Below are positions 1 to 64,000 of a stretch of 64,000 nucleotides of DNA, piece after piece. The DNA lies in assembly GCA_902775565.1 (NCBI GenBank), contig CACYMP010000002.1, forward strand, positions 155,834 through 219,833. The letters are read 5' to 3'. A program made the translations under genes and the position numbers. The notes under the pieces were generated by a model. It ran no database searches. It saw nothing but the letters and a program-made list of their open reading frames with translations, and was not told the DNA's origin. The number at the start of each line of letters is the position of its first letter. Positions within the stretch are counted from its first letter, which is position 1. Source of the DNA: Oscillospiraceae bacterium (GTDB lineage Bacteria; Bacillota; Clostridia; Saccharofermentanales; Saccharofermentanaceae).

Positions 1-9
1 TTCAGGAAC

Positions 10-1224
10 ATGCACGCGGAGAGCGGTGCTTCGTTCATCATGAACATGGTCCAGCAGAACTTCTGGAAATTCATCTTGAGCTACTCGTCCGCATTCCTCG
101 GAATGATGCTCGTCATATTAGGTCTTTTCCAGTCCAAGCGTCCCATGAAGATGATCGAGACGATCGCGCTCGGAACCATGACCATCATCCTTGCCCTTTA
201 TACGCATACGGGAACGCACATCATGTTCCTCGTAACCCGCAACCCGGCGATAATGAGACTTATAGAGCACATCTGCCTCGCGCTTTTGCCTGCGCCCGCC
301 ATGATCTTTTTCGCGGCCATCACCGAGAACCTGAACTCGCATCTGGTCAAGATTATCCTCTGGCTCGTCTCAGGCAACTTCCTGCTCTGCCTTTTCTGTC
401 TGGTCTTCGGTATAACGGATTTCGCAAACCTGCTTGTCCTCTCACACACCATCATCGCGATCGCCATCGGTTTCATGGTATTCATGTTCGTCAGAGAGGT
501 GAAGCTCGAAAATATTAAAGACAACCGCTACCGCTATATCCTGCTGGCTTTCAGCATCCTTTTCACGACCGGTCTCATAGACATCATCCGTTTCTATCTG
601 CCCGGCTGGGACGATGACACATCCGCCGCCACGAGGATCGGTCTTACGGTATTCTTTATCGTCCTTCTTGTTTATGAGACTACATCTCTTATCGATACCA
701 ACCGCCGCAGCGTTGAGTCCGACATCCAGGCAAGGCTCGCGAGAGTCGACGGCCTGACAGGGCTTTCCAACCGTCTGGCATTCAACGAGTGCGAAGACGT
801 CCTCCAGAACGGTGAATCAGGCAAGTGTCTGTTAGTCCAGTTCGACGTCAACGATCTCAAGAAAGTCAACGACAAGTACGGTCACCTCGAAGGCGACAGG
901 CGCATCCTGGCCGCCGCGGAAGCCATCAAATCAACGTTCGGCACCTTCACCGGCACATGGTGCTTCAGGACCGGCGGTGACGAATTCATGGCCATCATGA
1001 CGGGCACCAATGTCGAAAAGGATTACGAGAAAGCTTTAGAGCAGTTCGAGGCATATATCGAGGAATACAACAAGACCGAGAAGCCTGAAGTGCCCCTCTC
1101 GATCCCTTGCGGAATGGCTGTCTATGAGAGCGGAAAAGGCACCAGCCTGGTTGGAGCCGAGCGCCTCGCAGACGACCGTATGTACGCCCGCAAGACCGAA
1201 CTAAAAGAACAGAATTCAAATTGA
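10..1224 (+). CDS. Membrane diguanylate cyclase (7TM-GGDEF), possibly 5'-truncated
   Basis: Predicted to make the second messenger cyclic di-GMP from two GTP at the inner face of the membrane. Residues ~20-230 form about seven hydrophobic helices. A short linker follows, then a GGDEF domain (~245-400) with the signature GGDEF intact at 322-326 and the metal-binding segment FDVNDLKKVND at 278-288. The usual inhibitory I-site (RxxD five residues upstream) is absent; that stretch reads GTWC, so product inhibition at this site is not expected. The reading frame is open to the window edge and no clear ribosome site precedes the first ATG, so the true start may lie outside. ATG 40 is another possibility. 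It ends just before the palindrome array at 1253. Confidence 0.88.
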   Translation: MHAESGASFIMNMVQQNFWKFILSYSSAFLGMMLVILGLFQSKRPMKMIETIALGTMTIILALYTHTGTHIMFLVTRNPAIMRLIEHICLALLPAPAMIFFAAITENLNSHLVKIILWLVSGNFLLCLFCLVFGITDFANLLVLSHTIIAIAIGFMVFMFVREVKLENIKDNRYRYILLAFSILFTTGLIDIIRFYLPGWDDDTSAATRIGLTVFFIVLLVYETTSLIDTNRRSVESDIQARLARVDGLTGLSNRLAFNECEDVLQNGESGKCLLVQFDVNDLKKVNDKYGHLEGDRRILAAAEAIKSTFGTFTGTWCFRTGGDEFMAIMTGTNVEKDYEKALEQFEAYIEEYNKTEKPEVPLSIPCGMAVYESGKGTSLVGAERLADDRMYARKTELKEQNSN

Positions 1225-1252
1225 GTTCTTTGAATTACCTTTGATTGAAACG

Positions 1253-1444
1253 AACTACCGCCAAGAATGAGATAAAGGGCATTTTTGACGGTAGTTTTTT
1301 GCTGATATACAACGATCTGACAACAAAAATACCGTCAAAACAGACGAAAACCCGTTTTTAGTCGGTATTTTCTGCTTTTGGAGCCGCCGGATGCTCTAAA
1401 AACTACCGTCAAAATCTCCAGTCTGCTGCTTTTTGTCGGTAGTC
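1253..1444. repeat. Palindromic repeat array, 3 units, 74-bp period (ACTACCGTCAAAA family)
   Basis: Three 44-bp imperfect palindromes start at 1253, 1327 and 1401, an exact 74-bp period with 30-bp gaps. Each begins with a version of ACTACCGTCAAAA and ends with its inverse (arms 1253-1264/1285-1296, 1326-1334/1363-1371, 1402-1414/1431-1443). The ~20-nt centres and the 30-nt gaps differ between units. The array fills the gap between two convergent genes. The first hairpin is followed by six T and may also terminate the upstream gene. Confidence 0.85.
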
Positions 1445-1455
1445 CGTTTGGCACC

Positions 1456-1640
1456 GACAGATAAGATTTGCATTTTTGCGTTTTTTATCTGTCATTTTTC
1501 CGGAAGAAAGCCTCATCTGAACTCTCTATGACGGATAAGAAATGTCTTTTCTTGATTCTTATCTGTCGTTTGACTGTTAACGGTATACCAGAAGTCCAAA
1601 AATGACGGATAAAATCGATATTTCTTTCAAATTATCCGTA
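1456..1640. repeat. Palindromic repeat array, 3 units, 74-bp period (GACGGATAA family)
   Basis: This second array directly follows the first but uses another core word. Inverted pairs are 1456-1464/1485-1493, 1530-1541/1556-1567 and 1605-1612/1632-1639 (GACRGATAA ... TTATCYGTC). The units start at 1456, 1530 and 1604, again exactly 74 bp apart. On the minus strand the last hairpin is followed by a short T-run and could terminate the convergent ABC gene. No coding potential was seen. Confidence 0.85.
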
Positions 1641-1683
1641 CAGCAGCCCAAACCGGCGCCCCATTGCCAGCAAAAGCTTAATA

Positions 1684-4600
1684 TCACTCAGACCTCAGCG
1701 CCGTGACAGGATCCTGCTTTGACGCGGTCTTTGAAGGGATGATGCCTCCGATGAGCGTAAGGATAACGCTTAAGAAAACGAGCGCTATACCCGCAAGCGG
1801 CGGAAGGGCGGCGCTTACGGCTTCAGTCTCGCCGATCTTATGTATGAGGTAGTTGCCGGGTATAAGCAGTATCAAAGAGATGCCGACGCCAAGGAGTCCG
1901 GCCAGGAAGCCCGTGATGATGGTCTCGGCATTGAATACCTGCGCGACGTTCATCTTAGATGCACCCATGGCACGCAGGATACCTATCTCTTTGCGCCTCT
2001 CAAGAACGCTGATATATGTGATGACGCCGATCATGATCGATGATACGACGAGCGAGATCGCAACGAACGCGATGAGGACATAGGAGATGGTGTTGATTAT
2101 CTTTGTGACCGACTTCATCAGCGCTCCAACGATATCCGTATAAGTAATGGACTTGTCTTCATCCTTGGCTTCTTCGGCGGCCTTGTTGTAATCCTCGATT
2201 ATCCTGACTATCTTGTCCTTGCTCTCGAAATCCTTGGGGTAAATGGTTATCGAGCTCAGGTCATCCGCTTTGCAGTAGCCGAAAGATGTGAGATTGGCGT
2301 CAGCTGACGTCTTGTTGCCGCCCATCATCTCGGCCATGAACGACTCCATCTGCGACTGGTCCATGTTCATCTTGAAAGCGCCCGCTATCGCGTCCTGGTC
2401 AACGATCAGGGCGCCGCCGATATTGGAGAACGTGTCCTTGAGCGCATTCGCGACATTCTTTCCGATCTGCAGCGCAACCTTCTTGAAGATCTTCTTCATC
2501 GCGCCGCCGATCTGTGTGCCCATCGACTGCGACATCGAATTGACGTTCTTTGATACCTGCTTCATTATGCTGTCGGTATTTACCGCCTTCATCGCGCCGT
2601 TGGTGATGAGCTTGGAACCCTCTTTCGAGCTTGCGTAGGCAGCGAAAGACTTGGCAAGGAGTGACGGGTCCGGTGCGTTATGCTCTTTCGCATATTTCTG
2701 GTATCCGTTCATCAGAGCCTTAACAAACGCGGACATCTGCTTATCGGAGATCTTTACGTTGCCGATTATCTCATCCGTCACGGCATTGAACTGTTTCTGC
2801 GCGAGCTTCCTGCCCTCATCGGTGTTCAGATACTGTGACATATACTGTGTAAGGTTGCCTGATGAGAGGTCTAATCCCTGCTTTGCGGCATACTCCGCAA
2901 ATCCGTCCATGATGGCGGTCTCAGCCTTCTTGACGGCCTTCTGCGATACATCGCCGACGCTGTCCTTGATTATCTTTGTTATCTGCTCGCGGATCAGCGC
3001 CTTGCCTTCGGAAGAGTTCATATAGGCGTTGAAAGCGTCAGGCATTTTCGCGTAATCGGTCTTAGGATCCTTTGCTGCATAAGCAAGATATCCGTTCATT
3101 ACATTGGTAACGAGCTTGCCGAGTTCATCGTAATTTATATCGAGCTTAACGTTCTTGAGGAGCTTGGAAATGTCCTTTGAACTCATCTTGGGCATTGCGT
3201 TTGCGAGCTCTTTGGAAAAGTCGATCCCGTTAAGGTCTGTAAGCTTGTTCTTGTCGAATTTCAACGCTTTCTCATCGAACTTGAAGGCGTCCTTCATCTT
3301 GTCCTCATCGACCGAGAAAAGCTCTCCCATATCGAAGTCGTCGTTCTCGTCATCGAATCTGACACCGGTAAGAACGTTGGTCTCACGGTCCTTGAGCTGT
3401 GCCTTGACCACAGGTGCCTGCTCAGACTTCTCGCGAAGTTCCTCGATCAGGTTCTTGCCGTAGTAGATGCCGGAACTGAGCATCTGGATATCCTCGCCGT
3501 CCTTGGGCTGAACGATGCCGACGATCTTCAGGTCGCGCGCATCCTTAAGGACGCCTTTCATGAACTTGGAGTCCTTTCTCATGTCGGAATAGATGTTGTG
3601 TGTCTCATCGTATTTGTAGAACTCAAACGCGGGAACGACCTTGAAGATCTTGTCCATGAACGCGCTGTAAGGCCATGTGTATTTCTCCTGGTCGGATGTG
3701 ACAGTCTTTCCGTTTGTGAAATCGTCGATCATCTTATCGAGTTCTTTTCTGTCGCGGAGCCCGAAAACATAGATTATGTAATCGCTGACGCTTCCGTTGG
3801 AGGAGAGCACGAGCACGGCCTCGTTTGAGTTTTGAGGCCATCTTCCCGTCTTGATATCGTACTGGTTTACGTAAAGGTCATCGTTTTCGGGGAGCTCGAA
3901 AAACACGTTCATCGTATATGCGGATGTAAACATCGAAGACGATGACATGCCCATTGAAGAGAAATCCTCGTTCGGATTGACCTGTCTGTAGTCGCCGGTC
4001 TTGGCCGTATAATCGAAGATCTGGGGCTGGATGGAATACTTGTACTCGATCCCATTCGTGAGGTCATAGATCTCGGGCGTATTCTCGTCGAAATGATTCT
4101 TGAGCGAGATGAGATCGTTGCTCTTGAACGTCGAAAGGATCTGCGACACGCTCGGGATCTCCGTGATCATGCCGGGCTCGGCGGACTTCCACGAATCGGT
4201 GTTGACCATCATGAGCTGCATCAAAGACACAGACGAGCTTTCTATCTGTAGCGGATATTGGGACAATGTCTTTTTCTCGGTGTCATCTATGTACTTGTTG
4301 ACGCCGTTCGAAAGAGACATTATCAGTGCGATTCCTATGATGCCGATCGAGCCCGCGAATGCGACTAATATAGTCCTCGTCTTCTTTGTCAGGAGGTTGT
4401 TGAAGCTAAGCGCAAGAGCCGTGAAAAAGCTCATCGACGCTTTGCCGAGCCGCTTATGCACGGGTGCTTTGAGCACGGAATCCTCAACCTTATAAGGATC
4501 GCTGTCATCAATGATCTTGCCGTCTTTGACCCTTACGATCCTGGTCGCGTACTGTTCGGCGAGTTCGGGGTTATGCGTGACCATTACAACGAGCCTGTCC

Positions 4601-5166
4601 TTGGCTACGTTCTTGAGCAGATCCATTACCTGCACGCTGGTATCGGAATCCAGAGCTCCTGTGGGCTCGTCCGCAAGAAGGATATCGGGGTCGTTCACGA
4701 GCGCTCTGGCGATCGCGACACGCTGCATCTGGCCGCCTGACATCTGGTTCGGCTTCTTGTGGGCCTGTTCCTTAAGACCGACCTGCTCGAGTGCCGCCAG
4801 TGCTTTGGCGCGCTTCTCCTTGCCGTTAAGGCCCGAGATGGTAAGCGCGAGCTCAACGTTCGCGAGAACGGTCTGGTGCGGGATGAGGTTATAGCTCTGG
4901 AAAACGAAGCCTATAGTGTGGTTTCTGTAGGCATCCCAGTCCCTGTCCCTGTATTTCTTGGTGGATACCCCGTTGATGACAAGGTCGCCCGAATCGTAGC
5001 GGTCTAAGCCTCCGATGATGTTGAGGAGCGTGGTCTTTCCCGAGCCCGAAGGTCCCAAGATGGCGACAAACTCATTGTCACGCAGATTAAGAGACACTCC
5101 GTCGAGCGCCTTTTGAACAAGCGAACCTGTCCTGTATTCTTTGCGTATATCTTTGATCTGAAGCAT
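1684..5166 (-). CDS. ABC transporter ATPase fused to FtsX-type permease (MacB-like)
   Basis: A 1160-aa one-chain exporter half. The N-terminal ATPase has Walker A GPSGSGKT (38-45), signature MSGGQ (142-146), Walker B DILLADE (161-167) and H-loop His198. One membrane helix follows (~265-287), then a very large outward-facing domain (~290-1030, rich in Lys/Asp and helices), then three C-terminal helices of the FtsX permease domain (~1035-1155). MacB/LolD-type systems couple ATP hydrolysis to mechanical work on extracytoplasmic substrates, often peptides or lipids. The outer domain is several times larger than in MacB, so the substrate is unknown. Start ATG 5166 is preceded by GGAG at a good distance. 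It appears monocistronic. Confidence 0.9.
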   Translation of the reverse strand: MLQIKDIRKEYRTGSLVQKALDGVSLNLRDNEFVAILGPSGSGKTTLLNIIGGLDRYDSGDLVINGVSTKKYRDRDWDAYRNHTIGFVFQSYNLIPHQTVLANVELALTISGLNGKEKRAKALAALEQVGLKEQAHKKPNQMSGGQMQRVAIARALVNDPDILLADEPTGALDSDTSVQVMDLLKNVAKDRLVVMVTHNPELAEQYATRIVRVKDGKIIDDSDPYKVEDSVLKAPVHKRLGKASMSFFTALALSFNNLLTKKTRTILVAFAGSIGIIGIALIMSLSNGVNKYIDDTEKKTLSQYPLQIESSSVSLMQLMMVNTDSWKSAEPGMITEIPSVSQILSTFKSNDLISLKNHFDENTPEIYDLTNGIEYKYSIQPQIFDYTAKTGDYRQVNPNEDFSSMGMSSSSMFTSAYTMNVFFELPENDDLYVNQYDIKTGRWPQNSNEAVLVLSSNGSVSDYIIYVFGLRDRKELDKMIDDFTNGKTVTSDQEKYTWPYSAFMDKIFKVVPAFEFYKYDETHNIYSDMRKDSKFMKGVLKDARDLKIVGIVQPKDGEDIQMLSSGIYYGKNLIEELREKSEQAPVVKAQLKDRETNVLTGVRFDDENDDFDMGELFSVDEDKMKDAFKFDEKALKFDKNKLTDLNGIDFSKELANAMPKMSSKDISKLLKNVKLDINYDELGKLVTNVMNGYLAYAAKDPKTDYAKMPDAFNAYMNSSEGKALIREQITKIIKDSVGDVSQKAVKKAETAIMDGFAEYAAKQGLDLSSGNLTQYMSQYLNTDEGRKLAQKQFNAVTDEIIGNVKISDKQMSAFVKALMNGYQKYAKEHNAPDPSLLAKSFAAYASSKEGSKLITNGAMKAVNTDSIMKQVSKNVNSMSQSMGTQIGGAMKKIFKKVALQIGKNVANALKDTFSNIGGALIVDQDAIAGAFKMNMDQSQMESFMAEMMGGNKTSADANLTSFGYCKADDLSSITIYPKDFESKDKIVRIIEDYNKAAEEAKDEDKSITYTDIVGALMKSVTKIINTISYVLIAFVAISLVVSSIMIGVITYISVLERRKEIGILRAMGASKMNVAQVFNAETIITGFLAGLLGVGISLILLIPGNYLIHKIGETEAVSAALPPLAGIALVFLSVILTLIGGIIPSKTASKQDPVTALRSE

Positions 5167-5210
5167 GATCCGTCTCCGGAAGTTTCCTATATAGATCTAT
5201 CCCGAAATAG

Positions 5211-5242
5211 ATTATACACGCGAAAATAAACAGGTGTTTATT
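5211..5242 (-). promoter_or_regulatory. -10 box and palindromic operator of the ABC transporter gene
   Basis: On the minus strand TATAAT (5216-5211) lies 44 bp before the ABC start. An 18-bp inverted repeat, AATAAACA-GG-TGTTTATT (5225-5242), covers the place where the -35 box would be, and no good TTGACA is present. This is the layout of a promoter with a repressor or activator site at -35. The regulator is not identifiable. Confidence 0.5.
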
Positions 5243-5250
5243 AAATAATG

Positions 5251-5940
5251 CTAATTTTTCTGCGTTTCTGTCTTAATCGTTTCAGCTTTATTGATAGTCC
5301 TGGAATGGACGCGCCTTGTCTTGGGCTTCGCGTTCTGCTGCTTTTGTTCGGACTTTTGCTCAGGTTTCTGCTCCGTTTTCTGCCCGTTCTTTTCGGCAGG
5401 GGCAGAATCAGGCTTCCTTGAAAGAGTTTTTTTGCGGGGCTTTTGAGCCGGAGCCGCCTTTGGCTGCTCTTCGTCCTTTTGGGCAGGCTGGGACTTAACC
5501 TTTTCGTCTCCTGTCTTCTGCTGCGGCTTGGACTGTTTCTGCCTCTCGCCGCAGAAATTGCCGTTCTCGGCATCCTTTATGGAGACTGCCCTGTAAACGT
5601 TATTGAATCCGCGCTTTTTGATCTGAGTGATCGCGGGATCGTAGCCGTGATCCGCCGATATGATGATAAACTTGGGAACCGGCGTCATGCCCGCCCTTTT
5701 CGTGCAGTCGATAGTCAGGTCGGCCAAAAGCTGAAAATCCAGAGCGTTCTTCGTTCCGGTAACTACATCTTCGATGGCGACAGTCGGCTTGGCGTTCATG
5801 AGCGTCTTGATGTCATTGAACTTCATCTGGTCGGATCCGCCCTTCGCGAAGATCTTCACGGTATCGCCCAAGGGCAGTGTATCAATGCCCTTGAGGCCCG
5901 CGGTCTTCACGTTCTCGAAATCGATGTAGTAATAGTTCAT
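5251..5940 (-). CDS. PIN-like/NYN-type domain protein with basic tail
   Basis: The N-terminus (YYYIDFENV) and the segment around residues 95-120 (PKFIIISADHGYDPAI) resemble PIN-like/NYN RNase-fold proteins, where acidic residues bind metal; Asp7 and Glu9 would be candidates. Residues ~130-229 are a low-complexity tail rich in Lys, Gln, Pro and Arg, which could bind nucleic acid. Nuclease activity is inferred, not shown. The start is set by GAGGT six bases upstream. The preceding gene ends only 7 bp away, so both are probably on one mRNA. Confidence 0.6.
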   Translation of the reverse strand: MNYYYIDFENVKTAGLKGIDTLPLGDTVKIFAKGGSDQMKFNDIKTLMNAKPTVAIEDVVTGTKNALDFQLLADLTIDCTKRAGMTPVPKFIIISADHGYDPAITQIKKRGFNNVYRAVSIKDAENGNFCGERQKQSKPQQKTGDEKVKSQPAQKDEEQPKAAPAQKPRKKTLSRKPDSAPAEKNGQKTEQKPEQKSEQKQQNAKPKTRRVHSRTINKAETIKTETQKN

Positions 5941-5947
5941 GCTTACC

Positions 5948-7348
5948 TCACCAAGACAGCTTGTTGTAAGTCCAGGGGTACCTCATAAAGAATTCCGAAG
6001 TGAACTTCTCCTTGTCGTAAGGACGGCACTCGATTCTCCTGACAGTCTTCAGCAAGGGCCTTACCGCCCTTTCGATGTTCTTGCTGTTCATATCGTACTT
6101 TTCCTTGGGGCAGTCGATGATGACGACGTAAGCCTTCTCGTTGGGATCGTCAGCAGCGACGATCATGACGATGCACATCTTGGCGATGTCGGCATGTGTA
6201 TCGCCGAATTTCTTAACCGCCGCCTCAACGAGGTTATATTCGGCACCCGGAATGGGGCTGGTGACGTTATATTCTCTTACTCTCTGCGCAGGCTGTTCGG
6301 GTGTATCCTTGGGAACGAATTTCTCCGCCATCTTGCTCTCGCCGAAAAGCGCATGGAACTGGACGGTCTTTGTCGCCGTGGTCAGAGCCTGCTTGGGGAG
6401 CGCGAAAATGACAGGGCCCATGGGATCGACCACGCATCCGCCGTGAAGGTCGTCTCTTGCGATGCTGCAGAGCTGTGCGAAATCCATCTTGATGGCGCTG
6501 TTGAATCCGCCTGTTTTCGCGAGCACACCCTTATGCTTCTCAAAAGCCTGGAAACTCGAGAATGCGGGAAGCATGGGAAGGTCTCCCGAATTCTCGGAAC
6601 GCATGCCGGCGAAAGTGACCTTTCTCTGGCTGCCCGAACCGCCGGAGACTTTGGCAGGGATAGCGAATTCCGTCGTCATGGCGGCATTCATAAGCTGTCC
6701 GATGAACTCCTGCTCATCCTGATATCTGGAGAATTCGCAGAGCATCGCAGGGAGACGGATGCCGTCGGATCTGCCCTCTTCCTCGGGAAGATTGGTCAGG
6801 ATCGAATAAGTCATGACCCTTGCCTCATTCTGCTCGTCAGGGGAAGCCGCATCCTTGAAATCGCCCTTGGAAAGCTCGATCTCGACTCTCTCGTCAGATG
6901 CTTCGTCGATCATCACGCGGTCATCGTTCCAGATGGCGTTTACGGTAACTTTGTTGAGTGAATCAAGACCTGACAGGACCTGGATCTCCATGCCCTTGCT
7001 TATCTTTCCGCGGAGGATTCCGGTAACGATCTCATCGCCTTCGATGACGGGCTCTGTCGTATAGACATTGGCTTCGACCATCATGAAGAAACGCTGCTCT
7101 CCCGTCCTTGCGGGGAACATCTGCAGAACGTCAGCGGCTGCGGTGGCAGACTTTTCCATGTCTGCCGCGATCTTGCTCTTGTATTTCTCCTGCTCGGCCT
7201 CGCGTGCCGCGTTCCTGGCCTTGCGTTCCTCTTCTTCCTCCTGGCGTGCCTGGAGGATTATATCCATCTCCTTGGAACCGGAAGACGCTTCAGCGTTCTG
7301 TTCCGCGGGTTTATTCTCATCTTGCTTTTTCTTTCCGAAAAGTGCCAT
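5948..7348 (-). CDS. SseB-domain protein with charged N-terminus, function unknown
   Basis: A 466-aa soluble protein. Residues ~1-70 are strongly charged and probably coiled coil (EEEEERKARNAAREAEQEKY). Residues ~88-165 look like a small beta-barrel of the EF-Tu domain-2 type. From ~215 to 330 it resembles the SseB N-terminal domain, including the characteristic VVDPMGPVIFALPKQ stretch, and ~370-430 resembles the SseB C-terminal domain. SseB-like domains are common in uncharacterised Firmicute proteins, and the name does not imply type III secretion here. It is the first gene of a pair with the PIN-like protein. No signal peptide or membrane segment was seen. Confidence 0.6.
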   Translation of the reverse strand: MALFGKKKQDENKPAEQNAEASSGSKEMDIILQARQEEEEERKARNAAREAEQEKYKSKIAADMEKSATAAADVLQMFPARTGEQRFFMMVEANVYTTEPVIEGDEIVTGILRGKISKGMEIQVLSGLDSLNKVTVNAIWNDDRVMIDEASDERVEIELSKGDFKDAASPDEQNEARVMTYSILTNLPEEEGRSDGIRLPAMLCEFSRYQDEQEFIGQLMNAAMTTEFAIPAKVSGGSGSQRKVTFAGMRSENSGDLPMLPAFSSFQAFEKHKGVLAKTGGFNSAIKMDFAQLCSIARDDLHGGCVVDPMGPVIFALPKQALTTATKTVQFHALFGESKMAEKFVPKDTPEQPAQRVREYNVTSPIPGAEYNLVEAAVKKFGDTHADIAKMCIVMIVAADDPNEKAYVVIIDCPKEKYDMNSKNIERAVRPLLKTVRRIECRPYDKEKFTSEFFMRYPWTYNKLSW

Positions 7349-7406
7349 TAATCAGGTCCCCTTTATTTAAAATCAAGAAAGATTATAACACGGCACGCCT
7401 GTTTTG

Positions 7407-8984
7407 CTACCAGGTCGGCTCGACAATGACCGCTGCGCCTTTGACATAGGTCCAGAGGATCGCGTAATAAGCGGCCGACATGACGAAGAATGCGATGCAA
7501 AGAAGTCTTAATCCCTTGCCGGGAAGCTTTTCGCAGGGCTTTGATCCCGACAGCAGCGCTATTGCGAAGACGCCTGTCAGCAGGGCCGGGAAATCGTATC
7601 TGAAATCCTGTGAGCATATTGCAGGATATTTAAGCGAGAATACTATTGTCGAGACTATCTCCGCGACGAAAAGGATCACGAGCGCTATCTCTTCTGTCAC
7701 CGATCCCCGTTTCCTGATCGTTACCAGAAGATAAATGATGCCCGCAAACGAAAGGAATATCAGTGCCAGCGTTATAAGGAGCAGGAAATAACCCGTCAGC
7801 GTCATCAGCATGTCATCACGGCAGTTCTCATATTCGAAAAGCATCGTCTTGACCTGCGTGATGAAGATGTTGTAGTCCTGCTCGCCGTCAGAACCCATGT
7901 TGGTGAAATAATCCTCTATCGGGAATCCGTAAAACCCGAAAAGCCTTTCTTTCACGGTGAACCTGCTGATGTCCATGTGCTTGATATCCAGCTTTAACAC
8001 ATAACCCAACGGCGTGTTGTACCTGATGAGGTTTCTTATCGAATACCAAAGTCCCAAAGGCGCCGCGATCACTCCGAAAGAGGCAAGCTGACCAAACGTC
8101 TTAAGGCCCTTTTTCGCCCTGATGTCCTTTATAAACTTTGCGATGAACAGGAAGCCCATCGGGAATGCGATAAGTCCGACCGAGAGCTTTGTCATCATTC
8201 CGAAGCCCGTGAACAGCGCCGAGATTATTATGTCCTTCGTCTTCCCTTCCCCATACCATTTGAAGCCGTAGTAAAAGGCTCCGAAAAACAGCATGAGCGA
8301 CAGTATGTCATTGTTGACCGAGCCCGCGAAAAGCGTAATTGAGGGAAATGCCGCAAGGATCAGCGCCGCGTTTACCAGGCCCTTTCCTTTGATCCCCAAA
8401 AGCCTCAGCATCCTGAACATGTAATACTGGCAGCCGAATGAATAAAGCAATGTCAATGTCTGAAGACTCTCATAGTTGTGCGTTCCGGAAGGCAGGAACA
8501 ATTCATACACCTTAAGGAACATCGCGCAGACGAAATGATGGAACGGCGGATGGTAGAACTGGCCGTGCTTTGTAACGTCAAAATCGGGAAGGCTTAAGTG
8601 GTCCCTGATGTAGATGATATAGTCGGCATGACTGAATATGCGTCCGGTGTACCCGTCCCTGAAATCAGCGACGTCGTTCTGCCTTGCCGTCACATCCGTA
8701 TAGAGGATATAGCAGAGCCTTAGCCAGAATCCCGCCGTGAAAAGCAGCAGTATCAGCACGTCGTCGGTCAGTCTGCCCTTTGCCCTGAGTATGATCCCGG
8801 CAGTCAATATGACCGCAAATCCGGCGAGCATGATGGCAAAAGTCACATGATTATTCCCGATCTGATTACCCGTCAAAGCAAGCATCAGAACGGCTGTTAC
8901 TGCTGCGGGAATGCCCGGAAAACGTCTGAGAAAACCAACAGCCGGATTGCCGGAAGAGGTCGGGGTAATGCGCTTTTCGCCCAT
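7407..8984 (-). CDS. Multipass GT-C (GT39/ArnT-like) glycosyltransferase
   Basis: A 525-aa protein with about ten to eleven membrane helices. It has an outward loop containing FYHPPFHHF and an acidic segment near the first loop (NDVADFRDG), the pattern of lipid-linked-sugar glycosyltransferases of the PMT/ArnT superfamily. It probably transfers a sugar from a polyprenyl-phosphate donor outside the membrane. It is clearly paralogous to the gene at 53307-54863: both share the FYHPPFH motif, a NNDILS motif and a GFYGFPIEDYF-like segment. ATG 8984, preceded by GAAAGG, is preferred over an upstream in-frame TTG at 9044 that has no ribosome site. Acceptor unknown. Confidence 0.78.
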   Translation of the reverse strand: MGEKRITPTSSGNPAVGFLRRFPGIPAAVTAVLMLALTGNQIGNNHVTFAIMLAGFAVILTAGIILRAKGRLTDDVLILLLFTAGFWLRLCYILYTDVTARQNDVADFRDGYTGRIFSHADYIIYIRDHLSLPDFDVTKHGQFYHPPFHHFVCAMFLKVYELFLPSGTHNYESLQTLTLLYSFGCQYYMFRMLRLLGIKGKGLVNAALILAAFPSITLFAGSVNNDILSLMLFFGAFYYGFKWYGEGKTKDIIISALFTGFGMMTKLSVGLIAFPMGFLFIAKFIKDIRAKKGLKTFGQLASFGVIAAPLGLWYSIRNLIRYNTPLGYVLKLDIKHMDISRFTVKERLFGFYGFPIEDYFTNMGSDGEQDYNIFITQVKTMLFEYENCRDDMLMTLTGYFLLLITLALIFLSFAGIIYLLVTIRKRGSVTEEIALVILFVAEIVSTIVFSLKYPAICSQDFRYDFPALLTGVFAIALLSGSKPCEKLPGKGLRLLCIAFFVMSAAYYAILWTYVKGAAVIVEPTW

Positions 8985-9068
8985 CAGAAAATGCCTTTCA
9001 GGAAAAGATAATAAGATAATAACTGTGTCCCATACTGTTTTCAATATACCCTAAAAGCGTCCGTCTCT

Positions 9069-9097
9069 TTCAAAGAAGAACGGATTTCTGATATAAT
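9069..9097 (+). promoter_or_regulatory. Candidate sigma-A promoter for the 9138 gene
   Basis: TTCAAA (9069-9074), 17-bp spacer, perfect TATAAT (9092-9097). Predicted transcription start is near 9104. GGGGAG lies about 8 bases before ATG 9138. Confidence 0.6.
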
Positions 9098-9137
9098 TTT
9101 TTTGACTTTCAGGATCATCTTTTCGGGGAGAATAACT

Positions 9138-10634
9138 ATGAAAAAGAAGTCAGTCATAGCTGGAGCAATAGCAGCCGGCCTTTTCCTTTGCATTATCATC
9201 TTATGCATATGCGCGTCCGGTAATCCGAGGAATATCGTCAGAGGCGCGCTTGCCAACACCGCCAACGACATATCGGGGATCTATCTCGCCGACTATGCAA
9301 ACAAGCTCGCAAACGGCGGATCCGTCACGGTTACATGCAATCTGGAACCCGTTTCCGGCAAGAATGCCGATGCCGAATTTAAGGTTTATACCGACTTGAC
9401 CCGCATGCGTTTTGCCGCTCTGGGAAAGATAAAGGAAGGCAAGACGGTCCAGGCCGAATTCACCGGCGCTTTCAACGGCAACGAGATGAGCCTCGACTTC
9501 CCCAAAGTCTCCAAAAAGCCTTACGGCGTTTCTTTTAAGAACCTTTCCGCAAATCTCCCGAGATCAGTCTTCAACCCCGAGACAGGCGATGAGGAGCTTA
9601 AGCTCGATAAAAACGTTTACGAGTATCTGACAAAGTTCTATAAGACGGTCTCCGCCGACAAGAACCTTGCAAACGAGAGCAAAAAGCTCTCCCGCGACTA
9701 TGAACTCCGCCTGGTAAACGCCCTCCTCGACAACGCGCGCGTCTCAACAAGCTCGGACAAGATCACGGCAGGCGGCCAGCAGCTTAACTGCACCGTGGTC
9801 ACGCTTGATTTCGACAGGAAGTCACTGGTCAACGCCGTCTCCGATCTCGTGACCTACGCAAAGCACGACAAGAGGCTGGAAGCATACCTTCTCAAGGTCT
9901 ATTCCAATTACGATTACGGCATCAAAGACGCCGACGACATGGTCGACGATTTCTATGACGGCCTCGATGCTTTCAAGCGCGCGGTCAAGAACTACGACGG
10001 AGACATGACCGTCTGGTTCTACATTACCAAGTCAGGCAAGCGTATCGCCAAAGTAGACATCGATACCGACGGCAAGAACGCAAGGGGCACCAGGATCGCC
10101 TATGAGATAAGCTTAGAGCTCGGCAAGAACGTAAAAAATTCCGAGGAGATCTCCCTTACAGTTGACGATTCATCCGGCAATTCCACGGACATCAGATATT
10201 CCGTAAGACAGAACGACAAACAGGCTTACAAGGCATCAGCTTCGGTCACTCAGACCAGGAAGAACGGCAGAAAAGTGATCGATAAGGGCATCTCTTTCAA
10301 GTGGGACAAGAAAGCCGGCGGATATACCCTCTCATGCCACGATAACAATAAGATCGTAAATCTTGAAGGCAAGCTCACCATGAAGGGCGACGCCTATGTC
10401 TTCACGTTCGATAATATCGAGAGATACAAGAACACCAAAAAGATCGAAGAAAGCTTTGACAAGGAGCTTCCGGGTTACGGGCTTAAGGTGACCTTCGACA
10501 AGACAGACAGGGCACCCAATACCTCAAGGTACGTCGAGCTCACGAAAATGTCCGCCGAGGACTTCAAGACATTAAGGGCCGACACAAAGAAAGCCGTAGC
10601 CGAGATCAAAGATACCTGGTTTACAAAGCACTGA
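9138..10634 (+). CDS. Exported/membrane-anchored protein of unknown function
   Basis: A 498-aa protein with a basic N-terminus (MKKKS) and one long hydrophobic helix (~7-29) acting as signal anchor or signal peptide. A large extracytoplasmic part rich in Lys, Asp and Thr follows, with predicted beta structure and a repeated-looking pattern of short strands. No catalytic motif is recognised. ATG 9138 is chosen because GGGGAG stands at the proper distance; an in-frame TTG 36 bases upstream has no ribosome site. It is monocistronic, with a promoter upstream and a palindrome downstream. Confidence 0.7.
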   Translation: MKKKSVIAGAIAAGLFLCIIILCICASGNPRNIVRGALANTANDISGIYLADYANKLANGGSVTVTCNLEPVSGKNADAEFKVYTDLTRMRFAALGKIKEGKTVQAEFTGAFNGNEMSLDFPKVSKKPYGVSFKNLSANLPRSVFNPETGDEELKLDKNVYEYLTKFYKTVSADKNLANESKKLSRDYELRLVNALLDNARVSTSSDKITAGGQQLNCTVVTLDFDRKSLVNAVSDLVTYAKHDKRLEAYLLKVYSNYDYGIKDADDMVDDFYDGLDAFKRAVKNYDGDMTVWFYITKSGKRIAKVDIDTDGKNARGTRIAYEISLELGKNVKNSEEISLTVDDSSGNSTDIRYSVRQNDKQAYKASASVTQTRKNGRKVIDKGISFKWDKKAGGYTLSCHDNNKIVNLEGKLTMKGDAYVFTFDNIERYKNTKKIEESFDKELPGYGLKVTFDKTDRAPNTSRYVELTKMSAEDFKTLRADTKKAVAEIKDTWFTKH

Positions 10635-10658
10635 CGGCAATCAGACAAAAAACAGATG

Positions 10659-10690
10659 AAACATCACTTTGCAATTGCAAGGTGATGTTT
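10659..10690 (+). terminator. 32-bp inverted repeat: terminator and/or operator
   Basis: The arms 10659-10674 and 10675-10690 match except at one base and meet without a loop; the centre is the perfect palindrome TTGCAATTGCAA. It is followed by TTTTATAATTTATT. It can end the upstream transcript, but the missing loop and its overlap with the -35 of the next promoter also fit a protein-binding operator. Confidence 0.55.
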
Positions 10691-10696
10691 TATAAT
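10668..10696 (+). promoter_or_regulatory. Candidate promoter of the pnt operon
   Basis: TTTGCA (10668-10673), 17 bp, TATAAT (10691-10696). The -35 lies inside the 32-bp palindrome. The leader carries another inverted repeat, GCCTAAA (10703-10709) with TTTAGGC (10725-10731), before the GAGGGG ribosome site. Confidence 0.5.
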
Positions 10697-10757
10697 TTAT
10701 TCGCCTAAAGAGTTCAATTTATTATTTAGGCAATTTCAATCAAGAGGGGTTATTCAA

Positions 10758-11885
10758 ATGAAGAAAGTTTTGGTGTGCAAGGAAACTCTGCCTGCCGAGA
10801 CCCGAGTCTCCCTTATTCCGGATGACATCAAGAAGCTAACCGGAATGGGATTCGAATTCACGGTCGTAAGCGGCGCAGGTGCCAAAAGCGGTTTTGACGA
10901 CGCGGCATACGAGGCTGCAGGCGCAAAGATCGTAAAGAACGAACAGGAAGCTTTGGACGATGCAGAGATCGTCGTCAGGATCCTGAAGCCGGAGTCAGCA
11001 AAAGGTCTCAAGCCCGATTCACTCCATGTCAGCTTCTTAGATCCCTTCAACGAGAAGACCCTCCTCCACGAATTCGCTGACAACAAGATCCAGGCTGTAT
11101 CTCTTGAGATGATCCCGAGAACGACTCTCGCCCAGAAGATGGACGTTCAGTCTTCCCAGACATCACTTGCAGGTTATGTCGCAGTCCTCAATGCTGCTGC
11201 AAGAATGCCCAAGATCCTCCCGATGATGGTCACCCCCGCAGGCACCATCAACCCGGCAAGAGTCTTCGTCATCGGCGTAGGCGTTGCAGGCCTTCAGGCT
11301 ATCGCAACCGCTAAGCGTCTCGGCGCAAGGGTTGACGCTTTCGATACCCGTCCGGTAGTTGAAGAGCAGGTTAAGTCACTTGGCGCAAACTTCGTTAAGA
11401 TCGACTTGGGCGAGATGGGCCAGACAGCCCAGGGCTATGCTAAGGAACTCACACCCGAGCAGATCGCCAAGCAGCAGGAAGCTCAGGCAAAGGTCTGCGA
11501 AAAGTCCAATATCGTCATCACTACAGCTAAGGTTTTCGGCCGCAAGGCTCCCGTCCTCATCAAGAAGGACGTTCTTGACCGCATGCAGCCGGGCACTATA
11601 GTCGTCGATATGGCTGTCTCCACAGGCGGCAACGTAGAAGGTTCCGATCCTTCAAAGGAAGTCGTTACCGATAACGGCGTAATCATCCTCCCGGGCGACG
11701 AGCTTCAGCGCCAGGTACCGTGGGACGCATCCAAGATGCTCTCAGGCAACATCTCCGCATTCCTTACACACTTCTACAACAAGGAGACAAAGGAATTCGA
11801 GGTCAATTTAGATGACGAGATCATGAAGGGCTGCCTCCTTACAAAAGACGGCGCCATCATCCACGAAAGATTCAAGGAGGCTTAA
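10758..11885 (+). CDS. pntAA: NAD(P) transhydrogenase subunit alpha-1
   Basis: The NAD(H)-binding subunit (domain I) of proton-translocating transhydrogenase, which moves hydride between NADH and NADP+ coupled to proton flow. The 375-aa sequence starts with the family pattern KETLPAETRVSLIPDD. It contains the Rossmann glycine motif VIGVGVAGLQAIATAKRLGA and the segment RPVVEEQVKSLGANF typical of PntA/alanine dehydrogenase relatives. It has no membrane part, as expected where alpha is split in two. Ribosome site GAGGGG. It is first in a three-gene operon, with the next start 2 bp after its stop. In a fermenter this enzyme would mainly supply NADPH. Confidence 0.96.
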   Translation: MKKVLVCKETLPAETRVSLIPDDIKKLTGMGFEFTVVSGAGAKSGFDDAAYEAAGAKIVKNEQEALDDAEIVVRILKPESAKGLKPDSLHVSFLDPFNEKTLLHEFADNKIQAVSLEMIPRTTLAQKMDVQSSQTSLAGYVAVLNAAARMPKILPMMVTPAGTINPARVFVIGVGVAGLQAIATAKRLGARVDAFDTRPVVEEQVKSLGANFVKIDLGEMGQTAQGYAKELTPEQIAKQQEAQAKVCEKSNIVITTAKVFGRKAPVLIKKDVLDRMQPGTIVVDMAVSTGGNVEGSDPSKEVVTDNGVIILPGDELQRQVPWDASKMLSGNISAFLTHFYNKETKEFEVNLDDEIMKGCLLTKDGAIIHERFKEA

Positions 11886-11887
11886 TA

Positions 11888-12193
11888 ATGGATTCCAAGA
11901 CCATAATGCTGCTGATATTCGTTTTCATAATATCCGCATATTTAGGAGTCGAACTGATCTCTAAGGTCCCTTCGCAGCTCCATACCCCGCTCATGAGCGG
12001 TACAAACGCCATCTCCGGCATCACCATCGTAGGTGCCATCGCTGCATGTGCCATCTGCGTTGACAATCATATCCTCGGAATGATCTTAGGCGGCATCGCG
12101 ATCTTCTTCGCAACGATCAACGTTATCGGCGGCTACTTCGTTACCGACAGAATGCTCGCAATGTTCAAGAAAAAGGAGGGTAAGAAGAAGTAA
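11888..12193 (+). CDS. pntAB: NAD(P) transhydrogenase subunit alpha-2 (membrane)
   Basis: A 101-aa membrane subunit, the detached C-terminal part of PntA (part of domain II). It has three to four helices and the conserved loop around HTPLMSGTNAISGI, a hallmark of the proton channel region. AAGGAGG precedes its ATG and lies within the end of pntAA. Its stop overlaps the start of pntB by one base, pointing to translational coupling. Confidence 0.95.
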   Translation: MDSKTIMLLIFVFIISAYLGVELISKVPSQLHTPLMSGTNAISGITIVGAIAACAICVDNHILGMILGGIAIFFATINVIGGYFVTDRMLAMFKKKEGKKK

Positions 12194-13623
12194 TGGATAT
12201 CCTCGCTATCAAGGACAATTTCATCTGCATCATCCTCTACATGATCTCCGCGGTGTTCTTCATCATGGGCATCAAGAAGCTCGGTAAGGCTGACACCGCA
12301 CGTAAAGGTAATCTCATGAGCTCCATCGGTATGGCTGTCGCAGTCGTTTCCGTGCTCATTTCACAGGACGTTATCGACGGCGGTATCGTAGGCTACGGCA
12401 TCATCGCAGCTGCGGTTATCGCAGGTACGGTCGTAGGCTTCATCTGGGCAAAGAAGGTCGAGATGACAGGCATGCCCCAGCTCGTTGCTCTCTTTAACGG
12501 TTTCGGTGGTCTGTCTTCAATGCTCGTTGCCGTTTCCCAGTACTGCGCTCTCCGCGGCGGTTCCGACAGGATCGGCACAGATGCTTTCACATCACTCACA
12601 CTGGGTCTTACGATCGTCATCGGTGCAGTTGCTTTCACAGGTTCACTCATCGCTTGGGGCAAGCTTGCAGGCCTCAAGATGTTCAAGAAGAACATCGTTA
12701 TCCCCGGTAAGAACGTCATTAATGCCGTCATCGCTGCTGTCGCAGTCCTCGGCATCGTTCTTTACACGATCGCTCCCGCAGGTGCCCTCGGCCTGGTCGG
12801 CATCCTTATCACGGTCATCGCTTCCCTCGTCCTCGGTGTAACGCTCGTTATCACCATCGGCGGCGGCGACATGCCTGTCATCATCTCGTTCCTCAACGCA
12901 CTCTCCGGTCTCGCTGCAGCATTCGCAGGCTTCCCTATCGGCAACACGGTACTTATCGTTTCCGGATGCCTTGTCGGTGCTTCAGGCGTCATCCTCACAC
13001 TCATCATGTGCAAAGCTATGAACAAGACTTTCGCTGCTCTCCTTTTCAAGACAGCGAAAAAGAAGGCCGCAGCAGCTGCAGGCGAGCACAAGGAACCCAA
13101 GTCAATGTCCGTCGAGGATGCTTATCTTATCCTTGAGGCTGCCAAGAACGTTGTCATCATCCCCGGTTACGGAATGGCTGTCGCACAGGCCCAGCACGCC
13201 GTTAAGGAGCTCACGGACGTTCTCATGGACAACGGATGCGAAGTCAATTTCGCCATCCACCCCGTTGCAGGACGTATGCCCGGTCACATGAACGTTCTCC
13301 TCGCAGAGGCTAACGTTCCTTACGAGCAGCTCAAGACCTCCGACGAAATGAACCCTCAGATGAGCAATGTCGATGTCGCTATCGTCATCGGCGCTAACGA
13401 CGTTGTTAACCCTGCGGCTATCAACGACGAGTCTTCTCCTCTTTACGGAATGCCTATCGTAAACGCTTACGAGGCAAGAACAGTATTCGTCCTCAAGAGA
13501 GGTCAGGGTACAGGCTTCTCCGGCATCGAGAACCCGCTGTTCACGATGGACAACACGGTAATGATCTACGGCGACGCAAAGCAGACCGTATCCCAGCTCG
13601 TTGTCGAGTACGAGAACGACTGA
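12193..13623 (+). CDS. pntB: NAD(P) transhydrogenase subunit beta
   Basis: A 476-aa subunit. Residues ~1-275 hold the remaining membrane helices of the proton channel. The soluble NADP(H)-binding domain III (~300-476) has the family fingerprints VIIPGYGMAVAQAQH, HPVAGRMPGHMNVLLAEA and IGANDVVNPAA. With the two alpha subunits it forms a complete three-gene transhydrogenase. A bidirectional terminator follows. Confidence 0.96.
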   Translation: MDILAIKDNFICIILYMISAVFFIMGIKKLGKADTARKGNLMSSIGMAVAVVSVLISQDVIDGGIVGYGIIAAAVIAGTVVGFIWAKKVEMTGMPQLVALFNGFGGLSSMLVAVSQYCALRGGSDRIGTDAFTSLTLGLTIVIGAVAFTGSLIAWGKLAGLKMFKKNIVIPGKNVINAVIAAVAVLGIVLYTIAPAGALGLVGILITVIASLVLGVTLVITIGGGDMPVIISFLNALSGLAAAFAGFPIGNTVLIVSGCLVGASGVILTLIMCKAMNKTFAALLFKTAKKKAAAAAGEHKEPKSMSVEDAYLILEAAKNVVIIPGYGMAVAQAQHAVKELTDVLMDNGCEVNFAIHPVAGRMPGHMNVLLAEANVPYEQLKTSDEMNPQMSNVDVAIVIGANDVVNPAAINDESSPLYGMPIVNAYEARTVFVLKRGQGTGFSGIENPLFTMDNTVMIYGDAKQTVSQLVVEYEND

Positions 13624-13644
13624 TAAGCTTCGATCAGCCAAAAC

Positions 13645-13677
13645 AAAAAACTTCCGCCCGATGGACGGAAGTTTTTT
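13645..13677. terminator. Bidirectional terminator after pntB
   Basis: A-run, CTTCCG (13651-13656), short loop, CGGAAG (13666-13671), T-run. The symmetrical A/T flanks let it serve both pntB and the convergent glycosyltransferase gene. Confidence 0.9.
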
Positions 13678-13695
13678 ATTGCCTGTTTTTTGATA

Positions 13696-14724
13696 TCAGT
13701 TGAATCCGTAGAACTTCTGGAAGACTTTGTACGCTTCCAAAGCGGCAAGTCTGCCTGTCTTTCCCGGGAGCGTAACGACAGTGCCGAGGATCCCGTACTT
13801 AAACCTTATGTAAAGTCTCTTGCTCTTCTTTGAGATATAGTCCAGCAATGCTTTGCGCTTTGCGAGAGCCTCAGGGCTCCCGTCGAGTATCAGAAGGACG
13901 GCGGACACGGTCGTGATTATCTCAAGATAGTTGTACATGTACTGTCCGCAGTTCTTGTTTTCCCTGAAATGCTTTCTGTTCTCGATATAGTAGTCGATCA
14001 TCAGATAATTGACCTTGAGCTGCTGGTCAACGCGTTTTATCATTACCGCTTCATTTACTGACTGGTCCTCGCGTCCGATGAAATAATAGTAGAGATTGAC
14101 GTTCATGTAATACATGCGCTCTACTTTCAGGAGCGGCTCGAAAACGTAGATGTTGTCAACGTAGAAAGTATGCTCGGGAAGCCTTAATCCGCAGTCCCTG
14201 AGAAGCTGTGTCCTGAAGATGACCGAATGCATCAGGAGATAATCGCCCTTGCCGAAGTTTGCGAGTTCCCATGAGAATACGAATTTCTCGGGAAGCTCGT
14301 CCTCATAGCTCATTACTTTCTTTTTGCAGTCGGGTACGCCCAGTTTGTCATAAACGAAATTCGTAACGAGCATGTCCAGAGGCTTTTCTTCCTTGGAGTA
14401 GAACTTCAAGGTGTCCATGACTTCCTTTAAGACTTCGGGATCAAGCCTGTCATCGCTGTCCAGGACCTTGAAATAAAGGCCTGTTGCATTGTCTATTCCC
14501 GTATTGACGGCTGATCCGTGACCACCGTTTTCCTTATGGATCGCACGGACGATCTCGGGATACTTTTCCGCGTATTTGTCTGCGATAAGTGCAGTGTCAT
14601 CAGTCGAACCGTCATCGACTATGATTATCTCCAGATCATTACCGATCTCGAGCAGAGATTCGACAGCGTTGCCCATGTAATCCTGTGAATTATAGCAGGG
14701 TATAGCGACACTTAAGATCTTCAT
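13696..14724 (-). CDS. Family 2 glycosyltransferase
   Basis: A 342-aa GT-A fold enzyme. It has the N-terminal strand-helix SVAIPCYNSQDYMGN, the nucleotide-sugar motif VDDGSTDDTALIADKY and the metal-binding segment KVLDSDDRLDP. It has no obvious membrane helix, so it probably works in the cytoplasm on a surface-glycan or lipid acceptor. ATG 14724 gives a start immediately before the conserved first strand; longer in-frame starts would add a hydrophobic stretch not typical of the family, though the ribosome site (GGTGGG region) is weak. Sugar and acceptor cannot be deduced. Neighbours do not form a glycan operon. Confidence 0.8.
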   Translation of the reverse strand: MKILSVAIPCYNSQDYMGNAVESLLEIGNDLEIIIVDDGSTDDTALIADKYAEKYPEIVRAIHKENGGHGSAVNTGIDNATGLYFKVLDSDDRLDPEVLKEVMDTLKFYSKEEKPLDMLVTNFVYDKLGVPDCKKKVMSYEDELPEKFVFSWELANFGKGDYLLMHSVIFRTQLLRDCGLRLPEHTFYVDNIYVFEPLLKVERMYYMNVNLYYYFIGREDQSVNEAVMIKRVDQQLKVNYLMIDYYIENRKHFRENKNCGQYMYNYLEIITTVSAVLLILDGSPEALAKRKALLDYISKKSKRLYIRFKYGILGTVVTLPGKTGRLAALEAYKVFQKFYGFN

Positions 14725-14800
14725 TGTAATGATTAACCCGTTCCCACCTAGTGATTTCCTTTTGATATTATATCCCAAGCTAATAAAAATAAAAGGCAAA

Positions 14801-14827
14801 AAAGGGGCATAAATGATATGCCCCTTT
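14801..14827 (-). terminator. Terminator of the serpin gene
   Basis: Inverted arms AAAGGGGCATA (14801-14811) and TATGCCCCTTT (14817-14827) with a 5-nt loop. On the minus strand the stem is followed by a short T-rich tract. Confidence 0.85.
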
Positions 14828-14851
14828 CCCTTTATTATTTTGCAACAAATA

Positions 14852-16144
14852 TCAGCCGGCGTTGTTCACGGTCCCGATAAATACGGGATTCATGGATACA
14901 GTGTCAACGATCGCATATGCGTAAGGCCTGTCGCAGATGACCTCTTTGAATTCTTTTGCGGGCATAGCGCCTTTAACATCAAGTGTGATTCCGGTTGCTG
15001 CCGCTGCCTTTGTACCCTTGCGGTCAACCTCGATGTGGGATTTGTGGATGACCTTCGAGACATAGAGTCTTCCCCCGGCCGGTTCCGCGATACCGGTAAG
15101 ATCTGCTGCTGCATCGCTGAACGCGTCCTTAATTCCGAGCTGCATCAGGATCTCATTTAACCCGACCTGGTAATCGGACTTGAATTCGGGCATGAGCGCC
15201 CTTACGTCACTTTTCTCGCGGCTTGCCAGGAATGCCTTGTAGTCCTCGTAAGTGAAGTCCTTTATAAACGAGTTTGCATCGGCCTTTTCGTCTTTGGGAA
15301 GGATTACTACAAAAGCATACTCCGAACCCTGATAGAGCTTAAGAAAGCCGGTCGCCTTCTCAGTCTCAAAGTATTCCTGCTCGGTGCTCGAAAGCATTGA
15401 GGCCTCCTTTTCGCCCTCAGTGCCTCTGAAGATCCGATTGGTTATCTGCTTGTCGGTATACGCCTTTTCCCACTCCGCTTCGAAACGGATGGCATTGACC
15501 AGGACCATAACTGTATTCGGATCGAGCGGTGAATCAAAGAGTGACGGGATCATGTGATCAGTCTTATCGTCCACCCACTTGTTTATGATCTCGTGCGTTT
15601 GGCCGTTAAAGACCGTTGAACTGAACTCCGCATCAAAAGTCTTCCTGATGTATTCTTTATATTCGGCATTTATCTTGCCGTCGAGCCTTTTGCTGTCGCT
15701 CCAGATGGCGTTCGCACATGCAAGCTTTACCTTCTGCGAAGCGTTGAATCTCTTCATGAGTTCAGACGCAAACGCCTGCTGCTCCAAAGGATCGGTGTCC
15801 TTTGCGAAAAGCTCGTTGATCTGCCTTAACGTCTCACCCTTCGCGCCTGCGGCGACCATGTCCAGTGCCATCATTATCGAAGCGGGCGAGATCATGATGT
15901 TGGCATTCTTTTCGGCATTTTCGGAGATCTTCTTCATCAGCTCGAAGGTGTATCTGCCATACTCTTCGTTCATCTTCGCTTCGTCTATCTTCTGTGCGGG
16001 AACGTCACCTAATTTGAGCTCGGTCTTTAATTTCGGATCGTTTTTCAATGGCTCAGTCTGTAAAGGAACGTTATGCGCGCATCCCGTAAACATCAGCATT
16101 GCAGCAAGTCCGGCTGCCATTACTTTTTCTCTTAATCTTTTCAT
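14852..16144 (-). CDS. Serpin-family protease inhibitor, lipoprotein
   Basis: A 430-aa surface lipoprotein: a signal peptide ends in the lipobox FTGC, and the serpin fold follows. Visible serpin landmarks are the SPASIMMALDMVAAGAKG helix region near the N-terminus, the hinge GTKAAAATG (from residue 377) and the C-terminal DRPYAYAIVD. The short-side-chain hinge is that of inhibitory serpins. Counting from hinge Gly377 as P15 puts P1 at Lys391 and P1' at Gly392, which predicts inhibition of trypsin-like proteases. Start ATG 16144 follows GGAGG. It probably protects the cell, or its surface enzymes, from host or microbial proteases. Bacterial serpins are uncommon but known in gut and rumen anaerobes. 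Confidence 0.93.
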   Translation of the reverse strand: MKRLREKVMAAGLAAMLMFTGCAHNVPLQTEPLKNDPKLKTELKLGDVPAQKIDEAKMNEEYGRYTFELMKKISENAEKNANIMISPASIMMALDMVAAGAKGETLRQINELFAKDTDPLEQQAFASELMKRFNASQKVKLACANAIWSDSKRLDGKINAEYKEYIRKTFDAEFSSTVFNGQTHEIINKWVDDKTDHMIPSLFDSPLDPNTVMVLVNAIRFEAEWEKAYTDKQITNRIFRGTEGEKEASMLSSTEQEYFETEKATGFLKLYQGSEYAFVVILPKDEKADANSFIKDFTYEDYKAFLASREKSDVRALMPEFKSDYQVGLNEILMQLGIKDAFSDAAADLTGIAEPAGGRLYVSKVIHKSHIEVDRKGTKAAAATGITLDVKGAMPAKEFKEVICDRPYAYAIVDTVSMNPVFIGTVNNAG

Positions 16145-16212
16145 CTTTCATTTCCTCCGGATCATATCCTCATACCATATATACAGATGCACCCGTCAAA
16201 ATGTTGCAATAA

Positions 16213-16238
16213 AAAGCGGAGGTTATCTCCTCCGCTTT
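16213..16238 (-). terminator. Terminator of the zinc-ribbon gene
   Basis: AAAGCGGAG (16213-16221) pairs with CTCCGCTTT (16230-16238); on the minus strand the stem runs into TTTTTATTGC. Confidence 0.88.
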
Positions 16239-16264
16239 AAAGTCTTTGGTTATTCCGTTACTTA

Positions 16265-17110
16265 TCAATAGATCAGTCCGATGTAGTGAGATACAAACTG
16301 GAGTGCAACATATGCGATGGCAAAGATGAAGCCCTTCTTGTTGCCGTCGAGCTTGGTCTCGCGTGTGATTCCCTCATACAGAAGGATGAAGGAATAAATG
16401 GTTGCAGCTGATGAAAGGATCGTCGTGATAGGCAGATACCTCATCGTTGTGTAGAACCATCTGAATGCTACGGTGAAGCTGTTGAAGTAAGAAACGAGCA
16501 ATACTCTGACGAGCTGTGAAGGGAAGATAGCCATGCAGCAGATCGCAAGGAGTCTTGAGAATGACCACTTCTCCTTGATAATGAGTCCGACAAGAAGCAT
16601 TACTGCAGCAAATCCGAATGTCAGGAGCGCGTAGTCGCAGAAAGAACCGAAGAAGGATCTTAACAGTCTTACGACAACATCTCCGACCTTTCTGGGCCAT
16701 GAGTGGCTGATCGATGTCGTAACAATGGATGTTACGAAATTGAGGATCGTAAGAACACCGACAACGATAGCTGAAAGGATGATGCTGTTTGCGATGTGAT
16801 CGTACTTCTTAGCCTCATCGGAAGCACCTGTAACGGGCTTGATAGCAGCTGTGATCAGCGACTTGAAGAACTGTCCGAACGGAAGGATCGGAGACTTCTT
16901 CGCAGGTGCTGCGGGAGCTACGGGAGCCTGAGGTGCTGCATACTGGGGCTGTGCCTGGGGTGCAGGCTGAGGAGCAGCCGGGGCTGCTGCGGGAGCAGGT
17001 GCCGGAGCGGGTGCGGGAGCAGGTGCTGCGGCTGCCGTCAGCGGATTTCCGCAACCGGCGCAGAAGGTTGAACCTTCAGGATTTTCTTTACCACAAATGG
17101 GACAAAACAT
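16265..17110 (-). CDS. Zinc-ribbon, Ala/Pro linker, Yip1-like membrane protein
   Basis: A 281-aa protein in three parts: an N-terminal zinc ribbon with CPIC (3-6) and CAGC (17-20); a long low-complexity Ala-Pro-Gln linker (~25-75); and five or so membrane helices in a Yip1-like arrangement (~110-281). Such proteins are frequent in Clostridia and have no assigned role. ATG 17110 begins the zinc ribbon directly and is preceded by AAAGG; an upstream in-frame start at 17173 would add an unlikely extension. A TATAAT box is visible about 70 bp upstream. Its terminator follows at 16213. Confidence 0.72.
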   Translation of the reverse strand: MFCPICGKENPEGSTFCAGCGNPLTAAAAPAPAPAPAPAPAAAPAAPQPAPQAQPQYAAPQAPVAPAAPAKKSPILPFGQFFKSLITAAIKPVTGASDEAKKYDHIANSIILSAIVVGVLTILNFVTSIVTTSISHSWPRKVGDVVVRLLRSFFGSFCDYALLTFGFAAVMLLVGLIIKEKWSFSRLLAICCMAIFPSQLVRVLLVSYFNSFTVAFRWFYTTMRYLPITTILSSAATIYSFILLYEGITRETKLDGNKKGFIFAIAYVALQFVSHYIGLIY

Positions 17111-17203
17111 ACTCTTTATCTGCCTTTCTCCGGGAGCTCGCTCGCACCCGATTGTATTAAGCAGATTATACACTATAACATGTCAGAATTTGCTATATAA
17201 ATA

Positions 17204-18145
17204 TCAGATGTTTTCCATTATGGAAATGAAAACGTTAACATCCTTTTTCTCGCCAAAGGCCATCATATAAGCAGTTCCGTTCTTCGTCCATGTGACTGCA
17301 TCGAAAGGTCCCGCCGGACCAACCTGCACGTCAGCTCCTGCAGATGTGTCGATCGCGCAGTACTTAAGGCCGTTTCCGGTCTGGAGCTGTGCGGGAATGC
17401 CCTTAAATTCCGGATATACCTTTTTCGCGATATCGGTTCCTTCTTCTGCCAGATACAAGGTCATCTTCTCACCATTTTCACCGGTAAAGACAAGCACCTT
17501 GACGGACTCTTCCCCGGTCACGCCGGTCTCGGTTGTCTTTATCTTGAACGGAACAAGGTTCCTGATGTTCTTCGAAATCTTGTAATGACCTGCAAAATAG
17601 TTTTTGTCTTTGTTTTCGTCGAGCGCCTCTTCAGATTCAACCGGATCAGTTTCAGCTCCGGCCTCGGTGTCTTCCTGCTTTGCGCCGGCTGTGACTCCCT
17701 TCTTGGTTGCCGTCAGGCTGTCCCTGTCATTTCCCACAGCTGACTTTATACCTTGGTTCACGCTGGTAGCTTCAGCCGCAGTCGTTTCTGCTGCTGCATT
17801 AACAGCATGATCCATGGACAAGTTCTTCGTGGTTGCAGCTTTGTTGGAACTGGTCCTGATGGCAACATACAAAACTCCGCTGACAAGGATAGCAGCAGCC
17901 GCGATCGAAAGGATCTGAATTGCGGACAGCTTTGCCTTGCGGCGTATGGGTGTCGTCTCCGCCGCCTTAACGCCGTGGGCCTTATTGTATTCGTCAGCAC
18001 GCTTTAGAACATCTTCATAAGATATATGCTGTTCACTGACGGAAGCAGTCTGCTCATCCAGAGCCTTGGAGACAGCATCCATAACACGGCGGTGTGTATC
18101 GCCGTCAACTCTGATGTGACTCATAAAGTCGTTATACTTACTCAA
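17204..18145 (-). CDS. Probable membrane anti-sigma factor
   Basis: A 313-aa protein with a cytoplasmic N-terminal ~85 residues, one membrane helix (ILSIAAAAILVSGVLYVAI, ~90-110) and an extracytoplasmic Ala/Thr/Glu-rich region and C-terminal domain. The topology and the overlap with a sigma factor gene make an anti-sigma role likely; no zinc-binding HxxxCxxC motif was seen. Start: GAAGGAGG stands eight bases before TTG 18145, so the rare TTG start is better supported than ATG 18124. The gene overlaps the sigma gene by 8 bp, indicating coupled translation. Confidence 0.72.
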   Translation of the reverse strand: MSKYNDFMSHIRVDGDTHRRVMDAVSKALDEQTASVSEQHISYEDVLKRADEYNKAHGVKAAETTPIRRKAKLSAIQILSIAAAAILVSGVLYVAIRTSSNKAATTKNLSMDHAVNAAAETTAAEATSVNQGIKSAVGNDRDSLTATKKGVTAGAKQEDTEAGAETDPVESEEALDENKDKNYFAGHYKISKNIRNLVPFKIKTTETGVTGEESVKVLVFTGENGEKMTLYLAEEGTDIAKKVYPEFKGIPAQLQTGNGLKYCAIDTSAGADVQVGPAGPFDAVTWTKNGTAYMMAFGEKKDVNVFISIMENI

Positions 18146-18791
18146 AGTCGTCTGCCTCCTTCAATATAGATTTGAGCTTGTCCCTTCCGCGCTTAAGGTC
18201 GGAACGGACTGTAGCCTCCGGGCGTCCGGTGATCTCTGCGATCTCGGCGGTCTTGTATCCTTCCTGATAGAACAGGTGGATAGCTTCACGCTGGTTTACC
18301 GGCAGCTGCTCGACTGCTTTCCATACTGCAGACAGGTCATCGCTCACATCCCTGTCTTCTTCTGCGGCTCCGGCAAGCTCTTCGTTGAGCTCGGCAGTGT
18401 CGCGTACGCGGTTGTATTCGATCCTGTTTTTCGCCAGGTTCGCCGCTACCGTCATGAGCCACGCTTTGCGGTGCTTCTCGTTCTCGAAGGCCGGCATCTG
18501 CGTGACCAGTTTGATCATTGTCTCCTGAAGGATGTCTTCAGCATCCTCCCTGTTGTGCAGATATGAGAATGCAAGCCTCAGGATCGAATCTCCCAAAGTG
18601 CTGAGCACCTCTTCCGCAACAGCTTCTATCTCTTCACGTGAACACTTTTTTCCGGCTGTATATCCGCCAACATCTTCCGGCAGTTCTTCTCCCTTATCGG
18701 GACTGCCGTCAGAGCTTTCGATACCTGCTATCCGTGCGAACGCGGATAAAAGTGTCCAAAGCGGATTTCTTAACGATAAGCCGAACGTCAT
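18138..18791 (-). CDS. ECF-type RNA polymerase sigma factor
   Basis: A 217-aa sigma-70-family factor. Region 2 (~65-125) includes FSYLHNREDAEDILQETM and the -10 binding helix. Region 4 (~160-212) includes LPVNQREAIHLFYQEG and the helix-turn-helix TAEIAEITGRPEATVRSDL. About 60 extra N-terminal residues precede region 2, unusual for ECF factors. The start ATG 18791 follows GGAG. With the overlapping membrane protein it forms a signal-responsive sigma/anti-sigma pair. The regulon is unknown. Confidence 0.88.
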   Translation of the reverse strand: MTFGLSLRNPLWTLLSAFARIAGIESSDGSPDKGEELPEDVGGYTAGKKCSREEIEAVAEEVLSTLGDSILRLAFSYLHNREDAEDILQETMIKLVTQMPAFENEKHRKAWLMTVAANLAKNRIEYNRVRDTAELNEELAGAAEEDRDVSDDLSAVWKAVEQLPVNQREAIHLFYQEGYKTAEIAEITGRPEATVRSDLKRGRDKLKSILKEADDFE

Positions 18792-18857
18792 AACAACTCC
18801 GTTTTCTTCCGCTTCTGCCCTTAATACAGATGAGCGGACTATAATGTTGCACCTAAA

Positions 18858-18885
18858 ATTATAACTGTGAAGATAATTATATCAA
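18858..18885 (-). promoter_or_regulatory. Candidate promoter of the sigma/anti-sigma pair
   Basis: On the minus strand TTGATA (18885-18880), 16-bp spacer, TATAAT (18863-18858), about 70 bp before the sigma start. It looks like a housekeeping promoter; an additional autoregulated ECF promoter cannot be excluded. Confidence 0.55.
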
Positions 18886-18948
18886 TATTATTTAAACCTT
18901 GCGCAAATCTGCCATTTCCGCGCATGTGATGTTAGAATGATTCCTATC

Positions 18949-19599
18949 ATGAAAAAGATATTTACTATTACAATAGCTTTGGCATTGGCACTGTCTTTTG
19001 CGTCATGCAAAAAAGCCGCGCCGGAAGAGAGCAAGATCATCAGCGGTCCCGTGAAAGTGAGCGTTAATGAGACAGGCGCTTCTGCGGCAGGCAAACAGTC
19101 CGGCAGAATTAAGATCGATCATTCGTTCGACGGGGATTTTCTCATTTTTACGGTCAGCTGCGACTTTACCCTTGAATCCGATGCCTGGGTCGGTATCTGC
19201 TCCAAAGGCGATTATCTTTATGAAGACGATGCCGACGATGCCGAATTTTCATATTCATATTATGAAGACAGAGAGTCCGAAGATGACCCTTATGTTTTCA
19301 AGATCGCCATTAACGATATGGACGATGCCGAATACACTGTTGTTCTCTGCGATACGGACAACAACGGGTATGTGATAGCTTCATGGAACGTCACTTTGTC
19401 CGGAGGAAAGGCCGCGGTAGATTACTCGAAATTCAAGATCAACGAGAAGCCTAAAGTCACCAAACCTGCAGAAGAACCCGCATACGAGGCCGGCGGTAAC
19501 GAGGATTACGGTGAAGACGATTTCGATTATCCGGATGACACTGGCGAAGAATACGACGGAGACGATGAAGAACCCGATGACGGGGCGGATGACGCGTAA
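18949..19599 (+). CDS. Small lipoprotein with acidic tail
   Basis: A 216-aa lipoprotein: signal peptide with lipobox SFASC near residue 20, then a beta-rich middle and a strongly acidic C-terminal tail (~175-216; runs such as DYGEDDFDYPDD). No enzyme motif. Starting at ATG 18949 gives a canonical signal peptide; ATG 18937 would add four residues. Neither has a visible ribosome site. The acidic tail could bind cations or cell-wall polymers, which is speculation. Confidence 0.65.
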   Translation: MKKIFTITIALALALSFASCKKAAPEESKIISGPVKVSVNETGASAAGKQSGRIKIDHSFDGDFLIFTVSCDFTLESDAWVGICSKGDYLYEDDADDAEFSYSYYEDRESEDDPYVFKIAINDMDDAEYTVVLCDTDNNGYVIASWNVTLSGGKAAVDYSKFKINEKPKVTKPAEEPAYEAGGNEDYGEDDFDYPDDTGEEYDGDDEEPDDGADDA

Positions 19600-19700
19600 C
19601 AATAAGCACTTTGCGGCAACTCAGCAATTTTTGTGTTAAAAATCCGTGGTTTGTCCCAGAAATTTAACCTTAATTTAATACATTATTGTCTTTTTCCCTT

Positions 19701-19706
19701 TATAGT
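19701..19706 (+). promoter_or_regulatory. -10 box spaced for a leaderless transcript
   Basis: TATAGT is followed by exactly six bases and then ATG 19713, so transcription would begin at or next to the start codon. No ribosome site is present. Confidence 0.4.
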
Positions 19707-19712
19707 ATTTTT

Positions 19713-21515
19713 ATGGACAAAAATACAGACAGATTATTCTTTAAGTCCGGCGCGGCTTACATGATCATACTGATATCCGGCGTATTCCTTTTTCTGGCGC
19801 TGGCTGCGCTTCAGCTTATGGTTACGGCGAGGACCAAATATTTTATCGGTGTCTCGCTCATGTTATTGTCATTCCTGCTTTCCGTTACTCTCGGCAAGTT
19901 CGGTTTCTATATCTCGTTCGTTTTGAACTTAATGCAGTGCCTCATTTTCTCTTATGAATATTTCAGGCTCGGCAACCAGGCAGCTCCCCTTCTCGGAGCA
20001 ATGGCATTCACCGCCATGATCGCCAACCTCCTTATCCAGTACTACATCACCCGCGTCGCAGCCAAGATAGCAAGGCTCGAAAAGGAACACAAAGAGGAGC
20101 GCGGCCGCCGTATCAACAAAGAGCTTGAAGAAGAGATGTTCAAGCGTACAAGCCTTATCGTCAGCCATGAGAAATCCGGATCGAGCAGCGAAGTTCATGA
20201 AGCCATCGGACGCAACATCGCCTCCTCGCTCGATCCTCTTACCACTCTCCCCGGTCGTGACATGATCACGGAAAGGGCCACACGCCTCATTACCGATGAC
20301 ATTAACGCGCAGCGTGAATCAACTATCCCGGACAATGAGTGTACGCCTTTTTCCGTTATATATCTCGCATTGGATAACTCCGAAGAGATCTGCCGAAGGA
20401 TCAGTCACAACTCGATGGATCTGTTCATTCAGAATATGGCCCACAAGATCCGTGAAGCTGCCGCTCCCGCCGATATGGTAGCCAGGATCGTCGATGCGGA
20501 ATTCGTCGTTCTCGAAAGAAGAAACCTCTCGGACAAGGATCTCAAGAGCTATGCCGAGAAGCTCTCAAGAGAAGCTGCCAGAGCATTTGCGGCAGGTTCG
20601 GACTCCATGAACGTTCATATCTCATTCGGCATCGCGAAGTATCCTCAGGACAGCAGGATCGCGAGCGAGCTCATCACCATGGCCGAGGAAGCCATGATAG
20701 GGCCTTCTTCCATGGTTGAAGAGAAGATGATGAGCGGAGAGAATATTTTTGAAGGCATGAGCAAAGATGATATCACTGCCATTTTCGATAACGCCATCAG
20801 ATCCAATGATCTGTATATGGTCTACCAGCCGAGCTTCTCTGCAGAGCGTGAGCTTATCGGCTTTGAGGCATTCATGAGATTCGAGCATGACGGCATCTTC
20901 GTAAGTCCCCAGGTCTTCATTGCGGCTGCCGAGAATACGGGCTATATCCGCCGCATCGGTAAGTTCTCAATGCTCGAAGCGCTTAAGACACTTTCCGATA
21001 TCAACAAGATCCGTCCCGAGCTTACAATGACGGTCAACATATCGGCTAACCAGCTCAAGGAAGAGAACTTCGTGCGCTCCTTCTTAAGCACCGTCGCCGC
21101 AACCGACTGCAATATCAGGAACATCATCTTAGACCTCCCCGAAGAGAGCCTTATCACCGAGCTTTCCGACATTCACAATGTGATCGAGGAACTAGCCGGA
21201 ACCGGCGTCAGGATCGCACTCGACAACTTCGGAAGAGGCTATTCATCATTCAATGCGATCCCGCTTCTTCCCGTATCTGTCCTTAAGCTCGACGGTAACT
21301 TCACATCTGACCTGGCAAACAATTCCGACGTCAGGATCCTTACCGCTTCGGCCATAGACCTGATGCACGACACAGACATCAAGGTCTGCGCTACGGGCGT
21401 TGGTGAGGAAGAGCAGTTCAATATCCTCGCAGGCTACTGCTGCGACGCGTTCCAAGGCAAATACCTGGGCAGCGTAATGCGTGCCGACGCTATCGCGGAT
21501 TTCATCAAAGTCTAA
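19713..21515 (+). CDS. Membrane GGDEF-EAL protein, both domains degenerate
   Basis: A 600-aa protein: about four N-terminal membrane helices (~10-125), a coiled-coil segment rich in Glu/Lys/Arg, a GGDEF-like domain and an EAL-like domain. The cyclase signature reads VDAEF in place of GGDEF. In the EAL part the motif is EAF (FEAFMRF), the DDFG motif is DNFG (LDNFGRGYSS) and the AEGVE motif is ATGVG, losing a key Glu. Catalysis by either domain is therefore unlikely, and a role as c-di-GMP receptor or protein-interaction module is inferred. ATG 19713 is preferred to a TTG at 19686. It converges with the kinase-like gene, 6 bp apart. Confidence 0.82.
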   Translation: MDKNTDRLFFKSGAAYMIILISGVFLFLALAALQLMVTARTKYFIGVSLMLLSFLLSVTLGKFGFYISFVLNLMQCLIFSYEYFRLGNQAAPLLGAMAFTAMIANLLIQYYITRVAAKIARLEKEHKEERGRRINKELEEEMFKRTSLIVSHEKSGSSSEVHEAIGRNIASSLDPLTTLPGRDMITERATRLITDDINAQRESTIPDNECTPFSVIYLALDNSEEICRRISHNSMDLFIQNMAHKIREAAAPADMVARIVDAEFVVLERRNLSDKDLKSYAEKLSREAARAFAAGSDSMNVHISFGIAKYPQDSRIASELITMAEEAMIGPSSMVEEKMMSGENIFEGMSKDDITAIFDNAIRSNDLYMVYQPSFSAERELIGFEAFMRFEHDGIFVSPQVFIAAAENTGYIRRIGKFSMLEALKTLSDINKIRPELTMTVNISANQLKEENFVRSFLSTVAATDCNIRNIILDLPEESLITELSDIHNVIEELAGTGVRIALDNFGRGYSSFNAIPLLPVSVLKLDGNFTSDLANNSDVRILTASAIDLMHDTDIKVCATGVGEEEQFNILAGYCCDAFQGKYLGSVMRADAIADFIKV

Positions 21516-21521
21516 ACCGGA

Positions 21522-22121
21522 TCAGTTGCTGACGAGTCTTACTATCAGTTCGGCTGCTTTCTCATCGCCGAAAGTCTCTGTATTAATGCAAAGGTCGTAT
21601 GTTGCGGCATAACCCCATTTGGTATCGCCGAACTGGTTGTAGTATGCGGCACGTTCCTTGTCCGCCTTGATAACCTTTTTGCGCGCGGCTTTCTCATCTA
21701 AGCCCTCGCGTTCCATTATCCTCTTTGTCCTGTATTCCACTGAAGCCGTGACGAAAACACTTACAAGGTTCTTTCTTTCTCTTAAGACCTCGTTTGCGCG
21801 GCGTCCCACGATAACGCACGGACCTTCAGATGCGATCTTTTCGATGACTTCCCTCTGGGCATTCGCCGCGATCTGGCGGACCGATGTATATTCGGGCCTT
21901 AAGAACCCGACCGACATATAGAGCACCGCATCGTTGATCTCTTTCTCGTCAACGCTTTCAAGATATTTCTCGGACAGCGCGCTGTTTTTCGCCGTCTCTC
22001 TTAAAAGTTCGGAATCGTAATAAGGGATGCCCAGTATCTCAGCAACCTTTTTGCCGATGGTCTTTCCGCCTGCACCGAAAGACCTGCCTATTGTGATGAT
22101 TTTCGATGTCTTCGCGTACAT
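21522..22121 (-). CDS. Cytidylate kinase-like protein
   Basis: A 199-aa P-loop protein of the cytidylate-kinase-like family often found as a stand-alone paralogue in Clostridia. The phosphate-binding loop is GRSFGAGGKTIG near the N-terminus. LIEYRTKRIME-type lid residues are recognisable (VEYRTKRIMEREGLDE), and Arg/Asp residues for nucleotide contacts are present. It is probably a nucleoside-monophosphate kinase, but the substrate is unproven and the true cmk is expected elsewhere. ATG 22121 with AAGGAGG seven bases upstream is chosen over ATG 22139. Confidence 0.78.
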   Translation of the reverse strand: MYAKTSKIITIGRSFGAGGKTIGKKVAEILGIPYYDSELLRETAKNSALSEKYLESVDEKEINDAVLYMSVGFLRPEYTSVRQIAANAQREVIEKIASEGPCVIVGRRANEVLRERKNLVSVFVTASVEYRTKRIMEREGLDEKAARKKVIKADKERAAYYNQFGDTKWGYAATYDLCINTETFGDEKAAELIVRLVSN

Positions 22122-22157
22122 AGAGCACCTCCTTATCATCTATAGGATATCATTTAT

Positions 22158-22272
22158 CATTCCACTTTACCGTCCACATTTTGATTCAAACGTGGAATGA
22201 AACGTGGAATATCGACGTTTTTTGACATGCATTCCACGTTTCCTTCTCTATTTCAGATAAAACGTGGAATGA
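22158..22272. repeat. Palindromic repeat array, 2 units, 72-bp period (CATTCCACGTT family)
   Basis: Two 43-bp palindromes, 22158-22200 and 22230-22272, each opening with CATTCCAC and closing with ACGTGGAATGA, exactly 72 bp apart. An extra copy of AACGTGGAAT sits at the start of the gap (22201). The first unit matches the reverse complement of the unit at 57603 at about 35 of 43 positions, so this family is dispersed. The array lies after the 3' end of the phosphonate operon. Confidence 0.88.
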
Positions 22273-22345
22273 AATGTGGAATGCTCAGCCGCGAAAGAAC
22301 TCTTGCCTGCTCTGTTTGCTAAAAAAGCATCTGACAGGTCAGCTG

Positions 22346-23089
22346 TTAGTTGTCAGTATCGGTTTCGGCGGATTCGGCCTTTGCTGCCGCTTCTTTGGCG
22401 TCGTTCTTCTTTTTCCAGACGGAATAGAAAATGCTTCCCGCGACGCAGACGACAATGATGAGGGCGATCATGATAATAAACGTCGTGTACTTCTTCTCGC
22501 CGATCGCGTCGCCGCTCATCGCGGACAGCAAGATCGCGGGGAATCTTCCGACAAAGGTGATGAATATCCATACGGGTATCTTCATGTCGGTAAAGCCCAT
22601 AACGTATGTGAAAATGTCTTTCGGAGTTCCGGGGATCAGGAAGAATATGAATGCAAGAAGATCCCTTTTCGAAGAATAGTGGAAGAACTTGACCGAATCG
22701 AGTTTTTTCTTTGAGACGAACAGGCAGGCGAACTTGACGCCGAATCTTCTGACCATGAGGAAAACGAAAAGGCTTCCCAGCGTCATCGCTACGTCAGCGA
22801 CCAGCGCGCCCTTCCATACGCCGAAAGCATAGCCTGCGGCGATCTCGAAAGGACCGCCCGGGATAACAGCCGCGACGACCTGAAGGAACATCGCTGCCAT
22901 GAGCATCAGATATCCTTTGACTCCCTGCTCGTCGATATAGGCGCGGAAAGCCGCAGGGTCCTTGCTCATTTCGAGCATCGGCTTGCAAATGAAATACGAG
23001 ATCGTACCTACTGCCGCAAAAATAAGAAGGCAGAGGATGATGCCGATCACCCTCTGTTTTCTTGATACGTTACCGTTGTTTTCTTCCAT
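22346..23089 (-). CDS. TVP38/TMEM64 (VTT, DedA-related) membrane protein
   Basis: A 247-aa protein with six or so helices and the VTT-domain fingerprints: PGGPFEIAAGYAFGVWKG and, later, FLIPGTPKDIFTYVMG. Family members are lipid scramblase/flippase-like proteins; several DedA members recycle undecaprenyl phosphate. It is the last gene of the phosphonate cluster, 18 bp after the TagB/TagF-like gene, so it may move a lipid carrier or lipid-linked product across the membrane. That link is inferred from position only. The C-terminal ~30 residues are a charged Ala/Lys/Asp tail. Confidence 0.82.
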   Translation of the reverse strand: MEENNGNVSRKQRVIGIILCLLIFAAVGTISYFICKPMLEMSKDPAAFRAYIDEQGVKGYLMLMAAMFLQVVAAVIPGGPFEIAAGYAFGVWKGALVADVAMTLGSLFVFLMVRRFGVKFACLFVSKKKLDSVKFFHYSSKRDLLAFIFFLIPGTPKDIFTYVMGFTDMKIPVWIFITFVGRFPAILLSAMSGDAIGEKKYTTFIIMIALIIVVCVAGSIFYSVWKKKNDAKEAAAKAESAETDTDN

Positions 23090-23107
23090 CTCTTACCCGT
23101 GAAATGC

Positions 23108-24409
23108 TCAGGCCTTAGCCTTTGCCTCTTTTTTGGCAGCCTTCTTGCCGCCCTTCTTCTCTGCGGCCTTGATCTCGGCTGCTTCCTTCTCTTCTAATTC
23201 CTTGAGCTTATTGCAGAGATAATCCGCGACACGTACGGCGCCTTCGCCCCTGTGCTGCCAGATCTCATCTCTTGCCTGCTCTCTTGTCTCCTTGAACTTC
23301 GGGTTCGAAAGGCACTCTTCGATGAGATCCTTAACGTTCTCAACATTCTCCATCGTAAGAGCCATGCCGATCTTGGGGAGCATCGTGAGAGACCAGGGTT
23401 CTTCCTTGAGGAAGTAGTAGTCATACTGGCCCTTATCGAAATTGATGTCCGCGTAGATGACGGGCTTGTTGAAGATGAACGCGAAATCGAGCATGACGCC
23501 TGAGAAGTCGGAGATCATGATATCGGAACGGTTCAATACATCGAAGTTGTCGTTGTCTCTGTTCCACTCGAGATCATCGCTGTTCGGGAACTCTGCCATG
23601 AGCTTATCGATGACTTCCTTGTCGGCAGTGAAAGACTGCGGGTGAGGTCTGATGATAACGTGATATCCGGTCTTCAGGAGGCTGCTGATAAAGTTGGAAC
23701 CGTACTTAACGAGGAGCGATGACTTACCCCATGAAGGTGCGAGCAGGACCGTCGTCTTGTCTGACTTGGGTGCCGGAGGAAGTGCCTGCGCGCGCTTCAT
23801 CATCTCATCCATGTAAGGGATACCGACAAGTGTGAGCTCCTTTGCGGGAAGCTTTCTGAGTTCTTCGAGCTCTCTGATCTGATCGATCTGGACTTGGCCC
23901 GAGAAAAGGATCGAGTCAAAGTAGTCAAGCTCGAACATTCTGTAAGATGCTGCGTCTCTGGGAGCGTGCATGATGTGCGTGTAGTAATCGACTGATCTCG
24001 ATCTCTTCCACTGGAGAACATCAAGACCCGGCGTCGTGCAGAAAACGAGTCTGGCATTGAGCATATTGAGTCTTGTGAAGGACTTGTTGCCCTCGCCGAT
24101 GAACTCTGTCTTGATGTGCTTATACTCCTTTTTGAGAGCCGGATCGTCAGGAGATGCCGTCATGAAGACCGCGTCCTGTCCGCGCTTTTCGAGCTCGTCG
24201 CAGATAGGCTCAAACGTGTTCCAGTATCTCTTGTTATCCGAGTAGATAACAAGCGGGATCTTGTTCTTGTCAGCCTTTCTGCCTGCGCCTGTACGAAGTC
24301 TGATGAACAGTGTTCTCGCACCGTAAACAGCAGCACTTAATACGCCGATGAGTACCGTGAAAAGCATGCTTCCCGTGCCCGGGTCGATGTAAAGATTGAG
24401 ATTAGCCAT
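23108..24409 (-). CDS. TagB/TagF-like CDP-polyol transferase, membrane-anchored
   Basis: A 433-aa protein. After an N-terminal helix starting NLYIDPGTGSMLF (~5-30) comes a GT-B fold domain of the CDP-glycerol glycerophosphotransferase family. The conserved histidine motifs HIMHAP and IRPHPQS, and SDFSGVMLDFAF, match the TagB/TagF donor site. The C-terminus is a Lys/Glu/Ala tail. Known relatives move glycerol- or ribitol-phosphate from a CDP donor to a wall polymer. Here the neighbours make CMP-phosphonates, so the donor may be a phosphonate. ATG 24409 follows GGAG and overlaps the decarboxylase gene by 8 bp; upstream ATG 24442 is not needed. Confidence 0.85.
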   Translation of the reverse strand: MANLNLYIDPGTGSMLFTVLIGVLSAAVYGARTLFIRLRTGAGRKADKNKIPLVIYSDNKRYWNTFEPICDELEKRGQDAVFMTASPDDPALKKEYKHIKTEFIGEGNKSFTRLNMLNARLVFCTTPGLDVLQWKRSRSVDYYTHIMHAPRDAASYRMFELDYFDSILFSGQVQIDQIRELEELRKLPAKELTLVGIPYMDEMMKRAQALPPAPKSDKTTVLLAPSWGKSSLLVKYGSNFISSLLKTGYHVIIRPHPQSFTADKEVIDKLMAEFPNSDDLEWNRDNDNFDVLNRSDIMISDFSGVMLDFAFIFNKPVIYADINFDKGQYDYYFLKEEPWSLTMLPKIGMALTMENVENVKDLIEECLSNPKFKETREQARDEIWQHRGEGAVRVADYLCNKLKELEEKEAAEIKAAEKKGGKKAAKKEAKAKA

Positions 24410-25526
24410 TGATGTACTCCATGAAATTGTTCTTGTTCTCAAGCGCGGTCGTTGTCGGCCTGCCCAAGTCGTCTCTTGCTCCTACCTGACACTTTATCTC
24501 TATCAATGAGAGGGCGCCTCTGGCCTTTGCGGCCTCGAGCTCCCTGTCCAAGTCTCCGAAATTGTCTACAGACGCGGTATAAGGATATCCGCATGCGGCT
24601 GCTACCGCGGGAAGGTTGACCGATGAATCGGATGCAACCGTAGGCATGCCTCCGACTGTCTCGTGCGCACCGTTGTTGATAACGATGTGGATCATGTTGG
24701 AAGGCTTGTTCGAACCGATAACGGCCATGGCTCCCATGTGCATCAGGGCAGCGCCGTCGCCGTCGATGCACCAGATCTTAAGATCAGGCTTGTTGATGGC
24801 GATGCCGAGCGCGATCGATGAGCAGTGACCCATTGATCCGACCGTAAGGAAATCGTACTTGTGGCTCATGCCGTTATTCGTTCTGTATTCGAAAAGCTCA
24901 CGTGAGATCTTGCCTGTTGTCGAGACAATGGGATCCTCGCCTGCAGCCTTTGCGATGTGTCCTATTACTTCCTCACGGTTTAAGCTGTAGGAATTCCTGT
25001 AATCGACCTTGCCGTCAAACGAAAGGGCACCCTTGGATACTACGAAAGCAACCTGCTTGCCTGCCTTGAGGATCGGAGCAAACTCATCCATAGCAGCCTT
25101 GAGTTCGTCCTCGGTGGTCTCCTTTGTGATGACGAAATTCTTTACGTCCATGTCATCGAGGAGCGTTCTTGTGACGATTCCCTGATAGATATGCTGGGGC
25201 TCGTCCTTTGTGCCGGGCTCGCCTCTCCAGCCGACAATGTAGATCGTCGGGATGGCGTAGACCTTGTCGTTAACGAGAGACGCCAAGGGATTGATGATGT
25301 TGCCCTCGCCGGAGTTCTGCATGTAGACAACAGGAACTTTTCCTGTCGCCATATGGTAACCGGCAGCCAGGGCCGCACAGTTGCCCTCATTAGCAGCGAT
25401 CATGTGATGCTTGCTGTCGATCCCGTACTTGCTCATCAGGAAGTTGCAGAGAGCTTTAAGCTGGGAATCCGGAACTCCGGTGTAGAAGTCCGCACCTAAG
25501 ATTTCGATCAGGCTTTCAACTTTCAT
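24402..25526 (-). CDS. ppd: Phosphonopyruvate decarboxylase
   Basis: A 374-aa thiamine-diphosphate enzyme that converts phosphonopyruvate to phosphonoacetaldehyde and CO2, the step that drives all C-P biosynthesis past the unfavourable mutase. The start FYTGVPDSQLKALCN and the cofactor-binding segment beginning IDGDGAALMHMG and ending NNGAHETVGG match the Ppd/Fom2 family. It lies between the dehydrogenase (21 bp upstream) and the transferase (8-bp overlap), so it is in the middle of the operon. Confidence 0.93.
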   Translation of the reverse strand: MKVESLIEILGADFYTGVPDSQLKALCNFLMSKYGIDSKHHMIAANEGNCAALAAGYHMATGKVPVVYMQNSGEGNIINPLASLVNDKVYAIPTIYIVGWRGEPGTKDEPQHIYQGIVTRTLLDDMDVKNFVITKETTEDELKAAMDEFAPILKAGKQVAFVVSKGALSFDGKVDYRNSYSLNREEVIGHIAKAAGEDPIVSTTGKISRELFEYRTNNGMSHKYDFLTVGSMGHCSSIALGIAINKPDLKIWCIDGDGAALMHMGAMAVIGSNKPSNMIHIVINNGAHETVGGMPTVASDSSVNLPAVAAACGYPYTASVDNFGDLDRELEAAKARGALSLIEIKCQVGARDDLGRPTTTALENKNNFMEYING

Positions 25527-25547
25527 AATACGTCATCCTTTATATGT

Positions 25548-26657
25548 TTATTTCAGTATTTCACGGTACAAAGACTCAATAACGTCCTCGGTCAGTCCTA
25601 CCGGATTATTCTTAAGTCTTACGGGATTTACCGATGTCTTAAGCTCGGCGTAATCCTCTTCTTTTGCGGTAGGCACGGTAAGTTCAAGCGAATCGAAAAG
25701 ACTCTGCAATTTAGCGCATGCCTCATCCGTTGTATTGCATCCGAGCATTAAGGCTATCTCTTCGAATGTCTTCTTGAGATATTCCTCGCCTCTCGGATCC
25801 ACACAGCCGTCCGTATGGGAGACCATGTAGGGGAAAAGCTTTGTATCGACAAGAGCCGCAGCATGTCCGTGCGCTACGCCGTAGAGGCTCGTGAGCTTAT
25901 AGCACATAGCGTGGCCCGCCGTTGTCTGCGTGATGTTGATCGCCTTGCCCGCGTAGTGGGCGGCGGTCATCATGGCGCGGTTTGCATTCCTGTCGTTCGC
26001 AAGATAAGCGTCAAGGTTTTCTAATATCCCGGTAACGGCTTTCTTCGAATATTCCTTGCTCTCGTCGTTGCTGTTGACCGACCAGTAGGACTCTACCGCA
26101 TGGCACAGAGCGTCAAGCATAGTGGCCTTTTTCTGATACAGGGGCAGTGTCTCTAATGCCGATTCATCGAAAAGCACGACCGAAGGAATGATCGACTGAT
26201 CAGCAACGCTCTGCTTCTTTCCATCGTAGTAGATGACCGCGAACCTCGTAGCCTCCGAGCCTGTTCCCGCCGTCGTGGGCACTGCCAGAAGGGCCACGTC
26301 GTTGGGCACGATCTCCTGCTCAAGATAGTTCTTCGAAGGATCCATGTTGCTGTAGAGCTTGATACACTTCGCAACGTCCATTGCCGAACCGCCGCCGACT
26401 GCAACGATCAGCTTTGCTCCGGACTCTTTGAAGAGCCTTACGCCTTCTTCCACGGACTCATAGAGCGGGTTCGGCTGGAAATCCGAAAACTTCGTTATCT
26501 CTATACCTAAGTCCTCGAGCTCGTCGAAATAGTCCTTGATCTTAAGGAATCCGAACGCACTGTCGCATACCAGGAATATATTGCAGATATTGTTATCCGC
26601 AAGATATCCGTTCAGCTCGGCGTATTCGTTTTCACTGCTTAATATCAGCTGTTCCAT
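25548..26657 (-). CDS. Fe-type alcohol dehydrogenase, probable phosphonoacetaldehyde reductase
   Basis: A 369-aa group III dehydrogenase. The nucleotide-binding GGGSAMDVAK and TTAGTGSE are present, as are the metal ligands within DALCHAVE, TAGHAMCYK and HGHAAAL. In phosphonate clusters such enzymes (FomC, PhpC) reduce phosphonoacetaldehyde to 2-hydroxyethylphosphonate, and its position between PEP mutase and decarboxylase genes (10 and 21 bp gaps) makes that the best assignment. A general alcohol dehydrogenase is unlikely in this setting. Confidence 0.88.
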   Translation of the reverse strand: MEQLILSSENEYAELNGYLADNNICNIFLVCDSAFGFLKIKDYFDELEDLGIEITKFSDFQPNPLYESVEEGVRLFKESGAKLIVAVGGGSAMDVAKCIKLYSNMDPSKNYLEQEIVPNDVALLAVPTTAGTGSEATRFAVIYYDGKKQSVADQSIIPSVVLFDESALETLPLYQKKATMLDALCHAVESYWSVNSNDESKEYSKKAVTGILENLDAYLANDRNANRAMMTAAHYAGKAINITQTTAGHAMCYKLTSLYGVAHGHAAALVDTKLFPYMVSHTDGCVDPRGEEYLKKTFEEIALMLGCNTTDEACAKLQSLFDSLELTVPTAKEEDYAELKTSVNPVRLKNNPVGLTEDVIESLYREILK

Positions 26658-26667
26658 TTATGCTTCC

Positions 26668-28680
26668 TCAAATCTGGTCAGGAATAAGTCTGATGATCTG
26701 CTTGAATCCCATCAGGTGCTCGTCTGCTTCCTGGGCTCTGTGGTTCTTCAAGATCTCCTCGGCGGTCTGCTGCATTGCGGGAACCTCCGCTCTCATGAGC
26801 TGGTTCGCGTAGATGACAACGTTAACACCGATCTTCTTCCACTCCTCTTCCTTAACGGAATGGAATGATGTGGGAACGATCACGATAGGAGTGATCTTAT
26901 CCTGCTCCCTGAACTTGTTGATAAACTCAATGATCTCATCTGGTTCGGTGCGGCGTGAGTGGATCATGATACCGTCAGCGCCCGCCTTGACGAATGCGAA
27001 TGCTCTGGTAAGAGCGTCCTCCATTCCCTGCTCGAGGATAAGTGACTCGATACGTGCGATGATCATGAAGTCAGCGGACTTCTGCGCTCTCTTGCCTGCA
27101 GCGATCTTCTCGCTCATCTCCTCGATCGTTGCCTGTGTCTGCTTGACCTCGGTGCCGAAAAGCGAGTTCTTCTTCAGGCCCTTCTTGTCCTCGATGATGA
27201 CAGCGGATACGCCGAGCTTCTCGAGTGAACGGACTGTATAAACGAAGTGCTCCGTAAGTCCGCCTGTATCGCCGTCGAAGATGATCGGCTTCGTCGTAAC
27301 TTCCGTGATATCGTCGATCGTTCTGAATCTTGATGTCATGTCAACGAGCTCGATGTCGGGCTTGCCCTTTGCGGTGGAGTCGCAGAGTGAAGATACCCAC
27401 ATGCCGTCGAACTGGTAGGAAGCGCCTGTCTCGTCGTGAACTACGGTGTTCTCAACGATAAGTCCGGAGATACCGTCGTGAGCTTCCATCATGGTGACAA
27501 GGCCCTTCATTGCGATAAGCTTTCTGAGCCTTCCTCTTCTGTTGTCAGGGAGTGAGAGCTCAAGTCTGCTCCTTGCGTCAACTTCCTTGTACTTGGGATC
27601 TGACGAATAAGGGAACTCTACGAGCTGTCCGCCGTATGCGGAAAGGAGCTCGATTACCTCATCCCTGATGGGCTTCTGGAAGCCTTCCTTCCAGTTGTCA
27701 CCGTGAACGATGATGTCAGGGTGATACTTTTCGATAACGTCCTTGTAGCTCAGAGTGTTCTGCTCAACTACCTGCCATACGTTCTTGATGGACTTGAACA
27801 TCGCCTTTCTCTCTTCGCAGGGAACGAGCGGGAATCTCTTGTAGGAAGCTACAGCCTCATCGCTCATGACGCCTACGATGAGGTGTCCGAGCCTTGCGGC
27901 TCTCCTTAAGATGTTGAGGTGACCGCTGTGAAGGATGTCCGTAGAGAAGCAGACATAGACCTTTCTCGACTTGACCTCTTCGAGCCTTTTGCTCATGACA
28001 GCAAGGTCTTCAGGGTTATCTACCTCACCGCAGAGGCCGTCCTTGAAATCGTAAGGAATGATGTGCGTTTTGTCTGATACTTCGTTAAGCGCATTCTCGG
28101 CGTAGCAGCCTGTCGTGCCCTCCTCGCAGAATCTGCAGATGGCATCGAGCCAGATCTCCCAGTCTTCCTTTGTAAATCTGTAGAGGGGCTGGGCAGCGAG
28201 CGCGTTGTCAAAGAACTCGATGCCGACTTTCTTGATCTCGCCGTCAACGATAACCGCCTTGAAATCCTTTTCGGGAAGCGGGATGGTCGACGATACGGTC
28301 ATTGCGGACTTCTGCTCGAGCATTGCATCAAGAACGGCATTCTCGAAAACAAGGTCACCGTGCATAAGGAGAAGATCGTCTCCCCTTAACAGGTCCCTTG
28401 CCATGTAGATCGAATAGATGTAATTCGTCTTGTCGTAGATGGGGTTATTTACGAACTTGATGTCGAGATCAAGGTTCAAAGACTTTATGTAACCCTCAAG
28501 AACATCCACGAAAGGTCCCGTGGTCATTACGATGTCGGTTATGCCGACTTCAGCGAGCTGCTTCAGCTGACGGCCTACGATCGTCTCGCCGACTTTCAGC
28601 TCAGTCATGCACTTGGGATGTTCACTCGTAAGTGTTCCCATTCTCTTGCCGAGTCCCGAATTAAGGATCAGTGCTTTCAT
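26668..28680 (-). CDS. Trifunctional fusion: sugar-type NTase, HxGH cytidylyltransferase, PEP mutase
   Basis: A 670-aa protein with three domains. Residues 1-235 are a LicC/RfbA-type nucleotidyltransferase (LNSGLGKRMGTLTSEHPKCM). Residues ~240-375 are a GCT/TagD-type cytidylyltransferase with HSGH at 251-254. Residues ~385-660 are PEP mutase with DGDTGG (469-474) and the diagnostic EDKKGLKKNS (497-506). The last two domains repeat the order of fosfomycin Fom1, in which the cytidylyltransferase activates 2-hydroxyethylphosphonate. PEP mutase makes phosphonopyruvate from PEP. The added first domain is not part of Fom1 and could act on a second phosphonate. ATG 28680 is six bases after GGGAGG; the gene abuts the preceding one. 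Confidence 0.93.
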   Translation of the reverse strand: MKALILNSGLGKRMGTLTSEHPKCMTELKVGETIVGRQLKQLAEVGITDIVMTTGPFVDVLEGYIKSLNLDLDIKFVNNPIYDKTNYIYSIYMARDLLRGDDLLLMHGDLVFENAVLDAMLEQKSAMTVSSTIPLPEKDFKAVIVDGEIKKVGIEFFDNALAAQPLYRFTKEDWEIWLDAICRFCEEGTTGCYAENALNEVSDKTHIIPYDFKDGLCGEVDNPEDLAVMSKRLEEVKSRKVYVCFSTDILHSGHLNILRRAARLGHLIVGVMSDEAVASYKRFPLVPCEERKAMFKSIKNVWQVVEQNTLSYKDVIEKYHPDIIVHGDNWKEGFQKPIRDEVIELLSAYGGQLVEFPYSSDPKYKEVDARSRLELSLPDNRRGRLRKLIAMKGLVTMMEAHDGISGLIVENTVVHDETGASYQFDGMWVSSLCDSTAKGKPDIELVDMTSRFRTIDDITEVTTKPIIFDGDTGGLTEHFVYTVRSLEKLGVSAVIIEDKKGLKKNSLFGTEVKQTQATIEEMSEKIAAGKRAQKSADFMIIARIESLILEQGMEDALTRAFAFVKAGADGIMIHSRRTEPDEIIEFINKFREQDKITPIVIVPTSFHSVKEEEWKKIGVNVVIYANQLMRAEVPAMQQTAEEILKNHRAQEADEHLMGFKQIIRLIPDQI

Positions 28681-28682
28681 CA

Positions 28683-31283
28683 TCAACCTCCCAGATATTT
28701 CCAATTTTCTTTTTTCCAGATGTTGTCCTTAACGGTATACCAGCGTCCGGGTTTGAAGGTATTGCCGTTGTTCTTGTCTACGTTCCAATCGCCGGAAAAG
28801 AAGATCTTCTGTTCGCCCTGTTTGGCATCAGTCGCAAGCTTCTTTCCCGTGAAAGGATTCGCAGGGTTATCGATAACGCCCTTGGAAGCAAGGTACGCGG
28901 TATCTGCATTTGTCATGAACTCCTCGGACTGGACAAGCTCTCCGTGACTTCCGAAGTCCTTGACCATGAGAAGAGGCGTGAACCACTCGACATCAACGGG
29001 TGCGGGGAGTCCTACCGCCATGACATCGGGGATGTTTCCGAGACCGAAGCCGTGGTCGGCAACGATTATTATCCTGGTGTTGTCGTATACGCCGTTAGCC
29101 TTGAGGTGATCGATCCACTTTCCGATAGCCATGAGACCTGCCATGTCGGCATGGTAGTGGCAGTAATCGAGGCTGTCCACCATGAGCAGTAACTTGCCGT
29201 TATTGATGAACCTCTTCTGATGCGCCTTGTCGTATGCCGTGTTGTCGACATAGTCAGCAGGAATGTACTCGGGTTCCTTGAGATAAGATTCCTCATGGGT
29301 TACACGTGAGGTGAAGAACAGATAGTTGTTGCTGTCACCGTCATCGATCTTCGTCATCTTATCGAGCGAATTGATCGCCCAGTACTCGGCAACGAACTCC
29401 TTGTTGTGACCGTAGGAGACCGACGTTCCTCTTCTTACCTGAGGTGCCGTTGACCAGTCGGGGATCTCGGTATCGTTGTAGCTGCCGTTGTCATAGAAGA
29501 AAGGCTGCAGAAGGACCGGAGCTGCCTTGTAGAGCGAGAAGCAGAACAGGTTGCGGTTGATGGTCTTCATGTAAGCCTCGCCGTAATCAACAGGAACGTA
29601 ACGGTAAAGCGTGTTGTATGCGCTCACGTTGTTAAGGCCGTCAAATACGGTAAGATCGCTGTTCCATTTGTATCCCGCATAGGAAGGATTGACGATGGTG
29701 GACTTGAAGCCTGCGTTCGCAAACATCACGGGCATGACCTTGAGTGCTTCGTTCTGCTTGTCGACGAGCTTTTCGGAAGTACGCTCATTGATCTTTTCGG
29801 GAGTATATTCATAGCCGCCGTAGAGCGCGGGTGAAGCGAAGTTTGTGTAAGCACCGTATGAGACGGTGTTGTGGTAGTACGTGAAGCCGTCAAACGACTT
29901 GCCCAATGATTCGTTTTCTGCGAAAAGATACGGGATCATGGGACCGATCGCACGGTCGAGCATAATGACTACGACGTTCTTTCCGTTCTTGGAAAGGGTA
30001 AACTCGGGATCGTTGTCCGTGCATGCTTTCTTTGCGTCAGAGAAACCTCGGTTGACCGTTCCCACCTTGGAGATTCCGAGGCCTGCGAAAACCAAAGCCG
30101 CGGACAAAGCAACAACGGTAGCAACATTCCTTCCGAACTTCGCAAGCAGCACTGCCGCTACGACTGCGCCGGCCGTAACGCCCAAGCTGATAAATCCGGC
30201 AGCCGTCTCAAAAATCGGAGCAACATCGTAAACGAGAACGTTTGACATCGTGCCGAATCCGTTGCTGAAGATACATGCGTTGACTACGATGCTGCATGTC
30301 AGCGCGAGCATGACGTAAGCGATAAGCTTCTTTCCCTTTTTCGGAGACATTGCGTAGAACACCGAGGGCCAGAGCACGAAAAGCCCGGTTGCTTTGACCA
30401 TGGCATCGATCACATAGACCATCGGGTTGGTGAGTGACTGCATATCAACGAACTCTTCCGGTGCGGCTGCAAGGACCGACATGGGAAGGTAAAGACCCAT
30501 GAAGATCGCGCAGGCGATCGCAGAGAAGACGAACAGTCCCTTGTAGCTGACGTCTGCGCCCTTTCCTTCTGCTGCCTTTTTCTCTGCCCTGGGAGCGGAC
30601 TTCTTTTTCGAAGCGAGCTTCATGATGATGTTCTTAACGAGTGAGAACAGGTTGTTGCATGTCCAGTAAAGGACCATTCCCGAAGGTGAATTGTAGAGCA
30701 ATACGAGGAAGAGCGCCGCCATAACGAGCAGTTGGATCTTCGATTTCGCGGGCATCTTGTTTGCATAGACCGCAGCCGAGATGAGGTTGATCGCGGTCAT
30801 AACGAACGGAAGAACGTTGATCGTAACGGAACCCAAAGCGAGCATCGCGTCCGGAGCTCCCAGGTCGCTGATGGGACCGAAGGACCAGCCTGCGAGGTAG
30901 ATGTTGTTTGAAAGCATCCTGTATGCAGCTAGGAAGAACGGGATCTGCAGGAGCAAAGAAACGGAGCTCTTGAGGACAGACAAAGGGCTGTAGTTGTTCT
31001 GCCTGTAGTATGTCTGCAGGATCATGAAGCGCTCGTCGCCCTTGAAATACTGCTTGATGTGCTTGATGACGGGGCCTAAGCGGTCTTCGGCTTCCCTTGC
31101 TTCTTCCTGTATTTTGTCCGCGCGCATATATAAAGGGAGCACGATCAGGCTGAATACAAGTGAGAGGAGCATTATGTTCAGGCCCGAAATATGGATGTGC
31201 TTATTAAGCACCGAGAAGATTATCTCGAATACCAGTTCGATCGGTCCTATTATCAATGCATAAAGCTCTGATAAGAATTGCAT
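28683..31283 (-). CDS. YidC/Oxa1-like domain fused to LTA-synthase/sulfatase-like domain (copy A)
   Basis: An 866-aa membrane protein. Residues 1-225 look like the five-helix YidC insertase core, including the charged helical hairpin after LPLYMRADK and the YidC-type NSPSGMVLYWTCNNLFSLVKN region (written here as NSPSGMVLYW...). A Lys-rich linker and four further helices (~250-405) lead to an outward alkaline-phosphatase-superfamily domain (~430-866). Metal/nucleophile candidates are Asp443, Thr480 in YTNFASPALYGG, His663 and Asp743-His744 in ADHGFGLGN. LTA synthases and phosphoethanolamine transferases use this chemistry. It could transfer a phosphonate or polyol-phosphate to surface glycans. 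Its stop overlaps the mutase gene start region. Confidence 0.85.
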   Translation of the reverse strand: MQFLSELYALIIGPIELVFEIIFSVLNKHIHISGLNIMLLSLVFSLIVLPLYMRADKIQEEAREAEDRLGPVIKHIKQYFKGDERFMILQTYYRQNNYSPLSVLKSSVSLLLQIPFFLAAYRMLSNNIYLAGWSFGPISDLGAPDAMLALGSVTINVLPFVMTAINLISAAVYANKMPAKSKIQLLVMAALFLVLLYNSPSGMVLYWTCNNLFSLVKNIIMKLASKKKSAPRAEKKAAEGKGADVSYKGLFVFSAIACAIFMGLYLPMSVLAAAPEEFVDMQSLTNPMVYVIDAMVKATGLFVLWPSVFYAMSPKKGKKLIAYVMLALTCSIVVNACIFSNGFGTMSNVLVYDVAPIFETAAGFISLGVTAGAVVAAVLLAKFGRNVATVVALSAALVFAGLGISKVGTVNRGFSDAKKACTDNDPEFTLSKNGKNVVVIMLDRAIGPMIPYLFAENESLGKSFDGFTYYHNTVSYGAYTNFASPALYGGYEYTPEKINERTSEKLVDKQNEALKVMPVMFANAGFKSTIVNPSYAGYKWNSDLTVFDGLNNVSAYNTLYRYVPVDYGEAYMKTINRNLFCFSLYKAAPVLLQPFFYDNGSYNDTEIPDWSTAPQVRRGTSVSYGHNKEFVAEYWAINSLDKMTKIDDGDSNNYLFFTSRVTHEESYLKEPEYIPADYVDNTAYDKAHQKRFINNGKLLLMVDSLDYCHYHADMAGLMAIGKWIDHLKANGVYDNTRIIIVADHGFGLGNIPDVMAVGLPAPVDVEWFTPLLMVKDFGSHGELVQSEEFMTNADTAYLASKGVIDNPANPFTGKKLATDAKQGEQKIFFSGDWNVDKNNGNTFKPGRWYTVKDNIWKKENWKYLGG

Positions 31284-31304
31284 GCCTTTTAACGCTGTCT
31301 CCCT

Positions 31305-33941
31305 TTAGTGGTTGCCCAGATATTTCCAGTTTTCTTTCTGCCAGATGCTGTCCTTAACAAAGTACCAGTCTCCGGGTTTGTATACTGTTCCGTTGTTGTA
31401 ATGTACTTTCCAGTGATCGGAATGGAAAACCGTAATGCCGTTCTTCTTGCCTTCATCGGTTATAGCCTTGCCCGTGAACGGATTGACAGGATTTTCGATG
31501 ATGCCCTTTGTCGCGATATAAGGCGTATCGGCATTTGTCATGAACTCCTCGGATGTCTTAAGCTCACCGTGAGCATTGAAATCCTTTACCAGAAGGAGCG
31601 GGGCAAATGCCTCTCCGTCGAGGCCGCCGCCGAGATCCTGCTGCAGGAGCTTCGGGAAGTTACCGATGTAGTAACCGTGGTCTGCGACAATGATGATCCT
31701 CGTATTGTCGTAGCAGCCGATCTCCTTGAGGTAATTGAGCCAGTTTCCGATCTCCCTTAATGTCGCGAGGTCGCACTGATAATTTCTGAAATCCTTCGGA
31801 TTCTTCATCCACATCATGTCGCCCTTGAGGATGAACCTTATCTTGCCCTGGGGAGAATTGTCGAACTTGGTATTGTTGACAACGTCAGCGGGCTCGTATG
31901 CAGGCTCCTGAAGGAATTCCGAATCGTGGCACGTATCGAAACCGATATAGACGAAGTGGTTGCCGTCTCCGTCTTCCACCTTGGTCATCTCGTTCATTGC
32001 CTTAAGCGCGTGATAATCCCACATGAAGATCTGCTCGTGTCCCTCTGCCTTCGAGGTACCTGAACGTCTCTGGTCCATGAGGCGCGACGGATCGACGATC
32101 CTGGTCTCGTTGTATTTACCTTCGTCGTAGAGAGCCGGCTGAAGCACTACGGGAGCGGATCTGAAGAGCGAATAACCGAAGAGGTTATATCTGAAAGCCG
32201 TCGTCTGCTCTTCCTTGTAGCCTTCCCTCATCTCATCGGGCAGGTAGGAATACTTCGTGCTGTATGCCTTTGTGTTCTTAACGTCATCGAAAACGGAGAG
32301 ATCCGGATACCACTGATAGCCTGCGTACTTCGGGTTGATGACCGTAGCGTCAAAGCCTGCATTGGTGAAGATCGTCGGCATGAGCTTTAAAGCTTCCATA
32401 TGGTCTTCCGCAAGAGTCTTGTCGGTACGTGAGTTCATCTGCTCGGGAGTGTATTCATATCCTCCGAGGAGAGCAGGAACACCAAAGTTGGTGTGCGTAC
32501 CGAATGAAGCGGTGTTGTGATAGTAAGTAAAACCGTCGTAAATGGTATTGAATTCTCTCTTCTCGTTGAAGATGAACGGAAGCATCGGTCCGATCGCTCT
32601 GTCCGTCATGATGACAACGACATTCTTTCCCGTCTTGGAAAGAGGGAGCTCTGCCTTGGATGTCTCGGATCTCAAGTCTTCCCTGTAGCCCGCGTCGATC
32701 TTTCCGATATTGGTGATGCCGAGGACCGCGAAAGCAAGGGCCGCGGAGAAAGCAATGACCGGTGTGAGGTTCTTTCCGAAACGAACGAGCAGGAATCCGA
32801 CTACTGCAGCTCCGAGCGTAGCACCGAGGCTGATGAGGATGTTTGCTGTGTTTACCTTAAGTGAAAGATCCTTGTAGACCAGCGTATTGGTCATGTCGCC
32901 CGAACCGATGCTGAAGAGCTTTGAGTTCAAGATGGCGGCGATCGCGCCGATGAACATTACGTAAGCCCAGACCTTCTTTGCCTTTTCTGAAGACATTGCG
33001 TAGAAGATAGACGGCCAGAGAAGGAAAAGTCCAAATCCCTTTGCCGTTGCCTCGAGGACATCCCACATGGGATGTGTCATGGAGTAGAGGTTTACAAACT
33101 CTTCAGGTGCGGATGCGACAGTGATCATGGGGAGATAGAAACCCAGGTAGACCGCGCATGTGAGGCAGGAGAAGAAGAAAACGGCCTTGTATGCGTTTGC
33201 CTTCTTGCCGGAAACCTCAGCGGTCTCATTCTCAGCCTTCTTCTCAGCCTTTGCCTTCTTCTTGGAAGAAATGGCCTTGACGATGATGTTCTTGAACAGT
33301 GAGAAAAGGTTGTTGCAGGTCCAGTAAATGACCATACCCGAAGGTGAGTTATAGAGCAGTGCGAGGAACAGGAAAGCCATGACCCAGAGCTGGACCTTGG
33401 ACTTCATCGGCATCTTGTCCGCATAGATGGCAGCCGAGATCAGGTTGATAGCTGTCATTACGAAAGGCAGAACATTGATCGCCATGCCTCCGATATTAAG
33501 CAGCGCGTCAGGAGAGCCCAGATCGGCAATAGGGCCGAAGCTTTTTCCCATGAGGAATGTGTTGTTGTGAAGCATCCTGTAAGCCGCAAGGAAGAACGGA
33601 ACCTGGAGGAGCAGTGATACTGAGCTCCTGAGGACGCCCAGAGGGCTGTAGTTGTTCTGGCGGTAGAATGTCTGCAGTATCATGAAGCGCTCGTCGCCCT
33701 TGAAATACTGCTTGATGTGCTTGATGGTAGGGCCTAAGCGCTCCTCATCCTCTTTTGCCTCTTCCTGGATCTTGTCCGCACGCATATAAAGCGGCAGCAC
33801 GATAAGGCTGAATACAAGGCTGAGCAAAAGGATGCACACACCGGATACCGGGATGTACTTGTTGAGCTGCGAGAAGATTATCTTGAAGACCATTTCGATT
33901 GGTCCGATTATCAAAGCGTAGAGATATTGAAAGAATGCCAT
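31305..33941 (-). CDS. YidC/Oxa1-like domain fused to LTA-synthase/sulfatase-like domain (copy B)
   Basis: An 878-aa paralogue of the preceding protein with the same order: YidC-like core 1-225, four helices (~252-410), catalytic domain to the end. Asp447, Thr484 in HTNFGVPALLGG, His672 and Asp754-His755 in ADHGYYIGN fill the same positions. It is the first gene of the downstream transcription unit, with a promoter at 33979-34007. ATG 33941 matches the start of both paralogues, but its ribosome site is poor: GGAG lies ~15 bases away, inside a six-codon upstream reading frame, which may limit translation. The next gene starts 21 bp after its stop. Confidence 0.85.
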   Translation of the reverse strand: MAFFQYLYALIIGPIEMVFKIIFSQLNKYIPVSGVCILLLSLVFSLIVLPLYMRADKIQEEAKEDEERLGPTIKHIKQYFKGDERFMILQTFYRQNNYSPLGVLRSSVSLLLQVPFFLAAYRMLHNNTFLMGKSFGPIADLGSPDALLNIGGMAINVLPFVMTAINLISAAIYADKMPMKSKVQLWVMAFLFLALLYNSPSGMVIYWTCNNLFSLFKNIIVKAISSKKKAKAEKKAENETAEVSGKKANAYKAVFFFSCLTCAVYLGFYLPMITVASAPEEFVNLYSMTHPMWDVLEATAKGFGLFLLWPSIFYAMSSEKAKKVWAYVMFIGAIAAILNSKLFSIGSGDMTNTLVYKDLSLKVNTANILISLGATLGAAVVGFLLVRFGKNLTPVIAFSAALAFAVLGITNIGKIDAGYREDLRSETSKAELPLSKTGKNVVVIMTDRAIGPMLPFIFNEKREFNTIYDGFTYYHNTASFGTHTNFGVPALLGGYEYTPEQMNSRTDKTLAEDHMEALKLMPTIFTNAGFDATVINPKYAGYQWYPDLSVFDDVKNTKAYSTKYSYLPDEMREGYKEEQTTAFRYNLFGYSLFRSAPVVLQPALYDEGKYNETRIVDPSRLMDQRRSGTSKAEGHEQIFMWDYHALKAMNEMTKVEDGDGNHFVYIGFDTCHDSEFLQEPAYEPADVVNNTKFDNSPQGKIRFILKGDMMWMKNPKDFRNYQCDLATLREIGNWLNYLKEIGCYDNTRIIIVADHGYYIGNFPKLLQQDLGGGLDGEAFAPLLLVKDFNAHGELKTSEEFMTNADTPYIATKGIIENPVNPFTGKAITDEGKKNGITVFHSDHWKVHYNNGTVYKPGDWYFVKDSIWQKENWKYLGNH

Positions 33942-33978
33942 ACCGACTAATACATACTCCTGTCCATTTAACCGTTTA

Positions 33979-34007
33979 ATTCTATATCTCTTTGCTTTTT
34001 TACGCAA
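33979..34007 (-). promoter_or_regulatory. Promoter of phosphonate unit 2
   Basis: On the minus strand TTGCGT (34007-34002), 17-bp spacer, TAGAAT (33984-33979); predicted start near 33972, about 30 bases before the copy B start. The -10 is identical to that of unit 1 at 39994. Confidence 0.65.
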
Positions 34008-34075
34008 ATTATAAATATATTAAATATAAGGCAAATGGGAGCCAGCTTATGTTCACTTTCAACATTTCGCGCTTC

Positions 34076-34119
34076 AATTACGGTCTGAAACCGCATTTAC
34101 CTGTATTTTGACCGTAATT
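34076..34119. repeat. Single 44-bp palindromic unit
   Basis: AATTACGGTC (34076-34085) is perfectly inverted at 34110-34119, giving the same 44-bp unit size as the arrays at 1253 and 50841. An outer pair TTCACTTT (34052) / AAAGTGAA (34152) flanks it. It lies in the 304-bp non-coding gap 33942-34245, which otherwise holds the unit 2 promoter and the PntC-like gene's terminator. Confidence 0.75.
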
Positions 34120-34176
34120 TTTCATGGCAGGAATGACCGGCCAACACATTTAAAGTGAATACAAACCAAACAAAAA

Positions 34177-34202
34177 AGCACACTCCGGACAGGAATGTGC
34201 TT
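34177..34202 (-). terminator. Terminator of phosphonate unit 1
   Basis: AAGCACA (34177-34183) pairs with TGTGCTT (34196-34202); on the minus strand the stem is followed by a T-run. It ends the tagF-like/fusion C/pntC unit just after the PntC-like gene. Confidence 0.82.
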
Positions 34203-34245
34203 GTTTTGAAGCAAAAACTATATCAGTTTATGCGAACAACCCGGT

Positions 34246-36051
34246 TCAGCCGAGTTCTTCCTTCAGTGCGGCAAGGAGCTTGTCGTTGTCTTCAGTGTTC
34301 CTTACGGCGAGTCTTATGTACTTGCCGCCATTGGTCTTGTTTGAAAGATCCTTTATCAGTATCTGATGCTTGAAAAGCAGGGTCTTAAGCAGGTCTCTGG
34401 GCCTCATGTAGGTAAGTTCCACCATGATGTAATTCGCCTGCGAAGGTATTACGCGGAGGCCTTCGATCTTGCCGAGCTCATCCTGGAATCTCTTCCTCTC
34501 TGCCCTGATCGTTGCCATCGCGGCGTCGTAATCCTTTGCGTATTTTTCCTCGATCTGCATGTAGAATTCCGCGATGGAATTGATGTTCCAGATGGCGACG
34601 TCCTTCTTCATGCGGGCGATCATGATCATGTCGCCGGATGCCAGGACACCGAGTCTTAAGCCCGGAACTCCATATGTCTTGGAGATGCTCTTGAGGACAT
34701 ACAAATGCGGGTTGGGCTCTAATATCTCGCTTTCAATGAGAGTGTTGTTCGGTTCGTCAGCGAAATCCGCGAAAGACTCGTCGATGACCAGGCCGATATT
34801 CTTCTCTTTGGTCCAGTCGATGAGCCTTAAGAGGTCCTTTTTCGCAATGTAGTTGCCCGACGGGTTGTCAGGGTTGACTATGACGATCTGGCTGACTTCC
34901 TTATCCTCAAAGTAGTTCATGACGTCATCCGCGGTGTAGGAATAGTCCTTGTTCTCGGGTATGAAGCTTATTGATTCGGGCTCGTTGTATCTGTTGGGAT
35001 ACTCCTCGAAAGTGGGTCTTACAAAGCCCGTCCTGCCGTGAAGCTGCGACATGAGCGATTTGATGAGCTCTGCGGTGCCGTTGCCGACCACGATGTTCTC
35101 GGCGTGAATGCCGAAGTTCCTGGCTGCAAGAAGCGAATTGACGCGCATTCCGGACGGATACTGCGCAACCAGCGTATCGAAATTCGCCTTCATCTCATCG
35201 AGCATCTTCTGCGGCGGGAAATAAGGATTTACGAGGAAGTTGTAATCGAGCATCTTCGGATATCTCCAGTATCCGCCGAACCTGCCCTGGATGAGCTTTG
35301 CCATCTCGTCGGGGTCCTGGGTGAAAAGAGTCTCCGCAAGGTCCAAATCCTGGATGTCGTTTATCTCAAACCACATCTGACCCTGAAGGCGCAGTGCCCT
35401 GACTCTCGGAACGTCTAAGATGGTGGTGACCTTCAGCACCTCGTCAAAGAAGCGGTTCTCCTTTAAGGCCTTTTCATAGGCATCAAGGAAAGGCGCGTAG
35501 TACTTCTCGCAGTAGTCTTTGCTGAACTTGCTGATATTTACAGTCTTGTAGTAGTCGCCGATCTCGGAGAACTTGAACTCCTTGCCTGATACGAAAGACA
35601 GGATGGAATCGTCGTCGGAGAGCCTTACGCATGTGCCGTCCATCCAGCTCTCGTACTTGTCGACGAGCGCCACGTTTTCGCGCGGATCGTTAACGAGGGC
35701 ATCGAGAACGGAGTCCTCGAAGATCAGGTCGGACTCGAAAAGGAGAGTGTCGTCCTGTATGAGCTCGTTTCTTGCGAGCGCGAGCGAATAGATGTTGTTT
35801 GTCTTGTCGTAGATCGGGTTCTCGATAAAGGTTACGGGAATCTTGATATCAAGCGTCGAAATGTAGTCGATGAGCTTTTGGCCCTCGTAGCCTACCACGA
35901 TGACTACCCTTGAGACTTCGTGCTTTTCGATCTGGTGGAGCATGCGGTCGATCAGCGTTACGCCCGCGACCTTAACCATACACTTGGTATTCTCTTTTGT
36001 AAGTTCTTTCAGTCTTCTGCCCATTCCGGCAGCGAGTATCAGAGCCTGCAT
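34246..36051 (-). CDS. pntC: PntC-like fusion: cytidylyltransferase and PLP transaminase
   Basis: A 601-aa fusion. Residues 1-240 are a nucleotidyltransferase (LAAGMGRRLKELTKENTKC; acidic ESD at 106-108). Residues ~255-601 are a fold-type I aminotransferase with NPDNPSG (393-399) and the cofactor lysine in SISKTYG (Lys458). The same two-domain order is known for PntC of Treponema denticola, where a 2-aminoethylphosphonate transaminase is joined to the enzyme making CMP-aminoethylphosphonate. The transaminase part looks HisC/CobD-like, so threonine-phosphate-type chemistry is an alternative, but the PEP mutase next door favours phosphonate. Start ATG 36051 follows GAGGTG. It is third in unit 1, 25 bp after fusion C. 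Confidence 0.85.
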   Translation of the reverse strand: MQALILAAGMGRRLKELTKENTKCMVKVAGVTLIDRMLHQIEKHEVSRVVIVVGYEGQKLIDYISTLDIKIPVTFIENPIYDKTNNIYSLALARNELIQDDTLLFESDLIFEDSVLDALVNDPRENVALVDKYESWMDGTCVRLSDDDSILSFVSGKEFKFSEIGDYYKTVNISKFSKDYCEKYYAPFLDAYEKALKENRFFDEVLKVTTILDVPRVRALRLQGQMWFEINDIQDLDLAETLFTQDPDEMAKLIQGRFGGYWRYPKMLDYNFLVNPYFPPQKMLDEMKANFDTLVAQYPSGMRVNSLLAARNFGIHAENIVVGNGTAELIKSLMSQLHGRTGFVRPTFEEYPNRYNEPESISFIPENKDYSYTADDVMNYFEDKEVSQIVIVNPDNPSGNYIAKKDLLRLIDWTKEKNIGLVIDESFADFADEPNNTLIESEILEPNPHLYVLKSISKTYGVPGLRLGVLASGDMIMIARMKKDVAIWNINSIAEFYMQIEEKYAKDYDAAMATIRAERKRFQDELGKIEGLRVIPSQANYIMVELTYMRPRDLLKTLLFKHQILIKDLSNKTNGGKYIRLAVRNTEDNDKLLAALKEELG

Positions 36052-36076
36052 AAATTACACCTCATAGCCTTTGTTA

Positions 36077-38692
36077 TCAGTATTTTCCGAGGAATTTCCA
36101 ATTGGATTTCTTCCAGATGCTGTCCTGTACGGTAAACCATTCGCCGCTTTCAAAGGCGATACCGTTGTTTCTTCTGACATCCCAGTTGCTGCCGGAGCCT
36201 AAGATCTTGATCCCTTCCTTCTTGGGCTCGTCGGTTATCGGTTTGCCCGTGAACGGATTGACGGGGTTGCTGACGATACCCTTAGTCGCAATGTAAGGCG
36301 TATCGGCATTAGTCATGAAATCTTCTGATGTCTGTAACTCTCCGTGAGCATTGAAATCCTTGACCAGAAGGAGCGGTGCGAATGACTCTGCGTCAAGCTT
36401 TCCGCCGATCTCATACTGTATGAGATTCGTGAAGTTTCCGAGATACCATCCGTGGTCTGACACGATGATGATCCTCGTGTTATCATAAACGCCGTTTTCC
36501 TTGAGATATTCAAGCCAGTTGCCGATAAGCTGGTAGGCCGCAACGTTGCACTGGTAATGCTTGTAGTCATTTTCGTCACGCATGCTCATGACCTCACCCT
36601 TGCGGATGAATCTCGCCTGATGCGTCTTCTCATACTGCCTGTTATCAACAATGTCGGCAGGCTCATAGGCGGGCTCCTGGAGCATCTGGGTATCGTGTGT
36701 GATATCTGATCCGAAATAGACGTAATGGCAGTCAGAGCTGTCATCGATCTTCGTGATCTGATCCAGAGCCTTTGTCGAGTAATAGCACCACATGAATTCC
36801 TGTCTGCTGCCGTAAGCGGCAAATCTGCTCACCGACTTCTGCGCGCTGAGCTTTGAAGGATCCACGCTCTTCGTGTCGTTGTAATTGCCACCGTCATAGA
36901 GCAACTCCTGCAGTCCTACAGGCGCAGACTTGAAGATGGAGTAACTGAACAGGTTGTATCTCAGATTGTCGGTGTATGCGGTCTTATAGGTCTCCCTGAG
37001 GTCATCAGGCAGATAAGCGTCCTTCGTGCTGTATGCCTTGATCTTTTCCATGCCGTCGAAAACGGAGAAGTCGGGATACCATGTGTAGCCGACATAAGGC
37101 ACATTGATCAGCGTCGCGTCATAGCCCTCTTTGATAAAGATCTTCGGCATGAGCTTTACAGCCTCGTCGTGCTTTTCGCCAAGGAGCTTGTCGGTACGCG
37201 CGTTCATTGCATCAGGAGTGTATTCATAACCTCCCAGGAGCGCCGGCGAAGCGACGTTCGTATGGAAGCCGAAAGACGCGGTGTTATGATAGTGGACGAA
37301 GCCGTCGTATATGGTCTTGAGTTCCTTTTTTTCGTTGAATATGTAAGGCAGCATCGGTCCGACCGCTCTGTCACACATGATGACGACAACGTTCTTTCCG
37401 TTTTTCGAGAGCGTGAATTCGGCCTTGGATGTAGGCGATCTCTTTGCTTCAAGGTAGCCCTTGTTGACCTTGCCGATGTTCGTGAAACCGAGCACACAGA
37501 AGACCAGCGCGACGGAGAAGCATATGACCGACGGGGTATATTTTCCGAAGCGCAGGATAAGGAAGCATATAGCCACACCGCCGAGCGTTACGAGAAGGCT
37601 GATGAGGATATTCTTCACGGTGAAAGACGGCTTATTCGAATAGATCAGGAGATTCGAGATAAATCCGAAATTGTTGCTGAAGAGCTTTGAATTAAGGATA
37701 GCCGAAGCAGTAAGGGAGAACATGACATAAGACATTATTCTCTTGCCCTTGACCGTGGCTATCGAATAGAAGATGAAAGGCCAGATGAAGAACAGGCCGA
37801 AGCTCTTTGCGGTCGAATCCAGTATGTCGAGCATGGGATGCGACAGGCTGTAGAGGTTTACGAACTCTTCGGGTGCCGAAGCAACGGTCTGCATGGGGAT
37901 ATAGAATCCCGTGTATAATGCCAGCGCAACGCATGAAAGGATGAAGACCGCCTTGAACTTGGGTTCTAGCGGCTTTATTGCCTTTGCGGGCTTGGCTTCA
38001 GCATTCTTTTTCTTTGAGCTGATGATCTTTCTTACAACGTTCTTGCAGAGAGAATAGATGTTGTTGCATATCCAGTAAAGGACGAGTCCCGAAGGCGACT
38101 GGTACAGAAGTACGAGGAATACCAGGGCGAGACCGTACATCTGGATCTTCGTCTTGAGCGGGAATCCCTTTGAATAGATGAAGCTCGAGGCAACGTTGAT
38201 CAGGGTCATAATGACGGGCAGTACATTAATGGCAAATCCGCCGATAACGAGAAGTCCGTCAGGTGCGGAAAGACTTGCAATGGGCCCTAAGCTTACACCT
38301 TCGAGGATCCTGTTGTGTGACAGCATGTTGTATGCACCAAGGAAGAACGGGATCTGCAGCAGGATCGAGACAGAACTCGAAAGCACGTTTAATGGGCTGT
38401 AATCGTTCTGCCTGTAGCACGTCTGCAGGAGCATGAACCTCTCGTCGCCCTTGAAGGTCTGCTTGATATGCTTGACCATCGGGGCGATCTTGTTCTCCTT
38501 GTCCTTCGCCTCTTCCTGCACCTTGTCGGCACGGTTATATAGCGGAAGGACTAATGTATTTACAACGATACTCAGTATGATTATCGAAAGAACGGTGTTA
38601 CCCGATACCTTTGAGATGATCGAGAAGATCGTCTGCAAAAGGAATTCGATAGGATAAAGCGTTAAAAGATACAGCACGGTAAGGAAGCTCAT
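36077..38692 (-). CDS. YidC/Oxa1-like domain fused to LTA-synthase/sulfatase-like domain (copy C)
   Basis: An 871-aa third paralogue, more diverged than A and B are from each other. It has a YidC-like core (1-225; QSPSGLVLYWICNNIYSL), four helices (~248-405) and a catalytic domain with Asp441, Thr478 in HTNVASPALLGG, a conserved THD histidine and SDHGWYLGN. ATG 38692 is chosen because GGAGG lies seven bases upstream and the stop of the TagB/TagF-like gene overlaps it (ATGA). The next gene, the PntC-like fusion, suggests this copy acts with CMP-aminoethylphosphonate, whereas A and B sit with the hydroxyethylphosphonate genes. That pairing is inferred. Confidence 0.85.
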   Translation of the reverse strand: MSFLTVLYLLTLYPIEFLLQTIFSIISKVSGNTVLSIIILSIVVNTLVLPLYNRADKVQEEAKDKENKIAPMVKHIKQTFKGDERFMLLQTCYRQNDYSPLNVLSSSVSILLQIPFFLGAYNMLSHNRILEGVSLGPIASLSAPDGLLVIGGFAINVLPVIMTLINVASSFIYSKGFPLKTKIQMYGLALVFLVLLYQSPSGLVLYWICNNIYSLCKNVVRKIISSKKKNAEAKPAKAIKPLEPKFKAVFILSCVALALYTGFYIPMQTVASAPEEFVNLYSLSHPMLDILDSTAKSFGLFFIWPFIFYSIATVKGKRIMSYVMFSLTASAILNSKLFSNNFGFISNLLIYSNKPSFTVKNILISLLVTLGGVAICFLILRFGKYTPSVICFSVALVFCVLGFTNIGKVNKGYLEAKRSPTSKAEFTLSKNGKNVVVIMCDRAVGPMLPYIFNEKKELKTIYDGFVHYHNTASFGFHTNVASPALLGGYEYTPDAMNARTDKLLGEKHDEAVKLMPKIFIKEGYDATLINVPYVGYTWYPDFSVFDGMEKIKAYSTKDAYLPDDLRETYKTAYTDNLRYNLFSYSIFKSAPVGLQELLYDGGNYNDTKSVDPSKLSAQKSVSRFAAYGSRQEFMWCYYSTKALDQITKIDDSSDCHYVYFGSDITHDTQMLQEPAYEPADIVDNRQYEKTHQARFIRKGEVMSMRDENDYKHYQCNVAAYQLIGNWLEYLKENGVYDNTRIIIVSDHGWYLGNFTNLIQYEIGGKLDAESFAPLLLVKDFNAHGELQTSEDFMTNADTPYIATKGIVSNPVNPFTGKPITDEPKKEGIKILGSGSNWDVRRNNGIAFESGEWFTVQDSIWKKSNWKFLGKY

Positions 38693-39948
38693 TTCTTTGC
38701 CTCCTTTTCTTTTTCCATCTGCTCGGCCTCGATGCCGGCATACTTGTCGACAATGTAATCGGCGATGAGACTTGCACTGTTGCCGACGTTGCACCAGGTC
38801 TCAATACGGGCCTGCTCGACCTCAACGGGGTCAACACCTTCGGAGATGCTCGTATCGATCAGTTCCTTGATGTTCTCGGCATTCTCTTTCGTCAGCTCTT
38901 TTCCGAGCTTGCGGATCGTGCTGACCATCCAAGTCTCGCCTTCAAGGCACCAGCAATCGTAAGGATCCTTTGTATAGCCCTCAGTGGTGTAGATAACAGG
39001 TTTATTGAATATGAAGATGAAATCGTACATTACGCCTGAGTAGTCGGAGATCATGATGTCCGCGCTCGCAAGAACGTCAAAATTGTCGTTATCCCTGTTC
39101 CAGTGGAGCTTGTCGGTCTCCGGATACTTGTTCATCAGCGTCTCGATAGTATCCTTGTCAGCCGTGTAGGACTGCGGATGCGGGCGGATGATTATGTTGT
39201 AGCCGGTCTCGATGAGCCTGTCGATAAAGGATGATCCGAATTTTACAAGGATGCTGTTAGGGCCCCATGTAGGTGAGAGCAGGACGGTCTTCTCCCCCGT
39301 TTCCTTCTTTTCGTAACCCTGAGCGCGCTGGTACATACTGTCAAGATAAGGAAGTCCCATCATCTTGAGTTCTTTCGGCGGCAGATTTCTCTGCCTTTCG
39401 AGCTCTCTTACCTCATGCTCTGCAAATTCTCCGGGGAGCATGAGCGCATCGTAGTAATCCAGACCGTAAAGCCTGCAGAGAGCCGTGTCTCCGTTTGCGT
39501 GGAATACGTGAACATAGTAATCGACCGTCTTGGAACGCTTCCACTGGAAAACATCGAGGTTCGGAGTGGTAGCGACCACAACGCCCGCGATGAGCATGTT
39601 GAGCTTCGCGTAAGCCTTGTTGCCCTCGCCGATAAACTCTGTCTTGATGTTCTCGAAATGACATTCAAGCGCCGGATCGTCAGGAGATGCCGTCATGTAG
39701 ACTGCCTTCTGGCCGCGCTTGTCAAGCTCTTCGCAGATAGGTTTGAAAGTGGTCCAGTATCTTTTGTGGTCAGCGAAAATAACGACTGGGATCTTCTTCG
39801 CATTCCTCTCGGCCTGCGACTTGACACCCGCCATGGTCTTCGCTTTTATCCAAAGGATCCGCACTACGTAAACGACAGCGCTGACGGCACTTATCAGTAT
39901 GGTAAACAGCATACTGCCCGTGCCGGGATCTATGTAAAGATTAACCAT
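38689..39948 (-). CDS. TagB/TagF-like CDP-polyol transferase, membrane-anchored (second copy)
   Basis: A 419-aa paralogue of the protein at 23108-24409, with the same N-terminal anchor NLYIDPGTGSMLF and GT-B transferase domain (HVFHANGD, IRPHPQS, SDYSGVMYDF). It is the first gene of unit 1, so each of the two units carries one such transferase. The family uses CDP-activated donors to prime or extend wall polymers; here a CMP-phosphonate donor is plausible. Start ATG 39948 is five bases after GGAGG. A short Lys/Glu tail ends the protein. Confidence 0.86.
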   Translation of the reverse strand: MVNLYIDPGTGSMLFTILISAVSAVVYVVRILWIKAKTMAGVKSQAERNAKKIPVVIFADHKRYWTTFKPICEELDKRGQKAVYMTASPDDPALECHFENIKTEFIGEGNKAYAKLNMLIAGVVVATTPNLDVFQWKRSKTVDYYVHVFHANGDTALCRLYGLDYYDALMLPGEFAEHEVRELERQRNLPPKELKMMGLPYLDSMYQRAQGYEKKETGEKTVLLSPTWGPNSILVKFGSSFIDRLIETGYNIIIRPHPQSYTADKDTIETLMNKYPETDKLHWNRDNDNFDVLASADIMISDYSGVMYDFIFIFNKPVIYTTEGYTKDPYDCWCLEGETWMVSTIRKLGKELTKENAENIKELIDTSISEGVDPVEVEQARIETWCNVGNSASLIADYIVDKYAGIEAEQMEKEKEAKK

Positions 39949-39993
39949 CCAAACCTCCGAAGTCTCGAAATGCCTTATTTTTAAAGCGCGCCT

Positions 39994-40022
39994 ATTCTAC
40001 ACCCTGAAAATAGGCCTTTCAA
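39994..40022 (-). promoter_or_regulatory. Promoter of phosphonate unit 1
   Basis: On the minus strand TTGAAA (40022-40017), 17 bp, TAGAAT (39999-39994). Predicted start near 39987, giving a ~40-base leader with GGAGG before ATG 39948. Confidence 0.72.
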
Positions 40023-40103
40023 GCGCAAAGGTGAAATATAATAATGTTACACAGCGGTTTTGCAGTGTTTTAGATAAGAAAATCGGTTATTAATGACTAA
40101 ATA

Positions 40104-40131
40104 TTGCCTATTATTGCACTTTTAATATAAA
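40104..40131 (+). promoter_or_regulatory. Candidate promoter of the 40183 lipoprotein gene
   Basis: TTGCCT (40104-40109), 16 bp, TATAAA (40126-40131), about 50 bp before the start codon; AAGGGGG precedes ATG 40183. It is divergent from the unit 1 promoter. Confidence 0.5.
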
Positions 40132-40182
40132 TACCTTCATGGTAAAGTTAGTGTTTGGTATCAAGGGGGTACTTCGTTATCT

Positions 40183-41769
40183 ATGAAAAAGCTTTTGTTG
40201 ATAAAACTGGCGGCTCTGTCCGCAGCCGTATCGGCATCTTTCAGTCTCGCTTCCTGCAATATGGATGCCATGCAGACATCTGAATCCACGGAACATTCTT
40301 CGATATCTACGACGATAACCGAACCCGAACCGACTGCTTCGGAATCCGCGACGGAAACGACACTTGATCAGAATCAACCCAATCCGGCAGGCATCGACTA
40401 CCAGTCTTCCAAGACGATCAAAACAGCTACAACAGAGAAAAAGAAGACATATTCAAGCACAGGCGCAGACCAGAGCGCTCTTATCGTAAACGGCAAGAAG
40501 ATCAAGGTCTCACTGACCAACCCTGTCATCAAAAAATCCGGTGATACAAGTTCAGACGATTACAGCAGACGCTATGGCGTCAATGCCGCATTCCTTGCAA
40601 TGGGCGGATCAAGCGCTTATATCACGGGCGGAACAATCACGACCGAAGGCAAGGGCGCAAACGGCGTTTTCGCTTATGCGGGATTTGGCGAGCAGAACGG
40701 TAATTCAGGCGACGGAACAACATTTAATATTGCAGATTCGAAGATCACGACGACAGGCTCAAACGCTTGCGGTCTCGTATCCGCAAAAGGCGCAAAGACA
40801 ACCGCTTCCAATCTCACGATAACGACAAGCGGCGAGTCATCTCCTGCAGTCGCTACAGTCAATGCAGGCGAAAACGTCAACATCAAAGGCGGCACATATA
40901 CCACTGAAGGCAGTTATTCACCCGCACTCTACGCGACCGCGACAGTCAATATCAGCGGCGGAGCAAATCTTATTGCCAATTCTTCCGAAGGCGTTGTCGT
41001 AAACGGCAAGAACGAGGTAAGCCTTGCTGATACCAACGTTACTGCAAATCACACAAAGCGCTCAGAAAAGGCAAAGATCCCAAGCTCGATCCTCGTTCAC
41101 CAGTCCGCATCTGCGAACGGCGCTACAGGCACGACGTCCTTTACCATGACCCGCGGAACGCTTACCAGCAAGAGCGGTCACGTTTTCCATGTTACCAACA
41201 CCAACGGCATTATCAACATCAGCGGTATTACTCTTGTAAACGAGGATAAGGACAAGATCATACTGTCTGTCTCACCCGACGGATGGGACGGCAACGAGAA
41301 CGTTGCTATCTTCAACGTAACTAAGACCGCACTTGAGGGAAATATTCTTGTAGCCAAGAAAGGCAAGCTCACGATCAACTTCTCCAACGGTGCTTCCTTC
41401 ACGGGAACATTCAGCGGCAATATCGTCAGCGCTGACGGAGAGCAGATCTCAAAAGATCAGGGTATCGTATATGTAAATCTCGGTCCCGACTGCACATGGA
41501 CGCTTACCGAAGATACGCACATCACTTCTTTCGCAGGCGATATGAACAACGTAAAGCTCAACGGACATAAGCTTTTTGTCAGTGGAAACGTTGTCACTCC
41601 TACGGGCAGCCCCAAACAGGCTACCCCTACACCTAAGGTAAACAGGCCTACGGCTACACCTAAGCCCAAGAAAAAGAAGGCAACGCCTACACCCAAACCG
41701 AAGAAAAAGGCAACTAAAAAGCCTACACCGAAGACCCCTACGCCTCAGGCAAATAACCAGAACCCTTGA
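40183..41769 (+). CDS. Surface lipoprotein, right-handed beta-helix-like
   Basis: A 528-aa lipoprotein with lipobox SLASC near residue 25 and a Ser/Thr/Glu-rich linker. A long region (~115-450) of short repeated strands follows, rich in Gly, Thr, Asn and Ile (patterns such as GGTITTEG, GGTYTTEG, SGGANLIANSS), typical of right-handed beta-helix or adhesin-like folds. The last ~55 residues are Thr-Pro-Lys repeats (TPTPKPKKKAT) that could thread or bind the cell wall. Carbohydrate binding or adhesion is plausible, but no lyase active site was identified. It is divergent from the phosphonate operon, so joint regulation is possible. Confidence 0.72.
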   Translation: MKKLLLIKLAALSAAVSASFSLASCNMDAMQTSESTEHSSISTTITEPEPTASESATETTLDQNQPNPAGIDYQSSKTIKTATTEKKKTYSSTGADQSALIVNGKKIKVSLTNPVIKKSGDTSSDDYSRRYGVNAAFLAMGGSSAYITGGTITTEGKGANGVFAYAGFGEQNGNSGDGTTFNIADSKITTTGSNACGLVSAKGAKTTASNLTITTSGESSPAVATVNAGENVNIKGGTYTTEGSYSPALYATATVNISGGANLIANSSEGVVVNGKNEVSLADTNVTANHTKRSEKAKIPSSILVHQSASANGATGTTSFTMTRGTLTSKSGHVFHVTNTNGIINISGITLVNEDKDKIILSVSPDGWDGNENVAIFNVTKTALEGNILVAKKGKLTINFSNGASFTGTFSGNIVSADGEQISKDQGIVYVNLGPDCTWTLTEDTHITSFAGDMNNVKLNGHKLFVSGNVVTPTGSPKQATPTPKVNRPTATPKPKKKKATPTPKPKKKATKKPTPKTPTPQANNQNP

Positions 41770-41799
41770 TTATTTAAACTTCAATTAAAGTAAACACTG

Positions 41800-41805
41800 T
41801 ATAAT
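41800..41805 (+). promoter_or_regulatory. -10 box spaced for a leaderless transcript
   Basis: Perfect TATAAT, six bases, then ATG 41812; no ribosome site. The -35 region is weak. Confidence 0.45.
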
Positions 41806-41811
41806 GACGAT

Positions 41812-42561
41812 ATGGCTCATGAGACTACACTATACAGCGTACTAAGAGTCCCGGAGAACGCGACTCCCGAAGAGTTGAAGCAGGCTTACCGCAAGCTTGT
41901 CAAGCTTTGGCACCCCGATCTTCACCCTGACGATATGTCCGCTGAAAAGCGTATGGCGGAGATCAACGAGGCCTACACGGTCCTTTCTGACCCGGCGAAA
42001 AAGCTCAAATACGATAATTCCCTCTCATCCAAGCGTGCCGCCCAGCGCGCCAAGGAAGAAGAACAGGCCAGGAAAGCCGCACGCGCGGCCGCCGCTGCAG
42101 CTGCCGCCAAAGCCGCTGCAAACGCAGGCGCAAGAGCAGGTTCCGGTGCTGCTCCCGTCAAAAAGCCTTACAACGATCCCGACCGTCCCGTCAGGACTGA
42201 CTCTTCTTATGAGGATTTCACCAATCCCGCATCTTCTTTCAACAACCGGACCCACGAGTCACCGTTTGTCGTGAACAACGCAGGTCAGTCATCGGCGCCC
42301 GCGAAAAGATCAGAAACAGGAGCAACAGAAGAGCTCACCCCCGGGGAAATGCGCCTGGAGAACATCTCTGTCGCTTTATGCGTGCTTTTCCCGGCCATTA
42401 TCCCTGTCGTATATAAGCACATGAAGGAATCACTCGAGATATATCCTTACAGCAGACACTACCGGGATTCTCTTACTTCATTAAAGATAATCACGATCTT
42501 CGCGATACCTTTGTGGCTGTTATTGATATTTCTTATAGTTAAAGGAGTCCTGGGAATCTGA
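41812..42561 (+). CDS. J-domain (DnaJ-like) membrane protein
   Basis: A 249-aa protein. The N-terminal J domain (~1-65) has the HPD motif at 34-36 and the AYTVLSDPAKKLKYD helix end, so it should stimulate a DnaK-type ATPase. A Lys/Ala-rich helix (~75-110) and a disordered linker follow, then two hydrophobic segments (~185-200 and ~225-247), suggesting a membrane-tethered co-chaperone rather than general DnaJ; the Cys-rich and substrate domains of DnaJ are missing. Partner unknown. Not linked to dnaK here. Confidence 0.85.
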   Translation: MAHETTLYSVLRVPENATPEELKQAYRKLVKLWHPDLHPDDMSAEKRMAEINEAYTVLSDPAKKLKYDNSLSSKRAAQRAKEEEQARKAARAAAAAAAAKAAANAGARAGSGAAPVKKPYNDPDRPVRTDSSYEDFTNPASSFNNRTHESPFVVNNAGQSSAPAKRSETGATEELTPGEMRLENISVALCVLFPAIIPVVYKHMKESLEIYPYSRHYRDSLTSLKIITIFAIPLWLLLIFLIVKGVLGI

Positions 42562-42581
42562 CGTAACAGTGTTACAAAGAC

Positions 42582-44135
42582 TCACCCGTAATAGTGGACC
42601 CTGCACTTCGGATTCGTTTTCAACTGGACATAGTCAAGCATTATCTTCGTGAACTTGTTGTTTTCTGTAGTCTTAGGCTGCCAGAGATAACGCTTTATGT
42701 GGTCCTTGAATCTGAGCTTTGCCTCCCCGGGACCGTAGTTGGTCTCTATATTCATCTTGATGGATTCATATGAGCTTCCGTCAAAGATGTAGTAAACGTC
42801 CGTGACTACGTTTTTCCTGAATTCAATCTCGACAGATCTTACCCTGACACCGAAAACGATTATGTCAGCGCCGTCGTTGTTTATGAGGGTCATTGTGCCG
42901 TTGCCCTTTTTGTTTATGTTCTCGGCAGGGCGGTACTTGCCTATCTCGCTCTTGACGGCCTTGTATTTCATGCCTTTGCTGGTAGCTCTGCCGACGGCCT
43001 TCACCTTTTCGAGCGCATTATATTTCTCTGTCGTGCAGGTATATCTTATCTCCGTTCCGAATCCGCGGCCGCTTCCGCTCATCCTTCCGTAGCTTACAGT
43101 GATGTACGCCTTGCCGTCGTTTAAGTTCCACTGCGAGCTGAAATCGCGGATGATCGAAGGGTTGCCGTATTCGTTTGCGATCTTTTCGCGCACCTCATAC
43201 AGATGATCGCCCTTCACCACGAACGAATAAGATGTCAGGTCGACCTTGGGATCGAAATAAAGGAATACGGCGGAAGCATAGGTATCAGCCGGAGCGAATT
43301 TTCCGAGATTGGTATCAGAAGAGATATCGTATTCCCTGTTTACGATGTAGGTCTCCGTGCCGTCCAATGCTGTCTCGAACTTCTCGGCATTCATCTTCCT
43401 CTTGCGGACTTCCTCGACCGTCATTCCCAAAGTCAGGACCGGGGTCTTCGGTGGCACCGAGCTGCTCTTTTTCTCTTTTACATATATATATTGCAGGAAA
43501 GTGTGTTCCTGCTTGTCAGCCTCCACCGTCCTTAAGGTCAGATACATCAGCACGTCGCCTTCAAGGTTCCAGTAAGACGAATCGCCGCTCCTGAAGACCG
43601 GTTTCCCGAATTCCTCGCCAAGCGCTTCCTTCACTTCCGCATAGCGGTCTTTGTCCAACAGGTAGCTGAACGCATAAAGGCCCTCGCGCCTGTCGACACT
43701 GAGCACAACATGCGAGAAATCAAATCCGCCGACTCTGGCCTTTCTTGAATATGTAAGGTTTACCGTGTCCGCCTCATTCTTCAGCGAAGAAGGATCCTCG
43801 CTTAACACGTCGGGATATTTGACCTTTATCTCGGAAGAGGGCGCCCCCCATGAAAGCGACATTATGTCTGTCGGGACAGTGCCGTCAGGATAAGTGCCTC
43901 CGAAATATTCGACCGGAACAGCTGACTGCGAAGGTTCGGTAGCGGTCTGGGATGTTGTCTCTCCCGTGCTTTCGGACGTTTTGGCATTGTTCTTTATCTT
44001 CACTGCCGCCGCGACCGCGAAACCGATAGCCAGGATAAGAGCACCTGAAATTATGAGCAAGACCAGTCCGGCCTTCCTGTCAGGTGCATCGGAAATGCTG
44101 TTATCTTCGGTTTTGGCAGTGAAACGCTTCTCCAT
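42582..44135 (-). CDS. Membrane-anchored protein with repeated extracytoplasmic modules
   Basis: A 517-aa protein: short basic N-terminus, one membrane helix (~25-48), Ser/Thr linker, then three similar modules of ~130 residues. Each contains a segment like YAEVKEALGEEFGKPV / LYEVREKIANEYGNPS / YESIKMNIETNYGPGE followed by SxWNL or LWQ strands. The modules suggest an internal triplication of a small alpha/beta fold. No catalytic residues are recognised. It begins 59 bp after the NusG-like gene and could share its transcript, although TATACT 8 bases before ATG hints at its own promoter. Confidence 0.62.
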   Translation of the reverse strand: MEKRFTAKTEDNSISDAPDRKAGLVLLIISGALILAIGFAVAAAVKIKNNAKTSESTGETTSQTATEPSQSAVPVEYFGGTYPDGTVPTDIMSLSWGAPSSEIKVKYPDVLSEDPSSLKNEADTVNLTYSRKARVGGFDFSHVVLSVDRREGLYAFSYLLDKDRYAEVKEALGEEFGKPVFRSGDSSYWNLEGDVLMYLTLRTVEADKQEHTFLQYIYVKEKKSSSVPPKTPVLTLGMTVEEVRKRKMNAEKFETALDGTETYIVNREYDISSDTNLGKFAPADTYASAVFLYFDPKVDLTSYSFVVKGDHLYEVREKIANEYGNPSIIRDFSSQWNLNDGKAYITVSYGRMSGSGRGFGTEIRYTCTTEKYNALEKVKAVGRATSKGMKYKAVKSEIGKYRPAENINKKGNGTMTLINNDGADIIVFGVRVRSVEIEFRKNVVTDVYYIFDGSSYESIKMNIETNYGPGEAKLRFKDHIKRYLWQPKTTENNKFTKIMLDYVQLKTNPKCRVHYYG

Positions 44136-44194
44136 ATGCCATCAGTATACTTAATTAAATATGTCAATTCCGAAACCGTACTATGACAAATAGC

Positions 44195-44761
44195 CTATAC
44201 TGAAGGCACCTCCGGCTTCTTATATGTCAGTTCAAGACCGAGCGTTGTCTTGACCGATCTTCCAAACAGTGAAACGTTTATCGTTACAAGACGCTTATGG
44301 CGGTCCACGTGTATTATGTGGCCCTCCAATCCGACCATAGGGCCCGAAAGGATCTTTATCACGTCGCCCTCCTTGTAGCCGGTTGAGATATCAACGACAT
44401 TACTGCTGCCGCCGAGCCTCTTGAGGAAAGCTTTTTCTTCTTCGCTTACGGTGAGTATTATGTCATCCGCCTTGAGCAGACGGTGGCGGCCGGGGACCTT
44501 GACCAATGCCTTTTCGAGCGCCTCCGGATCTCTTGTCACCATGAATACATAGCCCGGATACAAAGGCCTTCTTTCCCTGCGCCATTCGCCTTTGTATTTT
44601 TTGAGCCTGACCTGCCTCGGAACGAAAATGTCCTCTAAAACATCGTCGGAAAGCATATCCGCACAAGCTTTGCGGACTTCTTCCTCCTTGCCCGACAGGA
44701 CCTGGGCAACGACCCAGACAGGCTCGTTTATTAAGTTTGTCACGGTGTCATTGTTTTCCAT
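44195..44761 (-). CDS. NusG paralogue, LoaP-like antiterminator
   Basis: A 188-aa protein with an N-terminal NGN domain (WVVAQVLSGKEEEVRKAC; PLYPGYVFM) and a C-terminal KOW motif (GDVIKILSGPMVGLEGHI). LoaP proteins of Firmicutes are specialised NusG relatives that bind RNA polymerase and promote read-through of long polysaccharide or antibiotic operons. Housekeeping nusG is normally beside rplK, which is not the case here. The predicted promoter places the RNA start downstream of ATG 44788, so ATG 44761, preceded by AAAGGGG, is taken as the start. The target operon is not evident; the phosphonate units lie 5 kb away. Confidence 0.8.
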   Translation of the reverse strand: MENNDTVTNLINEPVWVVAQVLSGKEEEVRKACADMLSDDVLEDIFVPRQVRLKKYKGEWRRERRPLYPGYVFMVTRDPEALEKALVKVPGRHRLLKADDIILTVSEEEKAFLKRLGGSSNVVDISTGYKEGDVIKILSGPMVGLEGHIIHVDRHKRLVTINVSLFGRSVKTTLGLELTYKKPEVPSV

Positions 44762-44788
44762 TCCGGCGTCCCCTTTGATTTCCGACAT

Positions 44789-44817
44789 ATTTTAGCATCT
44801 GCAAAAAGCCTGTTCAA
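44789..44817 (-). promoter_or_regulatory. Promoter of the NusG paralogue gene
   Basis: On the minus strand TTGAAC (44817-44812), 17 bp, TAAAAT (44794-44789). RNA would start near 44782, inside the in-frame codons after ATG 44788, which rules that codon out as start if this promoter is used. Confidence 0.62.
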
Positions 44818-44885
44818 ATCAGCGATTCTCCCTGATGCGTGATATTTGTGCGGTCAATCTGCAACACTTGCGACCCGCGAAATAG

Positions 44886-44891
44886 TATAAT
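44886..44891 (+). promoter_or_regulatory. -10 box spaced for a leaderless transcript
   Basis: Perfect TATAAT, six bases, ATG 44898; no ribosome site between. The -35 is not convincing. Confidence 0.42.
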
Positions 44892-44897
44892 TCCCGC

Positions 44898-46097
44898 ATG
44901 ACACAAAAACGCCGTTTCTGGACATTGAGATATATCATCATCAACGCGACGTATTTCGCTGTGTACAGCGGGATCCATGCTTACGCGTCCGTTTTCCTGC
45001 TCGAAAAGGGCTTTACCAACACCCTGATCGGCATCACGCTTGCGCTCGCAAACATCCTTTCCGTTATCTTCCAACCGTTCGTCGCAGGCCTCATCGACAA
45101 GCAGGGCAGACTCACGAACCGCAACGTCTCAATGGCGTCAACGGCGCTGCTCCTGACAGGCTCAGTCCTGCTCCTCCTTATCAAGAGCGGAGTTGTGGTG
45201 ATATTCATTATCTTCGCGCTGATATACATGGTACAAATGGTCTACCAGCCGATAATCACGGCGATGTATTTCGAGTATGAGGCTGCCGGATGCCACATCT
45301 ACTACGGTCTCGCAAGGGGACTGGGATCCTGCGGCTTCGCGGTCGTTTCAGTCTTTACCGGCATGGCGATCGGAAGATTCGGCGTCAACATCCTCATGAT
45401 CTTAGACATCATATTCCTGACGGTCGCGTTGGTCGTGCTCTATTTCTTCAAAAAGCCGGAAGTGCCTTCTGTAGCTTCGTCAGAAGAGACCGGTGTCGCG
45501 CACAATAATCTTCTGGTCTTCACAAGAACATATCCTGCATTCATGCTCTTCGTTGTTGCAGGCGTGTGCTTCTTTTTCGCGCACAACGCCATCAACGATT
45601 ACATGATCCAGATAATCACGCCCCTCGGCGGCACCGAAGCTTCCATGGGCACGGCCGTCTTCATCGCCGCTCTCCTGGAGCTCCCGACGATGACCTTGAT
45701 CGACAAGATAATGAAGAAGATCTCCGTAAAGAACCTCCTTCTCATCTCCGCTGCAGCCTTTCTCATCAAGACTTTGCTGATGCTCATTGCGCCCAACATG
45801 ACCGTCGTCTATATCAGCCAGGCGATGCAGATGTTCGCTTATGCCGTATTCATCCCCGCGGGTGCGTACTTTGTAAATCAGACGATGGCCAAGTTCGACC
45901 AGGTCAAAGGCCAGGCATATATCAACTGCTCGATCACTTTAGGCGGCGTTTTCTCAAGCCTCATCTGCGGGCGCCTGCTCGACATCAGAGGCCCTCATTT
46001 CATGCTCATAGTCAGCCTCGCCGTAACAACTGCCGGCCTTGCCATCGCATTTGTGGCATTGAAGATCTTGGGCAAATCTGTGGAAAAACGCTCTTAA
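44898..46097 (+). CDS. MFS transporter
   Basis: A 399-aa protein with twelve hydrophobic helices and the LacY/MFS_1-like start YIIINATYFAVYSGIHAYASVF. A conserved cytoplasmic loop between helices 2 and 3 (GLIDKQGRLTNRN) corresponds to MFS motif A. The central loop (~190-205) is charged. Relatives include oligosaccharide:proton symporters, but the substrate cannot be deduced and no sugar enzymes are adjacent. It is divergent from the NusG paralogue gene. Confidence 0.82.
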   Translation: MTQKRRFWTLRYIIINATYFAVYSGIHAYASVFLLEKGFTNTLIGITLALANILSVIFQPFVAGLIDKQGRLTNRNVSMASTALLLTGSVLLLLIKSGVVVIFIIFALIYMVQMVYQPIITAMYFEYEAAGCHIYYGLARGLGSCGFAVVSVFTGMAIGRFGVNILMILDIIFLTVALVVLYFFKKPEVPSVASSEETGVAHNNLLVFTRTYPAFMLFVVAGVCFFFAHNAINDYMIQIITPLGGTEASMGTAVFIAALLELPTMTLIDKIMKKISVKNLLLISAAAFLIKTLLMLIAPNMTVVYISQAMQMFAYAVFIPAGAYFVNQTMAKFDQVKGQAYINCSITLGGVFSSLICGRLLDIRGPHFMLIVSLAVTTAGLAIAFVALKILGKSVEKRS

Positions 46098-46120
46098 TCT
46101 AAATTCAGTATTGAACATTG

Positions 46121-46126
46121 TATAAT
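46121..46126 (+). promoter_or_regulatory. -10 box of the lipase gene
   Basis: TATAAT 51 bp before ATG 46177. RNA would begin near 46133, so the leader would consist almost entirely of the hairpin at 46137-46169. Confidence 0.5.
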
Positions 46127-46136
46127 ACCGTGTTAT

Positions 46137-46169
46137 TCTCCCCATATAGGTCGGAAACCTAAGGGGAGA
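46137..46169 (+). promoter_or_regulatory. 5'-leader hairpin hiding the ribosome site
   Basis: TCTCCCC (46137-46143) pairs with GGGGAGA (46163-46169), and inside it TAGGT pairs with ACCTA around a CGGAA loop. The 3' arm contains the only ribosome site, GGGGAG, eight bases before ATG 46177. Translation should be low until the hairpin opens, as in thermosensors or ligand/protein-controlled leaders. Confidence 0.62.
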
Positions 46170-46176
46170 TTAATGT

Positions 46177-47004
46177 ATGAGTAGCAATGACTGCTGTTTG
46201 AAGTATCCGTTATTAATGGTTCACGGTATGGGATTCCGTGACAGAAAGCATCTGTGCTATTGGGGCAGGATCCCCAAAGCGCTTGAATCTCACGGGGCGA
46301 ATGTGTTTTTCGGGAACCAGGATGCGGTCGGCTCGGTCGAGGGCAATGCCCTGACCGTCGCAAAAAGCCTTGACGAGGTACTCAAGCTTACCGGTGCCCC
46401 GAAAGTAAATATCCTCGCGCATTCCAAGGGCGGCCTTGAATCCAGGTGGCTCGCAAATCACGGATATAAAGACAAGATCGCTTCGATCACCACGATCGAC
46501 ACACCGCACCACGGCTCGCATACTGTAGATTTCCTTATGAGCGCACCCAAGTGGATGGTAAAGCTCGCAGCCAAAGGCAACGACCTCTGGATGAGGCTTT
46601 TGGGCGACAAGCACCCGGACAGCTACGCCTGCTTCGACATCCTTACTACAAAGACCGCCGAGCAGTTCAACAAAGACAACCCCACGCCGTCAGATATCCT
46701 TTGCCAGAGCTACGGCTTTAAGGTAAAAGGCGCGTTCTCGGATTCCATTTTCTGCATCACGCAACCCATTGTCAAAAGATTCGACGGCGACAATGACGGC
46801 CTGGTCTCCACGGATTCCATGCACTGGGCCAACTTCAGGGGCGTACGCACCTCTACGAAGAAGCGCGGCATTTCCCACGCTGACGTCGTTGACATGAGAC
46901 GAAGGAGATTTACCAGGCGCGCTCCCTCCACCGAGACCGAGGTCAGCGATATCGTTCCTTTCTATGTCGGTATCGTAAGCGAACTCAAGGAGATGGGTTA
47001 CTGA
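46177..47004 (+). CDS. Alpha/beta-hydrolase, lipase-like
   Basis: A 275-aa hydrolase. LLMVHGMGF begins the oxyanion strand. The nucleophile elbow is ILAHSKGG (Ser in AHSKG, as in class 2/EstA-type lipases). FDGDNDGLVS carries the likely catalytic Asp, and a late GISHADVVDM the likely His. DTPHHGSH follows the elbow as in triacylglycerol lipases. There is no signal peptide, so the enzyme is probably cytoplasmic, unlike most lipases; a role on intracellular acylglycerols or esters is inferred. Expression is probably limited by the leader hairpin. Confidence 0.82.
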   Translation: MSSNDCCLKYPLLMVHGMGFRDRKHLCYWGRIPKALESHGANVFFGNQDAVGSVEGNALTVAKSLDEVLKLTGAPKVNILAHSKGGLESRWLANHGYKDKIASITTIDTPHHGSHTVDFLMSAPKWMVKLAAKGNDLWMRLLGDKHPDSYACFDILTTKTAEQFNKDNPTPSDILCQSYGFKVKGAFSDSIFCITQPIVKRFDGDNDGLVSTDSMHWANFRGVRTSTKKRGISHADVVDMRRRRFTRRAPSTETEVSDIVPFYVGIVSELKEMGY

Positions 47005-47038
47005 TTTTCTTGCCCAACCCCGCTTCTTCTGCCCGCCG

Positions 47039-47087
47039 TTGACACATTTCCTCCGGGGTGTTACCCTTTATTAAACGTGTTTAATAA
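47039..47087 (+). promoter_or_regulatory. Promoter and TetR-type operator
   Basis: Perfect -35 TTGACA (47039-47044), 17 bp, weak -10 TACCCT (47062-47067), immediately followed by the 20-bp inverted repeat TTATTAAACGTGTTTAATAA (47068-47087). The predicted RNA start lies within the repeat, so a bound repressor would block initiation. Self-control by the adjacent TetR protein is likely. Confidence 0.72.
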
Positions 47088-47101
47088 TTGAGGTGACCCG
47101 C

Positions 47102-47689
47102 ATGCAAAAAGAAGTTAAGACCGAGATCACAAAAGAGAAGCTGATAGCCGCGGCATCCAAGCTGATCGACGGCTGTGACGACCCTTTCAAGGTTACGTCG
47201 AGACAGATAGCCGAGGAATCCGGCATGCAGGCCGCCATGATAAACTACTGCTTCGGCTCACGCGAGAGCCTGATCTACGAGGTTTTCCACAGGAAATACA
47301 AGGAAGCTCTCACCGACAAGCTGGTCTTCTCGATCGTCAACTCTTCCCTTTCGCCCAAGGAAAAACTCAAGAAACTCCACTATCTCGTCGCGAAATTCCT
47401 GGTCGAAAACCATAAACTGACAAAGGCTATCACGAACCTGGTCGTTTTCGGGCGCGACCTGTCCGAGGAGTCCTTCAGCTACGGCTATGTAAAAGAGCAC
47501 TTCAAAGGCACAAAGACCGACAAGGAATGCCGTCTCATAGCGTATGAGATGTCCACCATGATGCAGCTGATGATCTACCGCAAGGACGACTTAGCGCGTG
47601 ACATGGGCATCGACCTCACCAAAGACAGGCAGCTCAAGCATTACATCGGTATGAGGATCGACCTGCTCTTACCGGAGGTCACAGCGTGA
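47102..47689 (+). CDS. TetR-family transcriptional regulator
   Basis: A 195-aa regulator: N-terminal helix-turn-helix (~8-58; VTSRQIAEESGMQAAMINYCF then the typical SRESLIYEVF; the first stretch is split here only for length), and an all-helical ligand domain of unknown specificity. ATG 47102 lies six bases after GAGGTG, better than the in-frame GTG at 47093. It is first in an operon with the PEP-utilising enzyme, whose GTG start overlaps its stop (GTGA), so it probably controls that enzyme in response to a ligand, perhaps the enzyme's substrate. Confidence 0.86.
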   Translation: MQKEVKTEITKEKLIAAASKLIDGCDDPFKVTSRQIAEESGMQAAMINYCFGSRESLIYEVFHRKYKEALTDKLVFSIVNSSLSPKEKLKKLHYLVAKFLVENHKLTKAITNLVVFGRDLSEESFSYGYVKEHFKGTKTDKECRLIAYEMSTMMQLMIYRKDDLARDMGIDLTKDRQLKHYIGMRIDLLLPEVTA

Positions 47690-49995
47690 AAAGCGTTTAT
47701 CCCTTCAGCAATACTCCTGATGAAGCACTTCAGCTCTGCGGCGGCAAAGGCGCATCTCTGATCCGCATGACGAGGATGGGGCTTCCCGTCCCTGAGGGCG
47801 TTGTGATCTTAGCCGGCACGAAGTCTGAAGAAGCAATGGATGAAATCCGCAACGCGCTCTCATCTTTACCTGACAAATATACCTATGCGGTACGTTCGTC
47901 CGCCCTGAATGAGGACGGTTCGGACAACTCTTTCGCCGGCCAGTATGAGACTGTCACTGACGTTGCAAAAGACGGCCTTGAAGAAGCTGTCAGGACTGTC
48001 ATCTCTTCAGCAGGCAACGCGCGCGTAAAAGAATACCTTAACAATGCAAACGTATCGGCAAGTGATATCGCGGTCGTAGTCCAAAGGTTCGTAAAGCCTT
48101 TATTTGCGGGCGTTCTTTTCACTGCCGATGCAATAACCGGAAGCAGCAGATACATGGTCGGCAACTTCGTTGAAGGCGAAGGCGAGGCGCTCGTTTCGGG
48201 CCAGAAAAACGCCAAAGAATTCAGGATAGACGCGGTCAAGTACTCTTATTCAGGCGATGCCGCAATGAAGAAATACGCCCGCCGGCTCTACAGATACGCG
48301 GCAAAGATCAGGGATGAATATGACTTAGAAGTCGATATCGAGTGGGCCGTCTCCGAAGGCAGGCTCTACATCCTCCAGGCGCGCCCCGTCACGACTCTCA
48401 AAAGAGGCGATACGGCTACATTCAGGATCAACGGATCCAAGGCCGGAGAATATATGCTCACCAAGACCAACGTCGGCGAGATCTTTATGAAGCCGCTGAC
48501 ACCTGCGACATACAGCATGCTCGAGATAATAAACAACGTGCTTTATCTGCCTCACTGGCTCGAGTCTGTCGAAGGCCAGGCCTACATGAACGTCAGCGTT
48601 CTGTGCTCGATGCTCATAGCGATGGGCATGAAAGAAGAAAAGGCTTTCGGTGCTGTAAAAGACCTCGTCGGAAATCTTCCTGAAGGCCAGAATGTTCCGG
48701 TCTTCCCTTTCAGCGGAAAAAAGTTCCGCAAGAACCTTTGGGAGATCGTAACCGGCGCAAAGGCAAAGGGTCACAAGTGCCGTCTGAGCAAAGCGCAAAA
48801 GAAAGAGATGGTGGATAACTTCCCCGATATCTGCAGGGCGCTGATCGGCGAGATCCGCGGGCTTAAGACAAATGATGAGTTGTACAGATACGGCTGTGAC
48901 GTGCTCGCGCAGAAACTGAGCGACGGCCTGGCCTCGTTCATGTCCGCGTCAGGAACAAACATCATGGATCTTTTCAGCATGCGCAAAAAGATCGTGAAGC
49001 TCACGGGCGAGCAGACCGCAAACGCCCTGCTCGGCGGCTGCCTGGGCGTCATCGAGAGCATGAAGCCGCTGCTGATGTTAGAAGACGTGATAAGCGGCAA
49101 GATCACCGAAGAAGAGTTCATGAGGACCTGCGGCCAGCGTGCCGTCAACGAGATGGAGTTTTCCGAAAAGCATCCTTATGAGACAGACAACTATGTAAAG
49201 CTCGCGATCGAAGATTACAAGACTCAGGGCGTCAGCGCACACGAGCTCAAGGCAAAGAGCGAGGCGGAGTTCGGCAAAGCACTCGATGAGTTCATCAAAG
49301 CAAATCCTTCAAAGGCCCGCAAGGTCAAAAAGATGATCACCAAGTTTGCAAGATCGAACGCTTTCCGCGAGGACTTCCGCGCAAAAGGAGTGTGGTCGCT
49401 TTGCGTAATGCGTGAATGGCTCCTTGGTGTCGGCCGGGCAAACGGCCTGGGCGACGACGTTTTCATGCTCTATATCAAAGAGTCGATCGCGCTCACGAAG
49501 GGTGACACTTCCGTGCTCGCTTTCATCCCGGCGCGCAAAGCAAGCTACGAAAAGAATCTTTCTAATCCGCCTTTCCCGAACGTGATAATCGGACGTTTCG
49601 AGCCCTCCGAGTGGCTTTCTGATCCGAACCGGAGGAACGATTTCTACCGCAGCGGAGCCGATGTCAATTTATCGGATTCCGCGATAAAGGGCTTCCCGGG
49701 CGCGGCCGGCAAGGTTACCGGAAAGGTCCGCGTGATCGAAAGCATCGACAGGATAGACGAGATCGAGCCGGGCGAGATCCTTGTTACCGGCGCAACAAAT
49801 ATAGGTTGGACGAGAGTTTTTCCGAAAGTTTCCGCTATAATTACTGATATCGGCGCGCCCCTTTCGCACGCCGCGATCGTCGCCAGGGAGTTCGGTATCC
49901 CCGCGGTCGTGGGCTGCGGCAACGCGACGACGGTCCTCAAGACAGGCGACATTGTCGAAGTGGACGGCATTAACGGAACGGTGGTGATCAAGTGA
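47686..49995 (+). CDS. PEP-synthase/rifampin-phosphotransferase-like enzyme
   Basis: A 769-aa enzyme. The N-terminal ATP-grasp PEP/pyruvate-binding domain (~1-245) has GGKGASL, VRSSALNEDG and the end mark LQARPVTTL. A ~400-residue middle domain is unassigned. The C-terminal swivelling domain (~670-769) has the phospho-histidine His728 in GAPLSHAAIVARE. Rifampin phosphotransferases share exactly this order (ATP domain, substrate domain, His domain), whereas PEP synthase has a C-terminal TIM barrel, which is missing here. It therefore probably phosphorylates a small molecule through a His intermediate. GTG start after GGAGG. The adjoining TetR gene fits an inducible detoxifying or salvage function. 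Confidence 0.75.
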   Translation: MKSVYPFSNTPDEALQLCGGKGASLIRMTRMGLPVPEGVVILAGTKSEEAMDEIRNALSSLPDKYTYAVRSSALNEDGSDNSFAGQYETVTDVAKDGLEEAVRTVISSAGNARVKEYLNNANVSASDIAVVVQRFVKPLFAGVLFTADAITGSSRYMVGNFVEGEGEALVSGQKNAKEFRIDAVKYSYSGDAAMKKYARRLYRYAAKIRDEYDLEVDIEWAVSEGRLYILQARPVTTLKRGDTATFRINGSKAGEYMLTKTNVGEIFMKPLTPATYSMLEIINNVLYLPHWLESVEGQAYMNVSVLCSMLIAMGMKEEKAFGAVKDLVGNLPEGQNVPVFPFSGKKFRKNLWEIVTGAKAKGHKCRLSKAQKKEMVDNFPDICRALIGEIRGLKTNDELYRYGCDVLAQKLSDGLASFMSASGTNIMDLFSMRKKIVKLTGEQTANALLGGCLGVIESMKPLLMLEDVISGKITEEEFMRTCGQRAVNEMEFSEKHPYETDNYVKLAIEDYKTQGVSAHELKAKSEAEFGKALDEFIKANPSKARKVKKMITKFARSNAFREDFRAKGVWSLCVMREWLLGVGRANGLGDDVFMLYIKESIALTKGDTSVLAFIPARKASYEKNLSNPPFPNVIIGRFEPSEWLSDPNRRNDFYRSGADVNLSDSAIKGFPGAAGKVTGKVRVIESIDRIDEIEPGEILVTGATNIGWTRVFPKVSAIITDIGAPLSHAAIVAREFGIPAVVGCGNATTVLKTGDIVEVDGINGTVVIK

Positions 49996-50819
49996 TCCAG
50001 GACATATACCCTCACAAGCTCAACAACCGCTTTGATCCTTCAAAGCGGCCGGATGAGAACAGCCTCATTTTCTCCTTCAGCGGTCTCGATCTGCTGATCA
50101 AAGGCGAGACGCTTCCGCGCCTGTCTGATCTTAAAGGCATCAGCGCAGATGACCCGGTCTTCCTTTTCACCATCGACGGCGACAAGGATTTCTTCTTGTA
50201 CCGAGGTGCTGTCTCCCCCGAGAACATCCCTGAAGGCTTTGAATACATCAATGTCAGAACACTTCGCGGCAAAGGCTTTGCGGAGAAATACATGCCGCTT
50301 GCGATCTACACCGGCCTTCATCTCGCCCACTGGTACGGCAATTTCAAATACTGCGGAAGGTGCGGAAAACCGACCCGTCCCGATGACAAGGAACGTGCCC
50401 TCCGCTGCGACTGCGGCAACGTCATCTATCCGGTGATCGCCCCCGCCGTGATCGTCGGCGTGACCAACGGCGACAAGATCCTCGTCACGAAATACAGGAC
50501 CGGCTATGGCCATTTCGCACTCGTCGCAGGCTTCACCGAGATCGGCGAGACGCTTGAAGAAACGGTTGCCCGCGAGGTCATGGAAGAGACCGGCCTCAAA
50601 GTAAAGAATATCCGCTATTACAAGTCCCAGCCATGGGGCATTGTCTGCGACCTTCTCGTCGGCTTCTTCTGCGACGTCGACGGCGATGACACGATAAAGA
50701 TGGACGAATCGGAACTCAAGGTTGCCGAGTGGCGCAGCCGCGCGGACGTCGAGCTCCAACCCGACCAGTTCAGCCTCACCAACGAGATGATGACGGTCTT
50801 CAAGAACGGGCTTATCTGA
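49992..50819 (+). CDS. nudC: NADH pyrophosphatase (NudC-type Nudix hydrolase)
   Basis: A 275-aa enzyme. The N-terminal domain is followed by a zinc ribbon (CGRCG ... CDCG, ~118-136). The Nudix box begins GFTEIGETLEE and ends REVMEETGL, and the NudC-specific SQPW motif follows it. NudC cleaves NADH to NMNH and AMP and removes NAD caps from RNA. GTG start overlaps the previous stop by four bases, so it is co-translated with the PEP-utilising enzyme. AMP and nucleotide turnover could link the two, but this is only inferred. Convergent with the EAL gene across the palindrome array. Confidence 0.92.
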   Translation: MIQDIYPHKLNNRFDPSKRPDENSLIFSFSGLDLLIKGETLPRLSDLKGISADDPVFLFTIDGDKDFFLYRGAVSPENIPEGFEYINVRTLRGKGFAEKYMPLAIYTGLHLAHWYGNFKYCGRCGKPTRPDDKERALRCDCGNVIYPVIAPAVIVGVTNGDKILVTKYRTGYGHFALVAGFTEIGETLEETVAREVMEETGLKVKNIRYYKSQPWGIVCDLLVGFFCDVDGDDTIKMDESELKVAEWRSRADVELQPDQFSLTNEMMTVFKNGLI

Positions 50820-50840
50820 TCCTGATCGCGTTTTTTAGCC

Positions 50841-51032
50841 GCGTACATACGAAACTCGAAAAAAGTCCGTTTTTATACGTGCATTTTCATCGAAAATGGC
50901 CCCTGGAACGCTTTGTGTACGTATATTTTTCAGAAAAAGTCTGTTTTCGTATGTACATTTTTCGCTGACCGGGGCAAAAACGGCCGAAATGCACATATAA
51001 ATTCGACGAAAAAGCCGTTTTCGTATGTACGC
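50841..51032. repeat. Palindromic repeat array, 3 units, 74-bp period (GTACATACGAAA family)
   Basis: Three 44-bp palindromes at 50841, 50915 and 50989, exactly 74 bp apart with 30-bp gaps. Arms are variants of GTACATACGAAA and TTTCGTATGTAC. The centres share GAAAAAGTCYGT-like sequence while the gaps differ. A partial arm (TTTCGTATGTA) recurs at ~51078. The array fills the 278-bp gap between convergent genes. Confidence 0.88.
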
Positions 51033-51097
51033 AGCTTCACCTACTATAGTTTTTGGCATCATGCTCATTTTTCCGATTTCGTATGTATTGGGCTGTT

Positions 51098-53284
51098 TTA
51101 CTGCGGCTGTGGTGCGGCCGGCTGCCCGGGCTCTGCCTGCACTACGGGCTGCGGTGCTGCCGAAGAAGCGGATGCAACCGGAACTGCCTGCGCCGTCTGC
51201 ACAGGCGTCGCAGGAGCTGCCACCGCTGCGCCTGCAAGACCCGCCAGCTGCTGCATATAATCGCTCTTGGGCATAGGTTTTGCGAAATAGTAACCCTGGA
51301 TCATGTCGCATCCCTGGCTTGCGAGGAATTCGACCTGTTCTTTCTCCTCAACGCCTTCCGCGACTGTCTTCATATGCAGGCTCTTAGCGAGCTTGATGGT
51401 CTCCGAAACGACTATCCCGCCGCGGTCTCCGGCCTTGTCGCCCCTGAAGAATCCGGCATCGAGCTTGAGTACATCAAGCGGCATGTCCTTGAGTGAATTG
51501 AGCGAGGAATAGCCTGCGCCGAAGTCGTCCATCGAGACCTTGAAGCCGAATGATTTCAATGCTTTGATCGTCTCGATCATGGCGTTCTGGTCATCGAAGA
51601 ACGCGCTTTCGGTAAGCTCGATCTCGAGGAGATCGTGAGGGCAGCCGGCCGCGTTGACCATATCCCTGATCTGGATGGCCAGGTCTTTCTCGGCGAAATG
51701 CGCTCTGGATACGTTGACCGACACGCAGCCGGGATGATAGCCCATATCAAGCCACATCTTCTGATCGGCCGCGACGTGGCTGATCATATAGTGATCGATC
51801 TCGGTGATAAAGCCGTTCTTTTCGAAGATGGGAATGAACCTGCCGGGCGAGACGAAGCCGTGCTCCGGGGAGTTCCATCTGATAAGGGCTTCCGCGCCTT
51901 TGAGCTCTAAAGTCTTGGGGTCGTATTTCGGCTGGTAGTAGACCTCGAATTCGTTGTTGACAACGGCCTTCATCTGGCTCTCCTGGACCGTGTCGTACCA
52001 GCGTTGCTCCTGAAAGAGCTGGTCGTCGAAAATGAATACGCCCGCAGGGTCTGTCTCACCCTGTACAGTTACGGCGGTGCACGCGTTGTTGTAAGCCTTT
52101 TCGATGCTGACGTCACGGCTTACGATCTTGCCTGCGCTGTTCACTTCGGGTCTTATGATGTCCACGCCCGTCTGGAAGACGAAGTTGTGATCCTTATCGA
52201 CATTCTGGAGCACGTCCATCATGGTCTGAAGCCTTTTGCGCAGAGTCTGCTCGTCAACGAAAAACAGCAGCAGCGCAAAGCCGTCGGTCGACGCGCGCGC
52301 GCACATTTCGTCATTTCTGATCTGCCTGTTCAAAGACTTGTCTATCTTAATGAGGACCTCTTCACCCTCGCTGATGGAATGGCACATGCAGTAATTTCTG
52401 TAGTTCGTGAATGCCAGATTGACGACTGCAAAGCTGAACTTCCTGAATTTCCTTTTCCCGAGCTTCTCGTCACCGCCCATAACAAACCAGATCCAGTTGT
52501 GACCGCCCGTGACAGGATCGGTATAAAATAGCCTGACGACACGTCTGAAGTTGATGATGCTCCTGATCATGAAAACGATCAGCACTACGAATGCAACGCC
52601 GACTATGAGCGTGGAAGCCAAAAGGATCTCGATGAGCAGTATCGCATCTCTTTCGTTATAAGAGAAATATGCTTTTCCGATGAATTCATAGGAATCGCTG
52701 ATGTTGTCGATCCTGACCCAGTAAGGGAGGTCAACTTTTTTTACTGCGTTTTTGTTTTCCTCTTTGTCCTTATCTTTCTTTTCCTCATCCTTTATCAGAT
52801 CCGCGTTTTGTTTCTTTAAATAATCGAAAAATGCTATCAGATCCGGGTCGATCCCTTCATTCTTGCCGGGCTTGATAACACCTAAACGTGTATCCGGATA
52901 GATATAAAGAAACTTGGTACTGTTTTCATATCCGATGAGCCCGCCTTTCTCGGCGCAGGTGTTCTCGCCCTTCTGATAGATCACATTTCCCGACTTGTCC
53001 CTGACAATGAACTCGATGCTGCCGGACTCGATATATTTCAGAAAAGCCTCGTTTTCCCTGCCTGCCTCGTAAAGCTTTGCAACATGCTCGAGTTCTGTAT
53101 AGTTCTCAGCCAGTTTCGTCTCGAAAAAATACTGGATGTTGAAGCCGGCAATATAAATCGCCGCGACGATAAAGAGTGTGTTCAAAAACAAAAGAACGCC
53201 TAACGTGCCCCAGGAACTGACGTTTCTTACTTTCCTGTAGAGCTTGACTCTTTTCTCATTGCGCTTATTCCTGATCTTTGCCAT
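51098..53284 (-). CDS. Cyclic-di-GMP phosphodiesterase (degenerate GGDEF, intact EAL)
   Basis: A 728-aa protein: membrane helix (~27-50), extracytoplasmic sensor region (~55-215, with a Lys/Glu-rich stretch), second helix (~220-245), a GGDEF-like domain whose signature reads STDGF (inactive as cyclase), and a complete EAL domain. The EAL residues are all present: AEALIRW, NVSRAHF, ELTESAFF, MDDFGAGYSSL, LKLDAGFF, AEGVE, QGYYFAKPM. It should hydrolyse c-di-GMP to pGpG. A ~45-residue Ala/Pro/Gln tail follows. Start ATG 53284 after GGGAGG. It is 22 bp downstream of a GT-C glycosyltransferase gene, so the two are co-transcribed. Confidence 0.9.
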   Translation of the reverse strand: MAKIRNKRNEKRVKLYRKVRNVSSWGTLGVLLFLNTLFIVAAIYIAGFNIQYFFETKLAENYTELEHVAKLYEAGRENEAFLKYIESGSIEFIVRDKSGNVIYQKGENTCAEKGGLIGYENSTKFLYIYPDTRLGVIKPGKNEGIDPDLIAFFDYLKKQNADLIKDEEKKDKDKEENKNAVKKVDLPYWVRIDNISDSYEFIGKAYFSYNERDAILLIEILLASTLIVGVAFVVLIVFMIRSIINFRRVVRLFYTDPVTGGHNWIWFVMGGDEKLGKRKFRKFSFAVVNLAFTNYRNYCMCHSISEGEEVLIKIDKSLNRQIRNDEMCARASTDGFALLLFFVDEQTLRKRLQTMMDVLQNVDKDHNFVFQTGVDIIRPEVNSAGKIVSRDVSIEKAYNNACTAVTVQGETDPAGVFIFDDQLFQEQRWYDTVQESQMKAVVNNEFEVYYQPKYDPKTLELKGAEALIRWNSPEHGFVSPGRFIPIFEKNGFITEIDHYMISHVAADQKMWLDMGYHPGCVSVNVSRAHFAEKDLAIQIRDMVNAAGCPHDLLEIELTESAFFDDQNAMIETIKALKSFGFKVSMDDFGAGYSSLNSLKDMPLDVLKLDAGFFRGDKAGDRGGIVVSETIKLAKSLHMKTVAEGVEEKEQVEFLASQGCDMIQGYYFAKPMPKSDYMQQLAGLAGAAVAAPATPVQTAQAVPVASASSAAPQPVVQAEPGQPAAPQPQ

Positions 53285-53306
53285 ATCAATGCCCTCCCGT
53301 CCCTTA

Positions 53307-54863
53307 TCAAGCAGGTGCGACTACGGCGACTTTGCCCTTAACGTATGTCCAGAGTATCGTATAGAAAAGTATCGCAAGCACAAGGAACACACCCGCAAGG
53401 GCCTTGACCAGCTTTGCGGCCAGGCCGTCTTTCGTGCCCGGGATCTTTATCTCACCCGCCCTTAAGAGGAAGAACGTTCCGCAGAGTATGAACGGCGTGC
53501 TGTATCTGAAATCCTGCGAGCAGATGTGCGGATACTGCAAAGAGAACATTATCACCGAGATTGTCTGCGACACCGCAAGAACGGCCATTGCCAGGTCTTC
53601 CCAAATGCTCTTTCTCTTCTTTATGGTGATGACCGCATAGATGAATCCGATGACCGAGAGCGCGATCAGGGCAAGGAAAACGAGCAGCAGCGCATATCCC
53701 GCCATGCTCATGCTAAAGCTGTCCCTGCAGTTCTCACCTCCGAAAAGCGCCGTCTTGACCTGAGCTATGAAGATGTTGTAATCCTGCTCGCCGTCAGAAC
53801 CGAGGTTCATGAAGAAGTCCTCGATCGGGAATCCGTAGAACCCGAAGATCCTCTGCGCCGGAGTGTATTTCGTAAGGTCCTGGTAAGGGTTGTCCGCCCT
53901 CAGAACATATGTGAGCGGCACCTTGAACTTAATGTAATTCCTGATCTGGAACCACAGTCCCAGAGGCGCGCAGATGACGCCGAAAACGACCAGTTGGAGG
54001 AAGGTCTTTCCCGCTTTCTTTTCCTTCAGATCTTTGATGAGCCTGACAAGGAAAAGGAATCCCACGGGGAACGCGATCATGCCGACGGAAAGCTTGGTCA
54101 TCATGCCGAAGCCGACTGCGAGAGCCGCGAAAATTATGTTCTTCCAACCGCCTTCTTTGAACCACTTGAGTCCGAAATAGAACGCAGTGAAATACAAAAG
54201 GATCGAAAGGATATCATTGTTGATCGATGCCGACATCAGCGTCAGCGCGGGGAATGCAGAAACGGCCATCGCTGCGGACGGCAGGTGCTCTTTCTTTACT
54301 CCTGCCTGCTTAACGACCTTGAACGCCATTATCAGCGCCCACTGCGTCCAGAGCATGGACAGCGCCTGCAAAGCCTCGTAGTGGTGCGTTCCCTTGGGCA
54401 GGAACAGATCGGTTATCCTTAAGAATACCGCGCTTACGAAATAGTGGAACGGCGGGTGATAGAACTCGCCCCTGCCGGCAACATTGATATTAGGGATCCA
54501 CAGATGATCTCTCACATAGAGTATGTATCCGGAGTGCCAGGAGTTGTAACTGCCCTCGGTGAATTCGCCAAGGTCACACTGCCTGACATAAAGTCCCGTG
54601 TAAAGCGTGTAGCCCAGTCTCATGAAAAAGCCCAGCGCGAAGATCAGCGTGATCAAAGCCTCGTCAGAAAGCTTTTTCGCCTGCTTCAGGTATATTCCGT
54701 ATCCGGTGACGAGAAGATACCCGAGCACCATAATCGTGCAGCAGACGGCATTATTGTCTATCTGCATTCCCGTTGATATAAGCACGACAAGTACTAGCAG
54801 TGCCGTGATGATGAACGGGTGACTGTAAACCGCAGTGGTGACTTTATCCTGCTTGATGGTCAA
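53307..54863 (-). CDS. Multipass GT-C (GT39/ArnT-like) glycosyltransferase (second copy)
   Basis: A 518-aa membrane protein with about eleven helices, paralogous to the one at 7407-8984 (shared FYHPPFH, SINNDILS, FGFYGFPIEDFF, SLQYPHICSQDF). GT-C enzymes of this type use polyprenyl-linked sugars outside the membrane. The start is TTG 54863: GGAG stands eight to nine bases upstream and no ATG is available near it. It is co-transcribed with the EAL phosphodiesterase, which may tie surface glycosylation to c-di-GMP level; this is inference from gene order. Confidence 0.78.
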   Translation of the reverse strand: MTIKQDKVTTAVYSHPFIITALLVLVVLISTGMQIDNNAVCCTIMVLGYLLVTGYGIYLKQAKKLSDEALITLIFALGFFMRLGYTLYTGLYVRQCDLGEFTEGSYNSWHSGYILYVRDHLWIPNINVAGRGEFYHPPFHYFVSAVFLRITDLFLPKGTHHYEALQALSMLWTQWALIMAFKVVKQAGVKKEHLPSAAMAVSAFPALTLMSASINNDILSILLYFTAFYFGLKWFKEGGWKNIIFAALAVGFGMMTKLSVGMIAFPVGFLFLVRLIKDLKEKKAGKTFLQLVVFGVICAPLGLWFQIRNYIKFKVPLTYVLRADNPYQDLTKYTPAQRIFGFYGFPIEDFFMNLGSDGEQDYNIFIAQVKTALFGGENCRDSFSMSMAGYALLLVFLALIALSVIGFIYAVITIKKRKSIWEDLAMAVLAVSQTISVIMFSLQYPHICSQDFRYSTPFILCGTFFLLRAGEIKIPGTKDGLAAKLVKALAGVFLVLAILFYTILWTYVKGKVAVVAPA

Positions 54864-54943
54864 TGTCAGATCTCCTTATTTTTTGTTCTTTATTTATATC
54901 ATGAAAAGGGCACATCATACCAGTTGGATCCGATAGTCTTACG

Positions 54944-54972
54944 TTGACTTACAGCATTCCGTTTGCTAGAAA
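54944..54972 (+). promoter_or_regulatory. Promoter giving a leaderless phosphatase mRNA
   Basis: TTGACT (54944-54949), 17 bp, TAGAAA (54967-54972), six bases, ATG 54979. No ribosome site. This is the best-supported of the leaderless candidates because both promoter boxes are good. Confidence 0.6.
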
Positions 54973-54978
54973 TAGCTC

Positions 54979-55800
54979 ATGACCCGCGTTAAGACCGACA
55001 GGAAAAGCTTAAATTTCCCTCTGCTCCTTGCAGCGCTTGTTTTAGCCTGCTCGGCATTCCTTTATGTTTTGTATCTCGGCAGGACCGCAGACAAAGCAGA
55101 CAAGCCGGACAAAACAGGTGCTTCCTATGAGACATATGCCGGCGGGCAGATCAGGTTTCTCAAGATCAGCGGAGTCCACAATGTAAGGGACATAGGCGGC
55201 TGGACGACACCGGACGGAAAGCGCGTCAGATACGGCCTGATCATCAGGGGCGGCGAACTCGACGGTATCCATTCGACGCATATCAAAGCCAAGGGAATAG
55301 AACAGCTGAAGTCCGAAGGCATCAAGACCGAAGTGGATCTGCGCAATTCAAGCGAGGTTGCCAAAGCAGACTATCCGATAAAGAGTTTCGCCGAATACAA
55401 CCGGTATGAGATAGTTTCCTATATGGGCGTCAGGGAAGATAAAGAACTCTACAAAGAAGCGATCTCAAAGATCATCACAAGCGTTCTCGAAGACAAGCCC
55501 GTTTATGTTCACTGCTGGGGCGGCGCCGACCGCACCGGCACCGTCATCGCGCTGATAGAAGGTGCTCTGGGCGTTTCGAAAGAACAGGTGATAGAAGATT
55601 ACGAACTGACCTCGTACTCGTCTGTTGGCGAGCGCAGATACGGCAAAGGCAAGGACGGCAAGAAGTTCGAGGAACTTATCTTATATATTGAGAATGATTT
55701 CGATGGCGATACGTTTGAAGAAAAGTGCACAAACCTTTTGACAGACCTCGGGATCGATGCCAAAGACATAGAAGCCTTCCGCGCGAAAATGCTGGAATAG
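54979..55800 (+). CDS. Secreted/membrane-anchored tyrosine (dual-specificity) phosphatase
   Basis: A 273-aa protein with an N-terminal helix (~13-33) and an extracytoplasmic phosphatase domain. The domain contains VRDIGGW, VDLRNSSEV and the catalytic loop HCWGGADRTG (Cys179, Arg185; C-x5-R). This pattern is that of the Y_phosphatase3 family, whose members act on phosphotyrosine, phosphoinositides or phospholipid-like substrates. An external location suggests surface phosphoproteins or polyphosphorylated glycans as substrates. It converges with the DUF3737 gene, 5 bp apart. Confidence 0.87.
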   Translation: MTRVKTDRKSLNFPLLLAALVLACSAFLYVLYLGRTADKADKPDKTGASYETYAGGQIRFLKISGVHNVRDIGGWTTPDGKRVRYGLIIRGGELDGIHSTHIKAKGIEQLKSEGIKTEVDLRNSSEVAKADYPIKSFAEYNRYEIVSYMGVREDKELYKEAISKIITSVLEDKPVYVHCWGGADRTGTVIALIEGALGVSKEQVIEDYELTSYSSVGERRYGKGKDGKKFEELILYIENDFDGDTFEEKCTNLLTDLGIDAKDIEAFRAKMLE

Positions 55801-55805
55801 ACCTC

Positions 55806-56642
55806 TTACTTTTCAGTCACGATCCTGCACTTCGCCTCGGGATCGGTAAGGATGATCTCTCCAGCCGACTCGCAGACGATCTTGCCGCTGTAAGGGTTCT
55901 TGATGCTGTCGACAGAAGACTTGACCTCGGCCTCAACATCCGACTTTTCGAACGACAGATCGCACCCGGTCATGGTGCAGTTGATGAGCTTTAAGCCTTT
56001 GCAGTAGCACAGCGGCTGAGTTCCCAATATCTTACAGTTCTCGAAAACAACGTTCTCGCAGTACCATGCCAGATACTCGCCTTTGACCACGCTGTCTTTT
56101 ACGACGACATTCTTTGCGTGCCAGAACGCGTCCTTAGTATCGAACTCGCAGTTGGTGAAAACAGAATCGGAAATGTACTGGAACGAATACTTTCCCTTGA
56201 GCTTCATGTGATCGAAAAACAGGTGATCCGAACGCATGAACGCATACTCACTCTCAACGCTTGAATCCTTTACGGAAAGGTCGCTCACAGACCAGCCGAA
56301 CTCGGGCGACACGATGTCACAATTGGTGATCTTAACGTCAGAGCACTCGCGAAGCGCTTTGATGCCGTGCATCTTTGTACCGGTGATCTCCACGCCGGAC
56401 GAATACCAGATCGCCGCGCGGCAAAGCTCGGTCATTTTGCCGCCTTCGATCTTGAGTCCCTTAACATGCCAGAACGGATAACGGAGATTGAAATAGCATT
56501 CCTTCGCGGTGATGTCACGGCTCTCCTTGAACGCGCTCTCGCCGTCAGCAGGGCCGTCAAAACGGCATCTGAGCGCCATTACATCAACGCTCCCGTACAG
56601 TGCTCTTTCCTCGTCAAATGTCTTATCTGTTATAGTCTGCAT
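55806..56642 (-). CDS. DUF3737 family protein, beta-helix-like
   Basis: A 278-aa protein composed of short strands with regularly spaced Cys, Phe and Trp, such as ITAKECYFNLRYPFWHVKG, recurring about every 20 residues. This is the right-handed parallel beta-helix pattern of DUF3737, a family of unknown function frequent in Firmicutes. No signal peptide. ATG 56642 follows GAGAGG. No neighbour suggests a role. Confidence 0.85.
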   Translation of the reverse strand: MQTITDKTFDEERALYGSVDVMALRCRFDGPADGESAFKESRDITAKECYFNLRYPFWHVKGLKIEGGKMTELCRAAIWYSSGVEITGTKMHGIKALRECSDVKITNCDIVSPEFGWSVSDLSVKDSSVESEYAFMRSDHLFFDHMKLKGKYSFQYISDSVFTNCEFDTKDAFWHAKNVVVKDSVVKGEYLAWYCENVVFENCKILGTQPLCYCKGLKLINCTMTGCDLSFEKSDVEAEVKSSVDSIKNPYSGKIVCESAGEIILTDPEAKCRIVTEK

Positions 56643-56701
56643 AACATACCTCTCGACACAATAATAACCTATTTGCGTCCGGAAAATATATTAAGACGAG
56701 G

Positions 56702-57475
56702 TCATAAATTTTCAAAAGATTGCTTGTTAAATGCACTCAGGGCGGCATTATTAATACTCGCAGCTATGAGCCCGGTTATTGATTCCTGTGTCGGGATCCA
56801 GTTTTTGGTACCGCATATCAGTATCAGATCACGGTTCGGAAGTATCCCGTTACGCATGTATATCCGGATCTTTTCGGCATTGTCATCGGTATATTCTTCG
56901 TCATCAGTCATGCCCATAAACTCCACGAAAAAGCACCGGTCGATTATATGAACCGGAAACGAATAATCCGGCGTTCTTGTTTTCGAGCCCTTTAAAACAA
57001 GGCGCGGTTCATATTTCGCTTCCAGTCCCAATGATTTCAAGGCATTTCCGACGATCATCTCACCGCGTGATCTGACATTGAATCCGTAATCGTCATAGTA
57101 TTCAGTCATACAGTCATGATTGTTCGAACAAGGTTCCAGCCGGTTCCAATAGGCAACGTTGAATACTGAAGGATCGCGCTTGAATCTGAAATCCGAAGGA
57201 ACTGTCAGCTGCCTTCGTTTGAACTCTTCAAAAAAGAGTCTCTCTCTTTCACTGACGTTATTGAACAACTCGAGATTTCTCTGCATCTCATCATATCCTT
57301 TACCGTTCATTTGAGCAGAACGAACACGTCTTCCGGCACCGTATCCTGAATACTCACGTATTACACGCGTTCCATTGTGCGTGCCGATCATATATCTCGG
57401 CATGCCCGCCAGGACCCGTCTCAAACGAATGTATTCGGCAATGATGAATGTGTTACAGAACAAAGATAATCTCAT
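56702..57475 (-). CDS. PD-(D/E)XK-like nuclease-fold protein
   Basis: A 257-aa protein. The C-terminal half has the order expected for a restriction-endonuclease-like core: Glu139 in VRSRGE, Asp170 in TPDYSF and Glu185 in FFVEFMGM, the last resembling the EHFGM variant seen where the lysine of ExK is shifted. The N-terminal half is basic and lacks known motifs. DNA cleavage is inferred from motif spacing only. No methyltransferase or partner gene is nearby. ATG 57475 lacks a ribosome site but has CATAAT six bases upstream, so it may be leaderless. It stands beside a palindrome array. Confidence 0.55.
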   Translation of the reverse strand: MRLSLFCNTFIIAEYIRLRRVLAGMPRYMIGTHNGTRVIREYSGYGAGRRVRSAQMNGKGYDEMQRNLELFNNVSERERLFFEEFKRRQLTVPSDFRFKRDPSVFNVAYWNRLEPCSNNHDCMTEYYDDYGFNVRSRGEMIVGNALKSLGLEAKYEPRLVLKGSKTRTPDYSFPVHIIDRCFFVEFMGMTDDEEYTDDNAEKIRIYMRNGILPNRDLILICGTKNWIPTQESITGLIAASINNAALSAFNKQSFENL

Positions 57476-57481
57476 AAGCCG

Positions 57482-57487
57482 ATTATG
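57482..57487 (-). promoter_or_regulatory. -10 box spaced for a leaderless transcript
   Basis: On the minus strand CATAAT (57487-57482), six bases, ATG 57475. The -35 is weak and there is no ribosome site. Confidence 0.35.
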
Positions 57488-57602
57488 AACCGTCCTGCCG
57501 AAAAAAGATCCGACAAAAACCTACAAAAACCGACAAAGAAAACGAACTGCCTTTCTTTTATTATCTTAAACCTATGTTTATTTTTGCCATCGTTCCACGA
57601 TT

Positions 57603-57717
57603 CATTCCATGTTTTGCCCGAAAAGTGGACGGTAACGTGGAATGAAGACCAAAAATCGCTCTCATTCCATCTTTCATTCCACGTTTTGATCGAAAAGTGG
57701 ACACCAACGTGGAATCA
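57603..57717. repeat. Palindromic repeat array, 2 units, 72-bp period (CATTCCACGTT family)
   Basis: 43-bp units at 57603-57645 and 57675-57717, 72 bp apart, with arms CATTCCAYGTTTTG and AACGTGGAAT and a shared internal CGAAAAGTGGAC. An extra CATTCCAT lies 12 bp before the second unit, mirroring the extra copy in the array at 22158, to which this one is related in reverse orientation. The 347-bp gap 57476-57822 otherwise contains only the glnN terminator. Confidence 0.88.
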
Positions 57718-57758
57718 GCCGGCAAATTTAGCTTTAAAGCATCACCACACAAAAAAGA

Positions 57759-57788
57759 GGACCCGCCTCCCCGAAGGAAAGCAGGCCC
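57759..57788 (-). terminator. Terminator of glnN
   Basis: On the minus strand GGGCCTGC pairs (with two G-U) to GCGGGTCC. The inner stem is capped by a stable TTCG tetraloop, and a TCTTTTTT tract follows. Confidence 0.8.
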
Positions 57789-57822
57789 CCATAAAGCGGT
57801 ATGGAACGGGCAGGATAACCGA

Positions 57823-59910
57823 TTACCTTACTCCGAAAAGCAGTTCGCCGTAGGTCGGGAACGGCCAGTACTCGGCAGAGGTCTCGAGCTCGAGCTTGTC
57901 GCAGTTTGCACGGAGCGCGTCCATTGCAGGGATCATTTCATCCTTGATCTTGTCTGCAAGTACTTCGTAATCATCGATCGCATCTAACTCGCCGATGAGC
58001 TTGTTCAATGCCTTGAGTGACTTGTTTGCTGCGTTCATGTCAGCAGAGATCTCGGCAAATGTCTCTTTCTCGAAGTCTGCACTGCCGCCTGCCGATTCGA
58101 TCGCGGCGATATCGGATGCGAGCTCTGCGGAGTATGCGGAGACAGCCGGGAGAATGTCCTGCTTTGCCATTACGGACATTGTCTGGTACTCAATGTTGAG
58201 GAGCTTGCAGTACTTTTCGAGGAAGATCTCGTGACGTGACTTCATCTCGACTTCAGAATAGACCTTATGCTTTGTGAGGAGTTCGACATTCTTCGGATCA
58301 AGATAATGCTTGACCGCGTCAGGCAGGGTCTTGTAGTTGGAAAGCCCTCTCTTCTCGGCTTCAACGACCCATGAATCGTCATAGCCGTTGCCGTTGAAAA
58401 GGATCCTCTTGTGAGCGGTGATCTCAGACTTGATGAGGTCATGCAGAGCACTCTCGAAATCAGATACGCCTTCGAGCTTGTCTGCGAAGGTTGAAAGAAC
58501 TTCTGCAACAGCAGCATTGAGGATGGTGTTTGCCATAGCGATAGATGCTGCAGAACCGAGCATTCTGAACTCGAACTTGTTGCCTGTGAATGCGAACGGG
58601 CTGGTCCTGTTACGGTCTGTAGTATCCTTGGGGAATCTGGGCAGAACGTGTACACCGATCTTCATGATCTCCTTTTCCTTTGAGCCGTAAGGGCTGTCCT
58701 CAACGATGGAATCAAGGATCTCTGTAAGCTCGGAACCGAGGAAGATGGAGATGATCGCCGGAGGTGCCTCGTTAGCGCCCAAGCGGTGGTCGTTGCCTGC
58801 AGAAGCTACGGAAAGTCTGAGCAGATCCTGATATGTATCAACAGCGGAAATAACAGCTGTAAGGAAGAGCAGGAACGAAGCGTTGGCGCGCGGTGTGTCA
58901 CCCGGATCGAGGAGGTTGATTCCAGTATCGGTCGAGATGGACCAGTTGTTGTGCTTACCTGAACCGTTGACGCCCTCGAAAGGCTTTTCGTGCAGGAGGC
59001 AGACGAGGTCGTGCTTCCTTGCGACTTTTTGCATTATCTCCATCGTGAGCTGGTTGTGATCAGCTGCGATGTTCGTCGTTGTGAAGATAGGTGCGAGCTC
59101 GTGCTGTGCGGGAGCAACTTCGTTATGCTCAGTTGTTGCAAGGATACCAAGCTTCCAGAGCTCTTCGTTAAGGTCTTTCATGAAGGCCTGAACACGGGGC
59201 TTGATGACGCCGAAATAGTGATCTTCCATCTGCTGTCCCTTGGGAGGAAGTGCGCCAAACAAAGTTCTTCCTGTGTAGATGAGATCCTTTCGCTGATCGT
59301 ACATCTTCTTGTCGATGAGGAAGTATTCCTGCTCGGGTCCGACTGTTGTTCTGATGGAAGTAACGTCGTCCTTGCCGAAGATCTTCATGATACGCAGAGC
59401 CTGCTTGTTGATGGCTTCCATCGAACGGAGCAAAGGTGTCTTCTTATCGAGTGCTTCACCGTTGTAAGAGCAGAAAGCTGTAGGAATGCAGAGGACGCCG
59501 TCCTTGATGAATGCGAAGGAAGTAGGATCCCATGCGGTATATCCTCTTGCCTCGAATGTTGCACGGATTCCGCCGGAAGGAAATGAAGATGCGTCAGGCT
59601 CGCCCTGGATAAGTTCCTTGCCTGAGAAATGCATTATTACCTTGCCGTCATCCTGAGGTGCGATAAAGCTGTCGTGCTTCTCTGCAGTGATTCCGGTAAG
59701 AGGCTGGAACCAGTGCGTATAGTGTGTTGCACCCTTTTCGATAGCCCACTGCTTCATCTCGTTTGCGATGACGCCTGCTACATCGGGGGTCAATCTCTTG
59801 CCGTGATCGATGGCTTCCTTAACAGCCTTGTAGGCTTCCTTTGGGAGTCTGGACTTCATCACGGATTCATTAAAGACGTTCTCACCAAAATACTCTTCTA
59901 CCGTTCTCAT
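57823..59910 (-). CDS. glnN: Glutamine synthetase type III
   Basis: A 695-aa GSIII, making glutamine from glutamate, ammonia and ATP. The size and the fingerprints [70 protein letters not shown] and [19 protein letters not shown] are those of GlnN. All the usual active-site blocks are present, so this is probably the main working glutamine synthetase of the cell. Start ATG 59910 after AAGGAG. Its leader carries a strong promoter and an intrinsic terminator before the gene, indicating transcription attenuation. Divergent from the glnA-like operon. Confidence 0.96.
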
Positions 59911-59941
59911 AAACCGTTCTCCTTAAATAATTTCTGAAAAC

Positions 59942-59984
59942 AAAAAAGACGCCACGAACCCAAGTGGTTCATGGCGTCTTTGCC
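59942..59984 (-). promoter_or_regulatory. Attenuator in the glnN leader
   Basis: Arms 59945-59960 and 59966-59981 form a near-perfect 16-bp stem (AGACGCCA at one base, TGGCGTCT opposite) with a 5-nt loop and a T-run, lying between promoter and gene. A competing mini-hairpin GGC-AAAGAC-GCC (59984-59973 on the minus strand) has the A..G hexaloop form used by ANTAR proteins and overlaps the 5' arm, but its stem is only 3 bp, so ANTAR control is tentative. Confidence 0.7.
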
Positions 59985-60007
59985 GTTTGTCTTCGATTTA
60001 TGGCGAC

Positions 60008-60036
60008 AGAATACACCTCGATTTTCATGCTGTCAA
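60008..60036 (-). promoter_or_regulatory. Promoter of glnN
   Basis: On the minus strand perfect TTGACA (60036-60031), 17 bp, TATTCT (60013-60008); RNA start near 60001, upstream of the attenuator. Confidence 0.75.
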
Positions 60037-60038
60037 TA

Positions 60039-60200
60039 GGCGAATGAGAATATTTTGTTCGCTTAGTCCTCGCCGTTTCGCGGCTGCGGAAGACGCTCAC
60101 AAAATATCTTTCATTCGCGTGTAAAAAAAGAAATCGCTCACAAATTCCACATCGTTTTATACCTTTCATTCGCGTGTAAAAAAGAAATCGCTCACAAATT
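60039..60200. repeat. Direct and inverted repeats between glnN and the glnA-like gene
   Basis: Two nearly identical 38-39-bp direct copies, 60108-60146 and 60163-60200 (beginning CTTTCATTCGCGTGT, ending ATCGCTCACAAATT), are 55 bp apart. A diverged inverted copy starts at ~60039 (CGAATGAGAATATTTTG), pairing with 60095-60117. They lie between two divergent promoters and may be regulator-binding sites or another palindrome family. Confidence 0.75.
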
Positions 60201-60204
60201 TTCA

Positions 60205-60233
60205 TTGACAACAAATAATCTAAGTGGCAAAAT
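60205..60233 (+). promoter_or_regulatory. Promoter of the glnA-like operon
   Basis: Perfect TTGACA (60205-60210), 17 bp, CAAAAT (60228-60233). The predicted RNA start at ~60240 is the first base before the hexaloop hairpin. Confidence 0.65.
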
Positions 60234-60240
60234 CATTCAC

Positions 60241-60302
60241 ATGAACAAGGGCGTTCATTCAGTGCATCTGATGGTGTTCTGAATGACGCCCCTTTCTTTT
60301 AT
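60241..60302 (+). promoter_or_regulatory. ANTAR-type hexaloop overlapping an attenuator
   Basis: ATGAAC-AAGGGC-GTTCAT (60241-60258) is a 6-bp stem with a hexaloop having A at position 1 and G at position 4, the ANTAR recognition rule. Its 3' half is also the 5' arm (60249-60262) of an intrinsic terminator whose other arm is 60279-60292, followed by TTTCTTTTATTT. Binding of an ANTAR protein to the hexaloop would prevent the terminator. A second hexaloop, usual in this class, was not found. Confidence 0.7.
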
Positions 60303-60325
60303 TTGCGTAATGCGGAGGTATGGAC

Positions 60326-61501
60326 ATGGATTGCTCGCTAAGCGAATTTATGCAGTACATCAATGAAGAAGATATCAAGTTCATCAGGCTTGCTTTCTGC
60401 GACGTTCACGGCAACAGAAAGAACATTTCGATAATGCCCCATATGCTCGAGGAAGCGGTTAAGAACGGTATTCCGATCAACGCTTCGCTGATCCCCGGAT
60501 TCGGCGAAAACGTTTATCCGGATCTTTTCCTTCATCCGGATATTTCAACTACGACTCTTCTTCCCTGGCGTCCCGAAAACGGCAAGGTAATAAGGACGCT
60601 CTGCGACATCACGCTGCAGGACGGAACACCTTTCGCGATCGATACGCGCAAGGTCTTAAAAGACGCGGTCGAGATAGCTTCCAAGAAGGGCATCGATTTC
60701 AATTTCGGATCAAGGATCGAGTTCTATCTTTTCAAGACGGATGAGGACGGAAATCCCACTAAGACACCCTGTGATAACGCTGGTTACATGGACATCGCGC
60801 CACTCGACAAGTGCGAGAACGTAAGACGTGAGATCTGCCTCACGCTCGAGCGTATGGGCATCCTCCCCATCAACTCACACCACGAGGCAGGCCCCGGCCA
60901 GAACCAGATCGATTTCGCATCCAGCGACGCGCTCAAGGCGGCGGACAACGTTGTCTCTTACATCACGGTCGTAAAGACGATCGCGGCGCGCTACGGACTT
61001 TATGCCGACTTTTCTCCGAAGCCCCTGGACGGCGCTCCGGGCAACGGCTTCCACATAAATGTCCTGGCAACCGCAAGGTCGGGCGAACAGGTCCTTCCCC
61101 ACGCGATCGCAGGCATCTTAAAGCACATTCACAGCACCACTGTTTTCTTCAATAATTCCGAGCAGTCCTACAGAAGATTCGGCGAAGGCAGCGCACCCAG
61201 CACAGTATCCTGGTCAGGCGACAACAGAGGCCAGCTGGTACGCATTCCGCCCGTCGGTGCAGCAGGCCATCACTACGCGCAGCTGAGGTCTCCCGATGCT
61301 CTGGCAAACCCTTATCTTGCCATGGCGATGCTCATTTACGAGTGCCTCGACGGCATCGAAAACAAGTACGACCTGCCTACAGCAGGCGCCAACATCGACA
61401 GCCTTCCGGGCTCGCTCAATGAAGCGAAAAAACTCGCGATCAAGAGCGATTTCGTAAACAAAGTCTTCAGTAAGGAACTGATCGAAGCGTACTGCGGATA
61501 A
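60326..61501 (+). CDS. Glutamine synthetase-like protein, active site degenerate, C-terminally short
   Basis: A 391-aa protein of the GlnA (type I) family; usual length is ~444. Fold motifs are clear (IRLAFCDVHG, SHHEAGPGQ, NGFHINV, LRSPDALANPYLAM). Compared with Bacillus GlnA, the metal-site GPEPEF reads GSRIEF (Arg130 for Glu), GQHEIDF reads GQNQIDF (Gln194 for Glu) and VEVR reads AQLR (Gln319 for Glu). The flap glutamate of PGYEAP is gone, and the last ~25 residues are missing. Glu132, Glu187 and His243 remain. Ordinary synthesis of glutamine is therefore doubtful; a sensor or different ligase is possible. ATG 60326, seven bases after GGAGG, beats ATG 60320. Confidence 0.85.
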   Translation: MDCSLSEFMQYINEEDIKFIRLAFCDVHGNRKNISIMPHMLEEAVKNGIPINASLIPGFGENVYPDLFLHPDISTTTLLPWRPENGKVIRTLCDITLQDGTPFAIDTRKVLKDAVEIASKKGIDFNFGSRIEFYLFKTDEDGNPTKTPCDNAGYMDIAPLDKCENVRREICLTLERMGILPINSHHEAGPGQNQIDFASSDALKAADNVVSYITVVKTIAARYGLYADFSPKPLDGAPGNGFHINVLATARSGEQVLPHAIAGILKHIHSTTVFFNNSEQSYRRFGEGSAPSTVSWSGDNRGQLVRIPPVGAAGHHYAQLRSPDALANPYLAMAMLIYECLDGIENKYDLPTAGANIDSLPGSLNEAKKLAIKSDFVNKVFSKELIEAYCG

Positions 61502-61543
61502 CAAAAAACAAAGCGGAAAATCTAAAGAAAGGGGAACGGGGAC

Positions 61544-62128
61544 ATGCCAAAAGAACTGCAGATGAGCGTTCTTATCGCATCGTCAAACGAGAAGTTTGAC
61601 CAGGTGCTTCTGTCTCTTCTCCCCGCCAACGAGTATGGGCCCGTTGACGTCGTCAATTCCGCCGGCGCCGCAAGACGAAGGCTCGACAATATAAGTTACG
61701 ACATCCTTATCGTCAATGCGCCTTTAAAAGACGAGAGAGGCGCAAACCTCGCAGTCGATATCGCAAACGAGACCGGCATCGGAGTTCTGCTTTTCCTTGA
61801 TGCCGCAATATATGACGAGATCGCCGCAAAGGCCGAGGAATACGGCGTTTTAGCCTTGTCCAAACCCACGAGCAAAGCTATCGTTTCCCAGTCGCTCAAG
61901 CTCATCTGCGCAACACGCCAGAGGCTTAAGAAAATGGAGATCAAAGCCCAGTCATTCGAAGAGAAGATCGAAGAGATCAAGCTCGTCAACCGCGCCAAGC
62001 TCCTCCTCATGGAAAAGGAAGGCTTAGACGAAGCAAGTGCACACAGGTTCTTGGAGAAACTCGCAATGAACTCGCGCAGCACCAAACGCAAGATCGCTGA
62101 AGAAATAATAGCGAAATATAAGGAGTAA
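61544..62128 (+). CDS. ANTAR-domain antiterminator with degenerate receiver
   Basis: A 194-aa regulator. The receiver-like domain (~7-120) has Asn where the phosphorylated Asp is expected (DILIVNAPL), so classical phosphotransfer is unlikely. A coiled coil (~125-150) and a C-terminal ANTAR three-helix RNA-binding domain (~150-194; [19 protein letters not shown]) follow. ANTAR proteins bind paired hexaloops and stop intrinsic termination, commonly in nitrogen genes. It lies 42 bp after the glnA-like gene and 5 bp before pyrG; the operon leader carries a matching hexaloop. Control by the glnA-like protein rather than a histidine kinase is an inference. Confidence 0.9.
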
Positions 62129-62133
62129 CCACT

Positions 62134-63732
62134 ATGACAAAGTACATTTTCGTTACGGGAGGTGTCGTCTCTGGCCTTGGAAAAGGTATCACAGCCGCCT
62201 CCGTCGGAAGACTGCTTAAAATGCGCGGACTTAAAGTCGCGGCACAGAAGCTCGACCCATACATCAACGTGGATCCCGGCACCATGAGCCCCTACCAGCA
62301 CGGCGAAGTCTACGTCACCGAAGACGGCGCCGAGACCGATCTCGACTTAGGCCACTACGAAAGATTCATCGATGAGGACTTAAACAAGTTTTCGAACCTC
62401 ACGACAGGCAAAGTCTATTCCAACGTCATAGCAAAAGAGCGCCGCGGCGAATACCTGGGTTCAACAGTCCAGATAATCCCGCACGTCACTGACGAGATAA
62501 AGAGATTCATCTACAATGTCGGCCGCCAGAGCAGCGCGGACGTCGTAATCACGGAGGTCGGCGGTACGATCGGCGACATCGAGGGCCAGCCATTCATCGA
62601 GGCGATCAGACAGGTCGGCAACGAGGTCGGCCGCGAAAATTCCCTCTACATCCACGTCTGCCTCCTCCCCTACCTCAAAGCATCAGGCGAGCACAAGACA
62701 AAGCCCACGCAGCACTCCGTAAAAGAGCTCCAGGGCATGGGTATCACACCTGACATAATCGTGCTCCGCACCGACGAGAAGATCGAGGACATGAGCATCT
62801 TCGGAAAGATCGCGCACTTCTGCAACGTAAAGGAAGACTGCGTCATCGAGAACACCACGCTCCCCATCCTCTACGAGGCACCCCTCATGCTCGAGCGTTC
62901 CGGCATGTCAGACATCGTCTGCCGCGAACTGGGTCTTGACTGCCCTCCCCCGGACGTTACCGAATGGGAAGCTCTCATCAACCGCATAATCTCGCCTTCA
63001 AACAGCGTTACCATAGGCCTCGTCGGCAAGTACACGCAGCTCCACGACGCATATCTTTCGGTCGCTGAGGCACTCCATCACGCGGGCTATTTCAACGACG
63101 CGACGGTCAACATAAAGTGGATCGATTCCGAAAGCATCAATGCGGATAATTACAGGGAAGTCTTAAGCGGCGTCGACGGCATCATCGTGCCGGGCGGCTT
63201 CGGCGGAAGAGGCATCGAGGGCATGATCCTCACCGCACAGTATTGCCGCGAAGAGGGCGTCCCCTACCTCGGCATCTGCCTCGGCATGCAGATCGCCGTC
63301 ATCGAAGCGGCACGCAATCTGCTTGGTTATGCCGACGCCAACTCCAATGAGTTCGATCCGGAGTCAGATCATAAGGTCATCGACTTCATGCCCGGCCAGA
63401 GTGACGAGGTCGAAAAGGGCGGCACTCTGCGTCTCGGCAGCTATCCATGCAGCATCACTCCCGGCACAAAGATGGAAAAGTGCTACGGCACATTGTCCAT
63501 CAACGAGCGCCACAGACACAGATACGAGTTCAACAACGATTACCGTTCCGAACTGACCGGCGCAGGCCTTGTCATCAGCGGCCTTTCACCCGACGGCAAC
63601 CTCGTCGAGACGGTCGAGTACGCCTCGCACCCGTTCTTTGTCGGCGTCCAGTATCACCCCGAATTCAAGTCCCGTCCGAATAAGCCCCACCCTCTTTTCA
63701 TGGGTCTGGTCAAGGCTTCGCTGAAGAAGTGA
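62134..63732 (+). CDS. pyrG: CTP synthase (glutamine-hydrolysing)
   Basis: A 532-aa enzyme converting UTP to CTP with ATP and glutamine. The N-terminal synthase domain begins [20 protein letters not shown] and includes [11 protein letters not shown]. The C-terminal class I glutaminase has the nucleophile in LGICLGMQ and the partner His-Glu in GVQYHPEF. Start ATG 62134 after AAGGAG. Placement behind the ANTAR gene puts a glutamine consumer under the same attenuator. CTP is also the activating nucleotide needed by the phosphonate cluster. Confidence 0.97.
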
Positions 63733-63762
63733 TCTTCGCGGCTCCCCCTTGCCGCTTCAGTA

Positions 63763-63820
63763 AAAATGCTCCATTTGACGCTCCATTTCGATTGAAACGG
63801 ATACGGATATGGAGCATTTT
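63763..63820 (+). terminator. Terminator after pyrG
   Basis: AAAATGCTCCAT (63763-63774) pairs with ATGGAGCATTTT (63809-63820); a second GCTCCAT (63780-63786) can compete for the same 3' arm. Confidence 0.75.
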
Positions 63821-63860
63821 CTTCTTCACTTTCCCTGCGCACAGATCCAGAGCAAAAAAC

Positions 63861-63890
63861 AACGGCCGTTTTTGCGGCCGTTTGTTTTTT
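63861..63890. terminator. Terminator, probably of the gene ending at 63922
   Basis: AACGGCCG (63861-63868) pairs with CGGCCGTT (63875-63882); A-run on the left and T-run on the right let it act in both directions. Confidence 0.8.
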
Positions 63891-63921
63891 TGGGGGGGTG
63901 GGATTTATGGTGAGGAATAAC

Positions 63922-64000
63922 TTATGCCTTTTCGTTTGTTTCAAGTACCTTGAACTGAAGGATCGACATGACTGCGAGAACTCCTGCGAAGATGAAATCC
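63922..64000 (-). CDS. C-terminal fragment of an unidentified protein (cut by window edge)
   Basis: On the minus strand an open frame enters from the right edge and stops with TAA at 63922-63924. The visible end reads DFIFAGVLAVMSILQ followed by FKVLETNEKA. A hydrophobic helix plus a short charged tail suggests a membrane protein such as a transporter. The terminator at 63861 fits its 3' end. Identity cannot be given. Confidence 0.55.
   Translation of the reverse strand, partial: DFIFAGVLAVMSILQFKVLETNEKA

What the first reader, a model, noticed from the sequence alone, without database searches (positions are those of the whole stretch)
22346..39948. Phosphonate-activating and surface-polymer cluster with three YidC-sulfatase fusions
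Eleven collinear minus-strand genes in two adjacent units combine C-P bond formation (PEP mutase, Ppd), two fates for phosphonoacetaldehyde (Fe-type dehydrogenase to hydroxyethylphosphonate; PntC-type transaminase to aminoethylphosphonate), three nucleotidyltransferase domains, two TagB/TagF-like transferases, three membrane transferase-like fusions and a VTT protein. Inference: CMP-hydroxyethylphosphonate, carrying both a hydroxyl and an activated phosphonate, could be polymerised by TagF-like enzymes into a teichoic-acid-like phosphonate chain, with CMP-aminoethylphosphonate as decoration.
Basis: partly seen in the sequence, partly recalled or inferred. Interest (0 to 1): 0.93.

Follow-up and report, generated by a model that had tools for sequence, protein, structure and literature searches.

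The report
Phosphonate surface-decoration modules with YidC fusions
A bacterium close to rumen Clostridia carries a ten-gene cluster predicted to make a rare carbon-phosphorus compound, activate it with CMP and likely fix it to the cell surface through a pair of proteins (a TagF-like protein and a membrane-insertase/phosphatase-superfamily fusion) that in relatives also sits beside genes predicted to activate choline.

Summary
The genes are there: ten (not eleven) minus-strand genes at 22346-39948. PEP mutase and phosphonopyruvate decarboxylase pass curated cut-offs. The cytidylyltransferase domain fused to the mutase matches Fom1, which makes CMP-hydroxyethylphosphonate, and an Fe-type dehydrogenase accompanies this three-domain mutase in 11 of 12 loci. 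CMP-HEP is therefore the likely product.

The "PntC transaminase" is a nucleotidyltransferase fused to a CobD-like domain; 9 of 12 sampled genomes with it lack PEP mutase, and the own genome has no AEP transaminase above cut-off. It more likely makes CDP-ethanolamine or similar.

The new part is the transferase pair. Each fusion joins a YidC-fold domain without the groove arginine (54 of 54 rows) to an EptA/LtaS-like ectodomain with a predicted Thr nucleophile; it is not a sulfatase. In relatives TagF-like genes and fusions sit beside choline-type, NT-CobD or phosphonate genes, and the own genome shows no LicD. I read it as a modular, LicD-free head-group transfer system, perhaps with a lipid relay. 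Because choline cannot be chained, polymerisation of HEP is possible but not the simplest reading. No activity was tested; the acceptor is unknown.

The parts
38689..39948 (-). TagFb: TagF/TagB-like transferase with N-terminal membrane helix (YIDPGTGSML motif)
   Evidence: PF04464 48.9 bits; A3 alignment, 18 rows, conserved RPHPQS and YIDPGTG region; tree places it with NT-CobD-linked TagFs
36077..38692 (-). YS3: YidC-fold + AlkP-superfamily ectodomain fusion
   Evidence: PF02096 85 bits, PF00884 32 bits; catalytic D/T/D/H kept and groove Arg absent in A2
34246..36051 (-). NT-CobD: MobA/LicC-like nucleotidyltransferase fused to CobD-like PLP domain; predicted CDP-ethanolamine-type donor synthesis
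   Evidence: genome distribution largely independent of PEP mutase; LicD-like genes in 4 of 11 fetched loci
34176..34202 (-). terminator-like hairpin between the two units
   Evidence: 11 pairs, T tail; z -3.15
31305..33941 (-). YS2: YidC-AlkP fusion, modelled (pLDDT 87.3)
28683..31283 (-). YS1: YidC-AlkP fusion of the phosphonate-linked clade
28312..28674 (-). N-terminal MobA/PntC-like nucleotidyltransferase domain (substrate unknown)
   Evidence: PF12804 residues 11-131
27601..27960 (-). Fom1-like cytidylyltransferase domain; predicted CTP:HEP cytidylyltransferase
   Evidence: 5x3d_A 124.8 bits over residues 249-368; HxGH and HGD[DN]W motifs
26677..27528 (-). PEP mutase domain with EDKxxxxxNS motif
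   Evidence: TIGR02320 394 bits, cut-off 319.6; sequence
25548..26657 (-). Fe-type alcohol dehydrogenase; predicted phosphonoacetaldehyde to HEP
   Evidence: PF00465/PF25137; with three-domain PEP mutase in 11 of 12 loci
24402..25526 (-). phosphonopyruvate decarboxylase
   Evidence: TIGR03297 447 bits, cut-off 312.5
23108..24409 (-). TagFa: TagF-like transferase of the phosphonate-linked clade, modelled (pLDDT 83.7)
   Evidence: PF04464 46 bits; model, Foldseek top hit TagF 3l7k; clade of 8 phosphonate-linked rows
22346..23089 (-). VTT/DedA-like membrane protein; predicted lipid flippase
   Evidence: PF09335 63.5 bits
21522..22139 (-). cytidylate-kinase-like gene, conserved next to the cluster; predicted CMP recycling
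   Evidence: PF13189 183.6 bits; in 6 of 76 scan loci, each within 3 genes of the pair, and L119

Best explanation
Ten minus-strand genes form two adjacent modules that pair TagF-like proteins with YidC/alkaline-phosphatase-superfamily fusions; the larger module is predicted to make CMP-2-hydroxyethylphosphonate (CMP-HEP) and would pass its phosphonate head group, likely by way of a membrane lipid, to a cell-surface acceptor. Steps: PEP mutase and Ppd give phosphonoacetaldehyde (families shown, activity inferred); the Fe-ADH reduces it to HEP (inferred from neighbourhood); the Fom1-like domain makes CMP-HEP (inferred from homology). The TagF-like protein, held at the inner face by its N-terminal helix, transfers the head group from CMP-HEP to a lipid or lipid-linked acceptor (inferred). 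The fusion's YidC-fold domain, and perhaps the VTT protein, lets that lipid cross the membrane (speculative), and its EptA/LtaS-like ectodomain moves the group through a Thr intermediate to a surface glycan or polymer (inferred). The smaller module (TagFb, YS3, NT-CobD) likely does the same with a CDP-aminoalcohol such as CDP-ethanolamine, and a third locus on contig C5 with CDP-choline. The pair thus would play the part that LicD plays elsewhere.
Against: No activity is shown for any gene. VIA Z to true sulfatases and phosphonate monoester hydrolases (up to 21.2) is as high as to LtaS, so the fold does not tell transfer from hydrolysis; Foldseek TM-scores are low (0.21-0.27 by query). 41 of 76 fusion loci, 17 of them over 20 kb, show none of the three head-group sets, and three of the eight own fusions stand without TagF. 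27 of 32 PEP-mutase loci lack the fusion and 14 of 32 hold a LicD-like gene, one of them (L104) together with a fusion. Choline as substrate is itself inferred: the kinase passes Pfam Choline_kinase, but NCBIfam gives no hit over cut-off (best GntI 153 < 357). The Fom1-type CyT domain also occurs beside PhnW-type transaminases at up to 57% identity to Fom1, more than the window's 49%, so CyT alone does not prove HEP. The Fe-ADH is far below TIGR03405. The extra N-terminal nucleotidyltransferase has no known role. The lipid relay and the scrambling role are conjecture.
Confidence: 0.5

Rival explanations
1. Cytosolic decoration: the TagF-like proteins work like LicD, putting HEP (and ethanolamine/choline phosphate) on lipid-linked glycan repeats inside the cell; the fusions do a separate job such as transferring groups from bulk phospholipid.
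For: Only the TagF-like proteins are predicted CMP-donor transferases; three own fusions lie away from any TagF; LicD-like genes are a common neighbour of PEP mutase in the class sample (14 of 32 loci).
Against: 61 of 76 loci brought in by a fusion also hold a TagF-like gene, and both trees follow the head-group label, which suggests a shared pathway.
Confidence: 0.27
2. One reading: TagF-like enzymes chain CMP-HEP into a teichoic-acid-like poly(hydroxyethylphosphonate).
For: CMP-HEP carries both an activated phosphonate and a free hydroxyl; Foldseek best match of TagFa is the polymerase TagF (3l7k) and by sequence Cps3D, more weakly TarL.
Against: The same family pairs with choline-type genes (20 of 76 loci; own C5 locus), whose head group cannot be extended; other PEP-mutase loci with this pair are of AEP type (L030, L044, L104).
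Confidence: 0.12
3. The end product is a phosphonolipid; the fusion only moves or remodels it.
For: VTT/DedA-like gene and YidC-fold domains next to the transferases; only two CDP-alcohol phosphatidyltransferase matches in the genome.
Against: The ectodomain keeps a complete Thr/D/D/H site in 54 of 54 rows, which a mere lipid mover would not need.
Confidence: 0.08
4. A released phosphonate natural product of the fosfomycin kind.
For: The first steps match fosfomycin biosynthesis (Fom1-like fusion, Ppd, Fe-ADH by homology; pathway recalled and PMC6697681 passages).
Against: No methyltransferase or epoxidase family among the ten genes; the rest are TagF-like and membrane proteins.
Confidence: 0.03

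Closest known systems
Fosfomycin pathway, Fom1/Fom2/FomC (Streptomyces wedmorensis)
   Same: PEP mutase fused to a Fom1-type cytidylyltransferase domain, Ppd, Fe-type dehydrogenase: predicted route to CMP-HEP (Fom2 and FomC recalled)
   Different: Extra N-terminal nucleotidyltransferase; no later Fom steps; TagF-like and membrane fusion genes instead
Pnt phosphonyl-tailoring pathways (PntC enzymes Tde1415 and Ari1348; PMC6697681)
   Same: CMP activation of a phosphonate, proposed for cell-surface use; PEP mutase fused to both nucleotidyltransferase types is a 2.9% class in that survey (passages)
   Different: No class V AEP transaminase; product predicted HEP not AEP; candidate later steps are a TagF/YidC-AlkP pair (that abstract calls the steps after the mutase enigmatic)
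Lic pathway (LicA/B/C/D phosphocholine)
   Same: CDP-alcohol logic; relatives have LicC-, LicA- and LicB-like genes beside the pair
   Different: No LicD match in the own genome; TagF-like plus fusion stand in its place
EptA/MCR-1 and LtaS/LtaP lipid-head-group transferases
   Same: AlkP-superfamily ectodomain with conserved Thr and metal-ligand residues after several predicted membrane helices
   Different: An additional YidC-fold domain at the N-terminus; lipid donor unknown
YidC/Oxa1 insertases
   Same: PF02096 over cut-off and profile match to YidC structures; helices of the model are compatible
   Different: Groove arginine is N or S in 54 of 54; a separate ordinary YidC with the arginine exists
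TagF/TarL/Cps3D
   Same: PF04464, best Foldseek hit TagF, sequence-profile hits Cps3D and TarL
   Different: Short single-domain protein with conserved YIDPGTGSML membrane segment; linked to choline-type and phosphonate donors

Membership tests
PEP mutase | TIGR02320 over cut-off and EDKxxxxxNS motif (motif per PMC6697681 passage) | tested here: met
   394.3 > 319.55 bits; EDKKGLKKNS in sequence
Phosphonopyruvate decarboxylase | TIGR03297 over cut-off | tested here: met
   447.1 > 312.5 bits
Fom1-type HEP cytidylyltransferase | CTP_transf_like domain fused N-terminally to PEP mutase with HxGH motif | tested here: met
   49% identity to the 5x3d fragment
Fom1-type HEP cytidylyltransferase | CTP:HEP cytidylyltransferase activity | not testable with these tools
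   -
Phosphonate-associated Fe-ADH (TIGR03405) | score over curated cut-off | tested here: not met
   133.7 < 423.7 bits; function as HEP dehydrogenase is inferred from neighbourhood only
PntC-AEP transaminase fusion | class V (PhnW/AepZ-type) aminotransferase domain | tested here: not met
   Aminotran_1_2, best NCBIfam TIGR01140 CobD 183 bits, below its 290.6 cut-off; own genome TIGR03301 best 130.7 < 360.8
CobD/Ser-P decarboxylase | score over CobD cut-off or shown decarboxylase activity | tested here: inconclusive
   183.3 < 290.55; best PDB relatives 6oux and CobD 1lc5
Sulfatase | formylglycine Cys/Ser nucleophile | tested here: not met
   Thr at the presumed nucleophile position (T484) in 54 of 54; position read from the Pfam match and sequence, not from measured coordinates
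EptA/LtaS-type transferase | AlkP fold, Thr nucleophile, D/E-D-H metal site | tested here: met
   residue roles recalled from EptA/LtaS
EptA/LtaS-type transferase | transfer of a lipid head group | not testable with these tools
   -
YidC insertase | conserved positive groove residue | tested here: not met
   N 40, S 14 of 54; alignment to E. coli YidC; conservation claim from PMC8920935 passages, which also show E. coli YidC can work without it
TagF teichoic polymerase | PF04464 and TagF fold | tested here: met
TagF teichoic polymerase | polymerising activity | not testable with these tools
Lic pathway | LicD transferase | tested here: not met
   PF04991 0 matches in own genome, 93.6% complete

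The most novel reading that the evidence does not exclude
The YidC fold has been turned from protein insertion into a dedicated lipid-head-group conveyor: TagF-like enzymes load CMP/CDP-activated head groups (HEP, aminoalcohol, choline) onto a carrier lipid, the arginine-less YidC domain scrambles it, and the fused AlkP domain delivers the head group outside. This would be a LicD-free, head-group-agnostic surface decoration system of Clostridia, with a phosphonate version in this window.
Probability: 0.3. Interest if true: 0.82.

Novelty: new variant of a known kind. Interest (0 to 1): 0.62.

Why it matters
The abstract of PMC6697681 calls the pathway steps after PEP mutase 'enigmatic'; that paper fills in the nucleotidyl activation. 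This cluster names concrete candidate genes for the step after activation, ties them to predicted phosphocholine and likely phosphoethanolamine decoration in the same bacteria, and proposes a new job for the YidC fold. Such head groups on gut and rumen Clostridia would bear on host recognition, phage adsorption and phosphorus chemistry.

Tried and rejected
AEP branch: rejected on family class, genome distribution and absence of a PhnW-type hit over cut-off. Within the whole sample NT-CobD and PEP mutase do overlap somewhat (3 of 12 against 29 of 379, Fisher p 0.066), all three inside the window's genus. Sulfatase activity: rejected for lack of a Cys/Ser nucleophile. YidC-type protein insertion as the main role: doubtful, since the groove Arg is absent, although PMC8920935 (passages) reports that E. 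coli YidC can do without it when residue 517 is hydrophilic or aromatic. Recent foreign origin: GC is even across the window. Rfam: no match at gathering score in the window; no tRNA. Identity of CyT to Fom1 as a marker of HEP versus AEP type: did not separate cleanly. Promoter and terminator scans gave no more hits than shuffles overall (9 against 17.5; 17 against 16.7), so only the 34202-34176 hairpin is used. In the VIA rows only model residues 437-878 are well covered; the identity of the YidC part rests on sequence profiles, and its pLDDT is lower in places (blocks of 61-76). Model coordinates were not at hand, so active-site distances were not measured.

Literature: YidC + sulfatase domain + fusion, 0 papers; phosphonate + PEP mutase + nucleotidyltransferase + glycerophosphotransferase, 0; phosphocholine/licC/CDP-glycerol/sulfatase/Lachnospiraceae, 0 with four of five terms; hydroxyethylphosphonate/teichoic/phosphonolipid/YidC, 63 papers with two of four terms, 12 listed, of which only PMC6697681 looked relevant by listing; others (phosphonoglycan; CobD, ethanolamine phosphate) gave listings that I did not read further. 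The library lacks most subscription journals, so absence is weak.

One search used one protein and scored at most two candidates per genome, so fusion counts are lower bounds. Several of the 31 PEP-mutase loci are cut by contig ends (for example L097, L109, L121), so neighbour counts there are lower bounds; labels are BLAST matches of 45 bits or more to my reference set, and many LicD-like ones are only 24-39% identical. Counts differ (TagF 58 and 61 of 76) because gene calling was improved; one search is used. A2 holds 54 rows: the eight own fusions plus 46 chosen from the 120 listed of 1293 relatives. Context labels go by the nearest head-group gene, so YS2 is labelled cobD though it opens the phosphonate unit; both trees are 'quick' ones with warnings about long branches, and near-copies make labels cluster.

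Full report
WHAT IS THERE. The window is part of contig C2 of a 2.61 Mb genome. Between 22346 and 39948 lie ten minus-strand genes, not eleven. In transcription order: TagFb, YS3, NT-CobD; then, after a terminator-like hairpin at 34202-34176, YS2, YS1, NT-CyT-PEPM, Fe-ADH, Ppd, TagFa, VTT. A cytidylate-kinase-like gene (21522-22139) follows on the same strand and is found beside the cluster in relatives.

THE PHOSPHONATE ROUTE. PEP mutase (394 bits, cut-off 319.6) and Ppd (447, cut-off 312.5) pass curated cut-offs, and the mutase has the EDKxxxxxNS motif that PMC6697681 uses (passages). The middle domain of the three-domain protein matches the Fom1 cytidylyltransferase structure 5x3d at 124.8 bits over 120 residues. 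PMC6697681 reports that this Fom1 domain makes CMP-HEP, and that 2.9% of PEP mutases are fused to both nucleotidyltransferase types, as here (passages). In a class-wide sample 32 of 391 genomes have PEP mutase. I fetched a region around each of the other 31 (several are cut by contig ends) and scored these 31 loci plus the window, each by its first PEP mutase (L094 holds two). Twelve are NT-CyT-PEPM and 11 of these have an Fe-ADH (1 has a class V transaminase); twenty are CyT-PEPM, of which 6 have an Fe-ADH and 7 a class V transaminase. The transaminases of L030 and L044, from the other scan, pass TIGR03301. So the three-domain form goes with the dehydrogenase, and HEP is the predicted product. 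Against this, the Fe-ADH itself scores far below the TIGR03405 cut-off, and CyT identity to Fom1 does not separate the two types: the window's domain is 49% identical, some beside class V transaminases reach 57%.

THE AEP BRANCH FAILS. The gene called a PntC-type transaminase has an Aminotran_1_2 domain closest to CobD-type enzymes (TIGR01140 183 bits, below its 290.6 cut-off; PDB 6oux and 1lc5). Full-length relatives occur in 12 of 391 genomes, of which 9 lack PEP mutase; outside the genus 0 of 8 have it. Of the 11 other loci fetched, 4 hold LicD-like genes, and in L136, L137 and L141 neighbours are glycosyltransferase, polysaccharide-flippase-type or Wzy-type genes. The own genome has no AEP transaminase over cut-off. 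A phosphoserine- or phosphothreonine-decarboxylase-like step feeding a CDP-aminoalcohol is the better guess; Ser-P decarboxylation by CobD-like enzymes is recalled, not tested.

THE PAIR AND ITS HEAD GROUPS. A scan of named genomes gave 76 loci. TagF-like genes are in 61; choline-type genes (LicA-, LicB- or BCCT-like) in 20, NT-CobD in 11, PEP mutase in 11; 41 show none of the three head-group sets. Within three genes of TagF or fusion I count LicA-like 19 of 406 genes against 2 of 449 further out, LicB-like 15 against 0, nucleotidyltransferases 40 against 7, PEPM 11 against 0, CobD 11 against 0. Pfam labels representatives as nucleotidyltransferase, choline kinase, EamA transporter and LicD; NCBIfam has no hit over cut-off for the kinase, so choline is inferred. 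On the TagF tree (75 rows) the labels need 20 changes against 39.7 shuffled, and starred branches force at least four changes for the phosphonate label; on the fusion tree (126 rows) 24 against 61.3. L030 (Schwartzia succinivorans) and L044 carry the pair beside AEP-type phosphonate genes. Of 12 fusion-bearing genomes in the class sample 10 have PEP mutase, against 22 of 379 others; outside the genus 3 of 3, all in one family, against 20 of 377. Kinship inflates the first figure. Seen from the PEP mutase side, 5 of 32 loci hold the fusion and 14 a LicD-like gene, so the pair is one of at least two solutions.

THE OWN GENOME has eight fusion-length YidC-domain genes. Two lie on C5 beside a TagF-like gene and opposite a nucleotidyltransferase/choline-kinase fusion, a second nucleotidyltransferase and a BCCT transporter. 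It has no LicD match (genome 93.6% complete) and, apart from the fusions, six other AlkP-superfamily matches. So choline and phosphonate donors are predicted but the usual LicD transferase is not found; the TagF-like/fusion pair is the natural candidate.

MECHANISM. Shown: gene content, motifs, neighbourhoods, distribution. Inferred: CMP-HEP; transfer by TagFa; delivery by the fusion. Speculative: the lipid relay, with YidC-fold scrambling (YidC and other Oxa1-type insertases scramble lipids in vitro, PMC10491306 passages) and the VTT protein helping (DedA proteins are reported as C55-P flippases in an abstract seen in the listing, PMC12893004). CMP released by transfer could be re-used through the cytidylate-kinase-like gene. 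A polymer of HEP remains possible but is not needed: the same family sits with choline-type genes, and choline cannot be chained.

VERDICT. Real, conserved and informative. The unexpected part is the TagF-like/YidC-AlkP pair as a LicD-free head-group transfer system.

Noticed in passing
window 22188-22283 and 57603-57686: Motif AAACGTGGAATG: 8 copies (one mismatch allowed) in the window against 0.31 expected, five of them between the VTT and cytidylate-kinase-like genes in tandem and inverted order; 12 exact copies in the genome against 0 for the reversed control, on C2, C5, C11 and C26. Possible regulator sites or a small interspersed repeat.
   Followed up: partly
L089 (own contig C5:58000-77999): Second TagF-like + two fusions beside a HTH-nucleotidyltransferase-choline kinase fusion, a nucleotidyltransferase and a BCCT choline/betaine transporter.
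   Followed up: yes
L090, L091, L092 (own C24, C2, C4): Three solitary YidC-AlkP fusions without TagF nearby; the one on C24 shares its neighbours with L012 and L013.
   Followed up: partly
L094: One locus holds two PEP mutase sets side by side: NT-CyT-PEPM with Fe-ADH, and CyT-PEPM with class V transaminase and Ppd.
   Followed up: no
window 44195-44788: NusG-paralogue-like gene (PF02357 + KOW) near the cluster; such paralogues often control surface-polymer operons (recalled).
   Followed up: no
window 14852-16144: Serpin-family protease inhibitor gene (PF00079, 278 bits).
   Followed up: no
L143:9012-11450 and L014: LuxR-type regulator gene (GerE domain, weak MalT-like TPR, L143) in the middle of the NT-CobD + TagF + fusion locus; a same-size gene stands at the same place in L014.
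   Followed up: no
L135, L138; L137: NT-CobD neighbours include ornithine-cyclodeaminase/mu-crystallin-family genes (L135, L138) and an octopine-dehydrogenase-family gene (L137), hinting at an unusual amino-acid-derived head group.
   Followed up: no
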